DNA of 64,000 bases from Actinomycetaceae bacterium. Its GTDB lineage: Bacteria > Actinomycetota > Actinomycetes > Actinomycetales > Actinomycetaceae. The DNA is taken from assembly GCA_030524055.1 (NCBI GenBank), contig JAUNHH010000003.1, positions 124,001-188,000 of the forward strand, read 5' to 3'. Numbering within the stretch: the stretch's first letter is position 1; every line of letters starts with the position of its first letter. Below, piece after piece: positions 1 to 64,000 of this stretch. The notes under the pieces are model-generated. The model worked only from the letters and a program-made list of their open reading frames with translations, made no database searches and was not told the origin of the DNA. A program made the position numbers and the translations under genes.

Positions 1-1
1 C

Positions 2-1726
2 ACCCTAAGTAATGGCATCCGTCATGAGCGACAGTGGGAATGGGATAAGGCTGGAAGGATGTGTGCGCAAATTGTTAATGGCGCACGAACCGAATTTCAG
101 TATGACCCTGCTGGTCAATTAATTGAGATGGTGGGTCCTGATTCGACTAAGCGATATCAGTATGACCCTTGTGGACGTAGGGTCTTTAGTAGGACCAAGA
201 CTGGTGGGCACAGCGCCGAAACGCATATTGAATGGGATGCGCTGGGGCACTTAAAGTCAATTACTGACGAGCATAATCAGCGATATGACGTCCGAATTGA
301 CGCTTTGGGAGAATTGATTGGGATTGGAGCTGGAGAAACTCAGTCCCCTAATGTGTGGTGGGACTCGGCCTCGCAAATTCCGACAATAGCGACACTTGGT
401 AAAGAAGAGTTCCACACCGGACCGGGTTTGACGCAGGCGTATGCCGGACAACTTGGTCCTACCGCGTGGCGTCAATCTAGAGTTACCGACGCTGGGGACC
501 CTTGGGCAGTGGCAGAGGGACCTTGGAATCTCGACGCCCCTAGTAGTCTGACCTCAAGCGGAGCAATAACTATTGCTGGCTTGGAAATAATGGGGGCAAG
601 GGTATACGACCCATCAACGGCTTCTTTCCTCTCAACCGATCCCATCGAGGCACCACTTGGTTCGGTCTGGGCATTCAACCCGTATTCTTATGCAGGAAAC
701 GACCCAGTCGGGGCTTCAGATCCGTGGGGATTGGCCGCAGTGTCAGATGCGGACTTAGCAAAGTACACGAACGTCAAAGGCCTAGTGCAGATGGGCCAAG
801 ACTGGTTCGCAAATAACTGGGAGTACGTTGCCGGTGGGCTGATGATCGTTGGAGGCATTGCGCTGCTGTGCACAGGTGTCGGAGGACCCGCAGGGTTGGC
901 TCTGCTTGGAGGCTCCGGGGCATTGATTTCTGGCGGTGTCTCCATGGGCGTTCAGAAGTTTCAGAATGGCAGAGTAGATCCAGGACAACTCGGTCTGGAT
1001 ATGGCCATTGGTGGCATCGCCGGACTTGCAGGTGGTGGCACAGGACTATTTTTGGGCGCACGGCATGCGAGCCCGCTGTTTACTTCAGTATCAGCAGGGT
1101 CCGTTGACGGTGGGATATCTGGCCTCCTAACCTACGCGGCCAGTCCGGGCCCGCACGATCCGCTTGGAGCCTTGCGCTCCACCCTAACAGGTGCTGGAAT
1201 CGGAGGTTTAACCGGAGGCGCGGCCCATGGTATTGGTTCGAAAATTCCAAGCGGGTCAGGTTCGGGATCACAACATGTGATTGAGTCGGTTACGCCGCCG
1301 TCTGCAATGCGCCCACTGGCGGAATTGTCACCAGCTCCACGACCAGTGCCGGACGGGCAGTATTTCCCAAGGATTCCACTGCGGCGGAATCAACATGGAG
1401 TGAATCTTCCCGACACTAAGAGTGATATAAGTGATTTGATACCTGGCGGACATACATACCCATGGCCCGTGCGCCCTGGTTATGACTTGGGTGTAGATGG
1501 TGCACATACTCAATTGGGATGGAGGATTGGCGAGCATAAGGACATGACTTACGAATATGGACAAGCTCGTGAATATAATGAACTGGGAGAACCGATGCGA
1601 GATATTGATTTTACCGATCATTGTCGTCCGGATCTTCATCCGAATCCCCATTGGCATCATCAGCTCCCCAATTCGACGGGTGGGACAAAGAATAGAGAAA
1701 AGATAGCTCGCCCCCTTGATTACTAG
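2..1726 (+). CDS. Rhs/YD-repeat polymorphic toxin, C-terminal part (5' end outside window)
   Basis: The reading frame is open to the left edge, so this is the tail of a larger protein; about 574 residues are visible. The first ~110 residues show YD-repeat units (EWDKAGRM, FQYDPAGQL, YQYDPCGRR). An Rhs core end follows (GARVYDPSTASFLSTDP, then NPYSYAGNDPVGASDPWGL), the usual border before a variable toxin domain. After the border come glycine-rich hydrophobic stretches that could be membrane segments. The extreme C-terminus (YGQAREYN, RDIDFTDH, HPNPHWHH) resembles, from memory, the polymorphic toxin type 24 domain, a predicted RNase; that assignment is tentative. The family delivers C-terminal toxins to neighbouring cells, and immunity genes lie downstream, as here. 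Confidence 0.85.
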   Translation, partial: TLSNGIRHERQWEWDKAGRMCAQIVNGARTEFQYDPAGQLIEMVGPDSTKRYQYDPCGRRVFSRTKTGGHSAETHIEWDALGHLKSITDEHNQRYDVRIDALGELIGIGAGETQSPNVWWDSASQIPTIATLGKEEFHTGPGLTQAYAGQLGPTAWRQSRVTDAGDPWAVAEGPWNLDAPSSLTSSGAITIAGLEIMGARVYDPSTASFLSTDPIEAPLGSVWAFNPYSYAGNDPVGASDPWGLAAVSDADLAKYTNVKGLVQMGQDWFANNWEYVAGGLMIVGGIALLCTGVGGPAGLALLGGSGALISGGVSMGVQKFQNGRVDPGQLGLDMAIGGIAGLAGGGTGLFLGARHASPLFTSVSAGSVDGGISGLLTYAASPGPHDPLGALRSTLTGAGIGGLTGGAAHGIGSKIPSGSGSGSQHVIESVTPPSAMRPLAELSPAPRPVPDGQYFPRIPLRRNQHGVNLPDTKSDISDLIPGGHTYPWPVRPGYDLGVDGAHTQLGWRIGEHKDMTYEYGQAREYNELGEPMRDIDFTDHCRPDLHPNPHWHHQLPNSTGGTKNREKIARPLDY

Positions 1727-1751
1727 AGGTAATAAAGAAAAGAGTAGGAAG

Positions 1752-2237
1752 ATGCGTAACATTAGCTTTTCGAGCGAATATAGTGATGGATCGGTCATAA
1801 TGCTGGCTGAGTTTTTGCCTGCGATTAATCTTGAGGGGCTACATTGGGTAGCGCATTGCAGGTGGATTAGTTATTGGGGTCAGTGGCCAAGGGATCTTCT
1901 TGATTACATTCACGAGCGCGAAAATGATGTTCATCCGATAGAGGTCGAGATGATCAGACGGATTGCGAGTTATCCAGCTCAGTGTATTGAGGTTCGTTTC
2001 GCGGGTTATCGGGATAAGTCTGATCGCTGGCCGGAACTTCTTTTTGGCATTGAGGATAACTACCAGTGGGAGATTCATTATCGCGACCCTGCTCGAATAG
2101 ATTTTGCTGCGCTGGAAAAATTTAGTCCCTTTGTTGAGGAAAATCCCTGGCTGGCAGGAAAAGATGGAAGTATTTCACCTCGTCTTGAGTACCCATTTCT
2201 GCGACTCGAGAATCGGGAAAGCGCCTCGGGATATTAG
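1752..2237 (+). CDS. Putative immunity protein A, first paralogue
   Basis: 161 residues, beginning 25 bases after the Rhs toxin stop. The ATG at 1752 is preceded by an AGGAAG ribosome-binding site; an earlier in-frame ATG at 1716 overlaps the toxin and is less likely. The protein is acidic and tryptophan-rich, with no signal peptide or membrane segment. Its second half (AGYRDKSD, ELLFGIEDN, EIHYRDPARIDFAALE) recurs almost unchanged in the gene at 3219-3689, and its N-terminus recurs in the broken copy at 3716. Position directly after a polymorphic toxin and tandem duplication are typical of immunity genes. The function is inferred only from that context; I do not recognise a named family. Confidence 0.7.
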   Translation: MRNISFSSEYSDGSVIMLAEFLPAINLEGLHWVAHCRWISYWGQWPRDLLDYIHERENDVHPIEVEMIRRIASYPAQCIEVRFAGYRDKSDRWPELLFGIEDNYQWEIHYRDPARIDFAALEKFSPFVEENPWLAGKDGSISPRLEYPFLRLENRESASGY

Positions 2238-2287
2238 GGAACTTTACTGGCGACCGGACTTCAGGATCTAAGTGTGGAGAGAAGTAA

Positions 2288-2656
2288 ATGCTGATTGATT
2301 CTGCTATTTTCCCGCGTGCAGTGCATAGTGCGGGTGTTAATGAGTACTACTCCTTGGAACTCATAGCCGAGGGAATTGAGTTTGTCGGGCTGGTGTCTTT
2401 TCGCCTGCTTGATGATAAAGGAAGAGTAAAGGCGCCGAGAATGTATTTTCCTGAGGAGGAAAAGGGAAATGAATCTCCTTTCAGATTTCTCAAGGGGGAG
2501 TTTGTGGTGACGGTCGATGAAGAGCCTATTGCTGAAACTGGTCTCGTGGATATCACCTGGCACTTCTCTAACGGGTGGTCTCTGCAGGTTTTTGATTCGG
2601 ATCCAGTCGAATCCTGGTTCCTGAAGGTTGATGGTCAGATTGTGAGAGCGTCATGA
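2288..2656 (+). CDS. Hypothetical small protein in Rhs immunity array
   Basis: 122 residues, with a GGAGAG ribosome-binding site a few bases before the ATG. It is soluble and acidic with several predicted beta strands (EFVVTVDEE, WSLQVFDSD). Its stop overlaps the start of the next gene (ATGA), so the two are translationally coupled. No family is recognised. An immunity or antitoxin-like role is plausible only because it lies between two paralogous immunity-like genes behind the toxin. Confidence 0.6.
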   Translation: MLIDSAIFPRAVHSAGVNEYYSLELIAEGIEFVGLVSFRLLDDKGRVKAPRMYFPEEEKGNESPFRFLKGEFVVTVDEEPIAETGLVDITWHFSNGWSLQVFDSDPVESWFLKVDGQIVRAS

Positions 2657-3183
2657 TTATTGACCATAGAGGGAATCTCGCGGACCTTCTTGAATGGCGC
2701 ACAAATTTGGAAACAGCAGACCAAGCAGCGAGGCTTTTTCGTCGCGATGGGCCTGTGGTAGGTGCGGTGTGTCTGCGCGGCCTCGCGGACTATATTGGAG
2801 TTCCTCCAGCGCTTGATTTGTCGTTGAGCCCGGAGATTATTGACTCATCTCCTCTGAGTTGTTTAGTTCTATATGGGCGATCGTGGCATATTCGTTTTAT
2901 CTGTCCCTGGCGGACTTGGTCTAAGCTAACAGGCTATGTTGATAGTGACTTATGGTCTTGGTGGAAGGGGGTTCTTGACTTAGCGGAAGAAACGCCCCAT
3001 TCTTTACTTTTAAGAAAGAGGGGGGAAGTTGAAGACATTTCGATCCATTTTCGCAGTGGGATTGTGCTCGATATCTTTAGTTTGAGGCCTCTGTACTCTT
3101 GGATCTTCGAGAGCCGTCCTTTCCAGATAAGTAACTCATCTGAGATCCTGCATGTGCGAGGCGAGAGTCCTATCATGATCTAA
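2653..3183 (+). CDS. Hypothetical protein coupled to preceding small gene
   Basis: 176 residues, starting inside the stop of the preceding gene through a 4-base ATGA overlap. It is tryptophan-rich (GRSWHIRFICPWRTW, DLWSWWKGVLDL) with no signal peptide or clear membrane helix. I do not recognise the family. The overlap suggests that it and the 122-residue protein act together. As part of the array behind the Rhs toxin it may be an orphan immunity gene. This array is visibly richer in A and T than the genes from 5.4 kb onward. Confidence 0.6.
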   Translation: MIIDHRGNLADLLEWRTNLETADQAARLFRRDGPVVGAVCLRGLADYIGVPPALDLSLSPEIIDSSPLSCLVLYGRSWHIRFICPWRTWSKLTGYVDSDLWSWWKGVLDLAEETPHSLLLRKRGEVEDISIHFRSGIVLDIFSLRPLYSWIFESRPFQISNSSEILHVRGESPIMI

Positions 3184-3218
3184 GAATCACTCGTCAAATG
3201 CTGAGAGGTGGGGAGTGG

Positions 3219-3689
3219 ATGCGGAATATTGCCTTCTCTCAAAAGCGTTCTAATGGCGCACTTGTTGCGCTTGGGGAGATTTTGGCTGCTCTTGATATGC
3301 GCGGGTTGCATTGGTTGGGGTATCGTGGCGACGTCAATTGTTTCTTCCCGTGGCCAGTGGACTTAATTGCCTTCATGCGTGAGCGGGAATCGCTTGCTTT
3401 GCCAATTGAGATCGAGATGATTGAGCGAATCGCGAGTCATCCTGGGCAATGTATTGACGTGACTTTCGCGGGCTATCGTGATAAATCTGATCAACGGCCG
3501 GAACTACTTTTTGGTATTGAGGACAATTGTCAATGGGAAATTCACTACCGTGATCCTGCGCGAATAGATTTTGCTGCACTGGAGCAGTTCAGTCCTTTTG
3601 TTGAGGATAATCCCTGGCAGCTCAATAAGGATGGAAGTGTATCGAATATTCCCGACTTCCCATTTCTTCGGTTCGAAAATGAGGAATAG
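3219..3689 (+). CDS. Putative immunity protein A, second paralogue
   Basis: 156 residues, clearly homologous over its whole length to the protein at 1752-2237: MRNIAFSQ against MRNISFSS, GYRDKSDQRPELLFGIEDN against GYRDKSDRWPELLFGIEDN, and a shared EIHYRDPARIDFAALE. The ATG at 3219 was chosen because it aligns with the paralogue start and follows a GGGGAG ribosome-binding site; an ATG at 3198 is also in frame. Divergence is concentrated around residues 25-50, which in immunity families often hold the specificity surface. It is probably a spare immunity gene against a toxin variant. Confidence 0.7.
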   Translation: MRNIAFSQKRSNGALVALGEILAALDMRGLHWLGYRGDVNCFFPWPVDLIAFMRERESLALPIEIEMIERIASHPGQCIDVTFAGYRDKSDQRPELLFGIEDNCQWEIHYRDPARIDFAALEQFSPFVEDNPWQLNKDGSVSNIPDFPFLRFENEE

Positions 3690-3715
3690 CATCTGGGGTG
3701 CTGGGAGTAATGAGA

Positions 3716-4050
3716 ATGCGTAATATTAGCTTTTCGAGTGTGCATTTTGACGGATCGGTCATAATGTTGGCTGAGTTTTTGCCTGCGATTATCTTGAGGG
3801 GTTGCATTGGGTAGCGCATGAACTTGAAGGCAAAGCGTATGTCCGCAGTGCTGACTATGTGATTATGCATGACGTCTCCCTTATCGTGCTGCGACAAATG
3901 CTCACCGCATGCCTGCGAAAAGTGGGAGGGGAGCCCGCGGAACCGCCAACAGAGGAGCAGGAGGCGTTATGGAAACCTGCCTCTTGGCCTGGAATCTTCG
4001 CTTTAGCTAGTGTCGCTTTCTATGCTCCGCAAGGAAGAAGCTCCGCCCCG
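3716..4050 (+). pseudogene. Broken, chimeric third copy of the immunity paralogue
   Basis: From 3716 the DNA repeats the start of the gene at 1752 (MRNISFSS, GSVIMLAEFLPAI). A one-base deletion near 3790 (GATTATCTT where the intact copy has GATTAATCTT) shifts the frame and gives a stop at 3812. The other frame continues as LHWVAH, then from about 3825 it has no similarity to the paralogues and becomes more GC-rich (for example MHDVSLIVLRQML). This looks like a decayed duplicate joined to the end of an unrelated gene. The open frame runs on to about 4116, overlapping the end of the opposing esterase gene. Confidence 0.6.
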
Positions 4051-4056
4051 GCCTCG

Positions 4057-5160
4057 TTAATCTGCGGAACGCCCAGGACTAAACCAATTCTCGACGGCAT
4101 ACTGATAGCGTTCTAAAAGGCGCTCTAGTGCCTGATGTGAAACATCCGCATTCAGCACATCGAATGCATGAAATGCGCCTGGGTATATATCGTAGGTTGC
4201 CTCAACTCCGGCATCTTGCAGCCCCTGAATCCATGCAATAGTGTCATCCCTAAAAGGATCACAATCGCCCACATACGTGTAGGCAGGCGGCATTCCCTGT
4301 AAATCATTTTCCCGTGCAGGCGCGGCATCTGTAGGAATAGCAGCCGACTCATACAACGCACCTAAATACAGCCTCCACGCAATACGATTACGCGCCTCAT
4401 TCCACACGAATTCTTTATTCCCGCGCATTGAGGCACTCTGCATCCGATCATCAATCATGGGATACAAGGGGAAATGAAAAGCAATAGGGATTTCGCCCCG
4501 GTCTCGAGCCCGCAATGTTGTTGCCGCCGTTAAACCACCACCAGCACTACCGCCAGCAATGGCGAGTTGACGCGGATTAATCCCCAACTCCTCCGCATGA
4601 TCCCACATCCACGCAAGAGTGTCATAACAGTCATTAATTGCCGCCGGATAAGGAGCATCCACCGACAAACGATAATCCGGCGCAATCAACACAGTATTTG
4701 TTACTCGCGGAAATAGATGAAGAAATCGCGCCTCAATATGGGGATTGCCCGCAGCAATCCCTCCGCCATGAAGCCACAATAGCCCGGTCGCATCCGGCGT
4801 TCCATGAAGTGGACGCATCATGACCACCGGAATATCCGGCCCACCGCTGCGCGAAGGAATAGAAAACTCCTCAGTGTGCAGATCCGGCCTGGCAGGCAGA
4901 GGCGGTCGGTACACTTTCGTCAAAGCGGCAAAACGGCGAATAGCGCCTTCCGTTGGTGCGCCCAAAAAGCGGTCCATAATAAAACCGCTCAGACGCAATT
5001 GTGGGTCAATATGGGAATAGTTCCGCGCCAAATAACGCTGCAAATAGCAATACGCACCCAGGCCAATGGCGCCAACAGCGCCCATGGCCGCCCCCGCCAC
5101 AGCAAAAGCACCAAAAGCTCCGCGCCCAGAACCCCCAGAACCCGCTTGAGGAGTAGACAT
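4057..5160 (-). CDS. Alpha/beta-hydrolase, hormone-sensitive-lipase-like esterase
   Basis: 367 residues from the chosen ATG at 5160; another in-frame ATG lies at 5178. The N-terminus has a Gly/Ala-rich hydrophobic segment (GAFAVAGAAMGAVGAIGLGA), probably a membrane anchor or signal. The catalytic domain shows the oxyanion motif LHGGG, a nucleophile elbow GGSAGGG (GDSAGG in the family), an acid region VGDCDPFRDD and the histidine in GAFHAFDVL. These define the HSL group of carboxylesterases, which hydrolyse short acyl esters; the substrate is unknown. It is transcribed alone, converging on the Rhs island and diverging from clpP1. Confidence 0.85.
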   Translation of the reverse strand: MSTPQAGSGGSGRGAFGAFAVAGAAMGAVGAIGLGAYCYLQRYLARNYSHIDPQLRLSGFIMDRFLGAPTEGAIRRFAALTKVYRPPLPARPDLHTEEFSIPSRSGGPDIPVVMMRPLHGTPDATGLLWLHGGGIAAGNPHIEARFLHLFPRVTNTVLIAPDYRLSVDAPYPAAINDCYDTLAWMWDHAEELGINPRQLAIAGGSAGGGLTAATTLRARDRGEIPIAFHFPLYPMIDDRMQSASMRGNKEFVWNEARNRIAWRLYLGALYESAAIPTDAAPARENDLQGMPPAYTYVGDCDPFRDDTIAWIQGLQDAGVEATYDIYPGAFHAFDVLNADVSHQALERLLERYQYAVENWFSPGRSAD

Positions 5161-5293
5161 CGCCGGACCTTTCCCCATGGACAATGCTTTCCGTACTGGC
5201 AACAGCGCCAGATCGCTGAGAAATATTATGCGCTTCCCCGCGAAAAAGGCACCACCCCGTCCTCGTAGATTCTTTAGAGCGCCACCGCGGCTG

Positions 5294-5304
5294 CGCTGTT
5301 GGCG
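5294..5304 (+). promoter_or_regulatory. Possible ClgR-type operator upstream of clpP1P2
   Basis: CGC-TGTTG-GCG followed by AAA lies about 130 bases before clpP1. Actinobacterial clpP1P2 promoters are commonly activated by ClgR, whose sites have a CGC-N5-GCG core flanked by A/T. The match is partial and the regulator gene is not in this window. Confidence 0.3.
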
Positions 5305-5432
5305 AAAAGACCCCACCTAAGCCCCAAGCGCACCTCACTTGCCGGTAGGTTTGGGGTAGCAAGAATCCGAGCCTTCCGGGGATGGCCCCCAGGAGCAGGG
5401 CGGCCACGCGCCACCCAAGAGCGGAGGAATAC

Positions 5433-6065
5433 GTGAACACCGAAATTACCGCCCACGAGGGTGGGGCTGCCACCATGGGCCTCGGGGACGCTGTCTACCA
5501 GCGCCTCCTGAAAGAGCGCATTATCTGGCTCGGCGGCGAAGTCCGCGACGAAAATGCCAATGCGATTTGCGCGCAGATGCTGCTGCTTGCCGCTGAAGAT
5601 CCAGAAAAAGATATTTACCTCTACATTAATAGCCCGGGTGGATCGGTGACCGCTGGCATGGCTATTTACGACACCATGCAGTACATCAAGCCAGATGTCG
5701 TGACCGTGGGTATGGGGCTGGCTGCCTCAATGGGGCAATTCCTCCTCACCGCTGGCGCCCCTGGAAAGCGTCTGATCACCCCGCACACTCGCGTTCTTCT
5801 GCACCAGCCGCTGGGCGGGGCAGGCGGTAGCGCCACGGAAATCCGCATTAACGCTGACCTGATCTTGAAGATGAAGGAAGAACTCGCGCAGATCACCGCC
5901 GAGCGCACTGGCAAGACAGTGGAGCAGATCGAAGCTGACGCGGATCGTGACCATTGGTTCAGCGCTCGCGAAGCCCTCGAATACGGTTTCGTTGACCGCC
6001 TGGTTGAGACCCCGCAGGAGATCGGACATCGCGCGGTCCAAGACGCGCAGGATGGAGAGAACTGA
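5433..6065 (+). CDS. clpP1: ATP-dependent Clp protease proteolytic subunit 1
   Basis: 210 residues. The GTG at 5433 was chosen for its GCGGAGG ribosome-binding site six bases upstream. The serine peptidase signature is clear: [17 protein letters not shown], nucleophile in GLAASMGQ (about Ser99), LLHQPLGG (about His124) and an Asp near 169. It forms the heteromeric ClpP1P2 chamber that degrades proteins fed by ClpX or ClpC. clpP2 begins one base after its stop, so the pair is an operon. A one-mismatch copy of the dispersed motif (ACGAGGGTGGGGC, 5455) lies in the first codons. Confidence 0.95.
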
Positions 6066-6066
6066 G

Positions 6067-6723
6067 ATGAGCACACGCCCCTACTTTGAGGCGATCGCCC
6101 GCCAAATGCCGCAGTCTCGCTACGTTCTGCCAGACTATGAAGAGCGCACCGCCTACGGCTTCAAACGTCAAAACCCCTATGCGAAACTCTTTGAAGACCG
6201 CATTGTTTTCCTTGGGGTTCAAGTCGATGATGCTTCCGCGGATGACGTGATGGCTCAGCTTCTGGTTCTCGAATCTCAGGACCCAGATTCGCTGATCACG
6301 TTGTATATCAATAGCCCTGGTGGGTCTTTTACAGCGTTGACCGCTATCTACGACACGATGCAATTTGTTAAGCCAGAGGTCCAGACCGTGTGCCTCGGTC
6401 AGGCAGCATCGGCAGCCGCAGTTTTGCTGGCCGCGGGCAGCCCCGGAAAGCGTCTGGCCCTGCCAAATGCTCGCGTGCTGATCCACCAGCCCGCAATGGA
6501 AGGTATTCACGGGCAAGCCTCTGATATTCAGATCGTTGCTGACGAGATTGACCGTATGCGTCTGTGGCTGGAAGAAACCATTGCGCGCCACTCGGGAACC
6601 CCCGTTGAGCAGGTGCGTCGCGATATAGAGCGCGACAAGATCCTCACCGCCCAGCAGGCAAAGGAATACGGCCTCGTTGACCAAGTTCTGGAGTACCGCA
6701 AGAGTACGTCAGCAGATAACTGA
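6067..6723 (+). CDS. clpP2: ATP-dependent Clp protease proteolytic subunit 2
   Basis: 218 residues starting at ATG 6067, one base after clpP1, with the ribosome-binding site (GGAGAG) inside the end of clpP1. It carries the same fold: [17 protein letters not shown], nucleophile GQAASAAAV (about Ser115) and LIHQPAME (about His140). The longer N-terminus ([19 protein letters not shown]) is typical of the actinobacterial ClpP2 partner. The operon ends at a hairpin made from two inverted copies of the dispersed motif. Confidence 0.95.
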
Positions 6724-6749
6724 CCCGGGGTAGGTCTCCACATTTCGTT

Positions 6750-6811
6750 ACGAGGGCGGGGAGCCTCTCAGAAGAGAAAGCGTTCTTTTCTTGGGGGCAC
6801 TCCGCCCTCGT
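6750..6811. terminator. Long hairpin after clpP2 built from inverted motif copies
   Basis: ACGAGGGCGG (6750) pairs with CCGCCCTCGT (ends 6811), enclosing an inner imperfect stem of AAGAGAAA against TTTTCTT. CTTTT follows. The position just after clpP2 and before the clpX promoter suggests a terminator. Confidence 0.6.
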
Positions 6812-6932
6812 TGCTTTTACTCGAGTATTTCTGTGGTGTTCGCCTAAGGCGGAGGTCTGCGCGCCGGATGGCACACTTTCCGCTGGTAACATACGCTAAA
6901 TACTAAGCACGCATTATCCATAACAGCATTCC

Positions 6933-6938
6933 TATAAT
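6933..6938 (+). promoter_or_regulatory. -10 box of clpX promoter
   Basis: A perfect TATAAT lies 31 bases before the clpX GTG. No good -35 is seen at the usual spacing. Together with the preceding hairpin it implies that clpX is transcribed separately from clpP1P2. Confidence 0.5.
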
Positions 6939-6969
6939 CCCGGGTTGCACGTCCAGTCAGGAGATCCTC

Positions 6970-8229
6970 GTGAGTAGACTCACCGACGGAGCCGAGCTGC
7001 TTAAATGCTCATTCTGCGGAAAGAGCCAAAAGCAGGTCCGTAAACTTATTGGCGGCTCCGGCACCTATATCTGTAATGAATGCATTGACCTATGCAATGA
7101 GATTATCGAAGAGGAACTTTCCGAACAGTCTTCTTCCTCAACAACACCCCTGCCTAAACCCCGGGAAATCTACGACTACCTCGATTCTTGGGTGATTGGG
7201 CAAGAGCGCGCAAAAAAAGCTCTATCTGTCGCTGTATACAATCACTATAAGCGTGTGCGTTCTCGTGAAGCGGGTAATGAAGAAGATATGTTGGGCACCA
7301 AGTCCAATATTCTTCTTCTTGGCCCAACCGGCACAGGAAAAACTCATCTCGCGCGTTGTTTAGCGTCTTTGCTTGACGTTCCTTTTGCTATTGTTGACGC
7401 TACCGCATTAACGGAAGCAGGTTATGTGGGTGAGGATGTCGAGAATATTCTCTTACGCCTTATCCAAGAAGCCGACGGCGATATTAAAAAGGCCGAGCGC
7501 GGCATTATTTACGTCGATGAAATCGATAAAATCGGACGTAAAGGAGAAAATGCCTCCATTACTCGCGATGTCTCTGGTGAAGGCGTTCAGCAGGCCCTGC
7601 TGAAGATTGTCGAAGGCACGGTAGCTTCCGTTCCTCCTCAGGGCGGACGCAAGCATCCCCACCAGCAATTCCTTGAAATCGACACCTCCGGCATTCTCTT
7701 TATTGCCGCCGGTGCTTTCGCTGGAATTGACGAGATCGTCAAGGGCAGAATAGGCCAGCGTTCCACAGGTTTCGGGTCTCAACTGAAGTCTTCTGCGGAA
7801 CTCGGTGACCTTTATGAAGAGGTCACTCCTGAAGACCTCCATAAATTCGGAATGATCCCCGAATTTATTGGTCGCCTCCCCGTTTTAACCTCCACAAAGG
7901 AACTTTCGGAAGAAGACCTGACTCGCGTTCTCACCGAGCCAAAGAATTCCCTTGTCAGCCAATACCAGCACCTTTTTGAACTCGATGGTATTGAATTGGT
8001 CTTTACCCACGAGGCCCTTTTAGCTATTGCCGCCCAAGCAAATGCTCGCCATACGGGAGCCCGGGGATTAGCGTCCATTATGGAAAAGGTCCTGTCTGAC
8101 CTTATGTTCGATCTTCCTAGCCGCGATGACGTTGTTAAAGTAACGATTACGCGCGAAGTTGTGGAAGGGGAGGCAGAAGCTGACCTTGACGTTCACGATA
8201 TGCTTCCCGGCAGGGTCCGCAGCGCGTAA
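6970..8229 (+). CDS. clpX: ATP-dependent Clp protease ATP-binding subunit ClpX
   Basis: 419 residues, the usual ClpX length, starting at a GTG after a CAGGAG ribosome-binding site. It has an N-terminal four-cysteine zinc finger (CSFCGK at 13-16, CNECID at 35-38), then an AAA+ module: Walker A GPTGTGKT (118-125), the pore loop GYVGED and Walker [11 protein letters not shown]. ClpX unfolds tagged substrates and threads them into ClpP. Codon use is less GC-biased than that of the clpP genes. Confidence 0.97.
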
Positions 8230-8264
8230 AAACGACCATTCCGCCCTTGAAGAAGGGAAAACTC

Positions 8265-8627
8265 ATGGACGAGGCCGAAGCTCAGCGCATTAGAGCTGGT
8301 GGCGATATTCGCGGCGCGGGCGACGGCCTGCCCGAGGAATTAGTTGAGGCGCGCTCAACCATTGACAATATTGACGCTGCCCTCATTCATATTTTGGCTG
8401 AGCGTTTCCGTTGCACCCAAAAAGTTGGCCATATTAAAGCCCGCTATCGTCTTCCCGCTGGCGATCCGCAGCGCGAAGCGCGGCAAGTGGTTCGTATGCG
8501 TGCGCTCGCCGAATCTGCCGGATTAGACCCGGATTTCGCGGAGAAATTCCTCGATTTCATGGTGACTGAAGTCATCCGCCATCATGAGGACATTAAACTC
8601 GGGTACGAGGGCGGAGCGGCAGAATAA
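8265..8627 (+). CDS. Chorismate mutase, AroQ type
   Basis: 120 residues. ATG 8265 follows an AGAAGGG ribosome-binding site; a TTG at 8247 is the alternative. The all-helical AroQ pattern is visible: RSTIDNIDAALIHILAERF, KVGHIKARY and QREARQVVRMRALAE. The enzyme converts chorismate to prephenate for Phe and Tyr synthesis. It is a monofunctional cytoplasmic form, as is common in actinobacteria. The last codons (YEGGAAE) are encoded by a copy of the dispersed motif at 8606-8618, past the catalytic helices. Confidence 0.85.
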   Translation: MDEAEAQRIRAGGDIRGAGDGLPEELVEARSTIDNIDAALIHILAERFRCTQKVGHIKARYRLPAGDPQREARQVVRMRALAESAGLDPDFAEKFLDFMVTEVIRHHEDIKLGYEGGAAE

Positions 8628-8688
8628 ATACAGGTGTCCGCTATAGCGCGCGATAACAGGACGCCTCACGGCATTTAATCCTGCCCAA

Positions 8689-10179
8689 TTATTCGGAGGA
8701 CATTCCGCTTTCTTCGTCATTACCGCCGCCGGTTTCAGGCCCACGTCCCGGCCCAAAGCCCACGAGTTTGCCTACAGGGGTCCGCGTAATAATCCGATCC
8801 CCTGTGGCGCGTACAGTCACCGTTTCCAGTGGCGGACCTTCAGCGCGTTCTCCGCTTTTCATATTGACGAAAGTCAACGCTGAATTACCGAAAGCTTGGG
8901 TGAGTCCAGGGGAGGAGAGAATCCACGGAATCGCACCATTATTCCTCAGAGAACAGGTCCCAGAATTGTCCTGAAGGGACCAGCTGGACGCCCCCGCCAA
9001 ATCAATTGGCTGTCCGCCATTGAGGCTAATAGAAGAGCAGCCATTCCCTTGAGGGACACTGACGATTCCCGTCGCCCACGAGGTTTCACCCGCGACAATC
9101 CAGGTGCGAATATTCTCTAGTGAAGCCCCGCCCTCGCGCCATGGAACCTCAGTATTTTTACCCCAATTTTCGGGCGCTTTGAGTGTGCGTAATAATGTCC
9201 CATTCGGCGCGGATAGGCGAATATTTGATCCCTCAACGCTGACCCAACCATCACGAACGGCATTAATAGAAAAACCGGCTGCGGGAATATCTAAATCGGT
9301 AAGCTCCCCGGTGGCGAGATTGAGAATATGCTCGCGGTCTTTTGTGGGCGCATAAATACCGGAGGGGAAAATAGCGGCATCAACTAGGTCAGTGCGCGCA
9401 CTATTTCCGGTCTTTCCTTGCTCGATGGTCCAGATGGGCTCTAACTCGCCGCCCGCATAGCCGTCACAGGTTTCTTTCCGATCAGAACAGGCAATCAGAT
9501 GCGTATCGTTATAGGACACAAAATTCGCGTCTTTCCATGGGGCGTCCTGTGCCTTCCCTGATTCGCGATTGATCAGCGTCTGATTAACAATAATCCACGT
9601 ATTGCTCCATTGGGCAATAGTGGAAATCGAGTCGGCTTGAATAGGGGTTACCCATTTTTCTTTCGGCCCGTCATTCTCAATAGAATAGCCAATAATGTAG
9701 CTGGTGAGCTCGCCAGAACTATTCTTTGTGGGCTTCGTATAGGTGGCGAGGAAATTTCCATCTTGGGACAGAGCCATTCCCGCGATATCGCTTTGAGGAG
9801 CATCCATTGTCCACAGTTCGCGGCTTCCTTGAGCCCATTCATCGTTCCAGGTGACCCCAGGAATCGATTGCGGCCAATCAGGGAGGGCATCCTCCGGATT
9901 TCCTGATTTTAATGCCGCACTATGGGCCTGCCCTTCAGGGCTGCCACCAGATTGGGTCTGCGGACCAGAGGCAATAAGATCGCCTGAATCACTGAGAGAT
10001 TGTGGCGAAGAAAAATGCCTGTTCTCCCCCGAAAAATACGACCAGAATAGAAGAGAACTGCCCACCACAAAAAGAAGAACAGTAATGACCACAACACCCA
10101 TCCCAGATTGGGGGGCATTTACACCTCGGGGGGTCTGAGCTGGCAAGATTTTGCCAGGCATAGAGCTCGGCTCGGTCAT
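8689..10179 (-). CDS. Single-pass membrane protein with large extracytoplasmic domain, unknown function
   Basis: 496 residues. About 30 cytoplasmic residues precede one membrane helix (GVVVITVLLFVVGSSLLFWSY). A long exported domain follows, rich in short beta-strand runs with recurring Trp and Gly (VTWNDEWAQGSRELWTMDAP, SISTIAQWSNTWIIVNQ), which suggests a beta-propeller-like fold. I do not recognise a named family. It lies downstream of valS on the same strand, separated by a hairpin. The start has no clear ribosome-binding site; GATACT lies six bases upstream, so a leaderless start is possible. A near copy of the dispersed motif (9126) encodes WREGGAS. Confidence 0.7.
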   Translation of the reverse strand: MTEPSSMPGKILPAQTPRGVNAPQSGMGVVVITVLLFVVGSSLLFWSYFSGENRHFSSPQSLSDSGDLIASGPQTQSGGSPEGQAHSAALKSGNPEDALPDWPQSIPGVTWNDEWAQGSRELWTMDAPQSDIAGMALSQDGNFLATYTKPTKNSSGELTSYIIGYSIENDGPKEKWVTPIQADSISTIAQWSNTWIIVNQTLINRESGKAQDAPWKDANFVSYNDTHLIACSDRKETCDGYAGGELEPIWTIEQGKTGNSARTDLVDAAIFPSGIYAPTKDREHILNLATGELTDLDIPAAGFSINAVRDGWVSVEGSNIRLSAPNGTLLRTLKAPENWGKNTEVPWREGGASLENIRTWIVAGETSWATGIVSVPQGNGCSSISLNGGQPIDLAGASSWSLQDNSGTCSLRNNGAIPWILSSPGLTQAFGNSALTFVNMKSGERAEGPPLETVTVRATGDRIITRTPVGKLVGFGPGRGPETGGGNDEESGMSSE

Positions 10180-10238
10180 AGATTAAGTATCGCTTGTGAA
10201 AGCCCGAAATGGGGAGTAGGTATCAGATCCGATACGAG

Positions 10239-10270
10239 GACGGGGCCCCACACGCCGGTGAAGCCCCGTC
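10239..10270 (-). terminator. Hairpin after valS
   Basis: GACGGGGC (10239-10246) pairs with GCCCCGTC (10263-10270). The hairpin lies directly after the valS stop on the minus strand. The right arm extends into a one-mismatch copy of the dispersed motif (ACGAGGACGGGGC at 10234). There is no U-run on the minus-strand side. Confidence 0.45.
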
Positions 10271-10276
10271 ACTTTT

Positions 10277-13000
10277 TCAGCCCTTCTTTCGCGGGGGCGC
10301 CTCGCCAAGTTCACTGGTCACGACGGTAACTGGGGCCCGGCCCTCGTCACCATCAACGACGGAGAAGGAAGCCTGCCCCTCAATGCGCATTGCCGCCGAT
10401 AGATCCGGCGAAATAGCGCGCAAAGCCGCGATCGTCGCCTCATCGGCACCAATGGTGACCGCCAAGAAAGGCGTCCGCGGTGAGACTTTCGCCTCAGACT
10501 TCACACGACGAAGCACAATCAAAGCTGCCGAAGCTGCCTGGAGAATCGACCTATCCCCATCAACGTCAGCCAATTCATCGACGCTTGGCCAGCTAGCGGT
10601 ATGCACCGAACCTTCGCGGTACCACGACCACACTTCCTCAGTGACAAAAGGCAGGTAGGGAGCCAAAAGGCGAACCACCGTATTAATCACCACGGCCAAA
10701 GCCACCTGCGCGGAACGAGCCTGATCCGCATCCCATGAACCATCACGGTTATAGGCACGTTCCTTGACCAATTCCAAATAGTCGTCGCAGAAGGTCCAGA
10801 AGAAGGACTCCGTCACCTCCAGGGCTTTCGTGTGATCATAAGCAGCCAAAGCCTGATTCGCTGTCGCAACGACCTCACGCAGTTCGGCAAGAACCGAACG
10901 GTCAAGAGGCACGGTCACCTGGCTCGGGTCAAGAATGACATCCGCGCCCTCTCCACCCATGGTCAGCGCAAACTTTGACGCATTCAGCACCTTAATGGCC
11001 AAACGACGCCCAATCTTCATTTGAGCTTCGTCGAAAGTCGCATCCAGGCCAAGGCGAGCCGACGCCGCCCAATAGCGCACCGCATCTGAGCCATACTTTT
11101 CGAGCAGGCCCATTGGCGTAACGACATTGCCTTTCGATTTCGACATCTTCTTGCGATCCGGATCCAAAATCCACCCGGAAATCGCCGCATGGCGCCACGG
11201 CAGTGCGCCAAACTCTAGATTTGCGCGCACCACGGTAGAGAACAGCCAGGTGCGAATAATGTCCTGACCCTGCGGACGCAAATCCATGGGGTAGGTGCGA
11301 GCGAAAAGATCCTCATCGTGCAGCCAACCGCAGGCCAATTCAGGCGACAACGACGAGGTTGCCCACGTATCCATAATGTCTAACTCAGGGGCAAAACCGC
11401 CCGGCTTACCGCGCTGATCTTCAGTAAATCCTTCTGGCGTATCGGTAGAAGGATCAACAGGAAGAGCATCTTCATTTGCCGGAATAATCTGGTCATAATC
11501 AATGGTGCCATCGTCACTAATGCGATACCACAGTGGGAAAGGCACACCAAAGAAACGCTGACGAGAAATCAGCCAGTCATTATTGAGACCGCGCACCCAA
11601 TTCTCATAGCGCACCCGCATAAAGTCCGGGTGGAACTCTAAATCCTGCCCGCGACCAATCAATTCCTCACGAAGATCCGCACCAGAGGCCGGATTCACCC
11701 ACGACTTTCCGCCATTACGGATATACCACTGGCGGGAGGTGACGATTTCCAGCGGCTTATCGCCCTTCTCAAAGAAGTTTGTTTGGCGGGTGGTCTTTTG
11801 GGGTTCGCCACGCATTTCCCCCGATGCCGACAGGCGGGCAACAACGGCTTCACGGGCCGAGTAAGTGGTTTTCCCGGCGATTTCCTCGAAAGCAGCAATG
11901 CCTTCTGCGGAAGTAATCCAATCGGGGGTTTCGCTGTGAATACGGCCGTCTTTGCGCAAAATAGCGCGCAGCGGAAGAGAAAGGTCACGCCACCAATCAA
12001 TATCGGTGGTATCGCCAAAAGTACAGCACATAGCAATACCGGCGCCCTTATCTTTTTCTGCCGCTGGGTGGGCAATAACAGGAACTTCCACGCCGAAAAT
12101 AGGGGAGGTCACTGTGGTGCCAAAAAGCGGCTGGTAACGCTCGTCATCAGGGTGAGCAATGAGAGCCACACATGCGGGCAGAAGCTCCGGACGGGTCGTT
12201 TCAATACACACATCCACGCCATTTTCAATGGGGGCGCCCGCCGCCGCGGCAGTGGCAGCCGCTTCAGGGTCAGTCAGGTGGAAGGCAAGGCGGTGATAGA
12301 AACCGGGGTATTCGCGCGATTCCAATTCGGCCTGAGCCACAGCCGTTTGGAAAGTGACATCCCACAGGCCAGGGGCTTCACTCTGGTAGGCCTCACCACG
12401 GGCAAGATTGCGCAGGAAAGCAGCCTGAGCGACTTTACGGGCACGGCGGCCAATCGTTTGGTAGTTCTGCGACCAATCGACAGACAAGCCCAGGTAGCGC
12501 CAGAGAGCTTCAAATTGTGCTTCGTCAAGGGCAGTGAGTTTTTCGCAGAGCTCGACGAAATTCTTCCGCGAGATCGGGACCTGATCGGCAGCCTTAATGG
12601 ATTTGCCTTCCCCGCCCTCGTGTGGGGGGACGAAGTCAGGGTCATAGGGCAAGGTGGCGTCTACGCGCACCCCGTAATAGTTCTGTACTCGGCGTTCGGT
12701 GGGCAGACCATTGTCATCCCAGCCCATCGGGTAGAAAACAGATTTGCCCAGCATGCGCTGGTAGCGCGCAATAACGTCAGTATGGGTATAGGAAAAGACG
12801 TGACCAACGTGCAGAGATCCCGAAACCGTTGGGGGAGGGGTGTCAATGGAGTAGACCTGCTCGCGCGGCGCGGTGCGGTCAAAAGTGTAGGTGCCGTGGT
12901 CGTGCCAGAGGCCATCCCACTTATCCTCAAGGCCTTCGGCCCCGACCTTGTCTGGAACCTGCGGGGCTGGGACTGATGTGGGTGTGGGGGGTGTTGCCAT
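10277..13000 (-). CDS. valS: Valyl-tRNA synthetase
   Basis: 907 residues from ATG 13000 (MATPPTPTS); an upstream in-frame start at 13039 would add 13 residues. It is a class I synthetase with the HIGH-type motif SGSLHVGHVFSYTHTDV near residue 60 and KMSKSKGN in the C-terminal half. The editing domain lies between them and an anticodon-binding domain at the end. It charges tRNA-Val. Editing-domain residues ETTRPELLPACVALIAH fit the ValS/IleS/LeuS group, and DNGLPTERRVQNYYGV fits ValS. A full copy of the dispersed motif at 12611-12622 lies in the coding region. Confidence 0.95.
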   Translation of the reverse strand: MATPPTPTSVPAPQVPDKVGAEGLEDKWDGLWHDHGTYTFDRTAPREQVYSIDTPPPTVSGSLHVGHVFSYTHTDVIARYQRMLGKSVFYPMGWDDNGLPTERRVQNYYGVRVDATLPYDPDFVPPHEGGEGKSIKAADQVPISRKNFVELCEKLTALDEAQFEALWRYLGLSVDWSQNYQTIGRRARKVAQAAFLRNLARGEAYQSEAPGLWDVTFQTAVAQAELESREYPGFYHRLAFHLTDPEAAATAAAAGAPIENGVDVCIETTRPELLPACVALIAHPDDERYQPLFGTTVTSPIFGVEVPVIAHPAAEKDKGAGIAMCCTFGDTTDIDWWRDLSLPLRAILRKDGRIHSETPDWITSAEGIAAFEEIAGKTTYSAREAVVARLSASGEMRGEPQKTTRQTNFFEKGDKPLEIVTSRQWYIRNGGKSWVNPASGADLREELIGRGQDLEFHPDFMRVRYENWVRGLNNDWLISRQRFFGVPFPLWYRISDDGTIDYDQIIPANEDALPVDPSTDTPEGFTEDQRGKPGGFAPELDIMDTWATSSLSPELACGWLHDEDLFARTYPMDLRPQGQDIIRTWLFSTVVRANLEFGALPWRHAAISGWILDPDRKKMSKSKGNVVTPMGLLEKYGSDAVRYWAASARLGLDATFDEAQMKIGRRLAIKVLNASKFALTMGGEGADVILDPSQVTVPLDRSVLAELREVVATANQALAAYDHTKALEVTESFFWTFCDDYLELVKERAYNRDGSWDADQARSAQVALAVVINTVVRLLAPYLPFVTEEVWSWYREGSVHTASWPSVDELADVDGDRSILQAASAALIVLRRVKSEAKVSPRTPFLAVTIGADEATIAALRAISPDLSAAMRIEGQASFSVVDGDEGRAPVTVVTSELGEAPPRKKG

Positions 13001-13103
13001 CGCGGCTATTCTCCATCCGAGTCGTGGACTGATCTGCATCTGAAATGATGCCTCTTAAGGGTACGAGGTCGGGGCCGGGGCTTCAAAAAGGGAGGTGATG
13101 CTG

Positions 13104-14480
13104 TTACAGCACCAGTGCGGCGATCCACCCGGCGAGGATAAGGGGGATATTGAAGTGAATAAAGGTCGGGATGACTGTGTCGCGCATATGGTCGTGCTGG
13201 CCATCAATATTGAGTCCTGCAGTGGGACCCAGGGTCGAATCGGAAGCTGGTGAACCCGCATCACCCAGCGCGCCCGCCGTTCCCACAATGGCCACGGTAG
13301 CCACCGGTGAAAAACCTAGTGCCATACACAGCGGCACATAAATGGCAGTAATAATAGGTAGGGTCGAAAATGACGACCCAATTCCCATTGTAATAATTAG
13401 GCCAACGAGAAGCATGGCAAAAGCAGCGCCCGCTTTATTCCCAGAAAAGAGTTGGGCAGTGCCATCCACTAAAGGCTGGATATGGCCGGTAGCTTTCATA
13501 ACGGAGGCAAAACCATTAGCGGTAATCATAATGAGGCCAATAAGGCTCATCATTCGCATTCCACCAGAAAAAATACTATCGGCTTCGCGCCATTTCACGG
13601 CACCTGTAGCCAGGAAAAAGAGAATCCCCACCAGTGTGCCAATCAGCATAGGGTCAGCACCTGCTAAAGGATTACCGTCGCCCTCGCCAGCTAATGCAAG
13701 CCACGCCTGCAGAGCAACGCAGACGACAATGGCTGCCAAAGCAATAGTGACTTTCCTGGGGTCAGTTTCCTCTGGGGTTTCTACCTCAAATTGTGTTCCT
13801 GCACCGTAGGTACGCGGTTTCCTATAGGTCACCAATAGTGCAATAAGAAGGCCGCTGACCATTCCTAAGGCAGGAATACCCATGGCAACCATGGGATTGA
13901 CCCCGGATACATCGAGGCCGGCCTCGCCAATCAGGGTGAAAAGTAACTGGTGAATAAAGACCCGCCCAAATCCAATGGGAAGGAACATATAGGTAGTGAC
14001 CAGGCCAAAAGTAATTGCGCAGGCAATAGCGCGGCGGTCAAGATTTAGCCGATTCATGACCACCAGCAGTGGTGGGATCACCAGAGGAATAAAGGCAATG
14101 TGAATAGGGATGAGATTCTGACTCATAATGGCCATCGCGGTAACGCCGCCAAGAATGCCCCATTTGGTCCAGATCGCTAATTTCTCACCGCCATTGTGCT
14201 GATCACTATCGAGCCGGGAAATCAGCCAATTCGCTAAAACCTGAGGTAGGCCCGAATGGGCAACGGCCATAGCGAAGGCACCTAAAAGCGCATAGGACAA
14301 CGCAAGTTGAGCGCCCCCTGATAAGCCTTCTTGAAAGGCCACCATTGTTTGGCCCAGGGTCAACCCAGCGAGGAGGCCGCCCACAAGAGCGCCAAGGAAA
14401 AGCGACAAAACAACATGAACCCGGAAAATCGCCAAAATAAGCATAACCAGGACGGACACAATGACGGCGTTAATCAGCAC
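13104..14480 (-). CDS. Na+/H+ antiporter-family membrane carrier
   Basis: 458 residues with roughly 11-12 hydrophobic segments, starting at a GTG after a GGGAG ribosome-binding site. The C-terminal signature GDAGSPASDSTLGPTAGLNIDGQ and the paired Gly/Ala-rich helices resemble the NhaC-like ion transporter superfamily, including YuiF-type proteins suspected to carry amino acids. The substrate cannot be read from the sequence. It lies just downstream of proC on the same strand (41-base gap), so co-expression with proline synthesis is possible. Confidence 0.75.
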   Translation of the reverse strand: MLINAVIVSVLVMLILAIFRVHVVLSLFLGALVGGLLAGLTLGQTMVAFQEGLSGGAQLALSYALLGAFAMAVAHSGLPQVLANWLISRLDSDQHNGGEKLAIWTKWGILGGVTAMAIMSQNLIPIHIAFIPLVIPPLLVVMNRLNLDRRAIACAITFGLVTTYMFLPIGFGRVFIHQLLFTLIGEAGLDVSGVNPMVAMGIPALGMVSGLLIALLVTYRKPRTYGAGTQFEVETPEETDPRKVTIALAAIVVCVALQAWLALAGEGDGNPLAGADPMLIGTLVGILFFLATGAVKWREADSIFSGGMRMMSLIGLIMITANGFASVMKATGHIQPLVDGTAQLFSGNKAGAAFAMLLVGLIITMGIGSSFSTLPIITAIYVPLCMALGFSPVATVAIVGTAGALGDAGSPASDSTLGPTAGLNIDGQHDHMRDTVIPTFIHFNIPLILAGWIAALVL

Positions 14481-14520
14481 AGAAATCTCCCTGAGGAAGA
14501 GAAAGAAAAAGATGGGATTT

Positions 14521-15327
14521 TTAGCTCAGCTCTTTATCGCGGGCAACAGCGGCGTCAACGGCATGAAGAAGAGCCGTTGATAAACCGGCTTCTTCTGCGG
14601 CAAGAAGACCCGCAATAGTGGTGCCCCCAGGGGAAGTGACCTGGTCAATTAGTGCGGTCGGAATGGTCCCATGTTCTGCCCGATCGAGAACAAGATGAGC
14701 CGAGCCAGACAGAGCCTGAGCGGCAATAGTGACCGCCGTTGCTTTTGGAAGGCCGTGTTTCACCCCGGCGCGCGCCAAAGAATCAATAATCTGGAAAACC
14801 CAGGCGGGGGAGCAGGCCGCAAGAGCAGAAAATGCCGGGAAATGCTTTTCTTCTAACTCCACAGTAGTGCCCACGCTGTCCATTAATTGCCGCACCGCTT
14901 TAAGGTGGGCGTCAGATGCCCCAACAGAACACAGGGCACTCATGGAATGGCCAATGAGCGCATTAACATTAGGCATTACGCGGATGACGGGAATTGCCTG
15001 CCCAAAGTCGTCAACAATGGAGGTAATTGTTCGTCCTGCCGCTATTGACACCACACAAATATCGCCGCGCCTGCGCACAGCATCCGCAATTTCCGTAATT
15101 ACCTCTTTTTGGACTTGCGGTTTTACGCCGAGAACAACAATATCGACCTGATCAACAAGGGAAGTATTGGACGCCAACCACGTTGCCCCTATTTCTTCAG
15201 CTAAGGCAGCCGCTTTATGACTAGTGGCGTCGGTGAGAACCAGATGAGAAGCCGGAAAACCTGAGGCAATTGCTCCGCGAATAATCGCTGACACCATAGC
15301 TCCGGTGCCAATAAAACCGATACGCAT
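14521..15327 (-). CDS. proC: Pyrroline-5-carboxylate reductase
   Basis: 268 residues with an AAAGGAG ribosome-binding site. It has an N-terminal Rossmann motif (MRIGFIGTGAMVSAIIRGA) for NADPH and the family signature near the C-terminus (DQVTSPGGTTIAGLLAAEEAG). The enzyme reduces pyrroline-5-carboxylate to proline in the cytoplasm. The usual S-G-x-G-P-A segment reads SALAACSPAWVFQ here, a somewhat divergent form. The length matches the family. Confidence 0.93.
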   Translation of the reverse strand: MRIGFIGTGAMVSAIIRGAIASGFPASHLVLTDATSHKAAALAEEIGATWLASNTSLVDQVDIVVLGVKPQVQKEVITEIADAVRRRGDICVVSIAAGRTITSIVDDFGQAIPVIRVMPNVNALIGHSMSALCSVGASDAHLKAVRQLMDSVGTTVELEEKHFPAFSALAACSPAWVFQIIDSLARAGVKHGLPKATAVTIAAQALSGSAHLVLDRAEHGTIPTALIDQVTSPGGTTIAGLLAAEEAGLSTALLHAVDAAVARDKELS

Positions 15328-15410
15328 AGCTGACTCCTTTGGGGCGCTCCGGCGTGTGCACTTCTAATCTAGTCGGGCCCCTTTAGATGTGGGTAGGCAT
15401 TCCACTCAGC

Positions 15411-15449
15411 GGGCGGGGCAGGAAGAAGGCTTGCCTTCCTGCCCCGCCC
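15411..15449. terminator. Strong 15-bp hairpin between HerA-like gene and proC
   Basis: GGGCGGGGCAGGAAG (15411-15425) is perfectly complementary to CTTCCTGCCCCGCCC (15435-15449), with a 9-base loop. It lies just after the stop of the minus-strand ATPase gene and so probably terminates it. The arms share GGGCGGGGC with the dispersed motif but lack its ACGA part. Confidence 0.75.
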
Positions 15450-15464
15450 AGATGCCCCTTCGTA

Positions 15465-17426
15465 TTAGCGGCGACGAGTCCCGAAAATACTCCGAGTAAT
15501 TTCGCGGCCAATCGCACTCCCCGCTGAACGCACTACTGACCCCAGGGCTTTTTCGATAAAGCCACTACGTCGTGCGGCGGCTTTTTCTTCCGCAGCGCGC
15601 TGGCGTTCCGCTTCCTTTTCGGCGGCACGCTGGGCCCGTTCGGCGGCCTTTTCAGCTTCCCGAGCCTCACGCTGGACCTGCTTTTCTAACTCGCGCGCTG
15701 CCTGCTCTTGGGCCTGTGCTTCGGCTTTAGCTTGCGCCTCTCGCGCCTTCTCGGCCTCAGCTTCAGCGGCAGCGGCTTCGCGCGCCTGAAGGGCTTCCAG
15801 CGAACGCTTTTCTAAGATTTCCTCAGCCGATTCTGGGTCAATCACCTCGGAGTACTTTGCCGCCAAGGGGGAAGCGCTGAGAATTCCTTCGGCAATCCCT
15901 GGCCCTGCTGGTCCCATTGACGAGGCCGGGGCCCACATTCGAGTAGGCGCCACCGGAGTGGGCTGACCTTTAGGCCCAAGAACGGTGACTACAGCTTCAC
16001 CTGTACCCAGGGTGGTCAGTACCTCATCCAATTCCAGATCCGTTGCCGGGAAGGTCTTGACGGATTGCTCTAACTTCTTTTGATCCTCTGGCGTGACTGC
16101 GCGCAGACCGTGCTGCACCCGCGAACCTAATTGGGCCAGAACATCAGAGGGAATATCTTTTGGCGTTTGGGTGACGAAAACAATGCCGACGCCTTTAGAA
16201 CGGATTAGGCGCACTGTTTGGACCACTTGGCGCACAAACTCTTTTGTGGCGTCAGCAAAAAGAAGGTGTGCTTCGTCGAAGAAGAACACTAACTTTGGCT
16301 TCTCGACATCCCCAACTTCAGGAAGATCAGAGAATAGATCGGCCAGGAGCCACATAATCGCGGAGGAAATCAGCGCAGGACGGGATTGAATATCGCCCAC
16401 ACCAAGAAGAGAAATCACGCCGCGCCCATCAGGGGCAGTGCGTAAAAGATCCGCGGTATCAAAACCGGGCTCACCAAAGAATGCATCGCCACCTTGGGCT
16501 TCCAGGGCGGTCAGCGAACGCAGAATAACGCCCGCAGTGGCTTTAGAAACGCCACCAATTCCTTCTAATGCTTCCTTTCCTTCTTCTGAGGTAAGGAAAG
16601 TAATCACAGCACGCAAATCACCAATATCAATAAGCGCCAAGTCGTGCTGATCCGCCCAGGCAAAAATCAACTGGAGGCACTGTTCCTGAGTGGTATTCAG
16701 GTCTAATGCGCGGGCCAGAAGAATCGGGCCAAAATCAATAATCCTCACCCGTACAGGAACCCCAGTGAATTGCACTTTCGCATCCCCAAGGGTCAGCAAT
16801 TCCAGGGGGAATCCTTGGGCTTGCCACGGCTGACCATTAGCGGTGGTCCGTTCGACGAGTTTTGGCGAAGCGGCCCCGCCCTCGGCAATTCCTGTTAAAT
16901 CGCCCTTGACGTCGCACAGCAAAACGGAGGAGCCAGCTGCCGATAACGCCTCAGAAAGCAGCTGCAATGTGCGGGTTTTACCTGTGCCCGTGGCGCCAGC
17001 AACCAACATATGGCGATTAATAATTGACAGGGGGATAGCAGTGTTGACGCCAATGGTTGGGGTGCCATCCTCTAAGAGTGTCCCCAAAGTAATGCTGGGG
17101 ACGTCAAAGGAATAGGCGGCCGAAATGCTGGAAGCAAATGCCGTGAGCTCTCCTGCAGGGGCAGGCTCCGAGGGCGATGCAGGCTCAGCTGATTCTGCAG
17201 GGGCAGGCTCAGCGGCCTGTTCGGCAGCTGGCGGTGGGGCGACCTCTGGGGCAGCGGGTTCTTCGGCGGGAGCTGGCGTAGCTTCGGTAGCCGGTGCCGG
17301 CTGGGCTGCCGCGAGCGCAGCTTTTGCCGCCTCAGCTTGGGCGCGTAAGGCCCGTGCTTCGGCTTCTGCTGCCTTTGCTTCGGCTTGAGCTAATTGTGCT
17401 TTTAGGGCTTCGATGTCCTCACTCAC
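15465..17426 (-). CDS. HerA-like bipolar helicase/ATPase of the DUF853 family
   Basis: 653 residues from GTG 17426, chosen because TACAAT lies seven bases upstream (a leaderless arrangement) and because the coiled coil starts there. Order: an Ala/Glu coiled coil (EALKAQLAQAEAKAAEAE), an Ala/Pro linker, then an ATPase with Walker A AGATGTGKTRTLQLL and Walker B KLVFFFDEAHLLFAD. A second long Arg/Glu/Ala coiled coil follows, and the tail is basic. DUF853 proteins resemble HerA/FtsK-type pumping ATPases; the cellular role is unsettled. A near copy of the dispersed motif (16874) encodes AEGGAASP between domains. Confidence 0.85.
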   Translation of the reverse strand: MSEDIEALKAQLAQAEAKAAEAEARALRAQAEAAKAALAAAQPAPATEATPAPAEEPAAPEVAPPPAAEQAAEPAPAESAEPASPSEPAPAGELTAFASSISAAYSFDVPSITLGTLLEDGTPTIGVNTAIPLSIINRHMLVAGATGTGKTRTLQLLSEALSAAGSSVLLCDVKGDLTGIAEGGAASPKLVERTTANGQPWQAQGFPLELLTLGDAKVQFTGVPVRVRIIDFGPILLARALDLNTTQEQCLQLIFAWADQHDLALIDIGDLRAVITFLTSEEGKEALEGIGGVSKATAGVILRSLTALEAQGGDAFFGEPGFDTADLLRTAPDGRGVISLLGVGDIQSRPALISSAIMWLLADLFSDLPEVGDVEKPKLVFFFDEAHLLFADATKEFVRQVVQTVRLIRSKGVGIVFVTQTPKDIPSDVLAQLGSRVQHGLRAVTPEDQKKLEQSVKTFPATDLELDEVLTTLGTGEAVVTVLGPKGQPTPVAPTRMWAPASSMGPAGPGIAEGILSASPLAAKYSEVIDPESAEEILEKRSLEALQAREAAAAEAEAEKAREAQAKAEAQAQEQAARELEKQVQREAREAEKAAERAQRAAEKEAERQRAAEEKAAARRSGFIEKALGSVVRSAGSAIGREITRSIFGTRRR

Positions 17427-17440
17427 GATGGCGATTGTAC
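17420..17440 (-). promoter_or_regulatory. Leaderless promoter of the HerA-like gene (-10 TACAAT)
   Basis: On the minus strand TACAAT is followed by seven bases and then the GTG start. This places the likely transcription start at the start codon. No ribosome-binding site is present. Confidence 0.45.
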
Positions 17441-17584
17441 GTGGAGTGGGCGCCGCTGGCCCATTTTTGCTGGTGTCGGCGAGGCTGAAAGTTATCCACA
17501 ATGCGCTTATGCGCATATACCGTCTATCCACAGGCGTGGCTGCTATGGATGCGCGAGGGCGGGGGTGCCTTTTAGCGTCGCTAT

Positions 17585-18478
17585 ATGAATGTCATTGAGC
17601 GTCTCCGTCAAGCCAGTGCGACGCGGGCAGTGGTATGGCCAGATGACGAACCTGAGGAGGAGCGTCATCTGCTTCGTGTACTGCCGAGCCCTGGTGTGGG
17701 GTGGGCGCTGATGGTGACCATTCTGGTGATTGCTGGCATAGGGGTGTGGCGTCTTGTGGGCGGCGCGTCGGGTGCTTCCCTTCCTTCTCATCCGCAGCCG
17801 TCGGCTATATCCCAGCCAGCGTCACCCTCTTCCCAGGTGGCCTCTCAGTCGGGGCAGGGTGGGGCTGCGCCGCTTGCTTCCCCGGCGCCAACGTCGGGAC
17901 CTGCAGCTTCCACCCCACTGGGCGCTGCACATCACAACACGCAGCCTCCAGCCCAGTCGGGAACACCGCACCCCGGCAGCTCTCAAGCCACGAATCAGAT
18001 GGTCACTGTGCATATTGCTGGTGCAGTGGCCAAACCTGGGGTGGTGACTGTGCCTGTGGGGTCACGAGTGTATGAGGCAGTGAATCGGGCGGGTGGGCCA
18101 GCGGAACAGGCGGATATGTCTGCGGTGAATTTGGCGCGTGTCCTCGTTGATGGTGAACAGATTGTGATCCCTCTTCAGGGGCAGACCCCGCCTCCTACGC
18201 AGACATCCCCGCAGGCAGAGTCGCCAGCAGGATCATCGCCGGGGCCGGCCCAACCTGGCTCCTCGAATGCCGGGCAGGCGCAGGGCTGTATTGACCTTGT
18301 CACCGCTGATATCACTCAATTGCAGGAACTTGATGGGGTGGGGCCAGCATTGGCGAAAAGGATTGTGGCTCACCGTGACTCTGGGGGCAGTGTGGCCACT
18401 TTGGCCGATTTGGATGCGGTCAGCGGTATTGGCCCGGCCCTACTAGAGCGGATTGGGGCCACGTCATGTCAGAAATAG
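17585..18478 (+). CDS. comEA: Competence protein ComEA, DNA-binding receptor
   Basis: 297 residues: a cytoplasmic N-terminus, one membrane helix (WALMVTILVIAGIGVWRLV), a long Ser/Pro/Gln linker, an SLBB domain (VTVHIAGAVAKPGVVTVP) and a C-terminal helix-hairpin-helix pair (LQELDGVGPALAKRIVAHR, VSGIGPALLERIGA) that binds DNA. In competent bacteria ComEA hands captured DNA to the ComEC channel. It overlaps comEC by 13 bases. The ATG lies six bases after TAGCGT with no ribosome-binding site, suggesting a leaderless start. The HerA-like gene diverges. Confidence 0.93.
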   Translation: MNVIERLRQASATRAVVWPDDEPEEERHLLRVLPSPGVGWALMVTILVIAGIGVWRLVGGASGASLPSHPQPSAISQPASPSSQVASQSGQGGAAPLASPAPTSGPAASTPLGAAHHNTQPPAQSGTPHPGSSQATNQMVTVHIAGAVAKPGVVTVPVGSRVYEAVNRAGGPAEQADMSAVNLARVLVDGEQIVIPLQGQTPPPTQTSPQAESPAGSSPGPAQPGSSNAGQAQGCIDLVTADITQLQELDGVGPALAKRIVAHRDSGGSVATLADLDAVSGIGPALLERIGATSCQK

Positions 18479-20064
18479 TAGGCGCTACTTTCCGCACGCC
18501 ACGCGGGCCGCGGCCCCTTCCGCGTCTTCACGATCGGCGTCTTATTCCGGTGGCGATTGTCGTGTGGGCGGTGATGTGGTGGTCTACTGACGAGGGCGGA
18601 GCGCGTGCACTCACCGGCCTATTTCCGCACGCGGAAGTTTTATGGCCTGTTCTGGCCGTTGTCTGCATTATTAGCGGCGCGGGATTATGTCTGCATAGTT
18701 CCGTGGTGGATCGGGCGCCGCCGCGTCACGGCAATATTCCTGGCGGGAAAATCCGTGCCAGCCTTGGCGTCCTTGCTGTGGCTTGCGGCGCAGCCCTATG
18801 GGTAGGGGACACAGCTATTGCCACCCACCTGGCGGACCCTTTACCACGCGCAATCGGTGAGGGCACCACGAGTATTTCCGCCCGGGTGGTTCTTCTTGAC
18901 GATCCACGGCCACAAGAATCACGGTGGGGGAGAAGCTATAGCGCGTGGGCTGAGGTCAGCGCCGTCCAGATCGGCAACCGCCCCTGGGAGCGCTCTGCCG
19001 TGCGGGTCACTATTCGCAGCCCTGATCTGGATGCTTATGCGCGTGCGGATATTCTTCAGGTCCGCGGGAAAATCGATCCCTCATTCTTTTCTCACCCTCC
19101 TGCAGTTGGGCTTCTCCGTGCGAATTCGCTGACTCTTGTCGAGCGTCCAGGCGGGTGGCAGGGGCTGGTCCGCGATATTCGTGCCTCATTAGTGCGAATT
19201 TGTGCCTCCCTTAATCCGCAGGGGCGGGGGCTGGTCCCAGGAATGGCTATTGGCGATGACCGTGCTTTAAGTAGCGACCTTAAAGACGATATGCGTACTA
19301 CTTCGCTCGCGCATTTAACAGCCGTATCGGGATCGCATATTGCCATTCTTTTAGGATGCCTGGTGTATTGCGTGCGCAGCTTTTGGGGGCGCGTGGCTGC
19401 CACCACTGTTCTTCTTATCGTTATTGTCCTTCTTGTTGGCCCGCAAGCCTCCGTTATCCGTTCGGTGGCAACCAGTTCCATTGGCCTGATTGGCCATATT
19501 CTTGGGCGCCCCCACCATTCTCATAGCGCTTTAGCAGCAGTTGTTATTGCCACTGTCCTACTCGACCCGTGGGCGGCCCACCACTTGGGATTTGCTCTCT
19601 CTGTTGTCGCCACCTGGGCGGTAATTGGCCCAGCAACCAGCCTCCAGATATACGCGCGCCACCACGATTGGGGCCGCTGCGCCCGCCTATGCCTCACATG
19701 GGTGTCCATCCCCCTGTGCTGCCAGATTGCGGTAACCCCACTGCTGCTTCTTATTGATGAAGAGGTCCCGACCTGGTCGCTGATTGCTAATCTCCTGGCA
19801 GCCCCAGCGGTTGCCCCGGCCACTCTTTTCGCTGTGGCGGCAGCGCTCGCGGCCCTTCCTTTCCCAGAGCTTGCCGCCATACTTGCCAGCTCGGCTTCCT
19901 TTTTTACTGGGTGGGTAGCTCTGATTGCTGAGGGTATTGCCGATTGGCCGTGGGCCCGTATCCCCATACCTGGGGGCGCACTGGCAGCATCCATTGTCCT
20001 CATCGGTATCGCCACCACCATTGGCTGGTGGCGATGGAAGAGTGGCGCACAGGAGGTGGTGTAG
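18466..20064 (+). CDS. comEC: Competence protein ComEC, DNA uptake channel (no lactamase domain)
   Basis: 532 residues. It has several N-terminal membrane helices, an OB-like exported segment (STSISARVVLLDDP region) and then the competence domain (TSLAHLTAVSGSHIAILLG) with a bundle of membrane helices to the C-terminus. It forms the channel for single-stranded DNA across the membrane. The C-terminal metallo-beta-lactamase domain found in Bacillus ComEC is absent and the protein ends after the helices. A perfect copy of the dispersed motif (18590-18602) encodes STDEGGARAL near residue 45. It is followed closely by holA. Confidence 0.93.
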   Translation: MSEIVGATFRTPRGPRPLPRLHDRRLIPVAIVVWAVMWWSTDEGGARALTGLFPHAEVLWPVLAVVCIISGAGLCLHSSVVDRAPPRHGNIPGGKIRASLGVLAVACGAALWVGDTAIATHLADPLPRAIGEGTTSISARVVLLDDPRPQESRWGRSYSAWAEVSAVQIGNRPWERSAVRVTIRSPDLDAYARADILQVRGKIDPSFFSHPPAVGLLRANSLTLVERPGGWQGLVRDIRASLVRICASLNPQGRGLVPGMAIGDDRALSSDLKDDMRTTSLAHLTAVSGSHIAILLGCLVYCVRSFWGRVAATTVLLIVIVLLVGPQASVIRSVATSSIGLIGHILGRPHHSHSALAAVVIATVLLDPWAAHHLGFALSVVATWAVIGPATSLQIYARHHDWGRCARLCLTWVSIPLCCQIAVTPLLLLIDEEVPTWSLIANLLAAPAVAPATLFAVAAALAALPFPELAAILASSASFFTGWVALIAEGIADWPWARIPIPGGALAASIVLIGIATTIGWWRWKSGAQEVV

Positions 20065-20141
20065 GGCGGGCCGCTGTGGAGGTGGGGGAGGGGCGTGACA
20101 CACTAGAGGGGCAGTGGCAGGCAGAGGGAAGGGAAAAGACG

Positions 20142-21131
20142 ATGGCAGCTCGAAGCCCGAGGGGGAAAAGCGCGCCCGTTGTTATTGAGTTAGCGCCGAT
20201 CGTCCTCGTAAAAGGAAGCGAAGGGCTGCTGGCTGAACGCGCTATTGCCACACTGAAAGCCCAAGCGAATGCGGCCGATCCGAATGTGGAGAAAACCGAC
20301 CTGTCTGCGGCCACCTACCAGGCTGGACAACTCGATGTATTGACGTCCCCATCATTATTTGGTGAAGCGCGTCTCGTCCTCATTCATGACCTGGAGACTT
20401 TAGGTGATGCCCTGGCCAGCGACCTTTTAGCGTATATTTCTGCGCCCGCCCCCGATGTGTGGCTGATCCTGCGCCACCCGGGAGGTAATGCCCGCGGCAA
20501 GAAAGTCCTTGACGCGATTGCCAAAGCGGGTTTCCCGGTGATTCCTGCGGACCCGCTGACATCGGACCGGGACAAACTTGATCTTCTCCGCAGTGATGCC
20601 CGCGCGGCCAAGCGGCGCCTTGACGATGAAGCTGCTCAACTTCTTGTGGACTCGCTGGGCTCAGATGTGCGGTCAATGGCAGCGGCCCTGGCTCAACTTC
20701 TGTCGGATATTGATGGGCCGATTACCGCTGATGATGTCAAACGTTTCCACGCGGGCCGGATTGAAGCGACCGGATATGAGGTGGCAGATGCGGCTGTCAC
20801 CGGAAATACTGCTCGCGCTCTCACCCTTTTGCGTCATGCCTTGGCGACCGGTGTTGATCCTGTGCCTATCGTGGTGGCCCTGGCAATGAAATTGCGGCAA
20901 ATGGCGAAAGTGTCCATTGCGGGGTCTCGGTCAGCGGCGAGCCTGGGAATGCGGCCCTGGCAAATTGACCGGGCCAGGCGGGACCTTCACGGGTGGAATG
21001 ATCACAGTCTGGCTGCGGCAATTTCGGCGATTGCTGTGGCTGATGAGGAAGTCAAGGGCGCGTCGAAAGATCCGCATCGGGCCGTTGAAAAAGCCGTCAT
21101 GACTCTGTGCCGCCTCCGCGGAGGCCGGTAG
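20142..21131 (+). CDS. holA: DNA polymerase III delta subunit (clamp loader)
   Basis: 329 residues from ATG 20142 after a GGGAAGGGA ribosome-binding site. The N-terminal AAA+-like fold without a nucleotide-binding loop (IVLVKGSEGLLAERAIATL), DVLTSPSLFGEARLVLI and the C-terminal helical collar (REPHRAVEKAVMTLCRLRGGR-type ending) match the delta family. It opens the beta sliding clamp. The order comEA-comEC-holA-(rpsT) is conserved in many Gram-positive genomes and supports the assignment. Confidence 0.92.
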   Translation: MAARSPRGKSAPVVIELAPIVLVKGSEGLLAERAIATLKAQANAADPNVEKTDLSAATYQAGQLDVLTSPSLFGEARLVLIHDLETLGDALASDLLAYISAPAPDVWLILRHPGGNARGKKVLDAIAKAGFPVIPADPLTSDRDKLDLLRSDARAAKRRLDDEAAQLLVDSLGSDVRSMAAALAQLLSDIDGPITADDVKRFHAGRIEATGYEVADAAVTGNTARALTLLRHALATGVDPVPIVVALAMKLRQMAKVSIAGSRSAASLGMRPWQIDRARRDLHGWNDHSLAAAISAIAVADEEVKGASKDPHRAVEKAVMTLCRLRGGR

Positions 21132-21145
21132 CGGATATACCAAAA

Positions 21146-21172
21146 GGCGGGTACCAAAAATTGGTACCCGCC
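21146..21172. terminator. Perfect 12-bp bidirectional terminator hairpin
   Basis: GGCGGGTACCAA, then an AAA loop, then TTGGTACCCGCC. It lies between the convergent holA and rpsT genes and can serve both. Confidence 0.75.
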
Positions 21173-21194
21173 CTGGTTAATCTACGCAGCTGCC

Positions 21195-21458
21195 TCAGCC
21201 GAGGGAAGCGACGCGATGAGCAAGCTTTGACTTACGATTCGCTGCCTGATTCTTGTGGATCACACCCTTGGACACAGCCTTGTCCAATTTGCGTGAAGCA
21301 ACGCGCAGTGCTTCAACGGCAGCTTCCTTATCGCCGGCCTCAACGGCCTCACGGGCGCGACGCACCAGGGTCTTCAGCTCAGACTTCACGGCCTGATTGC
21401 GCTGGCGACGCTTCTCGTTGGTGCGGATCCGCTTCTTCTGAGACTTAATATTCGCCAC
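21195..21458 (-). CDS. rpsT: 30S ribosomal protein S20
   Basis: 87 residues, very basic and helical, with the standard N-terminus [21 protein letters not shown] and a conserved [17 protein letters not shown] segment. It binds 16S rRNA early in small-subunit assembly. The start follows an AAGGAG ribosome-binding site. The 216 bases upstream (21459-21674) contain no gene I can support and presumably hold its promoter and leader, but I found no convincing -10/-35 there. Confidence 0.97.
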
Positions 21459-21674
21459 AGTCGGATGACTCCTTGGATTTCGTAACTGACAGGTCGGTGA
21501 GGGCTGTGTCAGAACCGGGACTGGGACGTGGGGACATCCGCGAATGGTTCAGACCAGACCCCCTGCCCGACCAGGCTGGGAGTCCGAACGTCAAGATTAG
21601 CAGCGGCAGGCCTCCTCCTCCAATCCCCGCAAGGCTTTTTTGGAGTGAATGCCATCACCGCTAGCCGAAGGAGG

Positions 21675-22256
21675 TTAGTCCGCGGGGCAGGAGCGGATGC
21701 CCTCAATAATCGCGTTGAAAGTGGATTGAGGAACCACCCCGCCCTCGCGACGAATGTCGCTAAGTGGTACCCACAGGATTCGGTCGAGCCGCACTTCGGA
21801 GGGCCTGCCCTGTGCATCCCAATCGCCTGTGCCAATGTCGAGCCAATAGCGTCCCCACCGGGCTTCCTGGGCGGCATCACGATCATGATCTTTTGAGGTC
21901 ATTTGAGCGACATGGACGCCTTTGCCGGAGCGTCCAAGGACAACGACGGGGCGGTCTTTGCCTTGGGTGGCATCCTCCTCAAAGGGGACCCATGTCCAGA
22001 CGACTTCACCAGGGTCAGCATCCCCATCATTGCGTGGGGCGTAACTCGTGCTGTGGAGAGCGTCCTTGCGGCGGACTTCATGGATTTTTTGCGAGGGCGG
22101 GGTTGGTTTTTTCCTCCCCTGATGCTTCTCATCCGACGCCGAATGCCGTGCCGCAGATGCGCGTTCTTTCCGCTTTTTCGGTGAAAAAATGGCCACAAGG
22201 CCGCCAATGAATGCCTCAAAGACGAGGCGCCCGAGGAGTTCGAAAAACCATGACAT
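21675..22256 (-). CDS. PemK/MazF-like protein with N-terminal hydrophobic segment
   Basis: 193 residues from ATG 22256. The first ~28 residues (MSWFFELLGRLVFEAFIGGL) are hydrophobic and look like a membrane anchor. A basic, low-complexity linker follows. The C-terminal ~110 residues resemble PemK/MazF-type proteins: GEVVWTWVPFEED, RPVVVLGRSG, VAQMTSKDHDRD and DRILWVPLSDIRREGG. No antitoxin gene is adjacent, so it may be a diverged domesticated form and not an active toxin. GACAAT lies seven bases before the ATG (possible leaderless start). Two near copies of the dispersed motif lie inside (21737, 22092). Confidence 0.7.
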   Translation of the reverse strand: MSWFFELLGRLVFEAFIGGLVAIFSPKKRKERASAARHSASDEKHQGRKKPTPPSQKIHEVRRKDALHSTSYAPRNDGDADPGEVVWTWVPFEEDATQGKDRPVVVLGRSGKGVHVAQMTSKDHDRDAAQEARWGRYWLDIGTGDWDAQGRPSEVRLDRILWVPLSDIRREGGVVPQSTFNAIIEGIRSCPAD

Positions 22257-22422
22257 GGGCACGATTGTCTCTGCCCGCCTATCCGCTTGTCTATTGCATG
22301 AGCTGCATATGCCCAGCTCTATCCACAGAATCACAATTACCTCTTGTTTATCTCAGTTCGTTATGGCAGGATCTATTTCAACGCCAATGATGGCGTAATT
22401 TAAAGATAAAGGAGACTCTCAG

Positions 22423-23439
22423 ATGGCACGCACACGCTCACTCCGTTCCACACAAAAGAGAAAGAGTCGCGCTCGCCGCCGCTTACCGCGTGCGCCACAT
22501 ACGCGCCAGATCTGCCCAGGGATGGAAATCCCCGCCAATATTCCAGGCCTGGATACCGCTATTGCCCTGCACACCCAAGGTGACTATGACCAGGCAATAG
22601 AGCACCTTTGTGCCGCCATTACCGATGACTTACCTGCCCTCTACCAAGTGGTCTGCCTCAAAATGCTCGTTGAATGGTGCGCCCAACAAGACCGACCAAT
22701 GGACGCCAAACACCATAGTGGCCGCGCTGTTGCCATTGCAGATAAAGCTTTTGGGGCCCGCGACATTATGACCCTTATGCTGCGCAATTCCCACCTGTAT
22801 TGGATGAATGTGTGCGGCTATGGTGAAGTCGCTCAAAAGTACTACCCCGCCCTCGTCGATGATATTGAGCAGGCTCTCGGACGTGACCACGACCTGTGTT
22901 GGGCCGCCCGAAATAACGCCATTATGCCCCTCAAGGACCAAGGGCTATGGGAAGAAGCTGCCGAGGCCTACCAGCAGCTCGCAGACGATATGAGCGACTA
23001 TCTTTACGCCTCCCACCCGAATCTTCTTGCTGTCCGCCGTCATCTTGGGCAGGCCTATTCCATGGCCGGACACTACGACCGCGCTATTAGCGTCTTTTCT
23101 GATCTTCTTGCCACCCTGCTCACCACAACCTCACGCGGCAATGACACCATCCTTTCCCTTCGTGACGACATTGCAGAAAACCACTTTTACGCGGGAAGAA
23201 AAGACGACGCCCGCGATATGTGGACGGTGCTTGCTGCTGACTGCCTGCGCTACCTGGGGCCCGCCCACCCCTTAACAATCCGCCAGCACACCATTCAGAT
23301 TTCCTTCGCCATTGACGATGGCGACGAAATCGCCGTAGACCAGTGGATGCAGCGCCTTCGTGAAGCCATTCCACCAGATGGGGATATGAGTGACCTTCCG
23401 CCCCTAGAGTTTCTGATCCGCAATCCCTGGGCCGATTAG
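22423..23439 (+). CDS. Tetratricopeptide-repeat protein
   Basis: 338 residues with an AAGGAGA ribosome-binding site. A short, very basic N-terminus (RKSRARRRLPRAPHTR) precedes helical repeats typical of TPRs (ALHTQGDYDQAIEHLCAAI, LGQAYSMAGHYDRAISVFSDL). It is cytoplasmic, with no signal or membrane segment. Such proteins mediate protein contacts; the partner is unknown. A full copy of the dispersed motif (22845-22856) encodes YYPALVDD between helices. Confidence 0.75.
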   Translation: MARTRSLRSTQKRKSRARRRLPRAPHTRQICPGMEIPANIPGLDTAIALHTQGDYDQAIEHLCAAITDDLPALYQVVCLKMLVEWCAQQDRPMDAKHHSGRAVAIADKAFGARDIMTLMLRNSHLYWMNVCGYGEVAQKYYPALVDDIEQALGRDHDLCWAARNNAIMPLKDQGLWEEAAEAYQQLADDMSDYLYASHPNLLAVRRHLGQAYSMAGHYDRAISVFSDLLATLLTTTSRGNDTILSLRDDIAENHFYAGRKDDARDMWTVLAADCLRYLGPAHPLTIRQHTIQISFAIDDGDEIAVDQWMQRLREAIPPDGDMSDLPPLEFLIRNPWAD

Positions 23440-23555
23440 CTGGCAGAGGGGCGTGAACTCGGGCACGTCCAGACAATCCCCGTGGGTGCTGGTTGGCCCC
23501 AATGGCCCTGGGGATGGGACGATGGAGACACTACACATCCCTATGGAGGTCCTCC

Positions 23556-25415
23556 TTGTCCCCCATCCCTAGCCCTGAGCAGGAAGCGACCATTCGCCCC
23601 GCTGCCACCAAGCAGGAACATATCCGCAATTTCTGCATTATTGCGCATATTGACCACGGAAAGTCCACGCTGGCTGACCGCATGCTTCAACTCACCGGAA
23701 TTGTTCAGGCCAGGGATATGAAAGACCAATACCTGGACCGAATGGATATTGAACGCGAACGCGGAATCACCATTAAATCGCAGGCCGTGCGTATGCCCTG
23801 GGCTGTCGGAGACCATGCCTACGCCCTCAATATGATTGACACCCCAGGGCACGTGGACTTTACCTACGAAGTCTCGCGATCCCTGGCGGCCTGCGAAGGG
23901 GCCGTCCTCCTGGTTGACGCTGCCCAAGGAATCGAAGCACAAACCCTGGCCAACCTTTATTTGGCCATGGAAAATGACCTCGCCATTATTCCTGTCCTCA
24001 ATAAAATCGATCTGCCCGGCGCCCAGCCCGAAAAATACGCGGCAGAACTGGCCCAACTTATTGGCTGCGACGAAAGCGAAATCCTGAAAGTCTCTGGTAA
24101 AACGGGGGAAGGGGTGCCTGCCCTCCTGGACCGTATTGTGGAAGTTGTGCCCCACCCGGAGGGCGACCCTGATGCCGCCACCCGCGCCATGATTTTTGAC
24201 TCCGTCTACGACACCTACCGCGGGGTGGTCACCTATGTGCGCGTTGTCGATGGGGCCCTCACCTCACGTCAACGCATTAAAATGATGTCCACTGGCGTCA
24301 CCCACGAACTCCTCGAAATCGGCGTCATTTCGCCCGAACCTCGGGTGTCCGCTGGTATTGGCGCCGGCGAAGTGGGCTACCTGATTACCGGCGTCAAAGA
24401 CGTCCGCCAATCAAAGGTGGGCGATACGGTGACTGCCTCCCACCATGGAGCAACGGAGCCGCTCGCCGGTTATCAAGACCCCAAACCTATGGTGTTCTCT
24501 GGGATTTACCCCGTGGATGGTTCAGATTTTCCTGACCTCCGTGACGCTTTAGAACGCCTCCAACTCAATGATGCGGCCCTGACCTACGAGCCGGAATCCT
24601 CCGCTGCCCTGGGGTTTGGCTTCCGCTGCGGCTTCCTTGGGTTGCTTCACCTGGAGATTGTCCGCGAACGTTTAGAACGCGAATTCAATTTGGATCTGAT
24701 TGCTACCGCACCCAATGTGGTCTACCAGGTGACTAAAGAAGATAAAAGCATCGTCCAAGTGGATAATCCCTCCGAATTCCCAGAAGGGAAAATCGCGGAA
24801 GTTCGCGAACCCGTTGTGGATGCCACCATTTTGACCCCCACAGAGTTTACGGGCACCGTCATGGAATTATGTCAGGAACGGCGCGGCACAATGAAAGGCA
24901 TGGATTACCTCAGCGAAGACCGCGTCGAAATCCATTACCAATTACCGCTCGCTGAAATCGTCTTTGACTTTTTCGATCACCTGAAATCGCGGACCCGTGG
25001 TTATGCTTCCTTGGATTACCACGAATCAGGCGACCAGGCAGCTGACCTGGTGAAAGTCGATATTCTGCTCAATGCGGAACGGGTGGATGCCTTTAGTGCC
25101 ATTGTCCATAAAGACGCGGCCTATTCCTATGGGGTGCGCATGACAAAGCGCCTGAAAGAACTCATTCCTCGGCAGCAATTTGAAATCCCCGTTCAGGCTG
25201 CTGTTGGTGCGCGGGTCATTGCCCGTGAAACCATTAAAGCGCTGCGTAAAGATATGCTGGCGAAATGTTATGGCGGCGATATTACCCGTAAACGCAAGCT
25301 GCTGGAAAAGCAGAAAGAAGGCAAAAAGCGGATGAAATCCATTGGGCGCGTCGATGTCCCCCAAGAAGCTTTTATTGCCGCGTTGACTTCTGACGTTCCC
25401 TCGGGAAAGAAGTGA
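23556..25415 (+). CDS. lepA: Elongation factor 4 (LepA GTPase)
   Basis: 619 residues. The TTG at 23556 is preferred because GGAGG lies six bases upstream and the length then matches LepA; longer in-frame starts exist. G motifs: AHIDHGKST (G1), ERGITIK (G2), DTPGHVDF (G3) and NKIDLP (G4). The LepA-specific C-terminal domain is present ([20 protein letters not shown] and a basic tail). The factor acts on stalled or mis-translocated ribosomes. trmB and hemW follow, a common actinobacterial order for lepA-hemW. Confidence 0.95.
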
Positions 25416-25480
25416 CAGGAATGTCGCCTGTGCGTCCCAGTTACGAGGGCGGAGCCAACCCCCCACAGGGCGAGGTCTTT

Positions 25481-26221
25481 ATGGCCCGCACCAAATCCTT
25501 TACCCGCCGATCCCGTGACCTGCCACCAAATCTCCAACGCACCTGGGAAGCTCACGCTGGCTCCTATGTGATTCCAGTGAGTCGGGGAGTAGGGCATACG
25601 ACGGTGGCTGAGGATTTCCACCTGGACCTGCCCCAGATTTTTGGGCGCAATGCCCCGGTGGTGATGGAAATTGGTTCCGGCACCGGCGAGCAGGCCGTCC
25701 ATTGGGCCGCCGCTAATCCTCAGGCTGATCTTCTCTGTTGGGAAGTGTGGGTACCGGGGATTGCCAAGATTATCTCCAAGGCTGCCCAAGCGGGAGTCAC
25801 CAATATTCGTGTGATTGAAGCCGACGCTGCCCAAGCAATCCCGATTGCTATTCAGGACGCCACTATTAGCGAAGTGTGGACTTTTTTCCCGGACCCGTGG
25901 CGCAAAACCCGCCACCATAAACGCCGCCTCGTCTCTCCCTCTTTTGCCGAGGAAATAACTCGGGTGTTAATCGGTGGGGGTCTGTGGCGCCTGGCTACCG
26001 ACTGGGATGACTACGCCTGGCAGATGCGCACCGTCGTTGAAGAAACCCCCGGCCTGGTCAATCTTTATGCAGGGTGCAACCCCGATGAGAATGACCCAGA
26101 CGGGGCGCGCGGCGGATTTGCCCCACGCTGGGAGGGGCGAACCCTGACCAACTACGAATCGCGCGGTCTTGAGGCGGGCCGCACAGTTCACGATATTGCC
26201 GCCCAGAAACCTTCCGAATGA
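25481..26221 (+). CDS. trmB: tRNA (guanine-N7-)-methyltransferase
   Basis: 246 residues from ATG 25481 (GAGG six bases upstream); an in-frame GTG at 25412 overlapping lepA would add 23 residues containing the dispersed motif at 25443. It binds SAM through VVMEIGSGTGEQ and has the TrmB signature WTFFPDPWRKTRHHKRRL. It methylates G46 of tRNA in the cytoplasm. Its stop overlaps the hemW start (ATGA). A TNYESRGL sequence near the C-terminus also fits the family. Confidence 0.92.
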   Translation: MARTKSFTRRSRDLPPNLQRTWEAHAGSYVIPVSRGVGHTTVAEDFHLDLPQIFGRNAPVVMEIGSGTGEQAVHWAAANPQADLLCWEVWVPGIAKIISKAAQAGVTNIRVIEADAAQAIPIAIQDATISEVWTFFPDPWRKTRHHKRRLVSPSFAEEITRVLIGGGLWRLATDWDDYAWQMRTVVEETPGLVNLYAGCNPDENDPDGARGGFAPRWEGRTLTNYESRGLEAGRTVHDIAAQKPSE

Positions 26222-27471
26222 GCCCCGCTCTGCCCGAGGGGATTGCCTGGCCCGCCAGTGGGGCGATTGACCCCACCCACGCGGAAGTGTCACGAGGTCG
26301 ACCTTTTTCCCTCTATATTCACGTGCCTTTTTGTACGGTGCGCTGCGGCTACTGCGATTTCAATACCTACACCACCGGTTTTGGGCCGGGCGCCGAACCT
26401 GGCTCCTATAGCACCTCCGTCATTGCTGAAGCGCGCCTTGCCCGAAATATTCTCGATCAGGCAGGTTTCGCCCCTCGCCGGGCCGGCACTGTATTTATTG
26501 GAGGCGGCACCCCAACACTGCTTGATACGGCGGAGATTCGCGCGATGCTGGAAGGAGTGCGTGAAGAGTTTCCGTGGGAGACGGGCGCAGAGGTCACTAT
26601 TGAAGCCAATCCTGATTCTGTTGATGGCCCCGCCCTCGAAAATCTGGCTAAGGCTGGCATTACCCGCGTCTCTTTTGGCATGCAATCTGCTGTTCCTTAT
26701 GTCCTTGCTACCCTGGATCGCACCCATAATCCTGAGCGCCTCCCCGATGTCACCCGATGGGCACGTGAAGCGGGATTGAGCGTATCTGTTGACCTGATAT
26801 ATGGGGCGCCAGGAGAAAGCGTCGAGGATTGGCGCAGCTCTGTAGAGGCCGCTTTAGCGCTGGATACGGACCATATCAGCACTTACGCCCTTGTTATTGA
26901 AGAGGGCACTCGGATGTGGCAACAGGTCCGCCGCGGCGAATTACCTGAAGTAGATCCTGATGACGAGGCCGCGAAATATGAAATCGCGGATTCTCTTTTA
27001 GGGGAAGGCGGTTTTACCTGGTATGAAATCTCCAATTGGGCCCGTCTTCATCCCACTGATGACCCGATGGGGACAACTGACCCGCATTTTTCTTCACGCC
27101 ACAATCTGGCCTATTGGCGTGACCACGATTGGTGGGGTTTAGGACCTGGGGCCCATTCGCATTGTGGGCGGTTGCGATGGTGGAATGTCAAACACCCTAG
27201 CGCCTATGCCGGGCGCGTTGCGCAGGGACTTTCGCCAGCTGCTGGAGGGGAAATTCTTGACGATGACTCTCGGGAGTTAGAGCGAATAATGCTGGCTATT
27301 CGCACCGCCCAGGGGGTGGATATTCCTTCGCATATTTCCCGCTCGGCAATTGCTTCTCTTATTGCGCAGGGATTACTGGAGCCGGGCCCGGCATTACGAG
27401 GGCGGGCGCAATTGACCTTACGGGGACGGCTTTTATGTGACACGGTGACACGGATTCTTACCGACGAGTAA
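26218..27471 (+). CDS. hemW: Radical SAM HemW-like protein
   Basis: 417 residues, overlapping trmB by four bases. The radical SAM cluster motif VPFCTVRCGYCDFNTY (CxxxCxYC followed by DFNTY) is diagnostic of HemW rather than true HemN, along with GGGTPTLL and EANPD. HemW is a heme chaperone related to coproporphyrinogen dehydrogenase; older annotations call it oxygen-independent coproporphyrinogen oxidase. A full motif copy at 27396 (RGRAQ region) and a near copy at 26628 (GPALEN) lie in the gene. Confidence 0.92.
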   Translation: MSPALPEGIAWPASGAIDPTHAEVSRGRPFSLYIHVPFCTVRCGYCDFNTYTTGFGPGAEPGSYSTSVIAEARLARNILDQAGFAPRRAGTVFIGGGTPTLLDTAEIRAMLEGVREEFPWETGAEVTIEANPDSVDGPALENLAKAGITRVSFGMQSAVPYVLATLDRTHNPERLPDVTRWAREAGLSVSVDLIYGAPGESVEDWRSSVEAALALDTDHISTYALVIEEGTRMWQQVRRGELPEVDPDDEAAKYEIADSLLGEGGFTWYEISNWARLHPTDDPMGTTDPHFSSRHNLAYWRDHDWWGLGPGAHSHCGRLRWWNVKHPSAYAGRVAQGLSPAAGGEILDDDSRELERIMLAIRTAQGVDIPSHISRSAIASLIAQGLLEPGPALRGRAQLTLRGRLLCDTVTRILTDE

Positions 27472-27597
27472 ATACTATTCTCACCCACTCCATGTACAAG
27501 TGTTGTCACGTTGTGTCAGTATCCGAATAGTGGGAAGACATAATGTCTAATGCGGGCTACTGTTTAGGGGCACAATCCCCGAACCTGGGAGCACGTC

Positions 27598-29601
27598 ATG
27601 TCCACGTCCAATAAGGGCACTGCCAGTTACGTTAAGGAATTAACGCTGCGTGGTGTCATCATCGGCGGTCTTATTACCCTTGTGTTTACCGCCGCAAATG
27701 TCTATCTCGGACTGAAAGCCGGATTGACCTTTGCTACCTCAATTCCCGCAGCCGTTATTTCCATGGCTATTCTGCGCTACTTTAAGGATCACACGATCCA
27801 AGAGAATAATATTGTGCAGACTATTGCCTCAGCAGCAGGAACTCTGTCGGCAATTATTTTCGTTCTTCCCGGCCTGGTGATTGTTGGCTGGTGGACCGGC
27901 TTCCCCTATTGGGAAACAGTCTTTGTTATTGCCCTGGGCGGTATTCTCGGCGTCACCTATTCGATTCCTCTACGACGAGCGTTGGTGACGAATTCCGATT
28001 TGCCCTACCCAGAAGGTGTCGCTGCCGCAGAAGTCCTGAAAGTGGGCGACACTCATGCTGGCGCTGAAGATTCACGCCGCGGTCTGATTGCCATTGTTTT
28101 AGGTTCAGTTGCCTCCGCTGCTTTCAAGCTCTTGACTGATATGAAGCTGCTTGCCGCTGATATCGGCGGTATCTTCCGTGTTGGTGCTGGTGGCACAATG
28201 GCATCTGCTTCGCTATCCCTTGCCTTGATTGGTGTGGGGCACCTGGTGGGCCTCAGCGTTGGTATTGCCATGATTATTGGTCTGCTGATTTCCTACGGCG
28301 TTCTTCTGCCCATGCAGACCTGGGGCAAGATTGACGCCGCAGCGCCAATGGAAGCTGTGGAAGAAATCGTGCGTGGGACCTTCGCCTCTGAAGTGCGTCT
28401 CATTGGTGCAGGCACTATTGCTGTGGCAGCCATCTGGACTCTGCTGAAACTCCTCGGCCCCATTATTGGCGGTATTCGTGATTCTTTGGCATCCACGAGT
28501 AAACGGAAGGCCGGCGAGGAAGTTCCCCTCACGGAGCAGGATCTGTCCGCCAAAATCGTTATTGGCGTCACCCTGGCCTCAATGCTGCCCATTGGCGTCT
28601 TGCTCTGGCTCTTCCTCAAAGACACCCCCATTGCTGGTACCGGTATTGGCTTGGTCGTGGCCTCCGTCCTCTTCGTCCTCCTCACCGGTTTGGCCGTAGC
28701 TTCGGTCTGCGGTTATATGGCTGGTCTGATTGGCGCCTCAAACTCCCCGATTTCCGGTGTGGGTATTATTGTCGCCATTTCGGCAGCCCTCGTGGTGAAA
28801 GTCGTTCATGGGACCACGACCGGAGACCAGACCTCCGCCCTCGTTGCCTACACCCTCTTTACTGCCGCCGTTGTCTTCGGTATTGCCACTATTTCCAATG
28901 ACAATCTCCAGGACCTCAAAACTGGTCAACTGGTGGGCGCCACCCCATGGAAACAGCAGGTGGCACTGGTGATTGGTGTGATTTTCGGGGCCATTATTAT
29001 CCCCCCCGTTTTAGACCTCATGCAGAGTGCTTTCGGTTTTGCGGGTGCTCCCGGTGCTAATCCAGAAACGGCCCTCGCAGCTCCTCAAGCTGGCCTACTC
29101 TCGACCCTGAGCCAAGGCGTGATTGGCGGAGACCTGAACTGGAATCTGCTGGGTGTTGGCGCCCTCATCGGCATTGTCGTGATTGCGATTAATGAGGTCC
29201 TCACCCGCACCACCACGAAGTACTCCCTGCCAGGCCTGGCCGTTGGTATGGGCATGTACCTGCCGATGGCTGTTACGGTGATTATTCCGCTCGGCGCCGT
29301 CCTTGGCGTGATCTACGATAAGTGGGCCGAAAAGCAGAAGGATCCCGAGCGCGCCAAGCGTATGGGTGTCCTGGCTGTTACCGGTTTGATTGTTGGTGAA
29401 TCCCTGTGGGGCGTGGTCTTGGCGGCCATTGTCGCAGGCTCAGGAAATGACACGCCATTGGCAGTGGTGGGCGACGGCTTTGCACCTATTGCCACGTGGC
29501 TTGGCCCGATTGTTTTCGCTGCGGTGATTGCTGGCCTGTACTTCCGGGCACGCCAGATGGCTACCGATGAGGTCGCATCCGCCGAAGCTGACAAGAAGTA
29601 A
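27598..29601 (+). CDS. OPT-family oligopeptide transporter
   Basis: 667 residues with about 15 membrane helices. The N-terminal segment (ELTLRGVIIGGLITLVFTAANVYLGLKAGLTFATSIPAAV) and the NSDLPYPEGVAAAEVLKVG motif are typical of prokaryotic OPT proteins, which take up peptides or metal-siderophore conjugates by proton symport. The substrate is not evident. It is monocistronic: a 126-base upstream gap with a CATAAT -10-like box at 27539, and a strong terminator after it. One copy of the dispersed motif (28834) encodes SALVAYTL in a loop. Confidence 0.92.
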   Translation: MSTSNKGTASYVKELTLRGVIIGGLITLVFTAANVYLGLKAGLTFATSIPAAVISMAILRYFKDHTIQENNIVQTIASAAGTLSAIIFVLPGLVIVGWWTGFPYWETVFVIALGGILGVTYSIPLRRALVTNSDLPYPEGVAAAEVLKVGDTHAGAEDSRRGLIAIVLGSVASAAFKLLTDMKLLAADIGGIFRVGAGGTMASASLSLALIGVGHLVGLSVGIAMIIGLLISYGVLLPMQTWGKIDAAAPMEAVEEIVRGTFASEVRLIGAGTIAVAAIWTLLKLLGPIIGGIRDSLASTSKRKAGEEVPLTEQDLSAKIVIGVTLASMLPIGVLLWLFLKDTPIAGTGIGLVVASVLFVLLTGLAVASVCGYMAGLIGASNSPISGVGIIVAISAALVVKVVHGTTTGDQTSALVAYTLFTAAVVFGIATISNDNLQDLKTGQLVGATPWKQQVALVIGVIFGAIIIPPVLDLMQSAFGFAGAPGANPETALAAPQAGLLSTLSQGVIGGDLNWNLLGVGALIGIVVIAINEVLTRTTTKYSLPGLAVGMGMYLPMAVTVIIPLGAVLGVIYDKWAEKQKDPERAKRMGVLAVTGLIVGESLWGVVLAAIVAGSGNDTPLAVVGDGFAPIATWLGPIVFAAVIAGLYFRARQMATDEVASAEADKK

Positions 29602-29628
29602 GAGGTTTCTTTACTTCGATACGCAACG

Positions 29629-29692
29629 CACCACTGGGGTGTGGAAGCGAATCGCCACGATTGGCGCCGCTTTCACACCCCAGTGGTGTTTT
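29629..29692 (+). terminator. Rho-independent terminator of the OPT gene
   Basis: CACCACTGGGGTGTG (from 29629) pairs with CACACCCCAGTGGTG (to 29688). The stem continues through AAGCG/CGCTT around a smaller inner hairpin, and TTTT follows immediately. Confidence 0.85.
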
Positions 29693-29703
29693 AGGCTGTG
29701 CCC

Positions 29704-30612
29704 GTGACTTTTGATGACCGCTATGGACATGATGTTCTCTCCCGTGACCCGCATCGTGAGGGCCCAGGCGCGCGCCGCCCTCGTTCACGAGAAGTCCATA
29801 TTGACTATGGAATGGTCCTCGAAGAAGTCGCCACCGGATGGGTGGGGGCAGTGGTTCGCGTTGAAAAATCCGGGGGCGTCCACCTGGTCGAATTAGAAGA
29901 TTATGACGGGAAAACCCGCTCCTTCCCCCTGGGCGGCGGATTCTGGTTAGAAGGCCAACCCATTATTGCCCTTCCTCCGCGGCCCACCGCGATTCGCCCC
30001 ACCACCCCTGCGCCAACCCTGACCGCAGCAGATGGGCGAGCCCTGACCAACTCCGGATCGGTGGCGCGCACACGGACCTCGGCCACAGTGGCCCGAGCCT
30101 CGCGCCTGTGGGTGGAAGGCCGCCACGACGCGGACCTTGTCCAACACGTCTGGGGAGATGACCTGGCCGAAGCCGGTGTGGTTGTTGAACTCCTCGACGG
30201 GATCGACAATCTGGAAGTCATCCTTGAGGCTTTTGGCCCGAATGATTCTACGAGGGCGGGGGTCCTGGTGGACCATATGGTGCCCGGCTCTAAAGAGTTC
30301 CGTATTGCGGAAAGAATTAGCGCGCGTTGGGGTGAGGGAGTACTGATTATGGGCCACCCCTATATTGATATTTGGCAGGCGATTAAACCGCAAAGGGTGG
30401 GACTGGAAGCCTGGCCGGATATTCCCCGGGGGACCGATATTAAATACGGCACCCTTGCCCACCTGGGGTTGCCTCATAGGAATCAGACAGATATTGCGAT
30501 GGGGTGGAAGAAAATCCTGTCCACAGTGCGCACTTATAAGGATCTTGAGCCTGCCCTTTTAGGTCGTGTAGAAGAACTCATTGATTTTGTGACGGCCCCC
30601 GGTACACATTAA
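29704..30612 (+). CDS. DUF3097 family protein
   Basis: 302 residues from GTG 29704, which lies six bases after TAGGCT (leaderless arrangement); GTG 29698 is two codons earlier. The DUF3097 pattern is clear: ASRLWVEGRHDADLVQHVWG, GVLVDHMVPGSKE, GHPYIDIWQAIKP, PRGTDIKYG and EPALLGRVEELIDFV. The family is nearly confined to actinobacteria and looks like a TOPRIM-type fold of unknown function. Two copies of the dispersed motif (29775, 30250) fall in it, the first in the variable N-terminus. Confidence 0.85.
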   Translation: MTFDDRYGHDVLSRDPHREGPGARRPRSREVHIDYGMVLEEVATGWVGAVVRVEKSGGVHLVELEDYDGKTRSFPLGGGFWLEGQPIIALPPRPTAIRPTTPAPTLTAADGRALTNSGSVARTRTSATVARASRLWVEGRHDADLVQHVWGDDLAEAGVVVELLDGIDNLEVILEAFGPNDSTRAGVLVDHMVPGSKEFRIAERISARWGEGVLIMGHPYIDIWQAIKPQRVGLEAWPDIPRGTDIKYGTLAHLGLPHRNQTDIAMGWKKILSTVRTYKDLEPALLGRVEELIDFVTAPGTH

Positions 30613-30630
30613 TCTCACCCCGCGCTACCA

Positions 30631-30657
30631 TTGGCACTCAAGCGCCGCGAGTGCCAA
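30631..30657 (+). promoter_or_regulatory. CIRCE operator (HrcA binding site)
   Basis: TTGGCACTC, nine bases, then GAGTGCCAA: a perfect inverted repeat with the invariant CIRCE spacing. The classic half-site is TTAGCACTC; here A is replaced by G symmetrically in both arms. It sits 30 bases before hrcA and so predicts heat-inducible autoregulation of hrcA-dnaJ-rsmE. Confidence 0.92.
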
Positions 30658-30686
30658 GATAGGTCACGCCCAGGGGAGGAGGCCAT

Positions 30687-31718
30687 ATGAGCGAAGAACG
30701 CCGTCTTGAGGTGTTGCGCGCCATCGTCTCCGAATATGTCCACACCCGTGAACCCGTTGGCTCTAAAGCCATTGCCTCGGGCCACGATTTGGGCGTGTCA
30801 TCAGCAACGATCCGTAATGATATGGCCGTTCTGGAAGACGCCGGGCTGATCTACCAACCCCACACCAGCGCCGGGCGCGTCCCAACCGATAAAGGCTACC
30901 GATTCTTTGTGGACCGCCTTACCGCACTCAAACCTATGAGTCCGCCAGAACGCCGCGCTGTTGAAGCCTTCCTGGCCGATAGCGTGGACCTTGACGATGT
31001 GGTGGCGCGGACAGTGCGCCTGTTGGCACAGGTCACCCACCAGGTCGCCGTTGTGGAATACCCTGTGACCTCCTCAGCTCTTCTGCGCAGACTCGATGTT
31101 GTGGAGCTTGCCCCCACCCGTCTCCTCGTTGTCGCCATTACCTCTACAGGGCGCGTCACTGAACGTATGGTGGAACTCACCCGCGAAGCCACAAGTGAAG
31201 ATATCGCCCTCATTCGAGGACTTTTCACCAACCACTGCGAAGGTCTGCCCTTAAATACCGCCAGCACTATTCTCGGTGAATTGGCCAGCGGCCACCACCC
31301 CGCCCTCGTCAATGGGGGATGTGACGCTGACCTGCGTAGCGCCATCTGCACCTGCGCCGCTACTCTGGTTCGACCCGACGCAGAATCACGGATGGTTGTT
31401 GCAGGCCTAGCCAACCTGGCCAGAGCAAATGTGGACTTCCGCGATATCACTCCCGTACTGGACGCCCTTGAAGAACAAGTCGCTCTTTTGCGGCTCTTTG
31501 AGGAACTCGACCCAGCTGACGCCGTTCACGTCACCATTGGCACCGAAAACTCCCATGACTGTCTTGTCGAAACCTCAGTGGTGGCGGGGACTTATGGCAG
31601 TGATGATGGGCCCCGCGCCCACCTCGGCATTGTCGGCCCCACCCGGATGGACTACCCCCACACGATGGCAACTGTTCGGGCAGTGGCCTCCTACTTATCC
31701 CGCTATCTCACTCGCTAA
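30687..31718 (+). CDS. hrcA: Heat-inducible transcription repressor HrcA
   Basis: 343 residues after a strong GGGGAGGAG ribosome-binding site. The winged-helix N-terminus (RLEVLRAIVSEYVHTREPVGSKAI, SSATIRNDMAVLEDAGLIYQPHTSAGRVPTDKGYRFFVD) is unmistakable. HrcA represses class I heat-shock genes through CIRCE, present just upstream. dnaJ follows 20 bases later. A full motif copy (31298-31309) encodes HPALVNG in the effector domain. Confidence 0.96.
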   Translation: MSEERRLEVLRAIVSEYVHTREPVGSKAIASGHDLGVSSATIRNDMAVLEDAGLIYQPHTSAGRVPTDKGYRFFVDRLTALKPMSPPERRAVEAFLADSVDLDDVVARTVRLLAQVTHQVAVVEYPVTSSALLRRLDVVELAPTRLLVVAITSTGRVTERMVELTREATSEDIALIRGLFTNHCEGLPLNTASTILGELASGHHPALVNGGCDADLRSAICTCAATLVRPDAESRMVVAGLANLARANVDFRDITPVLDALEEQVALLRLFEELDPADAVHVTIGTENSHDCLVETSVVAGTYGSDDGPRAHLGIVGPTRMDYPHTMATVRAVASYLSRYLTR

Positions 31719-31738
31719 CCCACACGAGGAAAAAACAG

Positions 31739-32851
31739 GTGAACGATTACTACAGTGTGCTGGGCGTAGCCCGCGATGCGAGCCCAGCCGACATTAAAAA
31801 GGCCTACCGCACTAAAGCACGCACCCTCCACCCCGACTACGGGGGCGACGAGGAAGCCTTTAAAGACCTCTCCGTCGCCTATGAAGTCCTGTCTGACCCG
31901 GATAAACGCCGGATGTATGACCTGGGGGGAACTGACGCCCTGCGCGGAGGCGGCCCCATGGGCGCCGACCCCTTTATGGACCTTGGCGATATTTTTGGCG
32001 GACTTTTCGGCGGCGCTTTCGGTGGAGGCGGCGGACCCGTCCCGAGGCAGCGCCGCGGACAAGACCAAATGCTCGGCGTCGAAGTCACCCTTGAAGAAGC
32101 CACTTTCGGCACCACCAAGGAAATCCGCAACCCCACCTACACCGTATGCGAAAGCTGCCAAGGGTCGATGTGTGCCCACGGCACCGAGCCGGTGACCTGC
32201 GCGTCCTGTAATGGCAGCGGCACTACTGTGCGTGTCCAAACGACGATTCTTGGTCGGATGCAAACCTCCGGGCCGTGCTCCACCTGCCAAGGGCATGGCA
32301 ATACCATTCCTGCGCCCTGCCAAGAATGTTCAGGAACCGGCCGGGTACGTACTACCCGCACCCTGAAAGTCGATATTCCCGTTGGCGTCGATGAAGGCAC
32401 CCGTATTCGCCTCTCCGGTAAAGGTGAAGTCGGGCAGGGTGGCGGACCTGCTGGCGACCTCTACCTGGAGATCCACGAAAAGAAACATCCGGTGTTTACG
32501 CGCCGTGGGGACGACCTGCATACGCGGATTACCATCCCTATGACCACAGCTGCACTTGGAACGACCTTCGAGCTAACCACGCTAGATGGCCCCCAAGAAA
32601 TGCATATTGCTCCCGGTACGCAGCCCGGCGCGGAATTGCGTTTGGATGGCCTGGGAGTTGGGCGCCTGCAGCGGCAGGGGCGCGGAAATCTCTACGTTCA
32701 TGTGGATGTGGAAATCCCACAGAAACTCGATGACCGCTCACGAGAACTCCTCGAAGAACTCGCCGCCCACCGCGGAGAAGAACGCGCCACCCACCACCGC
32801 GACGAACCCGGCGTTTTCGAGCGCCTCCGCGAGAAATTCATGGGACTGTGA
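31739..32851 (+). CDS. dnaJ: Chaperone protein DnaJ (second, HrcA-linked copy)
   Basis: 370 residues from GTG 31739. J domain with HPD (ARTLHPDYGG), a Gly/Phe region (GDIFGGLFGGAFGGGGG), and a cysteine-rich zinc domain with four CxxCxGxG-type repeats (CESCQGS, CASCNGSG, CSTCQGHG, CQECSGTG). Two substrate-binding beta domains follow. It stimulates DnaK. Pairing with hrcA and no dnaK/grpE is the usual DnaJ2 arrangement of actinobacteria. The first zinc repeat is irregular (SMCAHG follows). Confidence 0.95.
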   Translation: MNDYYSVLGVARDASPADIKKAYRTKARTLHPDYGGDEEAFKDLSVAYEVLSDPDKRRMYDLGGTDALRGGGPMGADPFMDLGDIFGGLFGGAFGGGGGPVPRQRRGQDQMLGVEVTLEEATFGTTKEIRNPTYTVCESCQGSMCAHGTEPVTCASCNGSGTTVRVQTTILGRMQTSGPCSTCQGHGNTIPAPCQECSGTGRVRTTRTLKVDIPVGVDEGTRIRLSGKGEVGQGGGPAGDLYLEIHEKKHPVFTRRGDDLHTRITIPMTTAALGTTFELTTLDGPQEMHIAPGTQPGAELRLDGLGVGRLQRQGRGNLYVHVDVEIPQKLDDRSRELLEELAAHRGEERATHHRDEPGVFERLREKFMGL

Positions 32852-33654
32852 CCACCCCGCCGGTTTTCCTTATCGACCCCGGCGCGGCAGCCCCCTCAGG
32901 CCGCGCCGCCGTAGGGGAGGGGGCCGGGTTCGCCGTGGGCGAGACTGTCTCGCTTTACGGTGAAGAAGCACGCCATGCCCACGTCAAAAGGATTGCTGCC
33001 GGTGAAACCATTGACCTCGTTGACGGGCAGGGCTTGCGCCTGACCTGCGAGGTCGTGGGAGTGGCAAAAACAGCGGTTGAGGCAGTGGTGAGGCGGCGCG
33101 TGGTGGAAGAACCACCCCGGCCTCGTCTGACCCTGGTCCAAGCCCTGGCTAAAGGAGGCCGGGACGAACAGGCTATTGAGGCTGCCACAGAAGTGGGGAT
33201 CGACCGCGTCATCCCCTGGGAAGCGCGCCGCAGTATCGTCCAATGGTCCGGACCCAAAGCCGACAAAGGCCGCGCCAAATGGCAGTCCATCTGTGTGTCC
33301 GCAATGAAACAATCCCGCAGGGCATTCCTGCCCGGCGTTGAGGAGGTTTTGAGTTTTCGGGGTATTGAGGCCTGGACCCGTAGCGTGATCGGCGAGGGCG
33401 GAGCCGTCCTCGTCTGCCATGAAAGCGCCGAGCGCCACCTTTCCGACCTCCTCAACCACTGGGGTAATAGCGGGAAGAGCTTTACTGAGATTGCGGTGGT
33501 TGTTGGCCCGGAAGGCGGTATTGACGAGGACGAACTCGCCGCATTTCGAGCCGGCGGCGCCGAGATTATTCTTCTCGGACCCCACGTTTTGCGATCCTCC
33601 ACCGCCGGTCCCCTGGCTACCGCCCTCGTAGCGGCAGGGTGTGGCCGCTGGTAA
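32848..33654 (+). CDS. rsmE: 16S rRNA (uracil-1498-N3)-methyltransferase
   Basis: 268 residues; GTG 32848 overlaps the dnaJ stop. SPOUT-fold signatures: LVQALAKGGRDEQAIEAATEVGI, VVGPEGGIDEDELAAF and LGPHVLRSSTAGPLA (the trefoil knot region). It methylates U1498 of 16S rRNA. The dnaJ-rsmE order is widely conserved. The C-terminal motif copy (33620-33629) encodes the TALVAAG helix common in the family, so this copy could be coincidental; the near copy at 33393 encodes GEGGAVLV. Confidence 0.92.
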   Translation: MTTPPVFLIDPGAAAPSGRAAVGEGAGFAVGETVSLYGEEARHAHVKRIAAGETIDLVDGQGLRLTCEVVGVAKTAVEAVVRRRVVEEPPRPRLTLVQALAKGGRDEQAIEAATEVGIDRVIPWEARRSIVQWSGPKADKGRAKWQSICVSAMKQSRRAFLPGVEEVLSFRGIEAWTRSVIGEGGAVLVCHESAERHLSDLLNHWGNSGKSFTEIAVVVGPEGGIDEDELAAFRAGGAEIILLGPHVLRSSTAGPLATALVAAGCGRW

Positions 33655-33662
33655 GAGTGGCC

Positions 33663-34325
33663 TTAACTGGCCAGACCCGCGCGGAACGCAAAAACCACTA
33701 ATTGTGCCCGATCCCGTGCCCCCGTTTTCCGAAGAAGAGCACGAATATGCGATTTTACCGTCCCATGGGAAATCACTAACTCATTTTGGATTGCCTCATT
33801 GGAATAGCCTTTGGCCACCAAAATAAGGACTTCGCGCTCGCGGGGAGTCAAAGGTGAGGCCAAATCGTCATCAGAATTCCACGAGGGCGAAGCCACCCAT
33901 TGATTAATCACTGTCCGCGCAATAGTGGGGCTCAGGGGAATACTACCGTGAATGACAGAACGAATAGCTGCGAGCATTCTTTCCGGTTCGGCATCTTTTA
34001 AGATATAGCCATCAGCGCCGAGGCGTAAACATTGACGGACAAGGCGTTCATCGTCATACATTGTCAACATGAGGATACGCATTGAGGCAAAGGTGGGGTC
34101 CGCGCGCAGCATTCGCACCACATTAATGCCGTCCACAATAGGCATACGAATATCGAGAAGAAGAATATCGGGGGAGGAGGCTTTCACGCATTCGACTGCT
34201 TCAGCGCCATTAGACGCCTGACCACACACCTCCATATCGTCTTCACCATTAATCAGGCGCGCAATAGCTGAACGGAGAAGAGGTTGGTCATCGGCTAAAC
34301 AGAGGCGTATCTTTTTCTCTGTCAC
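33663..34325 (-). CDS. Response regulator, NarL/LuxR family
   Basis: 220 residues. The receiver domain has the acidic pair (CLADDQPLL), phosphoacceptor in DILLLDIRMP and the conserved Lys in YILKDAEPE. The C-terminal LuxR helix-turn-helix is LTPREREVLILVAKGYSNEAI. It overlaps the kinase gene upstream by four bases and is its partner. The adjacent divergent ABC exporter genes are the likely target; this is inference from context. Confidence 0.93.
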   Translation of the reverse strand: MTEKKIRLCLADDQPLLRSAIARLINGEDDMEVCGQASNGAEAVECVKASSPDILLLDIRMPIVDGINVVRMLRADPTFASMRILMLTMYDDERLVRQCLRLGADGYILKDAEPERMLAAIRSVIHGSIPLSPTIARTVINQWVASPSWNSDDDLASPLTPREREVLILVAKGYSNEAIQNELVISHGTVKSHIRALLRKTGARDRAQLVVFAFRAGLAS

Positions 34326-35194
34326 CGCGAGCCCCCTTCTAAAGGACAGGCAAGGCGCACACTAAAGCCATGTGAATGTGGGCCATAATCGAGGCGGGCC
34401 CCGCAGCGAGCGGCATTAGCGGCAAGAAGACTGAGTCCAGCGCCGCTACCCGTGTGTGCTTGCCAGCCTGGGATTGGCCCCTGGTCAGTAATGGAACAGA
34501 GGATTTCGGTAGGGGTTTGATGGATATCAATATGTGCCTGGGTTGGGCCACAATGACGAAGAATATTGCTCAGGCCTTCAGCAATACAGGCGCCAATAAG
34601 ATGATCTATAGATGGGGAAAGGCTGCTGCGCGCCCCGTCATGAAAAGTGACATTTATTCCCCGTGATTCTGCGCGTTCAATAAGATAAGGAATATCGCTG
34701 CGGGATAAAATGGACGTTGGTAACGTTTGTGCCCCGCCCTCGTTATTGCGTAAAAGGGCCAGTAAACTACGCAATTGCTGCGTTGTTTCCTTGGCAGTGG
34801 CAGAAATATCTCGAAGCGCTTGGTGAGCCTCAGAATCTGCAGGCGATCGTGATAAATGAGAAGAGACCTGGGCCGTTAAAGAAATAGTGCCGAGCCCATC
34901 GGAAATAATGTCATGAAGATGGGAGGCAATACGAAGACGCTCATCAATAATGGCGGCTTCCACGGCTTTTTCTGTGAGCTCCCTATGATGCGCACGACGA
35001 AGACGCAGAAAAAGAATAAAGGCGGCCAGGGCTAGTCCTGCAATGAGCAGGCTAAAAACCCAGGCCAGCCCTGAGGGGGCACTATTAGGTGTCGGGGAGG
35101 ACACTGACGTGGAGGTGCCCACCAGGGACAAAAGAATAATCAGGCCTAAAAGAGTGCCCAAAAGGATGCTACTTGAGCGATTCTTAGAGCTCAC
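34322..35194 (-). CDS. Sensor histidine kinase, HisKA_3 type
   Basis: About 290 residues with two N-terminal membrane helices and a short outside loop. It has the HisKA_3 phosphoacceptor box (DERLRIASHLHDIISDGLGTI) and a degraded HATPase with GAGLSLLAANAARCG as the G box. GTG 35194 is preferred to 35203 because TACTGT lies seven bases upstream (leaderless). A full motif copy (34732-34743) encodes NNEGGAQT in the linker between the dimerisation and ATPase domains. Confidence 0.88.
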   Translation of the reverse strand: MSSKNRSSSILLGTLLGLIILLSLVGTSTSVSSPTPNSAPSGLAWVFSLLIAGLALAAFILFLRLRRAHHRELTEKAVEAAIIDERLRIASHLHDIISDGLGTISLTAQVSSHLSRSPADSEAHQALRDISATAKETTQQLRSLLALLRNNEGGAQTLPTSILSRSDIPYLIERAESRGINVTFHDGARSSLSPSIDHLIGACIAEGLSNILRHCGPTQAHIDIHQTPTEILCSITDQGPIPGWQAHTGSGAGLSLLAANAARCGARLDYGPHSHGFSVRLACPLEGGSR

Positions 35195-35304
35195 GCACCC
35201 CACAGTAGCAATCCTGACGCGTGGGCGAATCAGCCCTGGGGCTGAAAAAATATCTGGCCCAAGGGATGATGTGGCCGCTCATGCGTGCGGGCCACCATTG
35301 CCCC

Positions 35305-36036
35305 ATGGATTCTCACTACGAGGGCGGAGCCCCGCCTATTGTTGTCAACAACCTGGAGCGTATCCGCGGGGGGCGGAGGATTCTTGACAATGTCTCTTTT
35401 GAGGTTGGACACGGGCGAATTTGCGGACTTATTGGCGTCAATGGGGCGGGGAAAAGTTCCCTCATGAAAATCCTTGTTGGCCTTGATGGCGGGGGAAGCG
35501 GGGAAGCGCTGATTTATGGGCAGCGGTATCGCGACTATATGACGCCTTTTCGTGTGGTTGGCACCATGTTGGATGGGCCTGGCGCGCATCCTCGGCGGAG
35601 CGCCCGCGCCCACCTGAAGTGGATTGCCACCAGCCAAGGAATCAGCACAACGCGCGTTGGGGAAGTCCTCGATATGGTCGGATTGGAGGCTGATCAGCAC
35701 CGGCCGGTGGGCTCTTTTTCTCTGGGGATGGGCCAGCGTCTGGCTTTAGCTGCGGCGCTTTTAGGGGATCCGCCTCTGCTGATTCTCGATGAGCCAATGA
35801 ATGGCCTTGACCCGCAAGGAATCCGTTGGATCAGGCGGATGATGCGCCAGTGGGCTGATGGGGGCCGGACCATTCTTGTCTCTTCTCACCTCATGACTGA
35901 ACTCGAAGAAGTCGCAGACGATGTGGTGATCCTTCACCGGGGCCAGGTGATTGCTGCTGGCGATATTGCCCAGGTGAGTGGAGGAATGAATCTCGAAGAC
36001 GCGTTCTTTATGGCTGTTGACGGAGGTGGACAGTGA
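35305..36036 (+). CDS. ABC transporter ATP-binding protein
   Basis: 243 residues from ATG 35305 (in-frame alternatives at 35266 and 35281). Walker A GVNGAGKSS, Q-loop region, signature SFSLGMGQRLALAAALL, Walker B LLILDEPMNGLDP and switch histidine SSHLM. It belongs to the bacitracin/lantibiotic-export-like group with separate permeases. The two permease genes follow with overlaps, and the regulator pair diverges. The N-terminus SHYEGGAPP is encoded by a full motif copy (35318). Confidence 0.92.
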   Translation: MDSHYEGGAPPIVVNNLERIRGGRRILDNVSFEVGHGRICGLIGVNGAGKSSLMKILVGLDGGGSGEALIYGQRYRDYMTPFRVVGTMLDGPGAHPRRSARAHLKWIATSQGISTTRVGEVLDMVGLEADQHRPVGSFSLGMGQRLALAAALLGDPPLLILDEPMNGLDPQGIRWIRRMMRQWADGGRTILVSSHLMTELEEVADDVVILHRGQVIAAGDIAQVSGGMNLEDAFFMAVDGGGQ

Positions 36037-36842
36037 CGGTCTTAGGGCGTGCCCTCCGCGCAGAAATCGCCAAAATCACCTCACTTCCCACCCTGAGTAT
36101 TGCCTTTGTGCTTGCCCTTTTACCGGCGGGAATTACGGCCATTGCTACTGCTCAAGGACGGGCTTTTATCTCGCGCGGGGAAATGAGTGTTGAGGAGTTT
36201 CTTGTCGGCTTGGGAGTCGAGCAACTCATTCTTTTAGGAATGGCCCCAATGGTCATAGGTGCAGTGGTGACACATGGCGAGTTTATTCGACCCAAAGGAA
36301 ATGCCACTGGGGCAACGCCCTGGCAGATGAGCGCCCTGACTATTCCTCGGCGCTGGCCGGTGATCCTCAGTAAAGTCGTAGTGACGGTTATTTCCACAAT
36401 GACTGCCTTAGGGATTGCCTTTGCCTCAACTGCTGGCGTTATTTACCTGATGACGTCGGATTTAGCGCCGATGGAGAAAATATGGCCGACCCCGACGCCG
36501 CTCTTTTTTGGTTTGGCCCTCCAATGGGTGATGTGGTCCTGTCTGTCATTATCGCTGACATTGATCTGTCGAAGTGCCACTATTCCTTTGGTCATTCTGA
36601 TTGTGAATTCCTCACTGGTGTCTTTTTCCCTTCTACTAGCTCGCGCCACCGACCTCGTCAAATTCCTTCCTGATGTGGCCAGCTATTCGCTAATTGTCCC
36701 GAGAATCGTTACTGACAACCCGCTATTACCGCCCACATTTACTGCGCTTACGCCAGAGCCTGCCGCAGCGGTAATGGTGGCGTGGGCAGTGATTCCTCTT
36801 CTTCTTGCGGGCGCGATCACCTGTGTGCGGGAGGGCCGATAA
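36033..36842 (+). CDS. ABC-2 type permease, first subunit
   Basis: 269 residues starting at a GTG that overlaps the ATPase stop. Six hydrophobic helices are visible, the first near the N-terminus (LSIAFVLALLPAGITAIATA). Together with the next gene it would form the membrane channel of the exporter. The layout TCS, ATPase, permease, permease matches systems for resistance to or export of cell-envelope-active peptides; substrate unknown. Confidence 0.82.
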   Translation: MTVLGRALRAEIAKITSLPTLSIAFVLALLPAGITAIATAQGRAFISRGEMSVEEFLVGLGVEQLILLGMAPMVIGAVVTHGEFIRPKGNATGATPWQMSALTIPRRWPVILSKVVVTVISTMTALGIAFASTAGVIYLMTSDLAPMEKIWPTPTPLFFGLALQWVMWSCLSLSLTLICRSATIPLVILIVNSSLVSFSLLLARATDLVKFLPDVASYSLIVPRIVTDNPLLPPTFTALTPEPAAAVMVAWAVIPLLLAGAITCVREGR

Positions 36843-37561
36843 TGCGGGCAGCACGTCGATATTGCTGGGCGCTCCTTATTGAATGGGCGACGCTGCGAGG
36901 CTCTTATTTTTTGCCGCTATGTGGGTGGGTTTTTACAGTGATTGTGGCCTATGCTCAGCTCAATCTCTATCGCGAAGGGGGCCACGGCGCAGACTTTCGA
37001 CATCTGTGGGTCAGCACCTACGCCACAGCTCAGATTTTTCCCATTCTTATTGGTGGCTGGTGGGCACTGATGGGCGAAAATGCGGGACAGTGGCGTATTG
37101 ACCACCTCATCTTTCCCTGGCCAGTGCGCGCCCTCGTGATACGGGCTGGTGCAGCGGCCCTCAGTGGTGGCCTATGGGCGCTGATGGCCATCGCCGCTGT
37201 GGGCCTGACCCATACGAGTGGAAGTGGCGCCGATGGGATAGAGATGGACTTTATGCCAGCGGCACTTGTCGCCGCGACCTATCACGGAGCCGCACTGGCA
37301 GCGCTGACTTTCTTTTGTGCGCGTCTCCTTGGGAGTGCCCCTGTGGCAATTGGCAGCGTCGTTGCCACATTTATCCTTATCTCGCCGCTGCTGAGTTCCC
37401 TTGGGCAGTGGGGGCGCTATCTGCCGGGCACTAGTGGATTGGCAACTGTGGGGGCAGTGGGGCCACAGTATTTATCGATCGCGGGCGGCACTGTGGTCTT
37501 CGGTTTATGGGCATTGTCTGTGGCTGTGCTCAGTTGTGTGGTCAGGCAAAGGGCGCGATAG
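36842..37561 (+). CDS. ABC-2 type permease, second subunit
   Basis: 239 residues. The ATG at 36842 shares its A with the stop of the preceding permease (TAATG). It has about six membrane helices and no signal peptide. It resembles the preceding permease in layout but is not obviously a duplicate. A partial motif (CGCCCTCGT at 37129) encodes ALVIRAG. Confidence 0.8.
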   Translation: MRAARRYCWALLIEWATLRGSYFLPLCGWVFTVIVAYAQLNLYREGGHGADFRHLWVSTYATAQIFPILIGGWWALMGENAGQWRIDHLIFPWPVRALVIRAGAAALSGGLWALMAIAAVGLTHTSGSGADGIEMDFMPAALVAATYHGAALAALTFFCARLLGSAPVAIGSVVATFILISPLLSSLGQWGRYLPGTSGLATVGAVGPQYLSIAGGTVVFGLWALSVAVLSCVVRQRAR

Positions 37562-37606
37562 ACTCCTGTATACCCCAACAAATATGAGGAGTGGACAGCC
37601 AGCCCT

Positions 37607-38686
37607 ATGACTGAGGTGCCAATAACACCGAGTATTGCCGCCACCACACGGCGTGCCACTATTCCTGCCGACCTTGAGCCAATTGCTGTTTTGGGAGTTT
37701 CTGACCAGGTTCTGCGGACTATTCAGCGTGGATTTCCTCGGGTGCGTTTCCACGTCATGGGCCGTGAAATCACAATGAGTGGCACCACTGATGATGTTGA
37801 TATTGCTGCCCAATTGGTGCTGGAACTCATTAGTATGGCCCGCCAAGGAACGGCTTTAGATGCCCCTGGAGTAGCACACGCTATTTCTATGCTGACCTCG
37901 GCGGCATTAGCAAGCCGGCCCGCTGACGAAATTTTGTCAGTACGAGGGCGGTCTATTCGCCCGAAATCGCCCGGCCAAGCCGAATATGTTGAAGCGATAG
38001 AGCGCTCGACCATTGTTTTTGGAATTGGCCCCGCAGGAACCGGGAAAACCTACCTGGCAATGGCCCGTGCCGTTCATGCATTACTTTCCGGGCAGGTTCG
38101 TCGCATTGTATTGACTCGCCCGGCGGTGGAAGCAGGAGAGAATCTGGGATTCCTCCCCGGGACTCTCACCGATAAAATCGACCCCTATTTACGTCCCCTA
38201 TATGACGCTTTAGGGGAAATGCTCGATAGTGACACATTGCCGAAACTTATGGCAGCTGGGACTATTGAAGTGGCGCCTTTAGCGTATATGCGTGGCCGCA
38301 CACTAAATGACTCCTTTATTATTCTTGATGAGGCACAAAATACTACGGTGGCGCAGATGAAAATGTTCCTCACGCGCCTCGGATTTAATTCCCAAATTGT
38401 CGTCACCGGCGATATTTCTCAAATTGATTTGGCTGGCGGACAGCGTTCAGGTTTAGCGGCAGTCCCAGAAATTCTCGATGGGGTAGAGGGAATAGAATTC
38501 TGCTACCTCACTAGCGCTGACGTTGTTCGCCACGAAATTGTCGGTCAGATTATTGACGCCTATGAACGCTGGGATGCCAGGGCCCAGCAGCGCGAATATG
38601 CACGCCGCGACCGCGGTAGTGCCCACACTGACCGTGGGCGCTCGCGTCGAGGCTCAATGACAGGAAGGATACGTCGCCATGACTGA
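37607..38686 (+). CDS. PhoH family protein (PhoH-like ATPase)
   Basis: 359 residues with a TGAGGAG ribosome-binding site. An N-terminal KH-like segment is followed by the PhoH ATPase: Walker [33 protein letters not shown], Walker [12 protein letters not shown] and [11 protein letters not shown]. The family is linked to RNA metabolism. It heads a tight run phoH-ybeY-corC-era conserved across bacteria, overlapping ybeY by eight bases. A motif copy at 37942 encodes VRGRSI between the two domains. Confidence 0.93.
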
Positions 38687-39128
38687 GGTCATTAACGAAA
38701 CCGATTACGTCATTGACGGGACAGAATTTATTGACCTGGCTGAACATGTGCTGAATCAGCTTCATGTGTCCACTGCTGTTGAGCTGAATATTCTTTTTAT
38801 TGACCCCGCCCCAATGGAAGAACTCCACCTGCGCTGGTTGGATTTACCTGGCCCCACCGATGTGATGAGTTTCCCTATGGATGAACTCCGCCCAGGCAGC
38901 CCAGATAAACCACTGCCTGAAGGCACTTTAGGGGATATCTGTATTTGCCCGCAGGTGGCAGAAACCCAAGCAGCAGCCGCTGGGCATTCTTTAGTGGAAG
39001 AAATGCTCATGCTGGCCACCCACGGTATTTTGCATCTTCTGGGCTATGACCATGCCGAAGAAGAAGAGAAGGCAGAAATGTTTGCACTGCAGCGTAAACT
39101 TCTTCTGACCTTTTTGGCGACCCGGTGA
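38679..39128 (+). CDS. ybeY: Endoribonuclease YbeY
   Basis: 149 residues. The metal-binding signature [11 protein letters not shown] has the three histidines, and [10 protein letters not shown] precedes it. YbeY processes 16S rRNA 3' ends and takes part in ribosome quality control. It overlaps both phoH and the following gene, so it is translationally coupled in the operon. Confidence 0.95.
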
Positions 39129-40486
39129 TAGGCGTGAATATACTTCTCTCTATCCACTCCCACCTGCCGCCCCAGGATTATTCTGCGGGGGCTATTCCTA
39201 TTCCCATTTTGGTGACCCTGGCAGTTATTTCTCTGCTTTTAGCGGCCTGGCTCATGGCTGTTGAAGTCGCATTAACACGCCTATCTCGGGCTGCAATCAC
39301 CGATATGGTTGAAGAAGGCCGGCGCCATGCGCAACGCCTTTTTGATCTGTCTGCCCGGCGCCTACGGGCACAATTGATTTTGCGTGGCCTACGCACTGCC
39401 TGCCAGGGGATTGTCGCTGTAGCGGTGACTTTAGCGCTGGTGGAAGCTGGTTTACCGTGGTGGGCGACGGCCATTATTGCCCTGGTTCTTGTCACAGGTA
39501 TCCAATTTCTTACCCTGTCGATTCTTGCCTCCGCATTGGGGGCGCGCCGCCCCGAAGGGATTGCTTTAGCGGGAACGCCCCTGCTGTATCGCAGTATGCA
39601 GGCCTCCCGTATTGTGGATCCGCTCTTGGCTGCTATTCGCGGCAGGCTGCCCCAGCCGCCACGAACAGAAGCAGAAGCGCGTGCAGAAGTGGCCGAAGAT
39701 CTGCGCGAAATGGTGGATCAGGTGGGGGAAACAGAAGGCCTGGCCGAAGAAGACCGGCAAATGCTGCGTTCTGTTTTTGAACTGGGCCAGACGCTGGTGC
39801 GTGAAGTCATGGTGCCACGCACCGATATGGTGACATTGGACGCTGAAACTCCAGCGGATCACTGTCTGCGCCTTTTTGTTTTATCGGGTTTTTCGCGTAT
39901 TCCTGTGACCGGGGATGATGTCGATGATATTCGCGGCATCCTCTACTTTAAGGACCTGGTGCGCCGCCTTGAAGCAGCCGATGGGCCTTTAGATTTAATA
40001 GCAGAGCAAATGGTGCGTCCAGCTGAGTTCACCATTGAAATGAAAGCAGCTGACGATTTACTGCGGCAAATGCAATCCGAGCATTTCCATATGGCCCTTG
40101 TTGTCGATGAATATGGCGGTATTTCCGGTCTAGTGACTCTGGAAGATCTTATTGAGGAAGTCGTTGGTGAACTCACCGATGAACATGATCGCCATGTCGT
40201 TGAGCCTGAAGAAATAGAAGAAGGAATATGGCGCGTTCCTTCCCGTTTCCCCATTAGTGAATTAGGGGAGCTTTTGGGGATGGAATTAGAAGATGACGAT
40301 GTGGATTCTGTGGGTGGATTATTGTCTAAAGCCATTGGCCGGGTGCCGCTTCCCGGTGCGACCGGCGAATTACTGGGTGTGAGGATGATCGCTGAAGAAG
40401 CGCGCGGACGGCGCCGCCAAGTCGGTACCATCGTATGTTCACGAGTTCTACCCCCACATGGGGCAGAAATGTCCCAGGAGGTTTGA
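39125..40486 (+). CDS. CorC/HlyC-family CNNM-CBS membrane protein
   Basis: 453 residues from a GTG overlapping the ybeY stop. An N-terminal DUF21 membrane domain with about four helices is followed by paired CBS domains ([58 protein letters not shown]) and a C-terminal transporter-associated domain. Members are connected to magnesium or cobalt handling; older names call them hemolysins. It lies between ybeY and era, the usual actinobacterial place. Confidence 0.92.
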
Positions 40487-40491
40487 TTCCC

Positions 40492-41649
40492 ATGCACTTT
40501 CCCAGCGATGACGAATTAATGGCTGGCCCTAATGCCTTTGAGGGAATCGATATTGACGCCCTCGTCGAAGACAATGACGAGGGCGGGGCTGATACCGCCA
40601 GCCCGGCACCCAACGATCTGGAGGAAGCCAATAGCGATATCGCCTCTGAAGCCGAAGAACAACTGGCCCAATTACGTCAACTTCGCGCTGATACTCATAG
40701 TGACTCCGCTGAAGGCGCTGACAGCCTTTTAACGACGGACTATCCTGCAGATTTCCGCGCCGGATTTGTTTCTGTTGTCGGCCGACCTAATGTCGGCAAA
40801 TCCACCCTGACAAATGCCCTTGTTGGCCAGAAAGTGGCGATTACCTCGGGCCGGCCAGAAACGACGCGCCATAATATTCGCGGGATTGTCCACCAGCCCT
40901 CTTCGCAAATTGTTCTGGTGGATACGCCGGGCTATCACCGCCCTCGGACATTACTGGGCAAACGCCTGAACGATATGGTTCGTGAAGCCCTCGCAGAAGT
41001 CGATGTTGTTCTTTTCTGCCTGCCAGCGAATCAGAAAATCGGCCCTGGAGACCAATTTATTGCCCGCGAATTGCGGGGTATTCGCCGCCCTATTGTTGCT
41101 GTCGCAACGAAATGTGATCTCGTGTCCCGCGAGCGGGTGATGAAGCATTTGCTCAGTATTGAAGCCCTCGGGGATTGGGCAGCAATTGTGCCGGTTTCTG
41201 CCCACGACAATAAGGGTATTGACGTTCTCCGGGACGTTCTTAGCGAGCAATTGCCGCTCTCTCCACCCCTGTATCCCCATACGGATATTACTGACGAGTC
41301 TCGCGATACTCTGATTGCTGAGTTTATTCGCGAAGCCGCTTTAGAAGGTATTCACGATGAACTCCCACACTCCCTGGCGGTTCAGGTCGAGGAAATTATT
41401 GAGCGCCCTGCGCGTGAAGGAGACACCCGCCCCCCGCTATTAGATATTCACGTTAATGTCTATGTGGAAAGAGACTCCCAGAAGGCGATTATTATTGGCC
41501 GGAAAGGAGCGCGTCTCAAAGATATTGGGACGAAAGCGCGGGCGGAAATAGAACAGCTTCTTGGCCGCCGTATCTATTTGGATTTGCATGTGCGCACTGC
41601 GAAAGACTGGCAGTCAGACCCGCGCATGCTTGGACGACTGGGATTCTAA
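40492..41649 (+). CDS. era: GTPase Era with long acidic N-terminal extension
   Basis: 385 residues; ATG 40492 follows an AGGAGG site. G1 GRPNVGKS sits at about 97-104, whereas Era usually has it near residue 15. G3 is DTPGYH, G4 TKCDLV, and the C-terminal KH domain has IIIGRKGARLKDIGTKARAEIE. Era binds the 3' end of 16S rRNA in 30S assembly. The extra ~80 residues are acidic and low in complexity. They contain ALVEDNDEGGAD, encoded by one full and one partial motif copy in inverted order (40558-40590). Confidence 0.94.
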   Translation: MHFPSDDELMAGPNAFEGIDIDALVEDNDEGGADTASPAPNDLEEANSDIASEAEEQLAQLRQLRADTHSDSAEGADSLLTTDYPADFRAGFVSVVGRPNVGKSTLTNALVGQKVAITSGRPETTRHNIRGIVHQPSSQIVLVDTPGYHRPRTLLGKRLNDMVREALAEVDVVLFCLPANQKIGPGDQFIARELRGIRRPIVAVATKCDLVSRERVMKHLLSIEALGDWAAIVPVSAHDNKGIDVLRDVLSEQLPLSPPLYPHTDITDESRDTLIAEFIREAALEGIHDELPHSLAVQVEEIIERPAREGDTRPPLLDIHVNVYVERDSQKAIIIGRKGARLKDIGTKARAEIEQLLGRRIYLDLHVRTAKDWQSDPRMLGRLGF

Positions 41650-41653
41650 CGTC

Positions 41654-42628
41654 GTGGGAACAACAATTGTTGCCCTGGGTGGTAATGCCCTGGGCCTGAC
41701 TCCTGCTGAGCAATTGGCCGCTTTAACTCAGGCAGCTGCTGGCCTGGTGGAGATGAGCCGAGGCGGCAGCCTTGTGATTGCTCATGGCAATGGCCCTCAG
41801 GTTGGTCAGATTGAACGCGCCTTTACGATGGGCTCCGCTGTAGACCCGGGTGTGCCCAGCATTGACCTGCCTGAAATGGTGGCGATGAGCCAGGGCTATA
41901 TTGGCGACCATATTGTCCGCGTGATTGCCGAAGAATTGGGCCGCCGTGACAATGAGGCAGACATGCCCAGCCAGGTGGCCGCAGTAGTGACACGAGTTCG
42001 CGTTGACGCAGGCGACCCTGCCTTTAGTGCGCCGACAAAACCTATTGGCCCTTTTCTGACCGCTGATATTGCGGCCAGGCGCGGGGAGGAACACCCTGAC
42101 CATGTCTATGGAGAAGACGCTGGACGTGGCTGGAGGCGCCTAGTGGCCTCACCGCGACCTGTCGAGGTGCTTGAGGTTGGTGCTGTGCGCGCCCTCGTCG
42201 CTGCTGGTTTTATTACTGTCGCCTGCGGTGGGGGAGGAATCCCCGTTATCGCCGAGGACGCCCCCTTGGGGGAGGCTCACCAACTTCGGGCTGTCGATGC
42301 TGTCATCGATAAAGACCATTCTGCGGCCCTCCTTGCCCACCAACTAGCTGCCGACACCCTGGTGATTTGTACTGCCGTTCACCGGGTGGCTATTGGCTGG
42401 GGAACTGACCGGCAAGAATGGTTGAAAGACCTCAGTGTGGACAAAGCCCGTGAGTATATGGAGGCCGGTGAATTTGCTGCAGGCTCAATGCTGCCTAAAG
42501 TTGCGGCTGCTGTCGATTTTGTGGCCGGCGCCCCAAAGGGGAGGCAACGCAGGGCGGTGATCTGTGCGCTCAGCGATGCAGGTCGGGCATTGAGTGGCCA
42601 GGTTGGTACTGTTTTCCACTCCGAATAA
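41654..42628 (+). CDS. arcC: Carbamate kinase
   Basis: 324 residues from GTG 41654, four bases after the era stop, with no clear ribosome-binding site. Amino-acid-kinase signatures: TIVALGGNAL, IAHGNGPQVG, ACGGGGIPVI and VIDKDHSAALLA. It transfers phosphate from carbamoyl phosphate to ADP. No arginine deiminase or ornithine transcarbamylase gene is adjacent, so its pathway partner lies elsewhere or differs. A partial motif (42190) encodes RALVAAG. Confidence 0.9.
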   Translation: MGTTIVALGGNALGLTPAEQLAALTQAAAGLVEMSRGGSLVIAHGNGPQVGQIERAFTMGSAVDPGVPSIDLPEMVAMSQGYIGDHIVRVIAEELGRRDNEADMPSQVAAVVTRVRVDAGDPAFSAPTKPIGPFLTADIAARRGEEHPDHVYGEDAGRGWRRLVASPRPVEVLEVGAVRALVAAGFITVACGGGGIPVIAEDAPLGEAHQLRAVDAVIDKDHSAALLAHQLAADTLVICTAVHRVAIGWGTDRQEWLKDLSVDKAREYMEAGEFAAGSMLPKVAAAVDFVAGAPKGRQRRAVICALSDAGRALSGQVGTVFHSE

Positions 42629-42700
42629 ACGCTGTCGCACGGTGAGTGTGCCGCTGTCTCACAATGTGTGCTTTTATGGGGCGCCTCTTTGCCACCTGGC

Positions 42701-42706
42701 TAGGCT
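42701..42706 (+). promoter_or_regulatory. -10-like box TAGGCT before the leu leader peptide
   Basis: TAGGCT lies six bases before the leader-peptide ATG, the same spacing seen at other leaderless-looking starts here. No clear -35 element is seen. Confidence 0.4.
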
Positions 42707-42712
42707 GTGTTT

Positions 42713-42754
42713 ATGCGTGAATTGCTTCTGCTTCTGTGCCGCGACGGGGCCTGA
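42713..42754 (+). CDS. leuL: leu leader peptide (attenuation)
   Basis: A 13-codon frame, MRELLLLLCRDGA then TGA, with five consecutive leucine codons. It ends 68 bases before leuA and overlaps a hairpin. Leucine-rich leader peptides upstream of leuA are known in enterobacteria and in actinobacteria such as Corynebacterium and Streptomyces. Stalling at the Leu run when charged tRNA-Leu is scarce would alter downstream RNA folding. Confidence 0.8.
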   Translation: MRELLLLLCRDGA

Positions 42755-42776
42755 AAGGGTCGTAACCTCGTCGCGG
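42739..42776 (+). promoter_or_regulatory. Attenuator-type stem overlapping the leu leader
   Basis: CCGCGACG (42739-42746) pairs with CGTCGCGG (42769-42776). The left arm lies in the end of the leader-peptide frame, so ribosome position would decide whether it forms. No U-run follows, so whether the control acts on transcription or on leuA translation is open. Confidence 0.6.
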
Positions 42777-42822
42777 CTAACGTCGTATTCGGCCTGAATC
42801 CGGATCAACGGAAGAGTCCACA

Positions 42823-44577
42823 ATGAAAACCACAGATGCAGTTCCCACCCCGCCTGCCAGCGGAATGCCCATTAAAAAATACCGCGCTTTTCTTGACACT
42901 AACCCTATTGATTTACCCGACCGGACCTGGCCGTCACGCCGGATTACCGCCGCCCCCCGGTGGCTATCTACTGACCTACGCGATGGCAATCAATCCCTCA
43001 TTGAGCCGATGGACCCGGCCCGTAAAAGGCGGATGTTCGACTTACTCATTCGCTTGGGATATAAAGAAATCGAGGTGGGTTTTCCGGCTGCCTCACAAAC
43101 GGATTATGACTTTGTCCGCTCTCTGGTTGATGATGACGCCATTCCAGGCGATGTCACTATTTCTGTCCTCACCCAATCGCGTAGTGACTTGATTGAGCGC
43201 ACGATTGACGCCCTGGTGGGAATCCCCCGAGCAACAGTCCATTTATACAATGCGACCTCACCACTTTTCCGGGAATTAGTATTCCGTAATGACCGTAATG
43301 GCACTATTGATTTGGCCGTCACTGGAACTCAGGAAGTAATTGCCCGCGCAGAAAAAATCCTCGACGAGGACACTATTTTCGGCTATGAATACTCGCCGGA
43401 AATCTTTGTCGATACGGAAATGGATTTTGCCGTAGAGATCTGCGAAGCAGTCATGGATGTCTGGCAGCCGGAGGCTGGCCGCGAAATTATCCTGAACCTG
43501 CCGGCCACTATTGAACGGGCCACCCCCAATGTCTACGCCGACCAAATCGAATATATGAGTCGAAACCTGAGTAGGCGTGAACATATTGCCCTATCTGCTC
43601 ACCCCCATAATGACCGGGGAACGGGTGTGGCCAGTGCCGAATTGGCTGTTCTGGCAGGAGCAGACCGCGTCGAAGGCTGTTTGCTGGGCCAGGGTGAACG
43701 CACCGGAAATGTTGATTTAGTGACCTTGGGGTTGAATCTTTTCAGCCAGGGAATTGATCCGGGTATTGATTTTTCTGATGTGGATGAGATTCGCCGTACC
43801 GTGGAGTATTGCACCTCAATGGAAACTCCTCCGCGTGCCCCCTATGTCGGTGAACTTGTCTATACCTCTTTTTCTGGATCCCACCAGGACGCCATTAAAA
43901 AAGGCTTTTCTGCGCGTAAAGAAAAAGTGGCGCAGGCAGGTGGAAAAGAAGAAGATGTGGTGTGGGAATTGCCCTATCTTCCTATTGACCCCCACGATGT
44001 TGGCCGTTCCTATGAGGCCGTTGTGCGCGTGAATTCGCAGTCCGGTAAAGGCGGGATTGCTTATCTCATGTCCACATCGCATTCCTTGGAATTGCCGCGC
44101 CGCCTCCAAATAGAATTTTCCCGTGTCGTCCAGCGGCATTCCGATAGTGTGGGCGGTGAAATCGACCCGGGTACCCTTTGGGAGATTTTCGCTGATGAAT
44201 ATTTGCCGACTTCTGCCGCTAATGGTTTAGTTCCCTGGGGCCGCTTTGAATTGGGCTCCTCTCGGGTGATTTCTGATGGTGATGACGGCGTTCATTTAGT
44301 GGGCACAGTGGTCGATCAGGGGACGCCTGTCGATATTGATGCCACGGGTAATGGTCCTATTGATGCCTTTGTTCAGGCCCTACACGGCTTTGACCTGGAT
44401 GTGCGGATTCTTGACTATGCCGAGCACGCGATGAGCCAAGGCCGCGATGCGAAAGCAGCCTCCTATGTGGAAGCGGCGGTCGATGGGAAAATCGTGTGGG
44501 GTGTGGGCATTGATCCCTCCATTACTCGCGCCACCTATAAGGCCGTCATTTCCGCAGTTAACCGGGCATTAAAGTAG
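42823..44577 (+). CDS. leuA: 2-isopropylmalate synthase
   Basis: 584 residues with a GGAAGAG ribosome-binding site. The catalytic TIM barrel has LSTDLRDGNQSL at the start, EVGFPAASQTDYDF and the metal-binding HPHNDRGTGVASAELA. The long actinobacterial form ends with a regulatory leucine-binding domain (GIDPSITRATYKAVISAVNRAL). It condenses acetyl-CoA with 2-ketoisovalerate, the first step of leucine synthesis. Regulation by attenuation is suggested by the leader peptide. Confidence 0.96.
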   Translation: MKTTDAVPTPPASGMPIKKYRAFLDTNPIDLPDRTWPSRRITAAPRWLSTDLRDGNQSLIEPMDPARKRRMFDLLIRLGYKEIEVGFPAASQTDYDFVRSLVDDDAIPGDVTISVLTQSRSDLIERTIDALVGIPRATVHLYNATSPLFRELVFRNDRNGTIDLAVTGTQEVIARAEKILDEDTIFGYEYSPEIFVDTEMDFAVEICEAVMDVWQPEAGREIILNLPATIERATPNVYADQIEYMSRNLSRREHIALSAHPHNDRGTGVASAELAVLAGADRVEGCLLGQGERTGNVDLVTLGLNLFSQGIDPGIDFSDVDEIRRTVEYCTSMETPPRAPYVGELVYTSFSGSHQDAIKKGFSARKEKVAQAGGKEEDVVWELPYLPIDPHDVGRSYEAVVRVNSQSGKGGIAYLMSTSHSLELPRRLQIEFSRVVQRHSDSVGGEIDPGTLWEIFADEYLPTSAANGLVPWGRFELGSSRVISDGDDGVHLVGTVVDQGTPVDIDATGNGPIDAFVQALHGFDLDVRILDYAEHAMSQGRDAKAASYVEAAVDGKIVWGVGIDPSITRATYKAVISAVNRALK

Positions 44578-44582
44578 GGCGC

Positions 44583-44617
44583 GCCCCGCCCTCGTGAAAA
44601 AGTGACGAGGGCGGGGC
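44583..44617. terminator. Perfect 13-bp hairpin from two inverted motif copies after leuA
   Basis: GCCCCGCCCTCGT (44583-44595), nine bases, then ACGAGGGCGGGGC (44605-44617). Both arms are exact full-length copies of the dispersed motif. It starts six bases after the leuA stop. No U-run follows. Confidence 0.75.
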
Positions 44618-44675
44618 ACGCCTGAGGTATCAAATCTGCGACCTGCTGGACCTGTGCCTGCCCTGGCTGTGCGTC

Positions 44676-44681
44676 TAGTCT
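44676..44681 (+). promoter_or_regulatory. -10-like TAGTCT, leaderless start of first OmpA-like lipoprotein
   Basis: TAGTCTGAGGAATATGACTACTC has the -10-like hexamer seven bases before the ATG. The same block recurs before the second lipoprotein gene (46104), so it is conserved between the copies. Confidence 0.45.
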
Positions 44682-44688
44682 GAGGAAT

Positions 44689-45984
44689 ATGACTACTCCT
44701 TTAAAGCTCCGCAGATATTCCGCGCTTCTTTTCGCTACAGCGTTGCTCATGGGGGCCTGCTCCTCTGGTGGTGGGAGCACCTCAAATGACACTGTCAATG
44801 CTGCGGCAAGCAGTGAACAGCACGCTAGTAGCAGCGGCAGTGGTCCTAGTGAGGCGGCTGCCTCTGCTCCTTCGGCAGCCAGTCAAGTATCTGGTGAGGC
44901 TGATGCCGCTCACCTCCCGACTGTTCCTGGATATGCTCCCGGAGAAATCCCTGCAATCCCCTTATTTCTTATTCCTGATACCTCAGTCATCTCCTCGAAA
45001 GACTCCAAATTCGACTTTGGAAAAACGGAAGCGATTGCCTCTATTCCCGGCGTTACTATTGCTCCCGCAAAATGTGAGGGAAATGTCGTCACCTCTGGGA
45101 ATATGATTCTTGGTGGCGACGGTAGCGGTAACAATTATCAGGACAAAGAAACCACTGTGAATGGTGGCGATGGGTCTGGTAGTTATATTGACGACGCCAA
45201 TAAAATCACCATTACAAATGGTGGCGATGGCAGCGGAATGTACGTTAATGACCTCACCAAAGAAACCATTACGGTAGACAGCACTGGTAAGGGCACCTAT
45301 GTCAACGACCTCACCAAAGAAACCTATGTGATTGGTGGTGACGGCACCGGTAACTATGTCAATGACACCACTAAAGAGAATATTCTTATTGGTCCCAATG
45401 GCACCGGAACCTATATTAATGAGCAGGCCGGCATTACCATTATTAATGGCGGCGATGGCACATCCACCTATACGAATAAAAAGCTCAATCTGAATATCCG
45501 CAATGGGGGCAATGGTTTTGCCTATGTGAATAACCAAAGAATTCCAGCCAAACCTACACCGCCTGTCCCGCGCCTGGGGAAAATGGCTCCTATTCCCGCT
45601 GTTGCCCCCGTTCAGTCCTGTGGCACAGTCATTACCCTTGAAGACGGTGTCCTTTTTGACTTTGGGAAATCCGAGGTGCGAGCTGATGCCCAAGAAGTTG
45701 TCGATAAACTCGCCACTGTCTTTACTGACCTTAAGGTTCCTCATGCCACGGTCGTAGGGCATACGGATTCTATTTCTGATGATGCGTCAAATATGACTCT
45801 GTCGCAGGAGCGCGCTGGGGCCATTGTCAAAGCCCTTCAAGCCAAGGGAGTGTCAACCGCACTTCAGGCTGAAGGTAAAGGGGAAACTCAGCCGATAACT
45901 CCCAATGAAAATGCTGACGGATCTGATAATCCGGCTGGGCGCCAACTCAATCGTCGGGTGGAGATTTTCGTCCCGAACTTCTAG
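44689..45984 (+). CDS. OmpA-like lipoprotein with 19-residue glycine repeats, copy 1
   Basis: 431 residues. Lipobox LLMGAC with Cys24, so it is membrane-anchored outside the cell. A Ser/Ala linker is followed by a conserved N domain (PGEIPAIPLF, SSKDSKFDFGKTEAIA). About eight 19-residue repeats follow at residues 142-281, consensus GGDGSGxYxNDxTKExxxx. The C-terminal OmpA/peptidoglycan-binding domain (LFDFGKSEVRADA, VVGHTDSIS, GRQLNRRVEIFVPNF) keeps the Asp and Arg that contact the peptide stem. The OmpA domain implies wall binding; the function of the repeats is unknown. Confidence 0.88.
   Translation: MTTPLKLRRYSALLFATALLMGACSSGGGSTSNDTVNAAASSEQHASSSGSGPSEAAASAPSAASQVSGEADAAHLPTVPGYAPGEIPAIPLFLIPDTSVISSKDSKFDFGKTEAIASIPGVTIAPAKCEGNVVTSGNMILGGDGSGNNYQDKETTVNGGDGSGSYIDDANKITITNGGDGSGMYVNDLTKETITVDSTGKGTYVNDLTKETYVIGGDGTGNYVNDTTKENILIGPNGTGTYINEQAGITIINGGDGTSTYTNKKLNLNIRNGGNGFAYVNNQRIPAKPTPPVPRLGKMAPIPAVAPVQSCGTVITLEDGVLFDFGKSEVRADAQEVVDKLATVFTDLKVPHATVVGHTDSISDDASNMTLSQERAGAIVKALQAKGVSTALQAEGKGETQPITPNENADGSDNPAGRQLNRRVEIFVPNF
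45112..45531 (+). repeat. Coding repeat block, 57-base unit (lipoprotein copy 1)
   Basis: Seven to eight consecutive 19-codon units such as GGDGSGSYIDDANKITITN and GGDGTGNYVNDTTKENILI. The fixed period with Gly and Tyr at constant places suggests a beta-solenoid or beta-roll. Confidence 0.8.
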
Positions 45985-46009
45985 GGATGACCAGCACTGA
46001 TCCTCAGGC

Positions 46010-46048
46010 GGGCCCCGCCCTCGTAGATGTGTGACGAGGACGGGGCCC
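46010..46048. terminator. Motif-pair hairpin after lipoprotein copy 1
   Basis: GGGCCCCGCCCTCGT (46010-46024) and ACGAGGACGGGGCCC (46034-46048) form a 15-bp stem with one mismatch and a nine-base loop. The right arm is a one-mismatch copy of the dispersed motif. Confidence 0.7.
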
Positions 46049-46103
46049 ACAGCGTATCGGATCTGCGACCGCAAAGAGGTAGGAAGACCCGCATAAGCAG
46101 GGC

Positions 46104-46109
46104 TAGTCT
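46104..46109 (+). promoter_or_regulatory. -10-like TAGTCT, leaderless start of second lipoprotein
   Basis: CTAGTCTGAGGACTATGACTAC repeats the promoter block of the first lipoprotein gene with the same seven-base spacing to ATG. The two genes are probably transcribed separately but under similar control. Confidence 0.45.
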
Positions 46110-46116
46110 GAGGACT

Positions 46117-47406
46117 ATGACTACTCACCCATCATCACTGAAATATTCAGCCATCCTGATTGCCACAGCGTTCCTTATGGGCGCCTGCTCGTCCAGTGGA
46201 GTGTCACAAGAGAGCACTGCCACCAGCGAAACCCAGATTGAAGGCAGTGCCACCGAAGACACCGGAAACGCTGCCACCTCAGAAAATACAGAAAGCGCCG
46301 CCCCTGCCGCAGGTGAGGGCGCTCAGTCAACTGCGGTGCCAACTGTTGCGGGCTTTGCGCCGGGAGAAATTCCGCCCATCCCCCTATTTGTTATCCCCGA
46401 TATGTCGGTGATCTCCTCGAAAGACTCCAAATTCGACTTCGGGAAAACAGAAGCCATCGCCACCATTCCTGGCATTACTATTTCCCCAGCGAAATGTGAG
46501 GGGAATGCAGTGATTTCCGGTAATACAGTAATCGGGGGTGATGGGAGCGGTAATACCTCACAGGGGAGTGAAACCGCCGTTAATGGGGGAGATGGCAGCG
46601 GAAACTATTCCGATGCAGCAACGGGTATCACCATTGTCAATGGCGGTAACGGGAGTGGAAACTACAGCAATAGCCTGACCAATGAAAGTATGGTTGTTGG
46701 CGGCGATGGTAGCGGGAATTACTCAAATGGCACCACCGGTGAAACCTATGTGATTAATGGCAATGGGAGCGGGAATTATAGTAATAGTCAGACCGGTGAA
46801 TCCATTGTGATTGGTGATGACGGTACTGGAAACTATTCAAATGCCAAAGCCAGCATTAGTATTGTCAATGGCGGAAATGGCACTGGCAATTACACTGATG
46901 AATCCACTGGCCTCACCATTATTAATAATGGAGATGGCACTGCTCTTGTCAATGGCGTAGAAGTTAAAGCAGATCCTCTGCCCCCTGTGCCAAAGCTCGG
47001 AAAAGTCCCCCCGATCCCTGCCCTCGCCCCCGTTGAAGCCTGCGGCACCATGATTACTCTTGAAGATGGTGTGCTTTTTGATTTCGGGAAAGCGGAAGTA
47101 CGACCAGACGCCCAAGAGGTTGTCAGTAAATTGGCTGCCGTCTTTAGCGACCTCAATGTGCCTAATGCCACGGTCACCGGTCACACTGATTCAATTTCCG
47201 ATGATGCTTTTAATATGACCCTATCTGAGCAGCGTGCTCAAGCAGTTGTGGCCGCACTTAAGGAAAAGGGAGTGCCCACATCACTTCAGGCAGAAGGAAA
47301 AGGCGAGACTCAGCCTGTTGCGCCCAATGAAAATGCCGATGGATCGGATAATCCCGGTGGGCGTCAACTCAATCGCCGGGTCGAGATTTTCGTTCCGAAC
47401 TTCTAG
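46117..47406 (+). CDS. OmpA-like lipoprotein with 19-residue glycine repeats, copy 2
   Basis: 429 residues. Lipobox FLMGAC with Cys24. It has the same layout as copy 1: N domain (GEIPPIPLFVIPDMS, SSKDSKFDFGKTEAIA), eight repeats of consensus GGDGSGNYSNxxTGExxxx, then an OmpA domain (TGHTDSISDDAFNMTLSEQR, NRRVEIFVPNF). Repeats differ more than the flanking domains: Lys-rich TKE in copy 1 is Ser/Gly-rich here. This suggests selection on the repeat surface after duplication. A hairpin follows the stop. Confidence 0.88.
   Translation: MTTHPSSLKYSAILIATAFLMGACSSSGVSQESTATSETQIEGSATEDTGNAATSENTESAAPAAGEGAQSTAVPTVAGFAPGEIPPIPLFVIPDMSVISSKDSKFDFGKTEAIATIPGITISPAKCEGNAVISGNTVIGGDGSGNTSQGSETAVNGGDGSGNYSDAATGITIVNGGNGSGNYSNSLTNESMVVGGDGSGNYSNGTTGETYVINGNGSGNYSNSQTGESIVIGDDGTGNYSNAKASISIVNGGNGTGNYTDESTGLTIINNGDGTALVNGVEVKADPLPPVPKLGKVPPIPALAPVEACGTMITLEDGVLFDFGKAEVRPDAQEVVSKLAAVFSDLNVPNATVTGHTDSISDDAFNMTLSEQRAQAVVAALKEKGVPTSLQAEGKGETQPVAPNENADGSDNPGGRQLNRRVEIFVPNF
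46534..46953 (+). repeat. Coding repeat block, 57-base unit (lipoprotein copy 2)
   Basis: Consecutive 19-codon units such as GGDGSGNYSDAATGITIVN and GGDGSGNYSNGTTGETYVI. It has the same period and unit number as copy 1. Confidence 0.8.
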
Positions 47407-47422
47407 GCAGAATAAGGGATAA

Positions 47423-47453
47423 GTGCCCGCGTTGCAGATTTGCGACGCGGGCA
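47423..47453. terminator. Hairpin after lipoprotein copy 2
   Basis: GTGCCCGCGT (47423-47432) pairs with ACGCGGGCAC (47444-47453) around an 11-base loop, 17 bases after the stop. This terminator does not use the dispersed motif. Confidence 0.65.
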
Positions 47454-47491
47454 CCTGGCATTTTCAGTCCACTATCTCGTAATGTCGGTAT

Positions 47492-48751
47492 ATGACCTCC
47501 ACTTCGACAAAGCTACGGCGCCCTGGGGCCCTGTGGCATCTTTTCCTTCCGTGCGTTCTTATTTCTCTTTCGGCCTGCACCGCGACATTAACCGGCAGTG
47601 GCGTAGAGGCAAATGGTGGAGAGTCGCAGGACACAGCCAATAGTGCTGAACAGGCAATAGCTTCTGACGAGGGCGGGGTGCAATCGGCAGATATCCCCAC
47701 TATTCCTGGATATAACGTTGGCGAGTTTCCCGCCATTCCTCTTATTTCTGTTCCAGATGCGTCAGTGACTGGCCTCAATAACTCGAAATTCTCATTCAGT
47801 GCTACGGAAAAGCTTCGCGCTATTCCCGGGATTACCTTGGCGCCGGCAGTATGTGATGGACCAACGGTCTCGCCAGGAACAGTGATTATGTCCAATTCTG
47901 GAGGGAAAGCGAAAACCTCAGTAGGTTCTAGCGCCCCTGGACCTGAGGATGGGGTGGGAGTGTATATTGACGGCCCCGTCATTATTACCAAAAATGCTGA
48001 CGGCTCAGGTGCCTATATGGATGATGTCGTCAACCTGGTGATCTATGGCGATGGGGGAGGTAACTATACGAATTCCGAAACACTGGAGGACATTCATGTC
48101 GATCCAAGTGGCAGCGGAAGTTATGACAATCCGCTGACAGGGGAGAGCATTACCGCCGATGGTGAAGGCGGCGGAACCTACCGTTTCGGTTCAGCAATAG
48201 TGACCAATAATGGCGACGGATCCGGTAGCTATATCGATGATTCCCTCACCATTATTAATGACGGAGAAGGTAGCGCCACCATTACCTGGGAGGGGGGTAG
48301 TGCCACAGTCAGTGCCAAACTTCTTCCCACGGTCCCCAAAGTGGCCTCCTTTGACCCTATTCCCGCGGTGGCGCCCATTCAAAGCTGTGGGGTCGTCATT
48401 TCCCTGCGTTCAGAAATACTTTTTGACTCTGGTGCCCCACAGGTGAATGCCACTGCTGATAAACAGCTCCAAGAAGTGGCCTCTGTACTGACCTCTCTTC
48501 AGGTTCCTAAAGCCACTATTAGTGGGCACACCGATTCCCTCGGTGAGGGAAGCGACTCAGGGGAATTGACACGCCACAGGGCTGAAGCTGTGATGGCGGG
48601 CCTACAAAAACACGGCGTAACCGCCGAGATGAATGCCGAAGGTAAAGGCGACTCTCAACCTGTGGCTGATAATGCTCTAGAAGATGGCACAGATAATCCT
48701 GCTGGCCGCCAATTAAACCGCCGGATCGACATTTATGTCCCGAATTTCTAA
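47492..48751 (+). CDS. OmpA-like lipoprotein with degenerate glycine repeats, copy 3
   Basis: 419 residues. Lipobox LISLSAC with Cys29. It is the most diverged of the three: the N domain reads PGYNVGEFPAIPLISVPD, repeats are 17-19 residues and irregular (NADGSGAYMDDVVNLVIY, NGDGSGSYIDDSLTIIN), and the OmpA domain keeps SGHTDSLG and NRRIDIYVPNF. TAATGT lies six bases before the ATG. A full motif copy (47667) encodes ASDEGGVQ in the linker after the lipobox. A response regulator gene begins nine bases after the stop, so the two are probably co-transcribed. Confidence 0.85.
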   Translation: MTSTSTKLRRPGALWHLFLPCVLISLSACTATLTGSGVEANGGESQDTANSAEQAIASDEGGVQSADIPTIPGYNVGEFPAIPLISVPDASVTGLNNSKFSFSATEKLRAIPGITLAPAVCDGPTVSPGTVIMSNSGGKAKTSVGSSAPGPEDGVGVYIDGPVIITKNADGSGAYMDDVVNLVIYGDGGGNYTNSETLEDIHVDPSGSGSYDNPLTGESITADGEGGGTYRFGSAIVTNNGDGSGSYIDDSLTIINDGEGSATITWEGGSATVSAKLLPTVPKVASFDPIPAVAPIQSCGVVISLRSEILFDSGAPQVNATADKQLQEVASVLTSLQVPKATISGHTDSLGEGSDSGELTRHRAEAVMAGLQKHGVTAEMNAEGKGDSQPVADNALEDGTDNPAGRQLNRRIDIYVPNF

Positions 48752-48760
48752 GGCTGACTG

Positions 48761-49474
48761 ATGAATACTCAATCTCTTGGCACCGTCTTATTAGTTGATG
48801 ACGAAGAGGATATTCGCACTTTCCTCTCCTCCTACTTAACCCATATGGGGTATTCCGTTATTACTGCCTCTGATGGTGTTGAAGCATTAGGACATCACCG
48901 TGATCACCCTGTCGATATTGTTGTCACCGATGTGCTGATGCCCCGGATGGATGGGCGCGAATTGGTGCGGCGATTACGTCAAGAAGAAGCATGGACCCCG
49001 GTCATTATGCTTACCCAGGTCACCGCTAGGGGAGAGCGCATTGCAGCCCTTGATGAAGGCGCCGATGATTATCTGTCTAAACCCTTTGACCCGGATGAAC
49101 TGATTTCCCGTATTGGTGCTCTGCTTCGGCGAGTTCGCCGCGCTGCCCCCTCCCTGTCAGCAGCGCGCACACTGACCTGCGGTTCCCTTGTTTTAGACCG
49201 CGTGGCTCGCGTTGTTACCGTCAATGGCGTGGAAGTGTCACTCACTCCAAAAGCGGTGAATCTTTTGGATCACCTCATGTGCCACCCGGGAGAACTCCTA
49301 TCGCGGGATCGTCTTCTTGAAGAACTGTGGGGCATTGATTTTGCCACCTCAACTCGGGCGGTCGATCACCGGATCCGCGAATTACGGCGCGTTCTTGATT
49401 CTCCTGGTGGGGAATCCCTGATTGAAACTGTCCCCTCAGGCGGATATCGATTCCGCGGAGCTGTCTACGCATGA
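48761..49474 (+). CDS. Response regulator, OmpR/PhoB family
   Basis: 237 residues. Receiver domain with LLVDDEEDI, phosphoacceptor in VVTDVLMPRMDG and Lys in YLSKPFDP. The C-terminal winged helix ends SLIETVPSGGYRFRG. It overlaps the following kinase gene by four bases. Its position directly behind the third lipoprotein suggests that it controls or senses the lipoprotein group; this is inference. Confidence 0.93.
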   Translation: MNTQSLGTVLLVDDEEDIRTFLSSYLTHMGYSVITASDGVEALGHHRDHPVDIVVTDVLMPRMDGRELVRRLRQEEAWTPVIMLTQVTARGERIAALDEGADDYLSKPFDPDELISRIGALLRRVRRAAPSLSAARTLTCGSLVLDRVARVVTVNGVEVSLTPKAVNLLDHLMCHPGELLSRDRLLEELWGIDFATSTRAVDHRIRELRRVLDSPGGESLIETVPSGGYRFRGAVYA

Positions 49475-50397
49475 ACAGTACGCTCAGCCGGGTTGTTATT
49501 GCGATCTTTCTGGCAGCCGTCGTTGTTATTCCTCTTTTTGTGGGCGGTATTCTCGGCTTCGATAATCGCTTGGCTATTGAAATCTCTGTGGTTTTTGTGG
49601 CCGCACTGCTTGTTATTGGCTGTGCCAGCGTATTTTTTGCGCTCCGATGGGTGCGTCACCTCCGACAACGTTCTTTTGACGAGGGGGCACAAGTGGCCCG
49701 CGAAGAAGCCCGCGAACTCCACCGCCGATTCCTCCAACGCCTGGACCATGAACTAAAAAACCCGCTCACCGCAATCCGAGCGGCAACAGCTGATGCGCGC
49801 ACAGTCCCTGCCTCATATGCGATTGCGGAACGCCTTGATGTGGTCGATGCTCAGGGGCGCCGTATGGGACGCCTCCTGGCCGATTTACGTAAACTTGCCG
49901 ATATTGATACCGCACCCCTCGATATTGAAGATGTCGATCTCGTTGAATGTGCGCGCGATACCTTAGAAGCCCTGGCAGACCAGATTTCCGGGGCTGGCCA
50001 TAGCGTTGTTCTTGACGTCCCCACAGTGCCCTGGCCTTTGCCTCATATTCGCGGCGATGCGGATCTTATTTATTCCGCTGTCCATAACCTGATTGCCAAT
50101 GCCGTGAAATATACGCCCGGGCCAGGACGTATTGAGGTGCGCGGCCGTGAAGAAAGCGGCGCTATTACTATTGAAGTGGCTGATACGGGCATTGGTGTTC
50201 CCGCCAGCGACCTGCCCGATGTTTGGGGTGAACTTGCCCGCGCCTCCAATTCCACCGGGCTATCAGGGTCGGGCTTGGGCCTCGCCCTCGTTGCTTCTAT
50301 TGCTCATCGGCACGACGGAAGCTGTGGGATTTCCTCTGTTGAAGGCCTGGGCACACGCACCTGGTTGACCCTGCCTATCGCAGGTCCTCGTCTTTAA
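49471..50397 (+). CDS. Sensor histidine kinase
   Basis: 308 residues with two close N-terminal membrane helices (VVIAIFLAAVVVIPLFVGGI, ISVVFVAALLVIGCASVFFA) and only a short loop between them, an intramembrane-sensing type. H box LDHELKNPLTAIRA, N box NLIANAVKYT, G boxes VADTGIGVP and GSGLGLALVASI. It partners the OmpR-type regulator. The minimal sensor loop is typical of kinases that respond to envelope stress or to a membrane partner. Confidence 0.92.
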   Translation: MNSTLSRVVIAIFLAAVVVIPLFVGGILGFDNRLAIEISVVFVAALLVIGCASVFFALRWVRHLRQRSFDEGAQVAREEARELHRRFLQRLDHELKNPLTAIRAATADARTVPASYAIAERLDVVDAQGRRMGRLLADLRKLADIDTAPLDIEDVDLVECARDTLEALADQISGAGHSVVLDVPTVPWPLPHIRGDADLIYSAVHNLIANAVKYTPGPGRIEVRGREESGAITIEVADTGIGVPASDLPDVWGELARASNSTGLSGSGLGLALVASIAHRHDGSCGISSVEGLGTRTWLTLPIAGPRL

Positions 50398-50415
50398 TGG
50401 GACAATAAGCCCGTG

Positions 50416-51153
50416 ATGAAGACCTATCGGGATGAAGCCATTGTGCTGCGCACCCATAAATTGGGTGAGGCTGACCGTATCGTCACACTACTGACCCGTG
50501 AAGGCGGACAAATACGGGCCGTTGCTAAAGGGGTGCGAAAAACAACCAGCCGTTTTGGAGCGCGCCTCGAACCTTTTTCTATTGTCGATATTCAGCTGCA
50601 CAAAGGGCGGACATTAGACACGATTACCCAAGTAGAAACTATTGCTTCCCATGGGCAGTATTTAGCGGGAGATTTCGAGGTCTATACCCATGCCCACGTG
50701 ATGGTAGAAACTGCCGAGCGATTGACAGCTGATAGTCACGATGGGACGCATTCACAGTATTTACTTCTCCTGGGTGGATTACACGCTTTAGCGCATCGGC
50801 GGCATGCCCCGATTCTTGTCTTGGCCTCCTATATGTTGCGCGCTTTAGCAATTGCTGGGTGGGCGCCCGCCGTTTTCGATTGCGCTGTGTGCGGGCAGGC
50901 AGGCCCGCATTCTGCTTTTTCTATTCCCGAGGGCGGGGCCGTATGCGATCTGTGTCGCCCAGCTGGGGCTTCAGCACCTGCTGACGACACAATGGAGTTG
51001 CTGGGGGATTTACTCTCTGGCAATTGGGAGCGCGCCGAATCCGTCCCCACATGGGCTCATCAGGAAGCCTCCGGTCTGGTGACGTCCTACACTCAATGGC
51101 ATTTAGAACGCCGTCTCCGTTCCCTCCAGGTTCTGTCAAGGAGTCACCTATGA
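50416..51153 (+). CDS. recO: DNA repair protein RecO
   Basis: 245 residues; ATG 50416 is preceded by an in-frame GTG at 50413. N-terminal OB fold (YRDEAIVLRTHKLGEADRIV, AVAKGVRKTTSRFGARLEP) and a four-cysteine zinc site (CAVCGQ and CDLCRP). RecO loads RecA with RecR in gap repair and also acts in natural transformation. It overlaps uppS by four bases, the usual actinobacterial pairing. A near motif copy (50928) encodes PEGGAV inside the zinc domain. Confidence 0.92.
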   Translation: MKTYRDEAIVLRTHKLGEADRIVTLLTREGGQIRAVAKGVRKTTSRFGARLEPFSIVDIQLHKGRTLDTITQVETIASHGQYLAGDFEVYTHAHVMVETAERLTADSHDGTHSQYLLLLGGLHALAHRRHAPILVLASYMLRALAIAGWAPAVFDCAVCGQAGPHSAFSIPEGGAVCDLCRPAGASAPADDTMELLGDLLSGNWERAESVPTWAHQEASGLVTSYTQWHLERRLRSLQVLSRSHL

Positions 51154-51965
51154 ACCGTCTTTCTCCTGTTGATCGCGCTCCAGCTGATCCAACTGCCCCA
51201 GTACTGGGTCCAGGACAATGGGAAACCCCGCCTCCAGCTTTTGCTCGGGGCGAAGTTCCCCGCCATGTGGCAGTGGTGATGGATGGAAATGGGCGATGGG
51301 CAAATGAACGGGGGCTGACGCGCACAGCGGGCCACTCTGCAGGTGAATACGCCATTTTAGATACGATTGCTGGCGCGATTGACGCCGGTGTTCGCTATCT
51401 ATCGGTCTATACCTTTTCCACGGAAAATTGGCGCCGATCCCCATCGGAAGTTGCTTTCCTCATGAACTTCGCTAATGACGTATTGCGTCGGCGTACAGAG
51501 ATGTTAGGGCAGTGGGGTGTCCATATTCGGTGGAGTGGGCGCGAACCACGTTTATGGTCATCGGTGATTAAGAACTTACGTAAGGCTGATGCCGCCACAG
51601 CTGGAAATGACACCCTCGATTTAGTGATGTGTGTGAATTACGGGGGGCGGGCAGAAATTGCTGATGCTGCCCGTGACATTGCGCAGAAAGTGCATGAAGG
51701 TCGTCTTCGCCCCGGCGGTGTCAATGAAAAGCTTTTTGCCCGGCATCTCTATTTACCGGATGTGCCCGATGTTGATCTGATGATTCGCTCCTCTGGTGAG
51801 CGCCGGATTTCCAATTATCTCCTGTGGCAATTGGCCTATGCGGAACTGATGTTTGTTGATACTCCATGGCCAGCATTTGACCGGGAGGCCCTCTGGGATT
51901 GCCTTTTAGAATATGCCGGCAGGGAGCGCCGTTTTGGCGGCGCTATTGATGCGGTGAGCGAGTAG
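51150..51965 (+). CDS. uppS: Isoprenyl transferase (cis-prenyl diphosphate synthase)
   Basis: 271 residues from ATG 51150 with AAGGAG upstream. Signatures: HVAVVMDGNGRWA, TFSTENWRR and DVDLMIRSSGERRISNYLLWQLAYAE. It elongates farnesyl diphosphate with cis isoprene units to make the decaprenyl/undecaprenyl carrier lipid for wall synthesis. The ~38-residue N-terminal extension before the catalytic Asp region is common in actinobacteria. Confidence 0.95.
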   Translation: MNRLSPVDRAPADPTAPVLGPGQWETPPPAFARGEVPRHVAVVMDGNGRWANERGLTRTAGHSAGEYAILDTIAGAIDAGVRYLSVYTFSTENWRRSPSEVAFLMNFANDVLRRRTEMLGQWGVHIRWSGREPRLWSSVIKNLRKADAATAGNDTLDLVMCVNYGGRAEIADAARDIAQKVHEGRLRPGGVNEKLFARHLYLPDVPDVDLMIRSSGERRISNYLLWQLAYAELMFVDTPWPAFDREALWDCLLEYAGRERRFGGAIDAVSE

Positions 51966-51969
51966 GGAT

Positions 51970-52482
51970 TTAGGCCCCGCCCTCGTCACTAAGGGAATAA
52001 GCTGCCCGCCTGCGGCGAAGGATCAAGGCGATTCCTCCCCCGATAATCAGGGCGAGAATGGCCGCCCACGCCCACGGACTTCCCGCAATTGCCCCAATTG
52101 CTGTCATCCATACGGCCAAAAGGCCAAGGCCATAGAGTAATGCCCAGGCAATGCAACCGGGAATAGAGGCTAGGGTATAGGTCAGCCATCGAAGGCGGAC
52201 TAAACCGGCCCCAGCAATGACAGCAGTTTGTAATCCGACAGTAAGGAAACACAGGGGAATAATAATGATTCCCCATTTTTCTAAAAGGCCAGCACCCTTA
52301 CGGGGAATGGGACCATTAAACCAGGCAGCAATCTTCTCCCATAATCCTCCGCGGCCCATTCCGGCTATTGCTCCAGCTGCCGCGAAACGCGCTAACCAAT
52401 AGGTGGCTTGAGAGCGGCCAAGGACAACAAAGAAAAGAAAAATGATCAGGGGCACGCCTGAGGATGCCCATTCAGGAGCCAC
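51970..52482 (-). CDS. DedA/VTT-like small membrane protein
   Basis: 170 residues from GTG 52482, which overlaps the fur-family gene and follows a perfect AAGGAGG site. About four or five hydrophobic helices, with GAGLVRLRWLTYTLASIPGCIAWALLYGLG resembling the DedA/SNARE-associated family that moves polyprenyl-phosphate lipids. The assignment is tentative because the protein is short. It ends SDEGGA, encoded by a full motif copy (51973-51986) placed exactly at the C-terminus. Confidence 0.6.
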   Translation of the reverse strand: MAPEWASSGVPLIIFLFFVVLGRSQATYWLARFAAAGAIAGMGRGGLWEKIAAWFNGPIPRKGAGLLEKWGIIIIPLCFLTVGLQTAVIAGAGLVRLRWLTYTLASIPGCIAWALLYGLGLLAVWMTAIGAIAGSPWAWAAILALIIGGGIALILRRRRAAYSLSDEGGA

Positions 52483-52888
52483 TGATAGCCTCCTTGGGCT
52501 CCAAATCGGAGGCACAGGGAGAGCAGAGGCCAAAAATCTCCACGGAATGCTCGACGTCGCTATATCCATGAGAGGCAGCTATTTGCGCAACCCATGCTTC
52601 GACATGATCCATTGCGATTTCTTCAGCGTGACCGCAATTACGACACACGAGGTGGTGGTGATGATCTAAATCGCCGCACAGCCGATACAGAGATTCCCCA
52701 TCTGCTGAACGCAGAACGTCAAGGCGTCCCGAATCAGTAAGATTTTGCAGATTGCGATAGACCGTCGCCAGGCCCACGCGATGGCCTTGAGCAACTAAAT
52801 CCTCATGGACTTGTTGAGCGGAACGGAAATCGACAATCCGTTCAAGTTCGGTTAACACCGCCTGGCGTTGTTTCGTCATACGCTGCAC
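52472..52888 (-). CDS. Fur-family metalloregulator, probably Zur
   Basis: 138 residues. GTG 52888 is favoured by a GGAG site; ATG 52879 is the alternative. DNA-binding helix region SAQQVHEDLVAQGHRVGLATVYRNL, metal site DLDHHHHLVCRNCGHAEEI, and a second CxxC (GLCSPCA) for structural zinc. The HHHHHLVC-type site and length fit Zur/FurB, which controls zinc uptake, but Fur or PerR cannot be excluded. The DedA-like gene is coupled downstream. Confidence 0.85.
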   Translation of the reverse strand: MQRMTKQRQAVLTELERIVDFRSAQQVHEDLVAQGHRVGLATVYRNLQNLTDSGRLDVLRSADGESLYRLCGDLDHHHHLVCRNCGHAEEIAMDHVEAWVAQIAASHGYSDVEHSVEIFGLCSPCASDLEPKEAISGS

Positions 52889-52933
52889 GGCGACTCCAAA
52901 AATCTCGTGAAGTAAGGGCGCCTCAAGTCTTCC

Positions 52934-53989
52934 TTAGCCAGCTTGTGTGGTCAACCGGGCCGGGCGCAGTGCGCGTGAGGTCTTTGGCGGCGCCGTGGAG
53001 GAACGAACAACGAGGTCGGGGGTGTATTCAAAGGAGCTGGGCGGAGTTTCCTCTTGATCAAAGAGCTGCCAGAGTGATTGGACAGCGGCTGTCGCAATGG
53101 CCTGGATAGGCTGACGGATAGTGGTCAGGGGTGGTTCAACATGGCCCATGAGGATGGTGTCATCGAAGCCAATGACAGAAAGGTCACCGGGGACTGACAG
53201 GCCCTGGGCGTGGGCGGTGCGGATGGCACCGAGAGCCTGTAAATCAGATCCGCACAGGAGAGCGGTGACTCCCTGGGAGAGCAGCTGTTTTGCAGCGGCC
53301 GCCGCCGCTTCGTAGGTGTAAAAAGTTTCCGCAACGGGTGGCTTTTTTTGCCCGAGAAGTTCCAGGCATGCGGAACGGAAGGCGGAAATTTTCCGTGAAG
53401 CCGGGGTGATATGGCCGCGCCCACCAAGGAGAGCAATCCTACTATGTCCCAGTCCGACAAGATGGCTGACAGCTGCACGAATACCTGCGGCATCATCGGT
53501 GGAAAAATCTGGAGCAGCAAGAGCATCCCGGGCGCCATTAATCGTGACAAAAGGGAAGCCAGCCTCTTGAAGTCGCAGGTAGCGCGTAAGATCACAGTTG
53601 CTATCTGCATGGCGGCCAGAGACGAAAATAATTCCGGCAACTCCAGAGTCCACCAGGTAGTGGACGAAGTCTTCTTCTGAGGTGGCGCCAGGGGTCTGTG
53701 TGCAGATCAGGGGCAGGCCGCCGGAGCGCGAGATTTCGACTTGGAGCTGGTGGGCGTAGGAAGCGAAAACAGGGTTGACCAGCTCAGGAGTGACAATGGC
53801 AATAGAGCGGCTGGACTGGGTGCGTTCAAAAGAAGGGCGCTCATAACCCAGTGAATCAATAGCTACGAGGACGCGATGCCGGGTGTCATCTGAGACCTGA
53901 CCTGTGCCATTGACGACGCGGGACACAGTGGCAATAGACACACCTGCGTGCACCGCAATATCTGACATGCGTGTGCGATTCTTCGACAT
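52934..53989 (-). CDS. LacI-family repressor of the maltose-type operon
   Basis: 351 residues; ATG 53989 (MSKNRTRMSDIAVHAGVS) follows AAAGG, and longer upstream frames lack family similarity. The helix-turn-helix RMSDIAVHAGVSIATVSRVVNG and the hinge are canonical. The C-terminal periplasmic-binding-like domain (IAIVTPELVNPVFASYAHQLQ, VIGFDDTILMGHVEPPLTTIRQP) binds a sugar effector. It diverges from the ABC importer with a shared 169-base control region, so it probably regulates that operon. Confidence 0.92.
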   Translation of the reverse strand: MSKNRTRMSDIAVHAGVSIATVSRVVNGTGQVSDDTRHRVLVAIDSLGYERPSFERTQSSRSIAIVTPELVNPVFASYAHQLQVEISRSGGLPLICTQTPGATSEEDFVHYLVDSGVAGIIFVSGRHADSNCDLTRYLRLQEAGFPFVTINGARDALAAPDFSTDDAAGIRAAVSHLVGLGHSRIALLGGRGHITPASRKISAFRSACLELLGQKKPPVAETFYTYEAAAAAAKQLLSQGVTALLCGSDLQALGAIRTAHAQGLSVPGDLSVIGFDDTILMGHVEPPLTTIRQPIQAIATAAVQSLWQLFDQEETPPSSFEYTPDLVVRSSTAPPKTSRALRPARLTTQAG

Positions 53990-54081
53990 TGAAGGCCTTT
54001 GTCTGCTCTGTGGGCTGTGTTGGACGGGTAATAATGTAACAGTTCGGGGCAATATCCCGAAAGCCGTTGCTGAAACAGGGC

Positions 54082-54094
54082 TGATACGTTTACA
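54082..54094. promoter_or_regulatory. Candidate LacI-type operator
   Basis: TGATACGTTTACA approximates the LacI-family consensus (TGTAAACGTTTACA) with the central CG. It lies about 65 bases before malE in the divergent region. Confidence 0.5.
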
Positions 54095-54110
54095 GTTCTT
54101 ACAGCGACAC

Positions 54111-54132
54111 GGTTGTCGATCCGCGGACAACC
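54111..54132. promoter_or_regulatory. Inverted repeat before malE-like gene
   Basis: GGTTGTC, eight bases, GACAACC: a perfect 7-bp inverted repeat 27 bases before the start. It could be a second operator or an mRNA 5' hairpin. Confidence 0.4.
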
Positions 54133-54158
54133 GGTCCTCAACACATTCAGGAGTTAAC

Positions 54159-55457
54159 ATGCGACGTGGCATTGCCGCCATTGGAGCCTTTGCTCTGTCG
54201 GCGACCCTTGCAGCTTGTGGCCCCACCGGTGGATCCCAATCCGGTAGCGCAGCAGGCGCCCCCTCTGGAGCAGATACTGCAGCCTCATCGGCCGATGGTG
54301 CCACCAGCGGCCAGTCCGGTGCGGCTGGAACAACTGGTGAACTTGGCACCCTCACAGTCTGGGCGGATGACACCCGCTACGGACAGATGGTGGAACTCTC
54401 CGAAGATTTCACTGCTAAGACCAAAATCGGGCTGAATGTGGTCAAGAAGTCTGAAGCTGATATGCATGAAGAGTTCGCCACTCAGGTCCCCACAGGAAAT
54501 GGCCCAGATATTATTATCCTGGCCCATGACCGCCTGGGCGCCCTCGTAGAAAATGGCGTTGTGGCACCTGTGGATCTTGGCGAGGCCAAGTCTGCACTCT
54601 CCCCCTCCGCCGTTCAGGGCGTGACCTACAAGGGACAGACCTATGGCATGCCCTATGCCATCGAATCCTTGGCTCTAGTGCGCAACAATAAGATCACCAA
54701 GGACGAACCGAAGACTTTCGATGAGATGATTACCTCCGGCAAGAATGCCGGAGCTGAGCGTCCATTTGTGGTGCAGGCCGGTACGAATAACCAGCTCGAC
54801 CCCTACCACCTCTACCCCTTCCAAACCTCTTTTGGTGCACCAGTGTTCAAGCAGGACGCTGACGGTTCCTACACCACGGAACTGGCCATGGGTGGCGACG
54901 AAGGTAAAGCCTTCGCCGAATGGGTCAAGACCCAGGCTGACGCCAAGACTCTCGACCTCGCCCTCGATGCCGATATTACGAAGCAGACCTTCCTCGACGG
55001 TAAGGCTGCCTACACCCTGACCGGACCATGGAATATCTCCGCTTTCCGCGAGGCAAAGATGGATATTTCTGTTCTGCCGATTCCGGCAGCTGGCTCTCAA
55101 GAAGCGAAGCCCTTCGTTGGCGTTCAGGCATTCTTTGCCTCTGCAAAGTCTGAGCAACCACTTCTTGTCGCCGAGTTTATGAAGTACATGGGTACCCCTG
55201 ACGCTCAGCAGAAACTCTACGACTTGGGTGGTCGCGTTCCCGCTATTACTTCCGTGGCTGACAAGATTGAGGATCCTGACGCCAAGGCTGTTGCTGCCGT
55301 TGCTGCTAAGGGTGTACCAATGCCCTCCCTGCCGCAGATGAATGCTGTGTGGGAGTTCTGGGGCGCCACGCTGGGTGATATTGCTGCTGGAAAGCAGGCA
55401 CCAGACCAGGGCTGGACCACAATGATCACCAATATTCAACAGAAGATCACTAAGTGA
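54159..55457 (+). CDS. malE: Maltose/maltodextrin-type ABC substrate-binding lipoprotein
   Basis: 432 residues with a CAGGAG site. Lipobox LAAC with Cys20, then a Ser/Gly/Ala linker. The extracellular solute-binding fold has GTLTVWADDTRYGQM, GPDIIILAHDRLGALVENG, YGMPYAIESLALVRN and YTLTGPWNIS, close to the MalE group. It captures the sugar for the two permeases downstream. No ATPase gene is in the operon; MsmX-like shared ATPases are common. The malE-malF gap carries a motif-based hairpin. Confidence 0.9.
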   Translation: MRRGIAAIGAFALSATLAACGPTGGSQSGSAAGAPSGADTAASSADGATSGQSGAAGTTGELGTLTVWADDTRYGQMVELSEDFTAKTKIGLNVVKKSEADMHEEFATQVPTGNGPDIIILAHDRLGALVENGVVAPVDLGEAKSALSPSAVQGVTYKGQTYGMPYAIESLALVRNNKITKDEPKTFDEMITSGKNAGAERPFVVQAGTNNQLDPYHLYPFQTSFGAPVFKQDADGSYTTELAMGGDEGKAFAEWVKTQADAKTLDLALDADITKQTFLDGKAAYTLTGPWNISAFREAKMDISVLPIPAAGSQEAKPFVGVQAFFASAKSEQPLLVAEFMKYMGTPDAQQKLYDLGGRVPAITSVADKIEDPDAKAVAAVAAKGVPMPSLPQMNAVWEFWGATLGDIAAGKQAPDQGWTTMITNIQQKITK

Positions 55458-55467
55458 TCTGAGTGAC

Positions 55468-55501
55468 GAGGGCGGGGCCTCAGTTATGGGGCCCCACCCT
55501 C
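55468..55501 (+). terminator. Intercistronic hairpin between malE and malF
   Basis: GAGGGCGGGGCC (55468-55479) pairs with GGCCCCACCCTC (55490-55501) with one mismatch. The left arm is a full dispersed-motif copy (55466), the right arm a decayed one. It lies inside the operon and so may lower malF-malG expression relative to malE or protect the malE mRNA end. Confidence 0.6.
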
Positions 55502-55540
55502 ACCCTCTCGCCTCGTCTCCTTCAATGTGGAAGTGAATCA

Positions 55541-57118
55541 ATGAGTCTTACCGCTCCACCGAGCGAATCCCATGCGCGCGATGTGACCCGGCGCGGATTC
55601 CTCGTCAAACTCGTTCTCATGATGCTGATTAATGCCCTAGGCATTTACGGTATCTTTACTGCCGGAATGGTCCAGGAATGGACCTTCGTTGGCGTCCTTA
55701 TTGTTTTATTAGTCGGTGTGAACTGGGCTTACTTCTCGCGCAAAGCAATTCCAATGAAGTACCTTGTTCCCGGCATGGTTTTTCTGCTGGTGTATCAGGT
55801 CTTTGTGATGGCCTATACCGGTTATGTCTCGATGACCAACTATGGGCAGGGACATAACTCCACGAAAGAAGATGCGATTGAAGCTCTTCTCCAGCAAAAC
55901 CAAAGCCGCGTTGAAGGGGCAGAAACCACCGGAGCGGCCATTGTTGATCGCGGGGATACTCTTGGTCTAGCCATTATTGATCCCGAATCCGGTAATGTCC
56001 TCATCGGCGATAATGAAACACCTTTAGCTCCCGTTCAAGGCGCCACTGTTGACGGCAAGTCCATTACCGCTATCCCCGGTGAAACTATTCTGGGCCTCGA
56101 TAAACTCCTCTCCCGGCAAACGGAAGTAGCTAAACTTGCCGTCCCCATTAGTGACGATCCTAATGAAGGGTTCTATGTCTCTAATGACGGCAGCACCGGA
56201 TACCGCGCGAAATCCAATCTCGTGTGGGATGAAGCCAGTGGAATAATGACCAATACGGAAACTGGCGTGCAGTATAAGGCTGATGATTCTATTGGAGCCT
56301 TTGTCTCCACCGATGGGAAGAATGAGCAACTCACCCCAGGATGGCGGGTCTTTGTTGGCCTACAGAACTACTTCTCGGCCTTTAATAACCCTGATCTCGG
56401 TGGCCCATTTATTGGCGCCTTAATCTGGTCTTTTGTCTTCGCCTTTGGTTCCGTATTGACCACCTTTGTTTTTGGCCTGTTCCTCGCCCTCGTATTTTCT
56501 GATACCCGGATGAAAGGTCGGCGGATTTACCAGGCTCTGCTGATTTTGCCTTACGCTTTCCCGGCCTTCCTCGGTACCTTGGTGTGGCGCGGCATGCTCA
56601 ATACGGATTATGGATTTATTAACCAGGTCATTCTTGGTGGAGTCAGTATTCCCTGGCTTACTGATGGCCTATTGGCAAAAATCTCCATTATCGGTGTCAA
56701 CCTGTGGCTGGGCTTCCCCTATATGTTCCTTGTCTGTATGGGTGCACTTCAAGCTCTACCGAGCGACATTATGGAAGCAGCAAAGATTGACGGCGCCTCT
56801 GGTCTGCGCACGGTCATCTCCGTGAAATTGCCACTGGTATTGCAAGCAACAGTTCCCCTTCTGATTGCCTCCTTTGCCTTCAACTTCAATAACTTCGCTC
56901 TGATCTTTATGTTGACCCACGGCGGCCCGAATTACCCAGGTTTGTCGGTGCCCGTTGGAGAGACAGATATTTTGATCTCAATGGTCTACAAGATCGCCTT
57001 TGAAGGGGCCAACCCCGACTACGGTTTGGCATCGGCAATGTCTATCCTCATCTTCATTATTGTCGGAGTCATTGCCTGGTTGAGTTTCCGTCAAACTAAG
57101 ACGCTGGAGGAACTCTAA
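55541..57118 (+). CDS. malF: Maltose-type ABC permease MalF
   Basis: 525 residues from ATG 55541. There are three N-terminal membrane helices, then a long extracytoplasmic insertion at about residues 105-255 like the MalF P2 region (NPDSGNVLIGDNE-like, Lys/Thr/Gly-rich). The transport domain follows with six helices and the EAA loop DIMEAAKIDGASGLRTVISVKLPLV that docks the ATPase. The final TLEEL codons overlap the malG start by one base. A partial motif copy lies at 56485. Confidence 0.92.
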   Translation: MSLTAPPSESHARDVTRRGFLVKLVLMMLINALGIYGIFTAGMVQEWTFVGVLIVLLVGVNWAYFSRKAIPMKYLVPGMVFLLVYQVFVMAYTGYVSMTNYGQGHNSTKEDAIEALLQQNQSRVEGAETTGAAIVDRGDTLGLAIIDPESGNVLIGDNETPLAPVQGATVDGKSITAIPGETILGLDKLLSRQTEVAKLAVPISDDPNEGFYVSNDGSTGYRAKSNLVWDEASGIMTNTETGVQYKADDSIGAFVSTDGKNEQLTPGWRVFVGLQNYFSAFNNPDLGGPFIGALIWSFVFAFGSVLTTFVFGLFLALVFSDTRMKGRRIYQALLILPYAFPAFLGTLVWRGMLNTDYGFINQVILGGVSIPWLTDGLLAKISIIGVNLWLGFPYMFLVCMGALQALPSDIMEAAKIDGASGLRTVISVKLPLVLQATVPLLIASFAFNFNNFALIFMLTHGGPNYPGLSVPVGETDILISMVYKIAFEGANPDYGLASAMSILIFIIVGVIAWLSFRQTKTLEEL

Positions 57119-58014
57119 TGAGCACCGCACAGATTTCTTCTCGGCCACAAAAACTCCACACATCCCTGACCGGGTGGCGCTGGTTTACTGAAATTGGCTG
57201 GCGCCATGTCGTGGGTGTCCTTGTCATTATTTACTGTGTTATTCCGCTGCTCTACGTCCTCTCAGTGTCGCTGGCACCAAACTCGACATTGACAGGGTCG
57301 AATCAACTCTTCCGGACGGTAGCACCAGATAATTTTGCGAAGTTGGGTGAGACCCCCTATTGGAGTTGGATTGTCAACTCTTTAGTGGTGTCCTCTCTGA
57401 CAGCTATTGGCACAGTCCTTATGGGTGCAGCCGCTGCCTATGCCTTTAGCCGCTATCGCTTTAAAGGCCGTCGGACGACGCTGACCTTCCTCCTCCTGGT
57501 CCAGATGTTCCCCCAGATGCTGGCTTTCGTTGCCCTCTATCTGCTGCTGTTGGGTATTCAGGATGTCTTTCCCATTATTGGTCTGAACTCGAAACTCGGT
57601 CTTGTGGCCGTGTATTTGGGCGGGGCCTTGGGATCGAATACCTTCCTTCTCTACGGCTTCTTTAACTCTATTCCTCGGGATTTAGATGAAGCCGCAATGA
57701 TTGATGGGGCAAGCCATACCCAGACTTTCTGGACCATTATTATGCCGCTGGTTCGCCCTGTCCTGGCCGTTGTTGGTCTGCTCAGCTTTATTTCCAGCTT
57801 TGGTGACTTTGTCATTGCCAAAGTGGTCTTACAGCAACCGGATCAATTCACCTTGGCCGTTGGTATGTACACATGGGTGGCAGATGCGCGAACAGCCCCA
57901 TGGGGACTCTTTGCTGCGGGAGCAGTGGTGGCTGCTGTTCCTATTATTCTGCTCTTCCAGTACCTCCAGAAGTACATTGTTTCTGGCCTGACTGCGGGGG
58001 CAGTTAAGGGGTGA
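57118..58014 (+). CDS. malG: Maltose-type ABC permease MalG
   Basis: 298 residues. Six membrane helices and the EAA loop DLDEAAMIDGASHTQTFWTII. The C-terminal helix ends QYLQKYIVSGLTAGAVKG, the conserved MalG tail. It forms the channel with MalF. It is the last gene of the operon, followed by a terminator. Confidence 0.93.
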   Translation: MSTAQISSRPQKLHTSLTGWRWFTEIGWRHVVGVLVIIYCVIPLLYVLSVSLAPNSTLTGSNQLFRTVAPDNFAKLGETPYWSWIVNSLVVSSLTAIGTVLMGAAAAYAFSRYRFKGRRTTLTFLLLVQMFPQMLAFVALYLLLLGIQDVFPIIGLNSKLGLVAVYLGGALGSNTFLLYGFFNSIPRDLDEAAMIDGASHTQTFWTIIMPLVRPVLAVVGLLSFISSFGDFVIAKVVLQQPDQFTLAVGMYTWVADARTAPWGLFAAGAVVAAVPIILLFQYLQKYIVSGLTAGAVKG

Positions 58015-58044
58015 GGGCCTGAGGAATCAGGTCTTATGACACGA

Positions 58045-58085
58045 GGCCGCAGCGCACATTCTCCGGGAAATGTGGTGCTGCGGCC
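58045..58085. terminator. Bidirectional terminator after malG
   Basis: GGCCGCAGC at 58045 pairs with GCTGCGGCC ending at 58085, and CACATT with AATGTG inside it. It lies between the convergent malG and hydrolase genes, and TTGGTCTTTATT follows. Confidence 0.75.
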
Positions 58086-58092
58086 TTGGTCT

Positions 58093-58890
58093 TTATTGAT
58101 CGCTTAACTGTGCCGGCCACTGGCCCGTATCGCAAAAGGTGGCGACCATCTGAGTAAAGAGAGAGGGATTTTCTGAACACCAGGCATGGTGAACCCCCGG
58201 GGCAATCCAGGTGTGCAGATGGGGGAGACGATTGCGCAACGGCTCAAAACTAAAGGAAATAGAGGGGAGGTCATATTCGGCCGCCACAGCAAGAAAAGGC
58301 CGGTCAAAAGCAAAGGTCATTTCTTGTAGGTGGTTACGTCGAATCTCTTCCCCTAAACGACGATTAGTGAGATCTGAAGGGGCGGTGCAGGTATCAACAA
58401 AGAGTGCCTTATCCTCGTTAGCAATGCCAAAGGTTCGAGCTTGCAGTGACCAAAACCAGCGCCGTGTCCATAAAGGGAGAGTCAGAGCACCGTGTCGATA
58501 ATCTTTTCGGCTATACCCACATAGTGCTGAGCCGGAAATAATGCAGGAATGAACCAGGTCCGGGTAGGCGGCAACAAGATGGGTGGCAATAAAGCCCCCC
58601 ATTGATAGCCCCACAATATGGGAGCGGCCATCTACCGCATGGGTGCGAATAATATCGGCAAGAAAGTCAGCGCTGGCGCGCATACTTTTGAGTGGGTGGT
58701 CAGCGTGGATACCATATCCGGGCATATCGGGAGTCAATATATGGCGCCCGCTCAAGCCCTGAACCTGGTCGTCCCAGGTCCATCCCGCCATATTTCCGCC
58801 GTGAATAAAGGTAATTGTTTCCCCAGTGCGCGGGCCGTGTTCTAAGGGATAGCCATGAAATTGTGGGGGGTTATCAATGGGGCGAGTCAT
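58093..58890 (-). CDS. Alpha/beta-fold hydrolase
   Basis: 265 residues. Oxyanion region ITFIHGGNMAGWTWDDQV, nucleophile elbow VGLSMGGF, catalytic His near PGVHHAWCSENP. The substrate is unknown; the fold covers esterases, lipases and haloperoxidase-like enzymes. Its start overlaps the end of the PadR regulator gene upstream, so the two form an operon and the regulator probably controls it. Confidence 0.85.
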   Translation of the reverse strand: MTRPIDNPPQFHGYPLEHGPRTGETITFIHGGNMAGWTWDDQVQGLSGRHILTPDMPGYGIHADHPLKSMRASADFLADIIRTHAVDGRSHIVGLSMGGFIATHLVAAYPDLVHSCIISGSALCGYSRKDYRHGALTLPLWTRRWFWSLQARTFGIANEDKALFVDTCTAPSDLTNRRLGEEIRRNHLQEMTFAFDRPFLAVAAEYDLPSISFSFEPLRNRLPHLHTWIAPGVHHAWCSENPSLFTQMVATFCDTGQWPAQLSDQ

Positions 58891-59410
58891 TATTGTCTCC
58901 TTCGAGTGAATCGATAAGGCTGTGGAGCCACTGAATTTCCGCGCGCGAGCCAGTCAGGCCATAGTCCACTGTGGCCCGACGTAATGTGGCTTTTAAACTG
59001 CTGCCTGCAACCTCAATCGATTCCAAGGTGGCAATATGACTTTCGGTCTGTTCCACGCGCTGACGGAGTAGGCGCAGAACAGCCTCAGTGCCCAGGGGAG
59101 CAATAAAAAAGAGGCGCGCAAGAAAAGCGGATTTTGTTTTCTCCTCCTCTAAAGGAGTCGATAACCAGGCCATGAGTTCGGCGCGCCCGGCATCGGTGAG
59201 GGAGTGCTCATTCCGAGTGGGCTTTCCCTTTTGGGGAATCTCGGTCGTGTGAATCAGGCCCTTGGACTGTAGCCGCTCGAGTGTGCGGTAAATCTGTGAT
59301 TGGTCCGCATACCAAAAATGAGCGGCACTCATCATAAAGGCCTTATTGAGGTCATATCCGCTCATTGGCCGGTCAGATAAGAGACCAAGAATCGCGTATT
59401 TCAGCTCCAT
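58874..59410 (-). CDS. PadR-family transcriptional regulator
   Basis: 178 residues from ATG 59410, which gives the classic PadR N-terminus MELKYAILGLLSDRPMSGYDL and lies six bases after TAGAGT; ATG 59416 is the alternative. The winged helix (QIYRTLERLQSKGLIHTTEI) and C-terminal coiled-coil dimerisation region are visible. PadR proteins repress stress or efflux genes in response to small aromatic compounds. An inverted repeat overlaps its promoter, suggesting autorepression. Confidence 0.9.
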   Translation of the reverse strand: MELKYAILGLLSDRPMSGYDLNKAFMMSAAHFWYADQSQIYRTLERLQSKGLIHTTEIPQKGKPTRNEHSLTDAGRAELMAWLSTPLEEEKTKSAFLARLFFIAPLGTEAVLRLLRQRVEQTESHIATLESIEVAGSSLKATLRRATVDYGLTGSRAEIQWLHSLIDSLEGDNNDSPH

Positions 59411-59425
59411 AGCCATACTCTACTG

Positions 59426-59455
59426 CACACCTATAGGACTATGCAAGTAGGTGTG
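59426..59455. promoter_or_regulatory. Inverted-repeat operator upstream of padR-type gene
   Basis: CACACCTA (59426-59433) and TAGGTGTG (59448-59455) form a perfect 8-bp inverted repeat with a 14-base spacer. It lies right at the regulator promoter, as expected for PadR autoregulation. Confidence 0.6.
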
Positions 59456-59527
59456 TGGTCATATATTGCACGCCTCCGCCCTCGTTCCTGAAATGAACCA
59501 TTGACCAAAACTCGCCCAGCGCCACGG

Positions 59528-59533
59528 TAGAAT
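59528..59533 (+). promoter_or_regulatory. -10 box (TAGAAT) of glyS
   Basis: TAGAAT lies 56 bases before the glyS start. TTGACC is upstream but with a 21-base spacer, so only the -10 is credible. Confidence 0.4.
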
Positions 59534-59542
59534 CTCGCGAGA

Positions 59543-59567
59543 CGTGCCGCGCCAGCCAGGCGCGCCA
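59543..59567 (+). other. Hairpin in glyS 5' untranslated region
   Basis: GTGCCGCGCC and GGCGCGCCAC pair with one mismatch and a five-base loop, directly before the AAGGAG site. It could influence glyS translation or mRNA stability. It does not match a T-box or glycine riboswitch. Confidence 0.4.
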
Positions 59568-59589
59568 CCTACGACTAAAGGAGCACAGT

Positions 59590-60984
59590 GTGGCTAAGGG
59601 ACCCTCGCGGCTAGAAAGTGTGATCAGCCTTGCCAAAAGGCGCGGATTTGTTTTCCCCTGTGGAGAAATCTATGGCGGAACCCGTTCTGCTTGGGATTAC
59701 GGCCCCTTGGGCGTTGAACTCAAAGAGAATATTAAGCGCCAATGGTGGCAATATATGGTGCGCTCCCGTGAAGATGTGGTGGGCCTGGATTCCTCTGTGA
59801 TCCTGCCCCGCGAAACCTGGGTGACTTCTGGCCATGTCGCGGCATTTACTGACCCCCTCATTGAATGCACTTCCTGCCATAAGCGTCTTCGTCAGGACGA
59901 ACTACAGGAAACCTACGCCGCAAAACACGCCGTCGAAGACCCGGCCACTGTCACCTCAGATCAATTGGTCTGCCCCAATTGCGGCACCCGCGGACAATTC
60001 ACCGAACCCCGCGCCTTCTCGGGCCTCCTAAAAACCTACCTGGGCCCCGTTGATGACGAATCCGGCCTGCACTATCTGCGCCCAGAAACAGCCCAGGGCA
60101 TCTTTATTAACTACGGGAATGTAGCCACCGCCTCCCGGAAAAAGCCTCCCTTTGGGATTGGCCAAATCGGCAAGTCCTTCCGCAATGAGATTACCCCTGG
60201 GAATTTCATTTTCCGTACCCGCGAATTCGAGCAAATGGAACTCGAATTCTTCTGCGCCCCCGGCACCGACGAAGAATGGCACCAATATTGGATTGACCAC
60301 CGTCTGGCCTGGTACACCGACCTCGGAATTTCCGCCGATAATCTGCGCCTCTACGAGCACCCCCAAGAAAAACTCTCCCACTATTCCAAGCGCACTGTTG
60401 ACCTGGAATACCGTTTCGGATTCCAAGGCAGCGAATGGGGCGAACTCGAAGGCATTGCGAATCGTACCGACTATGACCTCGGCGTCCACTCCGAAGCTTC
60501 CGGCGCAAAACTCGATGTTTTCGACCAAGAGAGCGGTGAACGCTGGACCCCCTATGTCATTGAGCCTTCCGCTGGCCTGACCCGATCCCTTATGGCCTTC
60601 CTTATTGAGGCTTACCACGAAGACGAAGCCCCCAACACGAAGGGTGGCGTTGATAAGCGCACCGTGTTGCGTCTGGATCCGCGCCTGGCCCCTGTGAAAG
60701 TCGCTGTTCTTCCGCTCTCACGCAAAGAAGAACTCACCGGCCCGGCCAAAGAAATCGCCGCCGACCTGCGACGGTACTGGAATGTTGAATATGACGACGC
60801 CGGTGCCGTAGGCCGCCGCTACCGCCGCCAGGACGAAATTGGCACCCCCTACTGCGTGACCTTCGACTTTGACTCGGTGAATGATCAGGCCGTCACTGTG
60901 CGTGACCGCGACACAATGACTCAGGAACGTATTCCTGTTGCCGAGGTCCGTACCTGGCTGCTGGAAAAATTAGGCGCCTGCTGA
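59590..60984 (+). CDS. glyS: Glycyl-tRNA synthetase, homodimeric class II
   Basis: 464 residues from GTG 59590 with AAGGAG. N-terminal [23 protein letters not shown], class II motif 2 around [28 protein letters not shown], motif 3 near [17 protein letters not shown], and a C-terminal anticodon domain. A zinc-like [15 protein letters not shown] pair is inserted after motif 1. It charges tRNA-Gly. This is the single-chain bacterial/archaeal-type enzyme, normally named glyS or glyQS in actinobacteria. Confidence 0.95.
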
Positions 60985-62316
60985 GTGGTTGCCCAAAAGC
61001 GCACGCCATGCGACTACGGCCCGACCTCACCTATTGAGATCGGGCCGCTGCGCCTATGGTCTCCTGTCATCCTGGCTCCAATGGCCGGGGTGACGGATGC
61101 ACCATTTCGGCGCTTGTGCCGCCTCTACGGGGAATCGGGCCTGCCTGCCCATCTGCGCCCCGAATCTGCCGCCCTGCCCTGGGTACCGCAGCCAGTTTTT
61201 CCACACAGCACCGGCCCCGCCCTCGTGAATTCTGCCCCGCAACCCCAGCGTGGGGTGGACGCACCTGCTGGCCTGTATGTCATGGAAATGGTGACTTCTC
61301 GGGCGCTTGTGGAAGGCAAAGCAAAAACCCTGGATATGCTCCGGCCTGACCCGGGTGAGCGAGTACGCAGTGTGCAGCTATATGGGGTGGTCCCCGAGGT
61401 GATGGCCCGTGCCACCCAGATTCTTATTGAACGGGATCTGGCCGACCATGTCGATGTGAATTTTGGCTGTCCCGTCCCTAAGGTCACCAGACGTGGTGGG
61501 GGAGCGGCCCTACCGTGGAAAAAAGACCTTTTTCATGACCTGATTACTGCCGTCATTGGTGCTGCCGAGAAGACGGGAGCCGCCTACGGCCGGGATATTC
61601 CCGTTACCGTCAAAATGCGGATCGGTATTGATAATGACCATGTGACGTGCGTGGATGCGGCACAGACTGCGCAAAATGCGGGGGCTGCTGCTGTGGCCCT
61701 CCATGCGCGCACCCAAGTGCAGCACTATTCCGGGAAAGCCCGGTGGGAGTGGATTGCCCGCCTTAAAGACGCATTAACAGTGCCCGTACTAGGAAATGGC
61801 GATATTTTTTCCGGCGCTGATGCGGCCTTGATGATGGAGGAAACGGGTTGCGACGCGGTGGTTATTGGCCGCGGTTGCCAAGGCCGTCCGTGGATTTTTA
61901 GCGAAATCGTCTCTGCCCTCCATGGGGGAGAGCCCGCCAAGGGGCCAACCTTGGGGCAGGTGGTGTCAGTAATTGAGCAACATGCCCGTTGGATGGTGGA
62001 GACCAAAGGCGATGAGGCGCACGCCATGCGGGAAATGCGTAAACATATTGGCTGGTACCTCCGTGGTTTTCCCGTGGGTGGGCGCACCCGCCACGATCTC
62101 GTGCGCATTACTACACTTGACGGACTCCATGACGTGCTGGCTGGCCTTGACCATAGCCAACCTTTCCCGCTTGCTGCCGAAGGCCCGCGTGGCCGCGCTG
62201 GTGGGGAGAAAATCCCGCATTTGCCGGAGGGCTGGCTCGATTCTCCCTATTTGACTGAGCAGCAAAAAGCCCAATTGCATCTGACTGAAGCGGAAGGAAT
62301 CGCTGATGGGGGATAG
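60985..62316 (+). CDS. dus: tRNA-dihydrouridine synthase (DusB-like)
   Basis: 443 residues; GTG 60985 directly abuts the glyS stop. FMN-binding barrel: LAPMAGVTDAPFRRLCRLYG, VDVNFGCPVPKVTRRGGGAAL (catalytic Cys), and HARTQVQHYSGKA. It reduces uridines in tRNA D loops. Between RRLCRLYG and YVMEMVTSRALV there are about 50 residues, Pro/Ala-rich, more than in typical homologues; the insert contains GPALVNSA from a full motif copy (61213-61226). Confidence 0.9.
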   Translation: MVAQKRTPCDYGPTSPIEIGPLRLWSPVILAPMAGVTDAPFRRLCRLYGESGLPAHLRPESAALPWVPQPVFPHSTGPALVNSAPQPQRGVDAPAGLYVMEMVTSRALVEGKAKTLDMLRPDPGERVRSVQLYGVVPEVMARATQILIERDLADHVDVNFGCPVPKVTRRGGGAALPWKKDLFHDLITAVIGAAEKTGAAYGRDIPVTVKMRIGIDNDHVTCVDAAQTAQNAGAAAVALHARTQVQHYSGKARWEWIARLKDALTVPVLGNGDIFSGADAALMMEETGCDAVVIGRGCQGRPWIFSEIVSALHGGEPAKGPTLGQVVSVIEQHARWMVETKGDEAHAMREMRKHIGWYLRGFPVGGRTRHDLVRITTLDGLHDVLAGLDHSQPFPLAAEGPRGRAGGEKIPHLPEGWLDSPYLTEQQKAQLHLTEAEGIADGG

Positions 62317-63076
62317 GGATGCGGTGATCTGCCGGATTGGGCGGGCAGGTACTGGCCGAGAGGCTGAGTTTGGATGCCGGGCGCAGATTATTGTGCCCAT
62401 TATGGGATCGACTCTTGAGGAATTGAGAGAAGAAATTCGCGCTGCCGCTACAGTCCCCCACGACCTTATTGAGTGGCGGGTTGATGGCTTTGGTCAGTAC
62501 GACCCCGCCGTTATTTCCAGTATTGCCACGGAACTCATGCGGATCAGCGATGTGCCGCTTTTAGCGACAATCCGTACCACTGACGAGGGCGGGGCTGCCG
62601 ATTTATCAGGGGAAGAGTACGCGGCGCTGGTCGCTGTGCTCGCCACGGTTGCCGATGCAGTAGATGTGGAAATCTCCCGTAATGGGGCACCTGCCATTAT
62701 TGCCGAGGCACGTTCTGCCGGGGCATGTGTTGTTGCTTCCTTCCATGACTTTAGTGGTCCGCGCAGCGCTGACCAGCTGATTGAGATCTACCGCTCAATG
62801 AACGAGGCCGGGGCAGATATCCTGAAAACCGCGGTGTATTGCCATAGTGACAGCGATGTTGAGGCCATATGGGATGCTCAAGCGTGGGCGTGGTTGATCT
62901 TAAGACGCCCCATTATTGGCATTGGTATGGGCCGGGCTGGCCAACCCACCCGAATCGTTGGAATGTCGCGCTTTTGTGCGGCAACCTTTGCCTCAGCAGG
63001 CACAGTATCCGCGCCGGGGCAACTTTCCGCACATGACGCGCGAATACTGCTTGACCAGGAAGAATGCGAAACCTAA
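62306..63076 (+). CDS. aroD: 3-dehydroquinate dehydratase, type I
   Basis: 256 residues, overlapping dus by 11 bases. Type I signatures: EWRVDGF near the start, ATIRTTDEGGAADLSGEEY, the catalytic histidine in VASFHDF and the Schiff-base lysine in DILKTAVYC. It forms 3-dehydroshikimate in the shikimate pathway, upstream of chorismate. The conserved R-T-x-x-E-G-G segment is encoded by a perfect motif copy (62583-62595). Confidence 0.9.
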   Translation: MGDRDAVICRIGRAGTGREAEFGCRAQIIVPIMGSTLEELREEIRAAATVPHDLIEWRVDGFGQYDPAVISSIATELMRISDVPLLATIRTTDEGGAADLSGEEYAALVAVLATVADAVDVEISRNGAPAIIAEARSAGACVVASFHDFSGPRSADQLIEIYRSMNEAGADILKTAVYCHSDSDVEAIWDAQAWAWLILRRPIIGIGMGRAGQPTRIVGMSRFCAATFASAGTVSAPGQLSAHDARILLDQEECET

Positions 63077-63084
63077 GAGTTTCC

Positions 63085-63101
63085 TCATGAAGGATTCATG
63101 A
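63085..63101. other. Short inverted repeat after aroD
   Basis: TCATGAA, GGA, TTCATGA: a perfect 7-bp stem. It could be a weak terminator or an operator for the next gene. Confidence 0.35.
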
Positions 63102-63134
63102 CCCCTCCCATCTTGCCCTGACATTCTTATTGCG

Positions 63135-63163
63135 TTGACACAACGACAAGAGGAAAGTAGGGC
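63135..63163 (+). promoter_or_regulatory. Possible promoter of the glycosyltransferase-like gene
   Basis: TTGACA (63135-63140) and TAGGGC (63158-63163) have a 17-base spacer. The -35 is perfect and the -10 weak. The ATG is only eight bases after the -10, so the transcript would be nearly leaderless. Confidence 0.45.
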
Positions 63164-63171
63164 TGATAGCG

Positions 63172-64000
63172 ATGGCTCGGGACACGCACCGTATAGTGCT
63201 GTATAGCCACGACTCTATGGGTCTTGGGCATCTTCGCCGTAACTTGGCCTTAGCGCACCATCTTGCTACTCACCTGCCGCAGGTGAGCGGAAAAGATATC
63301 AGTGGTCTTCTTGTTTGCGGGCTTATTCCCGGTGATGATGTCGTTCTTCCGCAAGGATTTGATTGGCTCTACCTGCCCAGCATTAAGAAGGAAGAGGGCG
63401 TCTATGTTCCTCGTCATCTCAATGCCTCCTTTGGGGAGCTCTCTCACTTGCGTAGTGGGTTGCTCAGTGCGGCCCTGAGTGACTTTGATCCGGATCTGGT
63501 CATTATTGACCGCCATATTCTCGGTGTCGGTGGAGAGCTTCTCAATCCGTTGCGCGCTGTGCGGAAGAATAATCCCGCTGCCCGTATTGTTCTGGGCCTG
63601 CGTGAAGTTCTTGACCACCCTGAGCAGGCTCAAAAAGAATGGGCGGCTCTTGGTCCAGTCAAGGAATTGCGGACTCTGATTGATGAAATTTGGATCTACG
63701 GGGATCCGAAGATTCACAACCCCCTCTCCACTGGAGAAATCCCCGCCAACTTCCGCGATCTTTGCGTTTTTACTGGCTACTTATCACGAGGACGGCATTG
63801 TGATGACCATCCTCTGCCAGCAGAATTGCCCTATATCCTCACCACCGTTGGGGGAGGGCAAGATGGAGCCCTTCTTCTTCACGCAGCTCTAGGGATTACT
63901 CCTCCCCACGGCATGGAACACATTATTGTGACCGGCCCACAAATGTCAGACTCAACAGTTCAGCATCTCGCGTCGCGTCTTCCTGCGCGCACTCAGCTGA
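63172..64000 (+). CDS. Predicted glycosyltransferase, MurG-like group (3' end outside window)
   Basis: 276 codons are visible and the frame is open at the right edge. The N-terminus VLYSHDSMGLGHLRRNLALAHHLA matches the predicted glycosyltransferases of the COG4671 type, with the GxGH nucleotide-sugar-binding start shared with MurG-like GT-B enzymes. LVIIDRHILG and ILTTVGGGQDGALLLHAAL (donor-site glycine loop) support this. The product and acceptor are unknown, and the C-terminal half is not available. Confidence 0.75.
   Translation, partial: MARDTHRIVLYSHDSMGLGHLRRNLALAHHLATHLPQVSGKDISGLLVCGLIPGDDVVLPQGFDWLYLPSIKKEEGVYVPRHLNASFGELSHLRSGLLSAALSDFDPDLVIIDRHILGVGGELLNPLRAVRKNNPAARIVLGLREVLDHPEQAQKEWAALGPVKELRTLIDEIWIYGDPKIHNPLSTGEIPANFRDLCVFTGYLSRGRHCDDHPLPAELPYILTTVGGGQDGALLLHAALGITPPHGMEHIIVTGPQMSDSTVQHLASRLPARTQL

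Follow-up and report, generated by a model that had tools for sequence, protein, structure and literature searches.

Well-established cases of DNA uptake sequences come from two families of Gram-negative bacteria, the Neisseriaceae and the Pasteurellaceae, and the USS of Pasteurellaceae is an evenly spaced core with AT-rich flanks. For the Neisseriaceae DUS, inverted pairs are reported to be associated with terminators, and dialects to be congruent with the core-genome tree (PMC3630211). A second study attributes to known uptake sequences an orientation preference in reading frames and, in Pasteurellaceae, a bias to gene termini (PMC2346458). Transformation of Micrococcus luteus is reported to involve comEA/comEC and two tad clusters, both of which are needed, with no other T4P genes (PMC4322843). 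Here we describe a motif, ACGAGGGCGG, of a member of the Actinomycetaceae that resembles the "self" DNA uptake tags of other bacteria in most computable respects and that probably, judging from sequence, serves a competence system of the Tad/Flp type as its DNA uptake sequence.

In the window (i.e., the whole 64-kb stretch of DNA that was analysed), ACGAGGGCGG was found in 26 exact copies, while 100 dinucleotide shuffles gave a mean of 0.08 and a largest count of 1. A sequence-only reading of this DNA, which had correctly assigned it to an actinobacterium, had claimed 26 exact copies, 13 per strand, and ~20 near copies. The same exact count and strand split were obtained here, and the 13-mer with ≤2 mismatches had 47 matches, compared to 3.0 expected. 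The over-representation of the motif is real and stronger than first claimed. The genome-wide count that the sequence-only reading had proposed was far from expectation: the 3.03-Mb genome contained 1,377 copies of ACGAGGGCGG (~1 per 2.2 kb, which is similar to the density of the Neisseriaceae DUS), while the pattern read backwards as a control had 13. These copies were divided 689/688 between the strands, in line with the equal split claimed for the window. In a 464-kb sample made up of 220 and 244 kb of two contigs, ACGAGGGCGG ranked first among 10-mers by excess over base composition, and 114 of its 190 exact copies were within genes, in both orientations and in all frames. Codon-preserving shuffling, also proposed earlier, did not give equal counts, as 5.9 copies were found in coding DNA after synonymous-codon shuffling, compared to the 114 observed. 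Another family of frequent words (CAATAATG, CAATATCG) was dropped because the three-base periodicity of its flanks is what codon usage is expected to produce.

According to our own gene calls, 19 of the 26 sites in the window were within genes and 7 were between them, a count that depends on the choice of start codon for the site at 55466 and the pair at 46012-46046, where longer ORFs exist. This agrees with the scatter across unrelated genes and gaps that had been claimed, and of the genes named earlier as site-bearing, valS, comEC, hemW (as a hemW-like radical SAM gene) and hrcA were confirmed by domain search, which also supported the site-bearing RNA methyltransferase, DUF3097 and OPT transporter genes. 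On the plus strand, the copies within genes were located at 8605-8614 (CDS 8247-8627), 18590-18599 (comEC), 25443-25452 (methyltransferase CDS 25412-26221), 27396-27405 (the hemW-like radical SAM CDS), 30250-30259 (the DUF3097 CDS), 35318-35327 (CDS 35221-36036), 37942-37951 (CDS 37607-38686), 40577-40586 (CDS 40483-41649), 47667-47676 (CDS 47492-48751) and 62583-62592 (CDS 62306-63076). Those on the minus strand were at 12612-12621 (valS), 22847-22856 (TPR-protein CDS 22522-23439), 28835-28844 (the OPT transporter CDS), 29775-29784 (again the DUF3097 CDS), 31300-31309 (hrcA), 33620-33629 (RNA methyltransferase CDS 32848-33654), 34734-34743 (CDS 34322-35161), 51977-51986 (CDS 51970-52482) and 61217-61226 (CDS 61081-62316). 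Between genes, the copies at 6750-6759 (plus) and 6802-6811 (minus) formed an inverted pair upstream of a clpX-like gene. Two exact 13-mers formed an intergenic inverted pair with a loop of 9 at 44583-44617, after CDS 42823-44577, in which the exact ACGAGGGCGG cores were at 44586-44595 (minus) and 44605-44614 (plus). A further pair with a loop of 9, at 46012-46046 and after CDS 44689-45984, combined one exact 13-mer with one A-variant; its exact core was at 46015-46024 (minus), and another possible ORF start, at 46027, falls within the pair. The copy at 55466-55475 (plus) was directly 5' of the start codon called for a transporter gene and inside the longer ORF 55463-57118, and that at 59476-59485 (minus) was intergenic.

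The consensus of the motif was ~aTTg-ACGAGGGCGG-GGC, and 121 of the 134 one-mismatch forms of the 12-mer differed at positions 0, 6, 10 or 11. Apart from weak AT-rich tracts at -9 to -2 and +20 to +25, the flanks of the sites were nearly random, so that ACGAGGGCGG is not a transposed repeat. The strand split was 48/47 in the 220 kb of one contig and 51/44 in the 244 kb of the other, without polarity. After sites ≤100 bp apart had been merged in data and simulations alike, the spacing was more even than random (CV of 0.716 vs. 0.922 ± 0.051), and none of the 1000 simulations was as low. Frequent inverted pairs at gene ends, which the sequence-only reading had cited for Neisseria DUS and Haemophilus USS, were also found: 26 of the 31 close site pairs were inverted, and 20 of 25 inverted pairs were in gaps that include the 3' end of a gene, with 12 in convergent gaps, 8 in tandem gaps and none in divergent gaps, and the densities of sites in these gap types were 4.5, 1.6 and 1.3 per kb, respectively. 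The longest site-free stretch in 504 kb scanned was ≤7.4 kb, in a sample without a large foreign island, and a viral contig scan gave 61 stretches with one 15-mer match in each. The motif thus shows most of the hallmarks by which uptake sequences can be recognised in sequence data. An orientation preference and, in Pasteurellaceae, a gene-end bias, both of which have been described for known uptake sequences, were missing: the sites within genes showed no orientation preference (103 sense and 102 antisense) and were uniformly distributed along genes, with no bias toward gene ends.

The genes for a putative competence machinery (ComEA, ComEC, DprA and Tad loci) co-occur with the motif in the same genome. 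In the window, a comEA-like gene (17585-18478, plus) with SLBB and helix-hairpin-helix domains (Pfam SLBB and HHH_3) is predicted to encode the competence DNA receptor, with a TIGR01259 score of 69 bits that is under the cut-off of 152. It is followed by a short-form comEC-like gene (18466-20064, plus; 532 aa) for the predicted DNA channel, which scored 145 bits for Pfam Competence and, for TIGR00361, 71 bits, under the cut-off of 190. The genome also has a gene for DprA and two Tad/Flp pilus loci. N-methyl pilin (PF07963) had no match in this genome and was present in 8 of 14 control genomes. No basic pilin-like protein was found among those identified in 15 tad-1 loci, in which the identified pilin-like proteins were near neutral or acidic; a TadE-like protein was not recognised in every locus.

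From the motif and these genes together, we infer that the bacterium is competent, that it would take up motif-bearing DNA preferentially and that the uptake preference would have shaped the genome. A surface receptor of the Tad/Flp-pilus competence system, for which the candidates are ComEA and, from the conserved tad-1 locus, a minor pilin of the TadE/F type, would prefer motif-bearing DNA during natural transformation; ComEC would import one strand, and recombination would insert this strand into the chromosome. Over time, such a preference could make the motif accumulate throughout the genome, evenly spaced and in either orientation, while copies would persist where they cost least, i.e., in intergenic regions, at 3' ends and in tolerant codons. 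Inverted pairs at 3' ends might double as terminators. As the taste of the receptor drifts, the dialect of the genome would drift with it, giving rise to clade-specific variants.

The motif was not absent from sister species, whose comparison the sequence-only reading had suggested. In GC-rich genomes, codon effects are underestimated by the control with the reversed pattern, so that synonymous-codon shuffles were used to assess how far the motif is enriched in relatives; in these, 8-mers were ranked in coding DNA only, with 104 kb of the 464 kb of G000 used and with the fragmented assemblies of G017 and G029 left out. Genomes of the same genus carried variants of a core CGAGGnCG, the best form of which was in the top 5 of ~32,900 8-mers in 21 of 33 genomes, and Actinobaculum suis had CGACGnCG in its place. 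The dialects are not exclusive, as the C form occurred 196 times in the genome under study and 235 times in that of G013. A ComEC match was found in 33 of the 35 genus genomes. One without a match was G029 (560 contigs, 88% complete), which had 295 copies of the 10-mer. On a ComEC tree of 30 of the 35 genus genomes and one outgroup, the dialect labels were clustered, with 9 changes compared to a shuffled mean of 15.5 and none of 200 shuffles as low; the labels, including "not seen", were assigned by the analyst from the enrichment tests and, for G008 and G031, by judgement. Four genomes (G001, G006, G014, and G033) had ComEC and two strong T2SSE matches, yet CGAGGnCG was not ranked high in the codon test, and five others (G016, G018, G024, G026, and G032) had one strong T2SSE match only. 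CGAGGnCG ranked fifth in a Bifidobacterium locus (L050) and ninth in an Actinomycetospora locus (L081) in a test of 27 of 80 named loci, so that part of the signal may be more widespread or stem from codon context.

Sharp sequence tolerance, even spacing and strand balance would fit any protein-recognised chromosomal mark. The motif might be a genome-marking or nucleoid-organising site similar to HIP1, in which case it would be the target of a DNA-binding protein or an enzyme within the cell, and its even spacing would stem from the packaging or repair of the chromosome. Some ComEC-bearing genomes without the motif in the codon test and the absent orientation preference inside genes point in the same direction. 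We consider this explanation unlikely, as the inverted pairs in convergent and tandem gaps and the clade-clustered dialects match uptake sequences more closely and HIP1, unlike the ACGAGGGCGG motif, is palindromic. A Chi-like recombination signal, regulating a helicase-nuclease that processes DNA ends (AdnAB or RecBCD, for example), would fit the motif in that it is abundant, non-palindromic, G-rich and found within genes. However, Chi is polar in E. coli (~3:1 on the leading strand), and the splits of 48/47 and 51/44 reject a 3:1 ratio (p of 3e-7 and 7e-6, respectively), provided that each contig is mostly in one replichore; with inverted pairs and a specificity of 10-13 bases that are also unlike Chi, such a role is quite improbable.

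It is very improbable that the motif represents widely copied transcription terminators or regulatory sites. In convergent and tandem gaps, the intergenic inverted pairs are able to fold into hairpins, but a run of ≥4 T was nearby in 9 of the 25 inverted pairs only, and the 114 of 190 exact sites of the 464-kb sample that are inside genes, whatever the orientation or frame, argue against this role. High copy number is also expected of dispersed, REP- or MITE-like mobile repeats and of a codon-usage artefact. This explanation is hardly credible, given that the flanks are not conserved except for the weak AT tracts, that mismatches are concentrated at four positions instead of decaying at random and that codon-preserving shuffles gave 5.9 copies instead of 114.

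The interpretation as an uptake sequence, put forward by the sequence-only reading, is supported by the density, strand balance, even spacing, inverted pairs, dialects and competence genes. More tentatively, these features might reflect an old family of Actinomycetaceae uptake sequences with the core CGA[G/C]GnCG, dialects at two positions and a sequence-specific receptor of the Tad/Flp pilus, which would have evolved independently of DUS and USS and of which one species has >1,300 exact copies. If true, this would add a case of separate origin, from a Gram-positive phylum and with a Tad-type pilus, implying that self-recognition in transformation evolves repeatedly, and would offer a comparative system of many dialects for the co-evolution of receptor and genome. 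Natural competence would also be predicted for Actinomycetaceae, for which our literature search found no report of competence or transformation.

HIP1 of cyanobacteria is a hyper-abundant chromosomal word and an 8-base palindrome whose function is unsettled. The motif described here is likewise hyper-abundant, but it has 10-13 bases, occurs in inverted pairs and is not palindromic. Similar to the Pasteurellaceae USS, it has AT-rich flanks beside the core, even spacing and strand balance, although its AT tracts are weak and on both sides of the core. Compared to the USS as reported, it has neither gene-terminus enrichment nor an in-gene orientation preference (PMC2346458). It differs from the Neisseriaceae DUS in its unrelated sequence, Gram-positive host and Tad/Flp-type pilus genes, and no ComP-like receptor was identified here, the N_methyl pilin search of this genome being empty. 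The motif and the DUS are alike in being short, in occurring both inside and outside genes, in their inverted pairs and in their dialects (PMC3630211). The term "uptake sequence" is absent from the main text of the M. luteus study, and, unlike M. luteus, in which two tad loci are needed, five relatives had a single strong TadA-type match (PMC4322843). The bacterium described here belongs to the same phylum as M. luteus and, like it, has comEA/comEC and two tad loci (PMC4322843).

The density that the sequence-only reading had ascribed to the motif ACGAGGGCGG, a candidate DNA uptake sequence, was borne out: the window contains 26 exact copies, 13 on each strand, where dinucleotide shuffles predict 0.08. 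When two mismatches or fewer are allowed, the 13-mer matches at 47 places, compared to 3.0 expected. Throughout the genome that holds the window (3,034,260 bases in 47 contigs), ACGAGGGCGG was found 689 times on the forward and 688 times on the reverse strand, while the backward control, in which the letters of the motif stand in reversed order, was found 7 and 6 times. Of all 10-mers present 15 times or more in a 464 kb portion of this genome, ACGAGGGCGG showed the greatest excess over base composition (190 vs. 1.6 expected). Its 114 coding copies fell to a mean of 5.9 after within-gene permutation of synonymous codons (40 shuffles), which rules out a codon effect as the origin of the motif. 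The assignment of the DNA to the actinobacterial phylum also held, as among the named matches listed the valS protein was nearest to Actinomyces mediterranea (best segment, 80%) and then to other Actinomycetaceae. At the start of the window, no exact copy precedes position 6750 and near copies occur from 4045 onward; an RHS-repeat gene is found at 59-1726, in a stretch of lower GC content (0.505 over the first 4 kb).

The flanks of the motif were almost random past about 17 positions around it. In addition to 116 exact copies of the 12-mer ACGAGGGCGGGG, 121 one-mismatch copies were changed at positions 0, 6, 10 or 11 and only 13 at the remaining eight positions. The near-random flanks and this concentration of mismatches point to a recognised word and not to a decaying repeat. 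A faint ATTG was found upstream of the core, and weak AT-rich tracts at -9 to -2 and +20 to +25 also accompanied unpaired in-gene sites.

Of the 190 exact copies, 114 were in genes, 72 were intergenic and 4 crossed a border. Because called genes occupy 89% of the sequence, the density between genes is about five times higher. Sites per kb reached 4.5 in convergent gaps, compared to 1.6 in tandem and 1.3 in divergent gaps, and the 46 tandem-gap sites lay at a median of 37.5 bases from the end of the upstream gene and 114.5 bases from the next start. Neighbouring sites less than 80 bp apart were inverted in 26 of 31 cases, including a few overlapping or touching pairs in genes. Counted with a slightly different core, 25 inverted pairs were distributed over convergent gaps (12), tandem gaps (8), divergent gaps (0) and genes (4), with one unassigned, and a run of at least four T was found near nine of them.

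That sister species would share the word, as the uptake proposal implied, was upheld among 213 genomes of the family. ACGAGGGCGGGG occurred 1,001 times in the own genome (control 1), the runners-up with 190, 157, 135, 108 and 93 copies were all of the same genus, and every family genome outside the genus had 19 copies or fewer. All 8-mers were compared to synonymous-codon shuffles in the coding part of 40-104 kb from each of 33 of the 35 genomes of the genus. With its best middle base, CGAGGnCG was one of the five highest-ranked of about 32,900 words in 21 genomes, and in four others it came 12th to 20th. It ranked lower in the remaining eight (G001, G006, G014, G021, G030, G031, G032, and G033), of which G014 carried 135 12-mers genome-wide despite its weak coding test. 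The top word was ACGAGGCG in G030, ACGAGGCC in G031 and GAGGCAAA in G032. G030 and G032 (L142-L144; L154, L155, L214), sister species in the ComEC tree, each carry an altered word: ACGAGGCG, from which the variable base is gone, and GAGGCAAA.

By labels that we assigned, the own genome and nine relatives have G as the middle base, two groups have C, G005 has A, and G027 is mixed. Nine genomes that belong to one ComEC clade each had 192-565 copies of the C form CGAGGCCGGGG, with balanced strands and 1-11 copies of the backward control. This form was also found in G010 (342), G013 (235) and the own genome (196), and the dialects are therefore preferences and not exclusive. Mapped onto a 31-row ComEC tree, the dialect labels require 9 changes (minimum 6), compared to a mean of 15.5 for shuffled labels, none of 200 shuffles being as low.

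In 60 kb of Actinobaculum suis, of a related genus, CGAGGnCG was not enriched, while CGACGnCG was enriched at all four middle bases (22, 25, 22, and 10 vs. 5.0, 5.2, 5.5, and 0.9); the twelve other CGAxGnCG words showed no enrichment in this species. CGAGGGCG was the second-ranked word (16 vs. 2.8) at a further Actinomycetaceae locus, L014. A test of named loci, which took in 27 of 80, identified CGAGGCCG at rank 5 in Bifidobacterium choloepi (L050; 23 vs. 9.8) and CGAGGGCG at rank 9 in Actinomycetospora (L081; 18 vs. 7.5), each in coding DNA of a 22 kb stretch. Some form of the word may thus be favoured outside Actinomycetaceae as well. A. suis (G035:C22:200001-260000; L194, L195, L235) has an abundant, partly clustered ACyAATTCCGCGGTTT-like repeat; ACCAATTCCG was counted 32 times in 40 kb, and part of the repeat is also visible in called coding DNA (ATTCCGCG, 16 vs. 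4.3). In about 20 kb of Arcanobacterium sp. S3PF19 (L017), CGCGGGCA was found 15 times in coding DNA vs. 2.6 in codon shuffles and is possibly a further frequent word of the family.

The window encodes comEA-like and short comEC-like genes, both of which score below the NCBIfam cut-offs set for canonical ComEA and ComEC. The short ComEC (18466-20064; 532 aa) matched the Competence domain, and no match to the C-terminal metallo-beta-lactamase domain was found in it. ComEC is present in 33 of the 35 genus genomes, including all 32 good ones, and the own genome also encodes DprA and two Tad/Flp loci. At one of these loci TadA scored over its NCBIfam cut-off, while two other proteins, one TadE-like and one a "helicase/secretion neighborhood" helicase, fell slightly short of their own cut-offs; a Flp-like protein was identified visually by its STTVEY stretch; TadA and a Flp-like gene occurred together in all 15 such loci examined. 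By the second tad locus, two big genes (L237, 770-7449) resemble by eye, in translation, an AdnAB-type helicase-nuclease pair. A search of the own genome for N_methyl pilins found none. According to PMC4322843, transformation of the actinobacterium Micrococcus luteus needs tad-1, tad-2 and com genes. The small genomes G016, G018, G024, G026, and G032 each had a single strong T2SSE (TadA-type) match, and despite this the first four showed strong enrichment of CGAGGCCG; therefore tad-1 may suffice, if the system works. The assembly of G021, rated 70% complete, yielded no ComEC, no strong T2SSE match and no codon-test signal, but nonetheless had 89 copies of CGAGGCCGGGG vs. 13. G029, with 295 10-mers, had no ComEC match in its fragmented assembly.

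Taken together, the features of the motif are close to those of an uptake sequence, and receptor-biased uptake via a Tad-type competence pilus is the most likely mechanism. A putative receptor of such a pilus would bias DNA uptake, the genome would be enriched in the motif over evolutionary time, and dialects would drift together with the receptor. The main rival is that the motif is a chromosomal mark of some other kind. The strands were split 48/47 and 51/44 in 220 and 244 kb of two contigs, and a 3:1 polarity is therefore rejected, provided that each contig lies mostly within one replichore. The sites were also more evenly spaced than random (coefficient of variation 0.716 vs. 0.922 ± 0.051 simulated; 0 of 1,000 equally low), and the largest site-free gap was 7.3 kb, compared to a median of 9.1 kb under random placement. 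Our confidence in the uptake reading is slightly lowered by the two loci outside the family and by the absence of orientation and gene-end biases: in-gene sites showed neither an orientation preference (103 vs. 102) nor a positional bias along the gene.

In the open-access PubMed Central literature, as represented by listings and abstract openings, no uptake sequence was found for this phylum. Known uptake sequences, as described in PMC2346458, show an orientation preference and a bias along the gene, which is in contrast to the motif reported here. The inverted pairs of the motif, on the other hand, are similar to the terminator-associated inverted pairs of the neisserial DUS described in PMC3630211.
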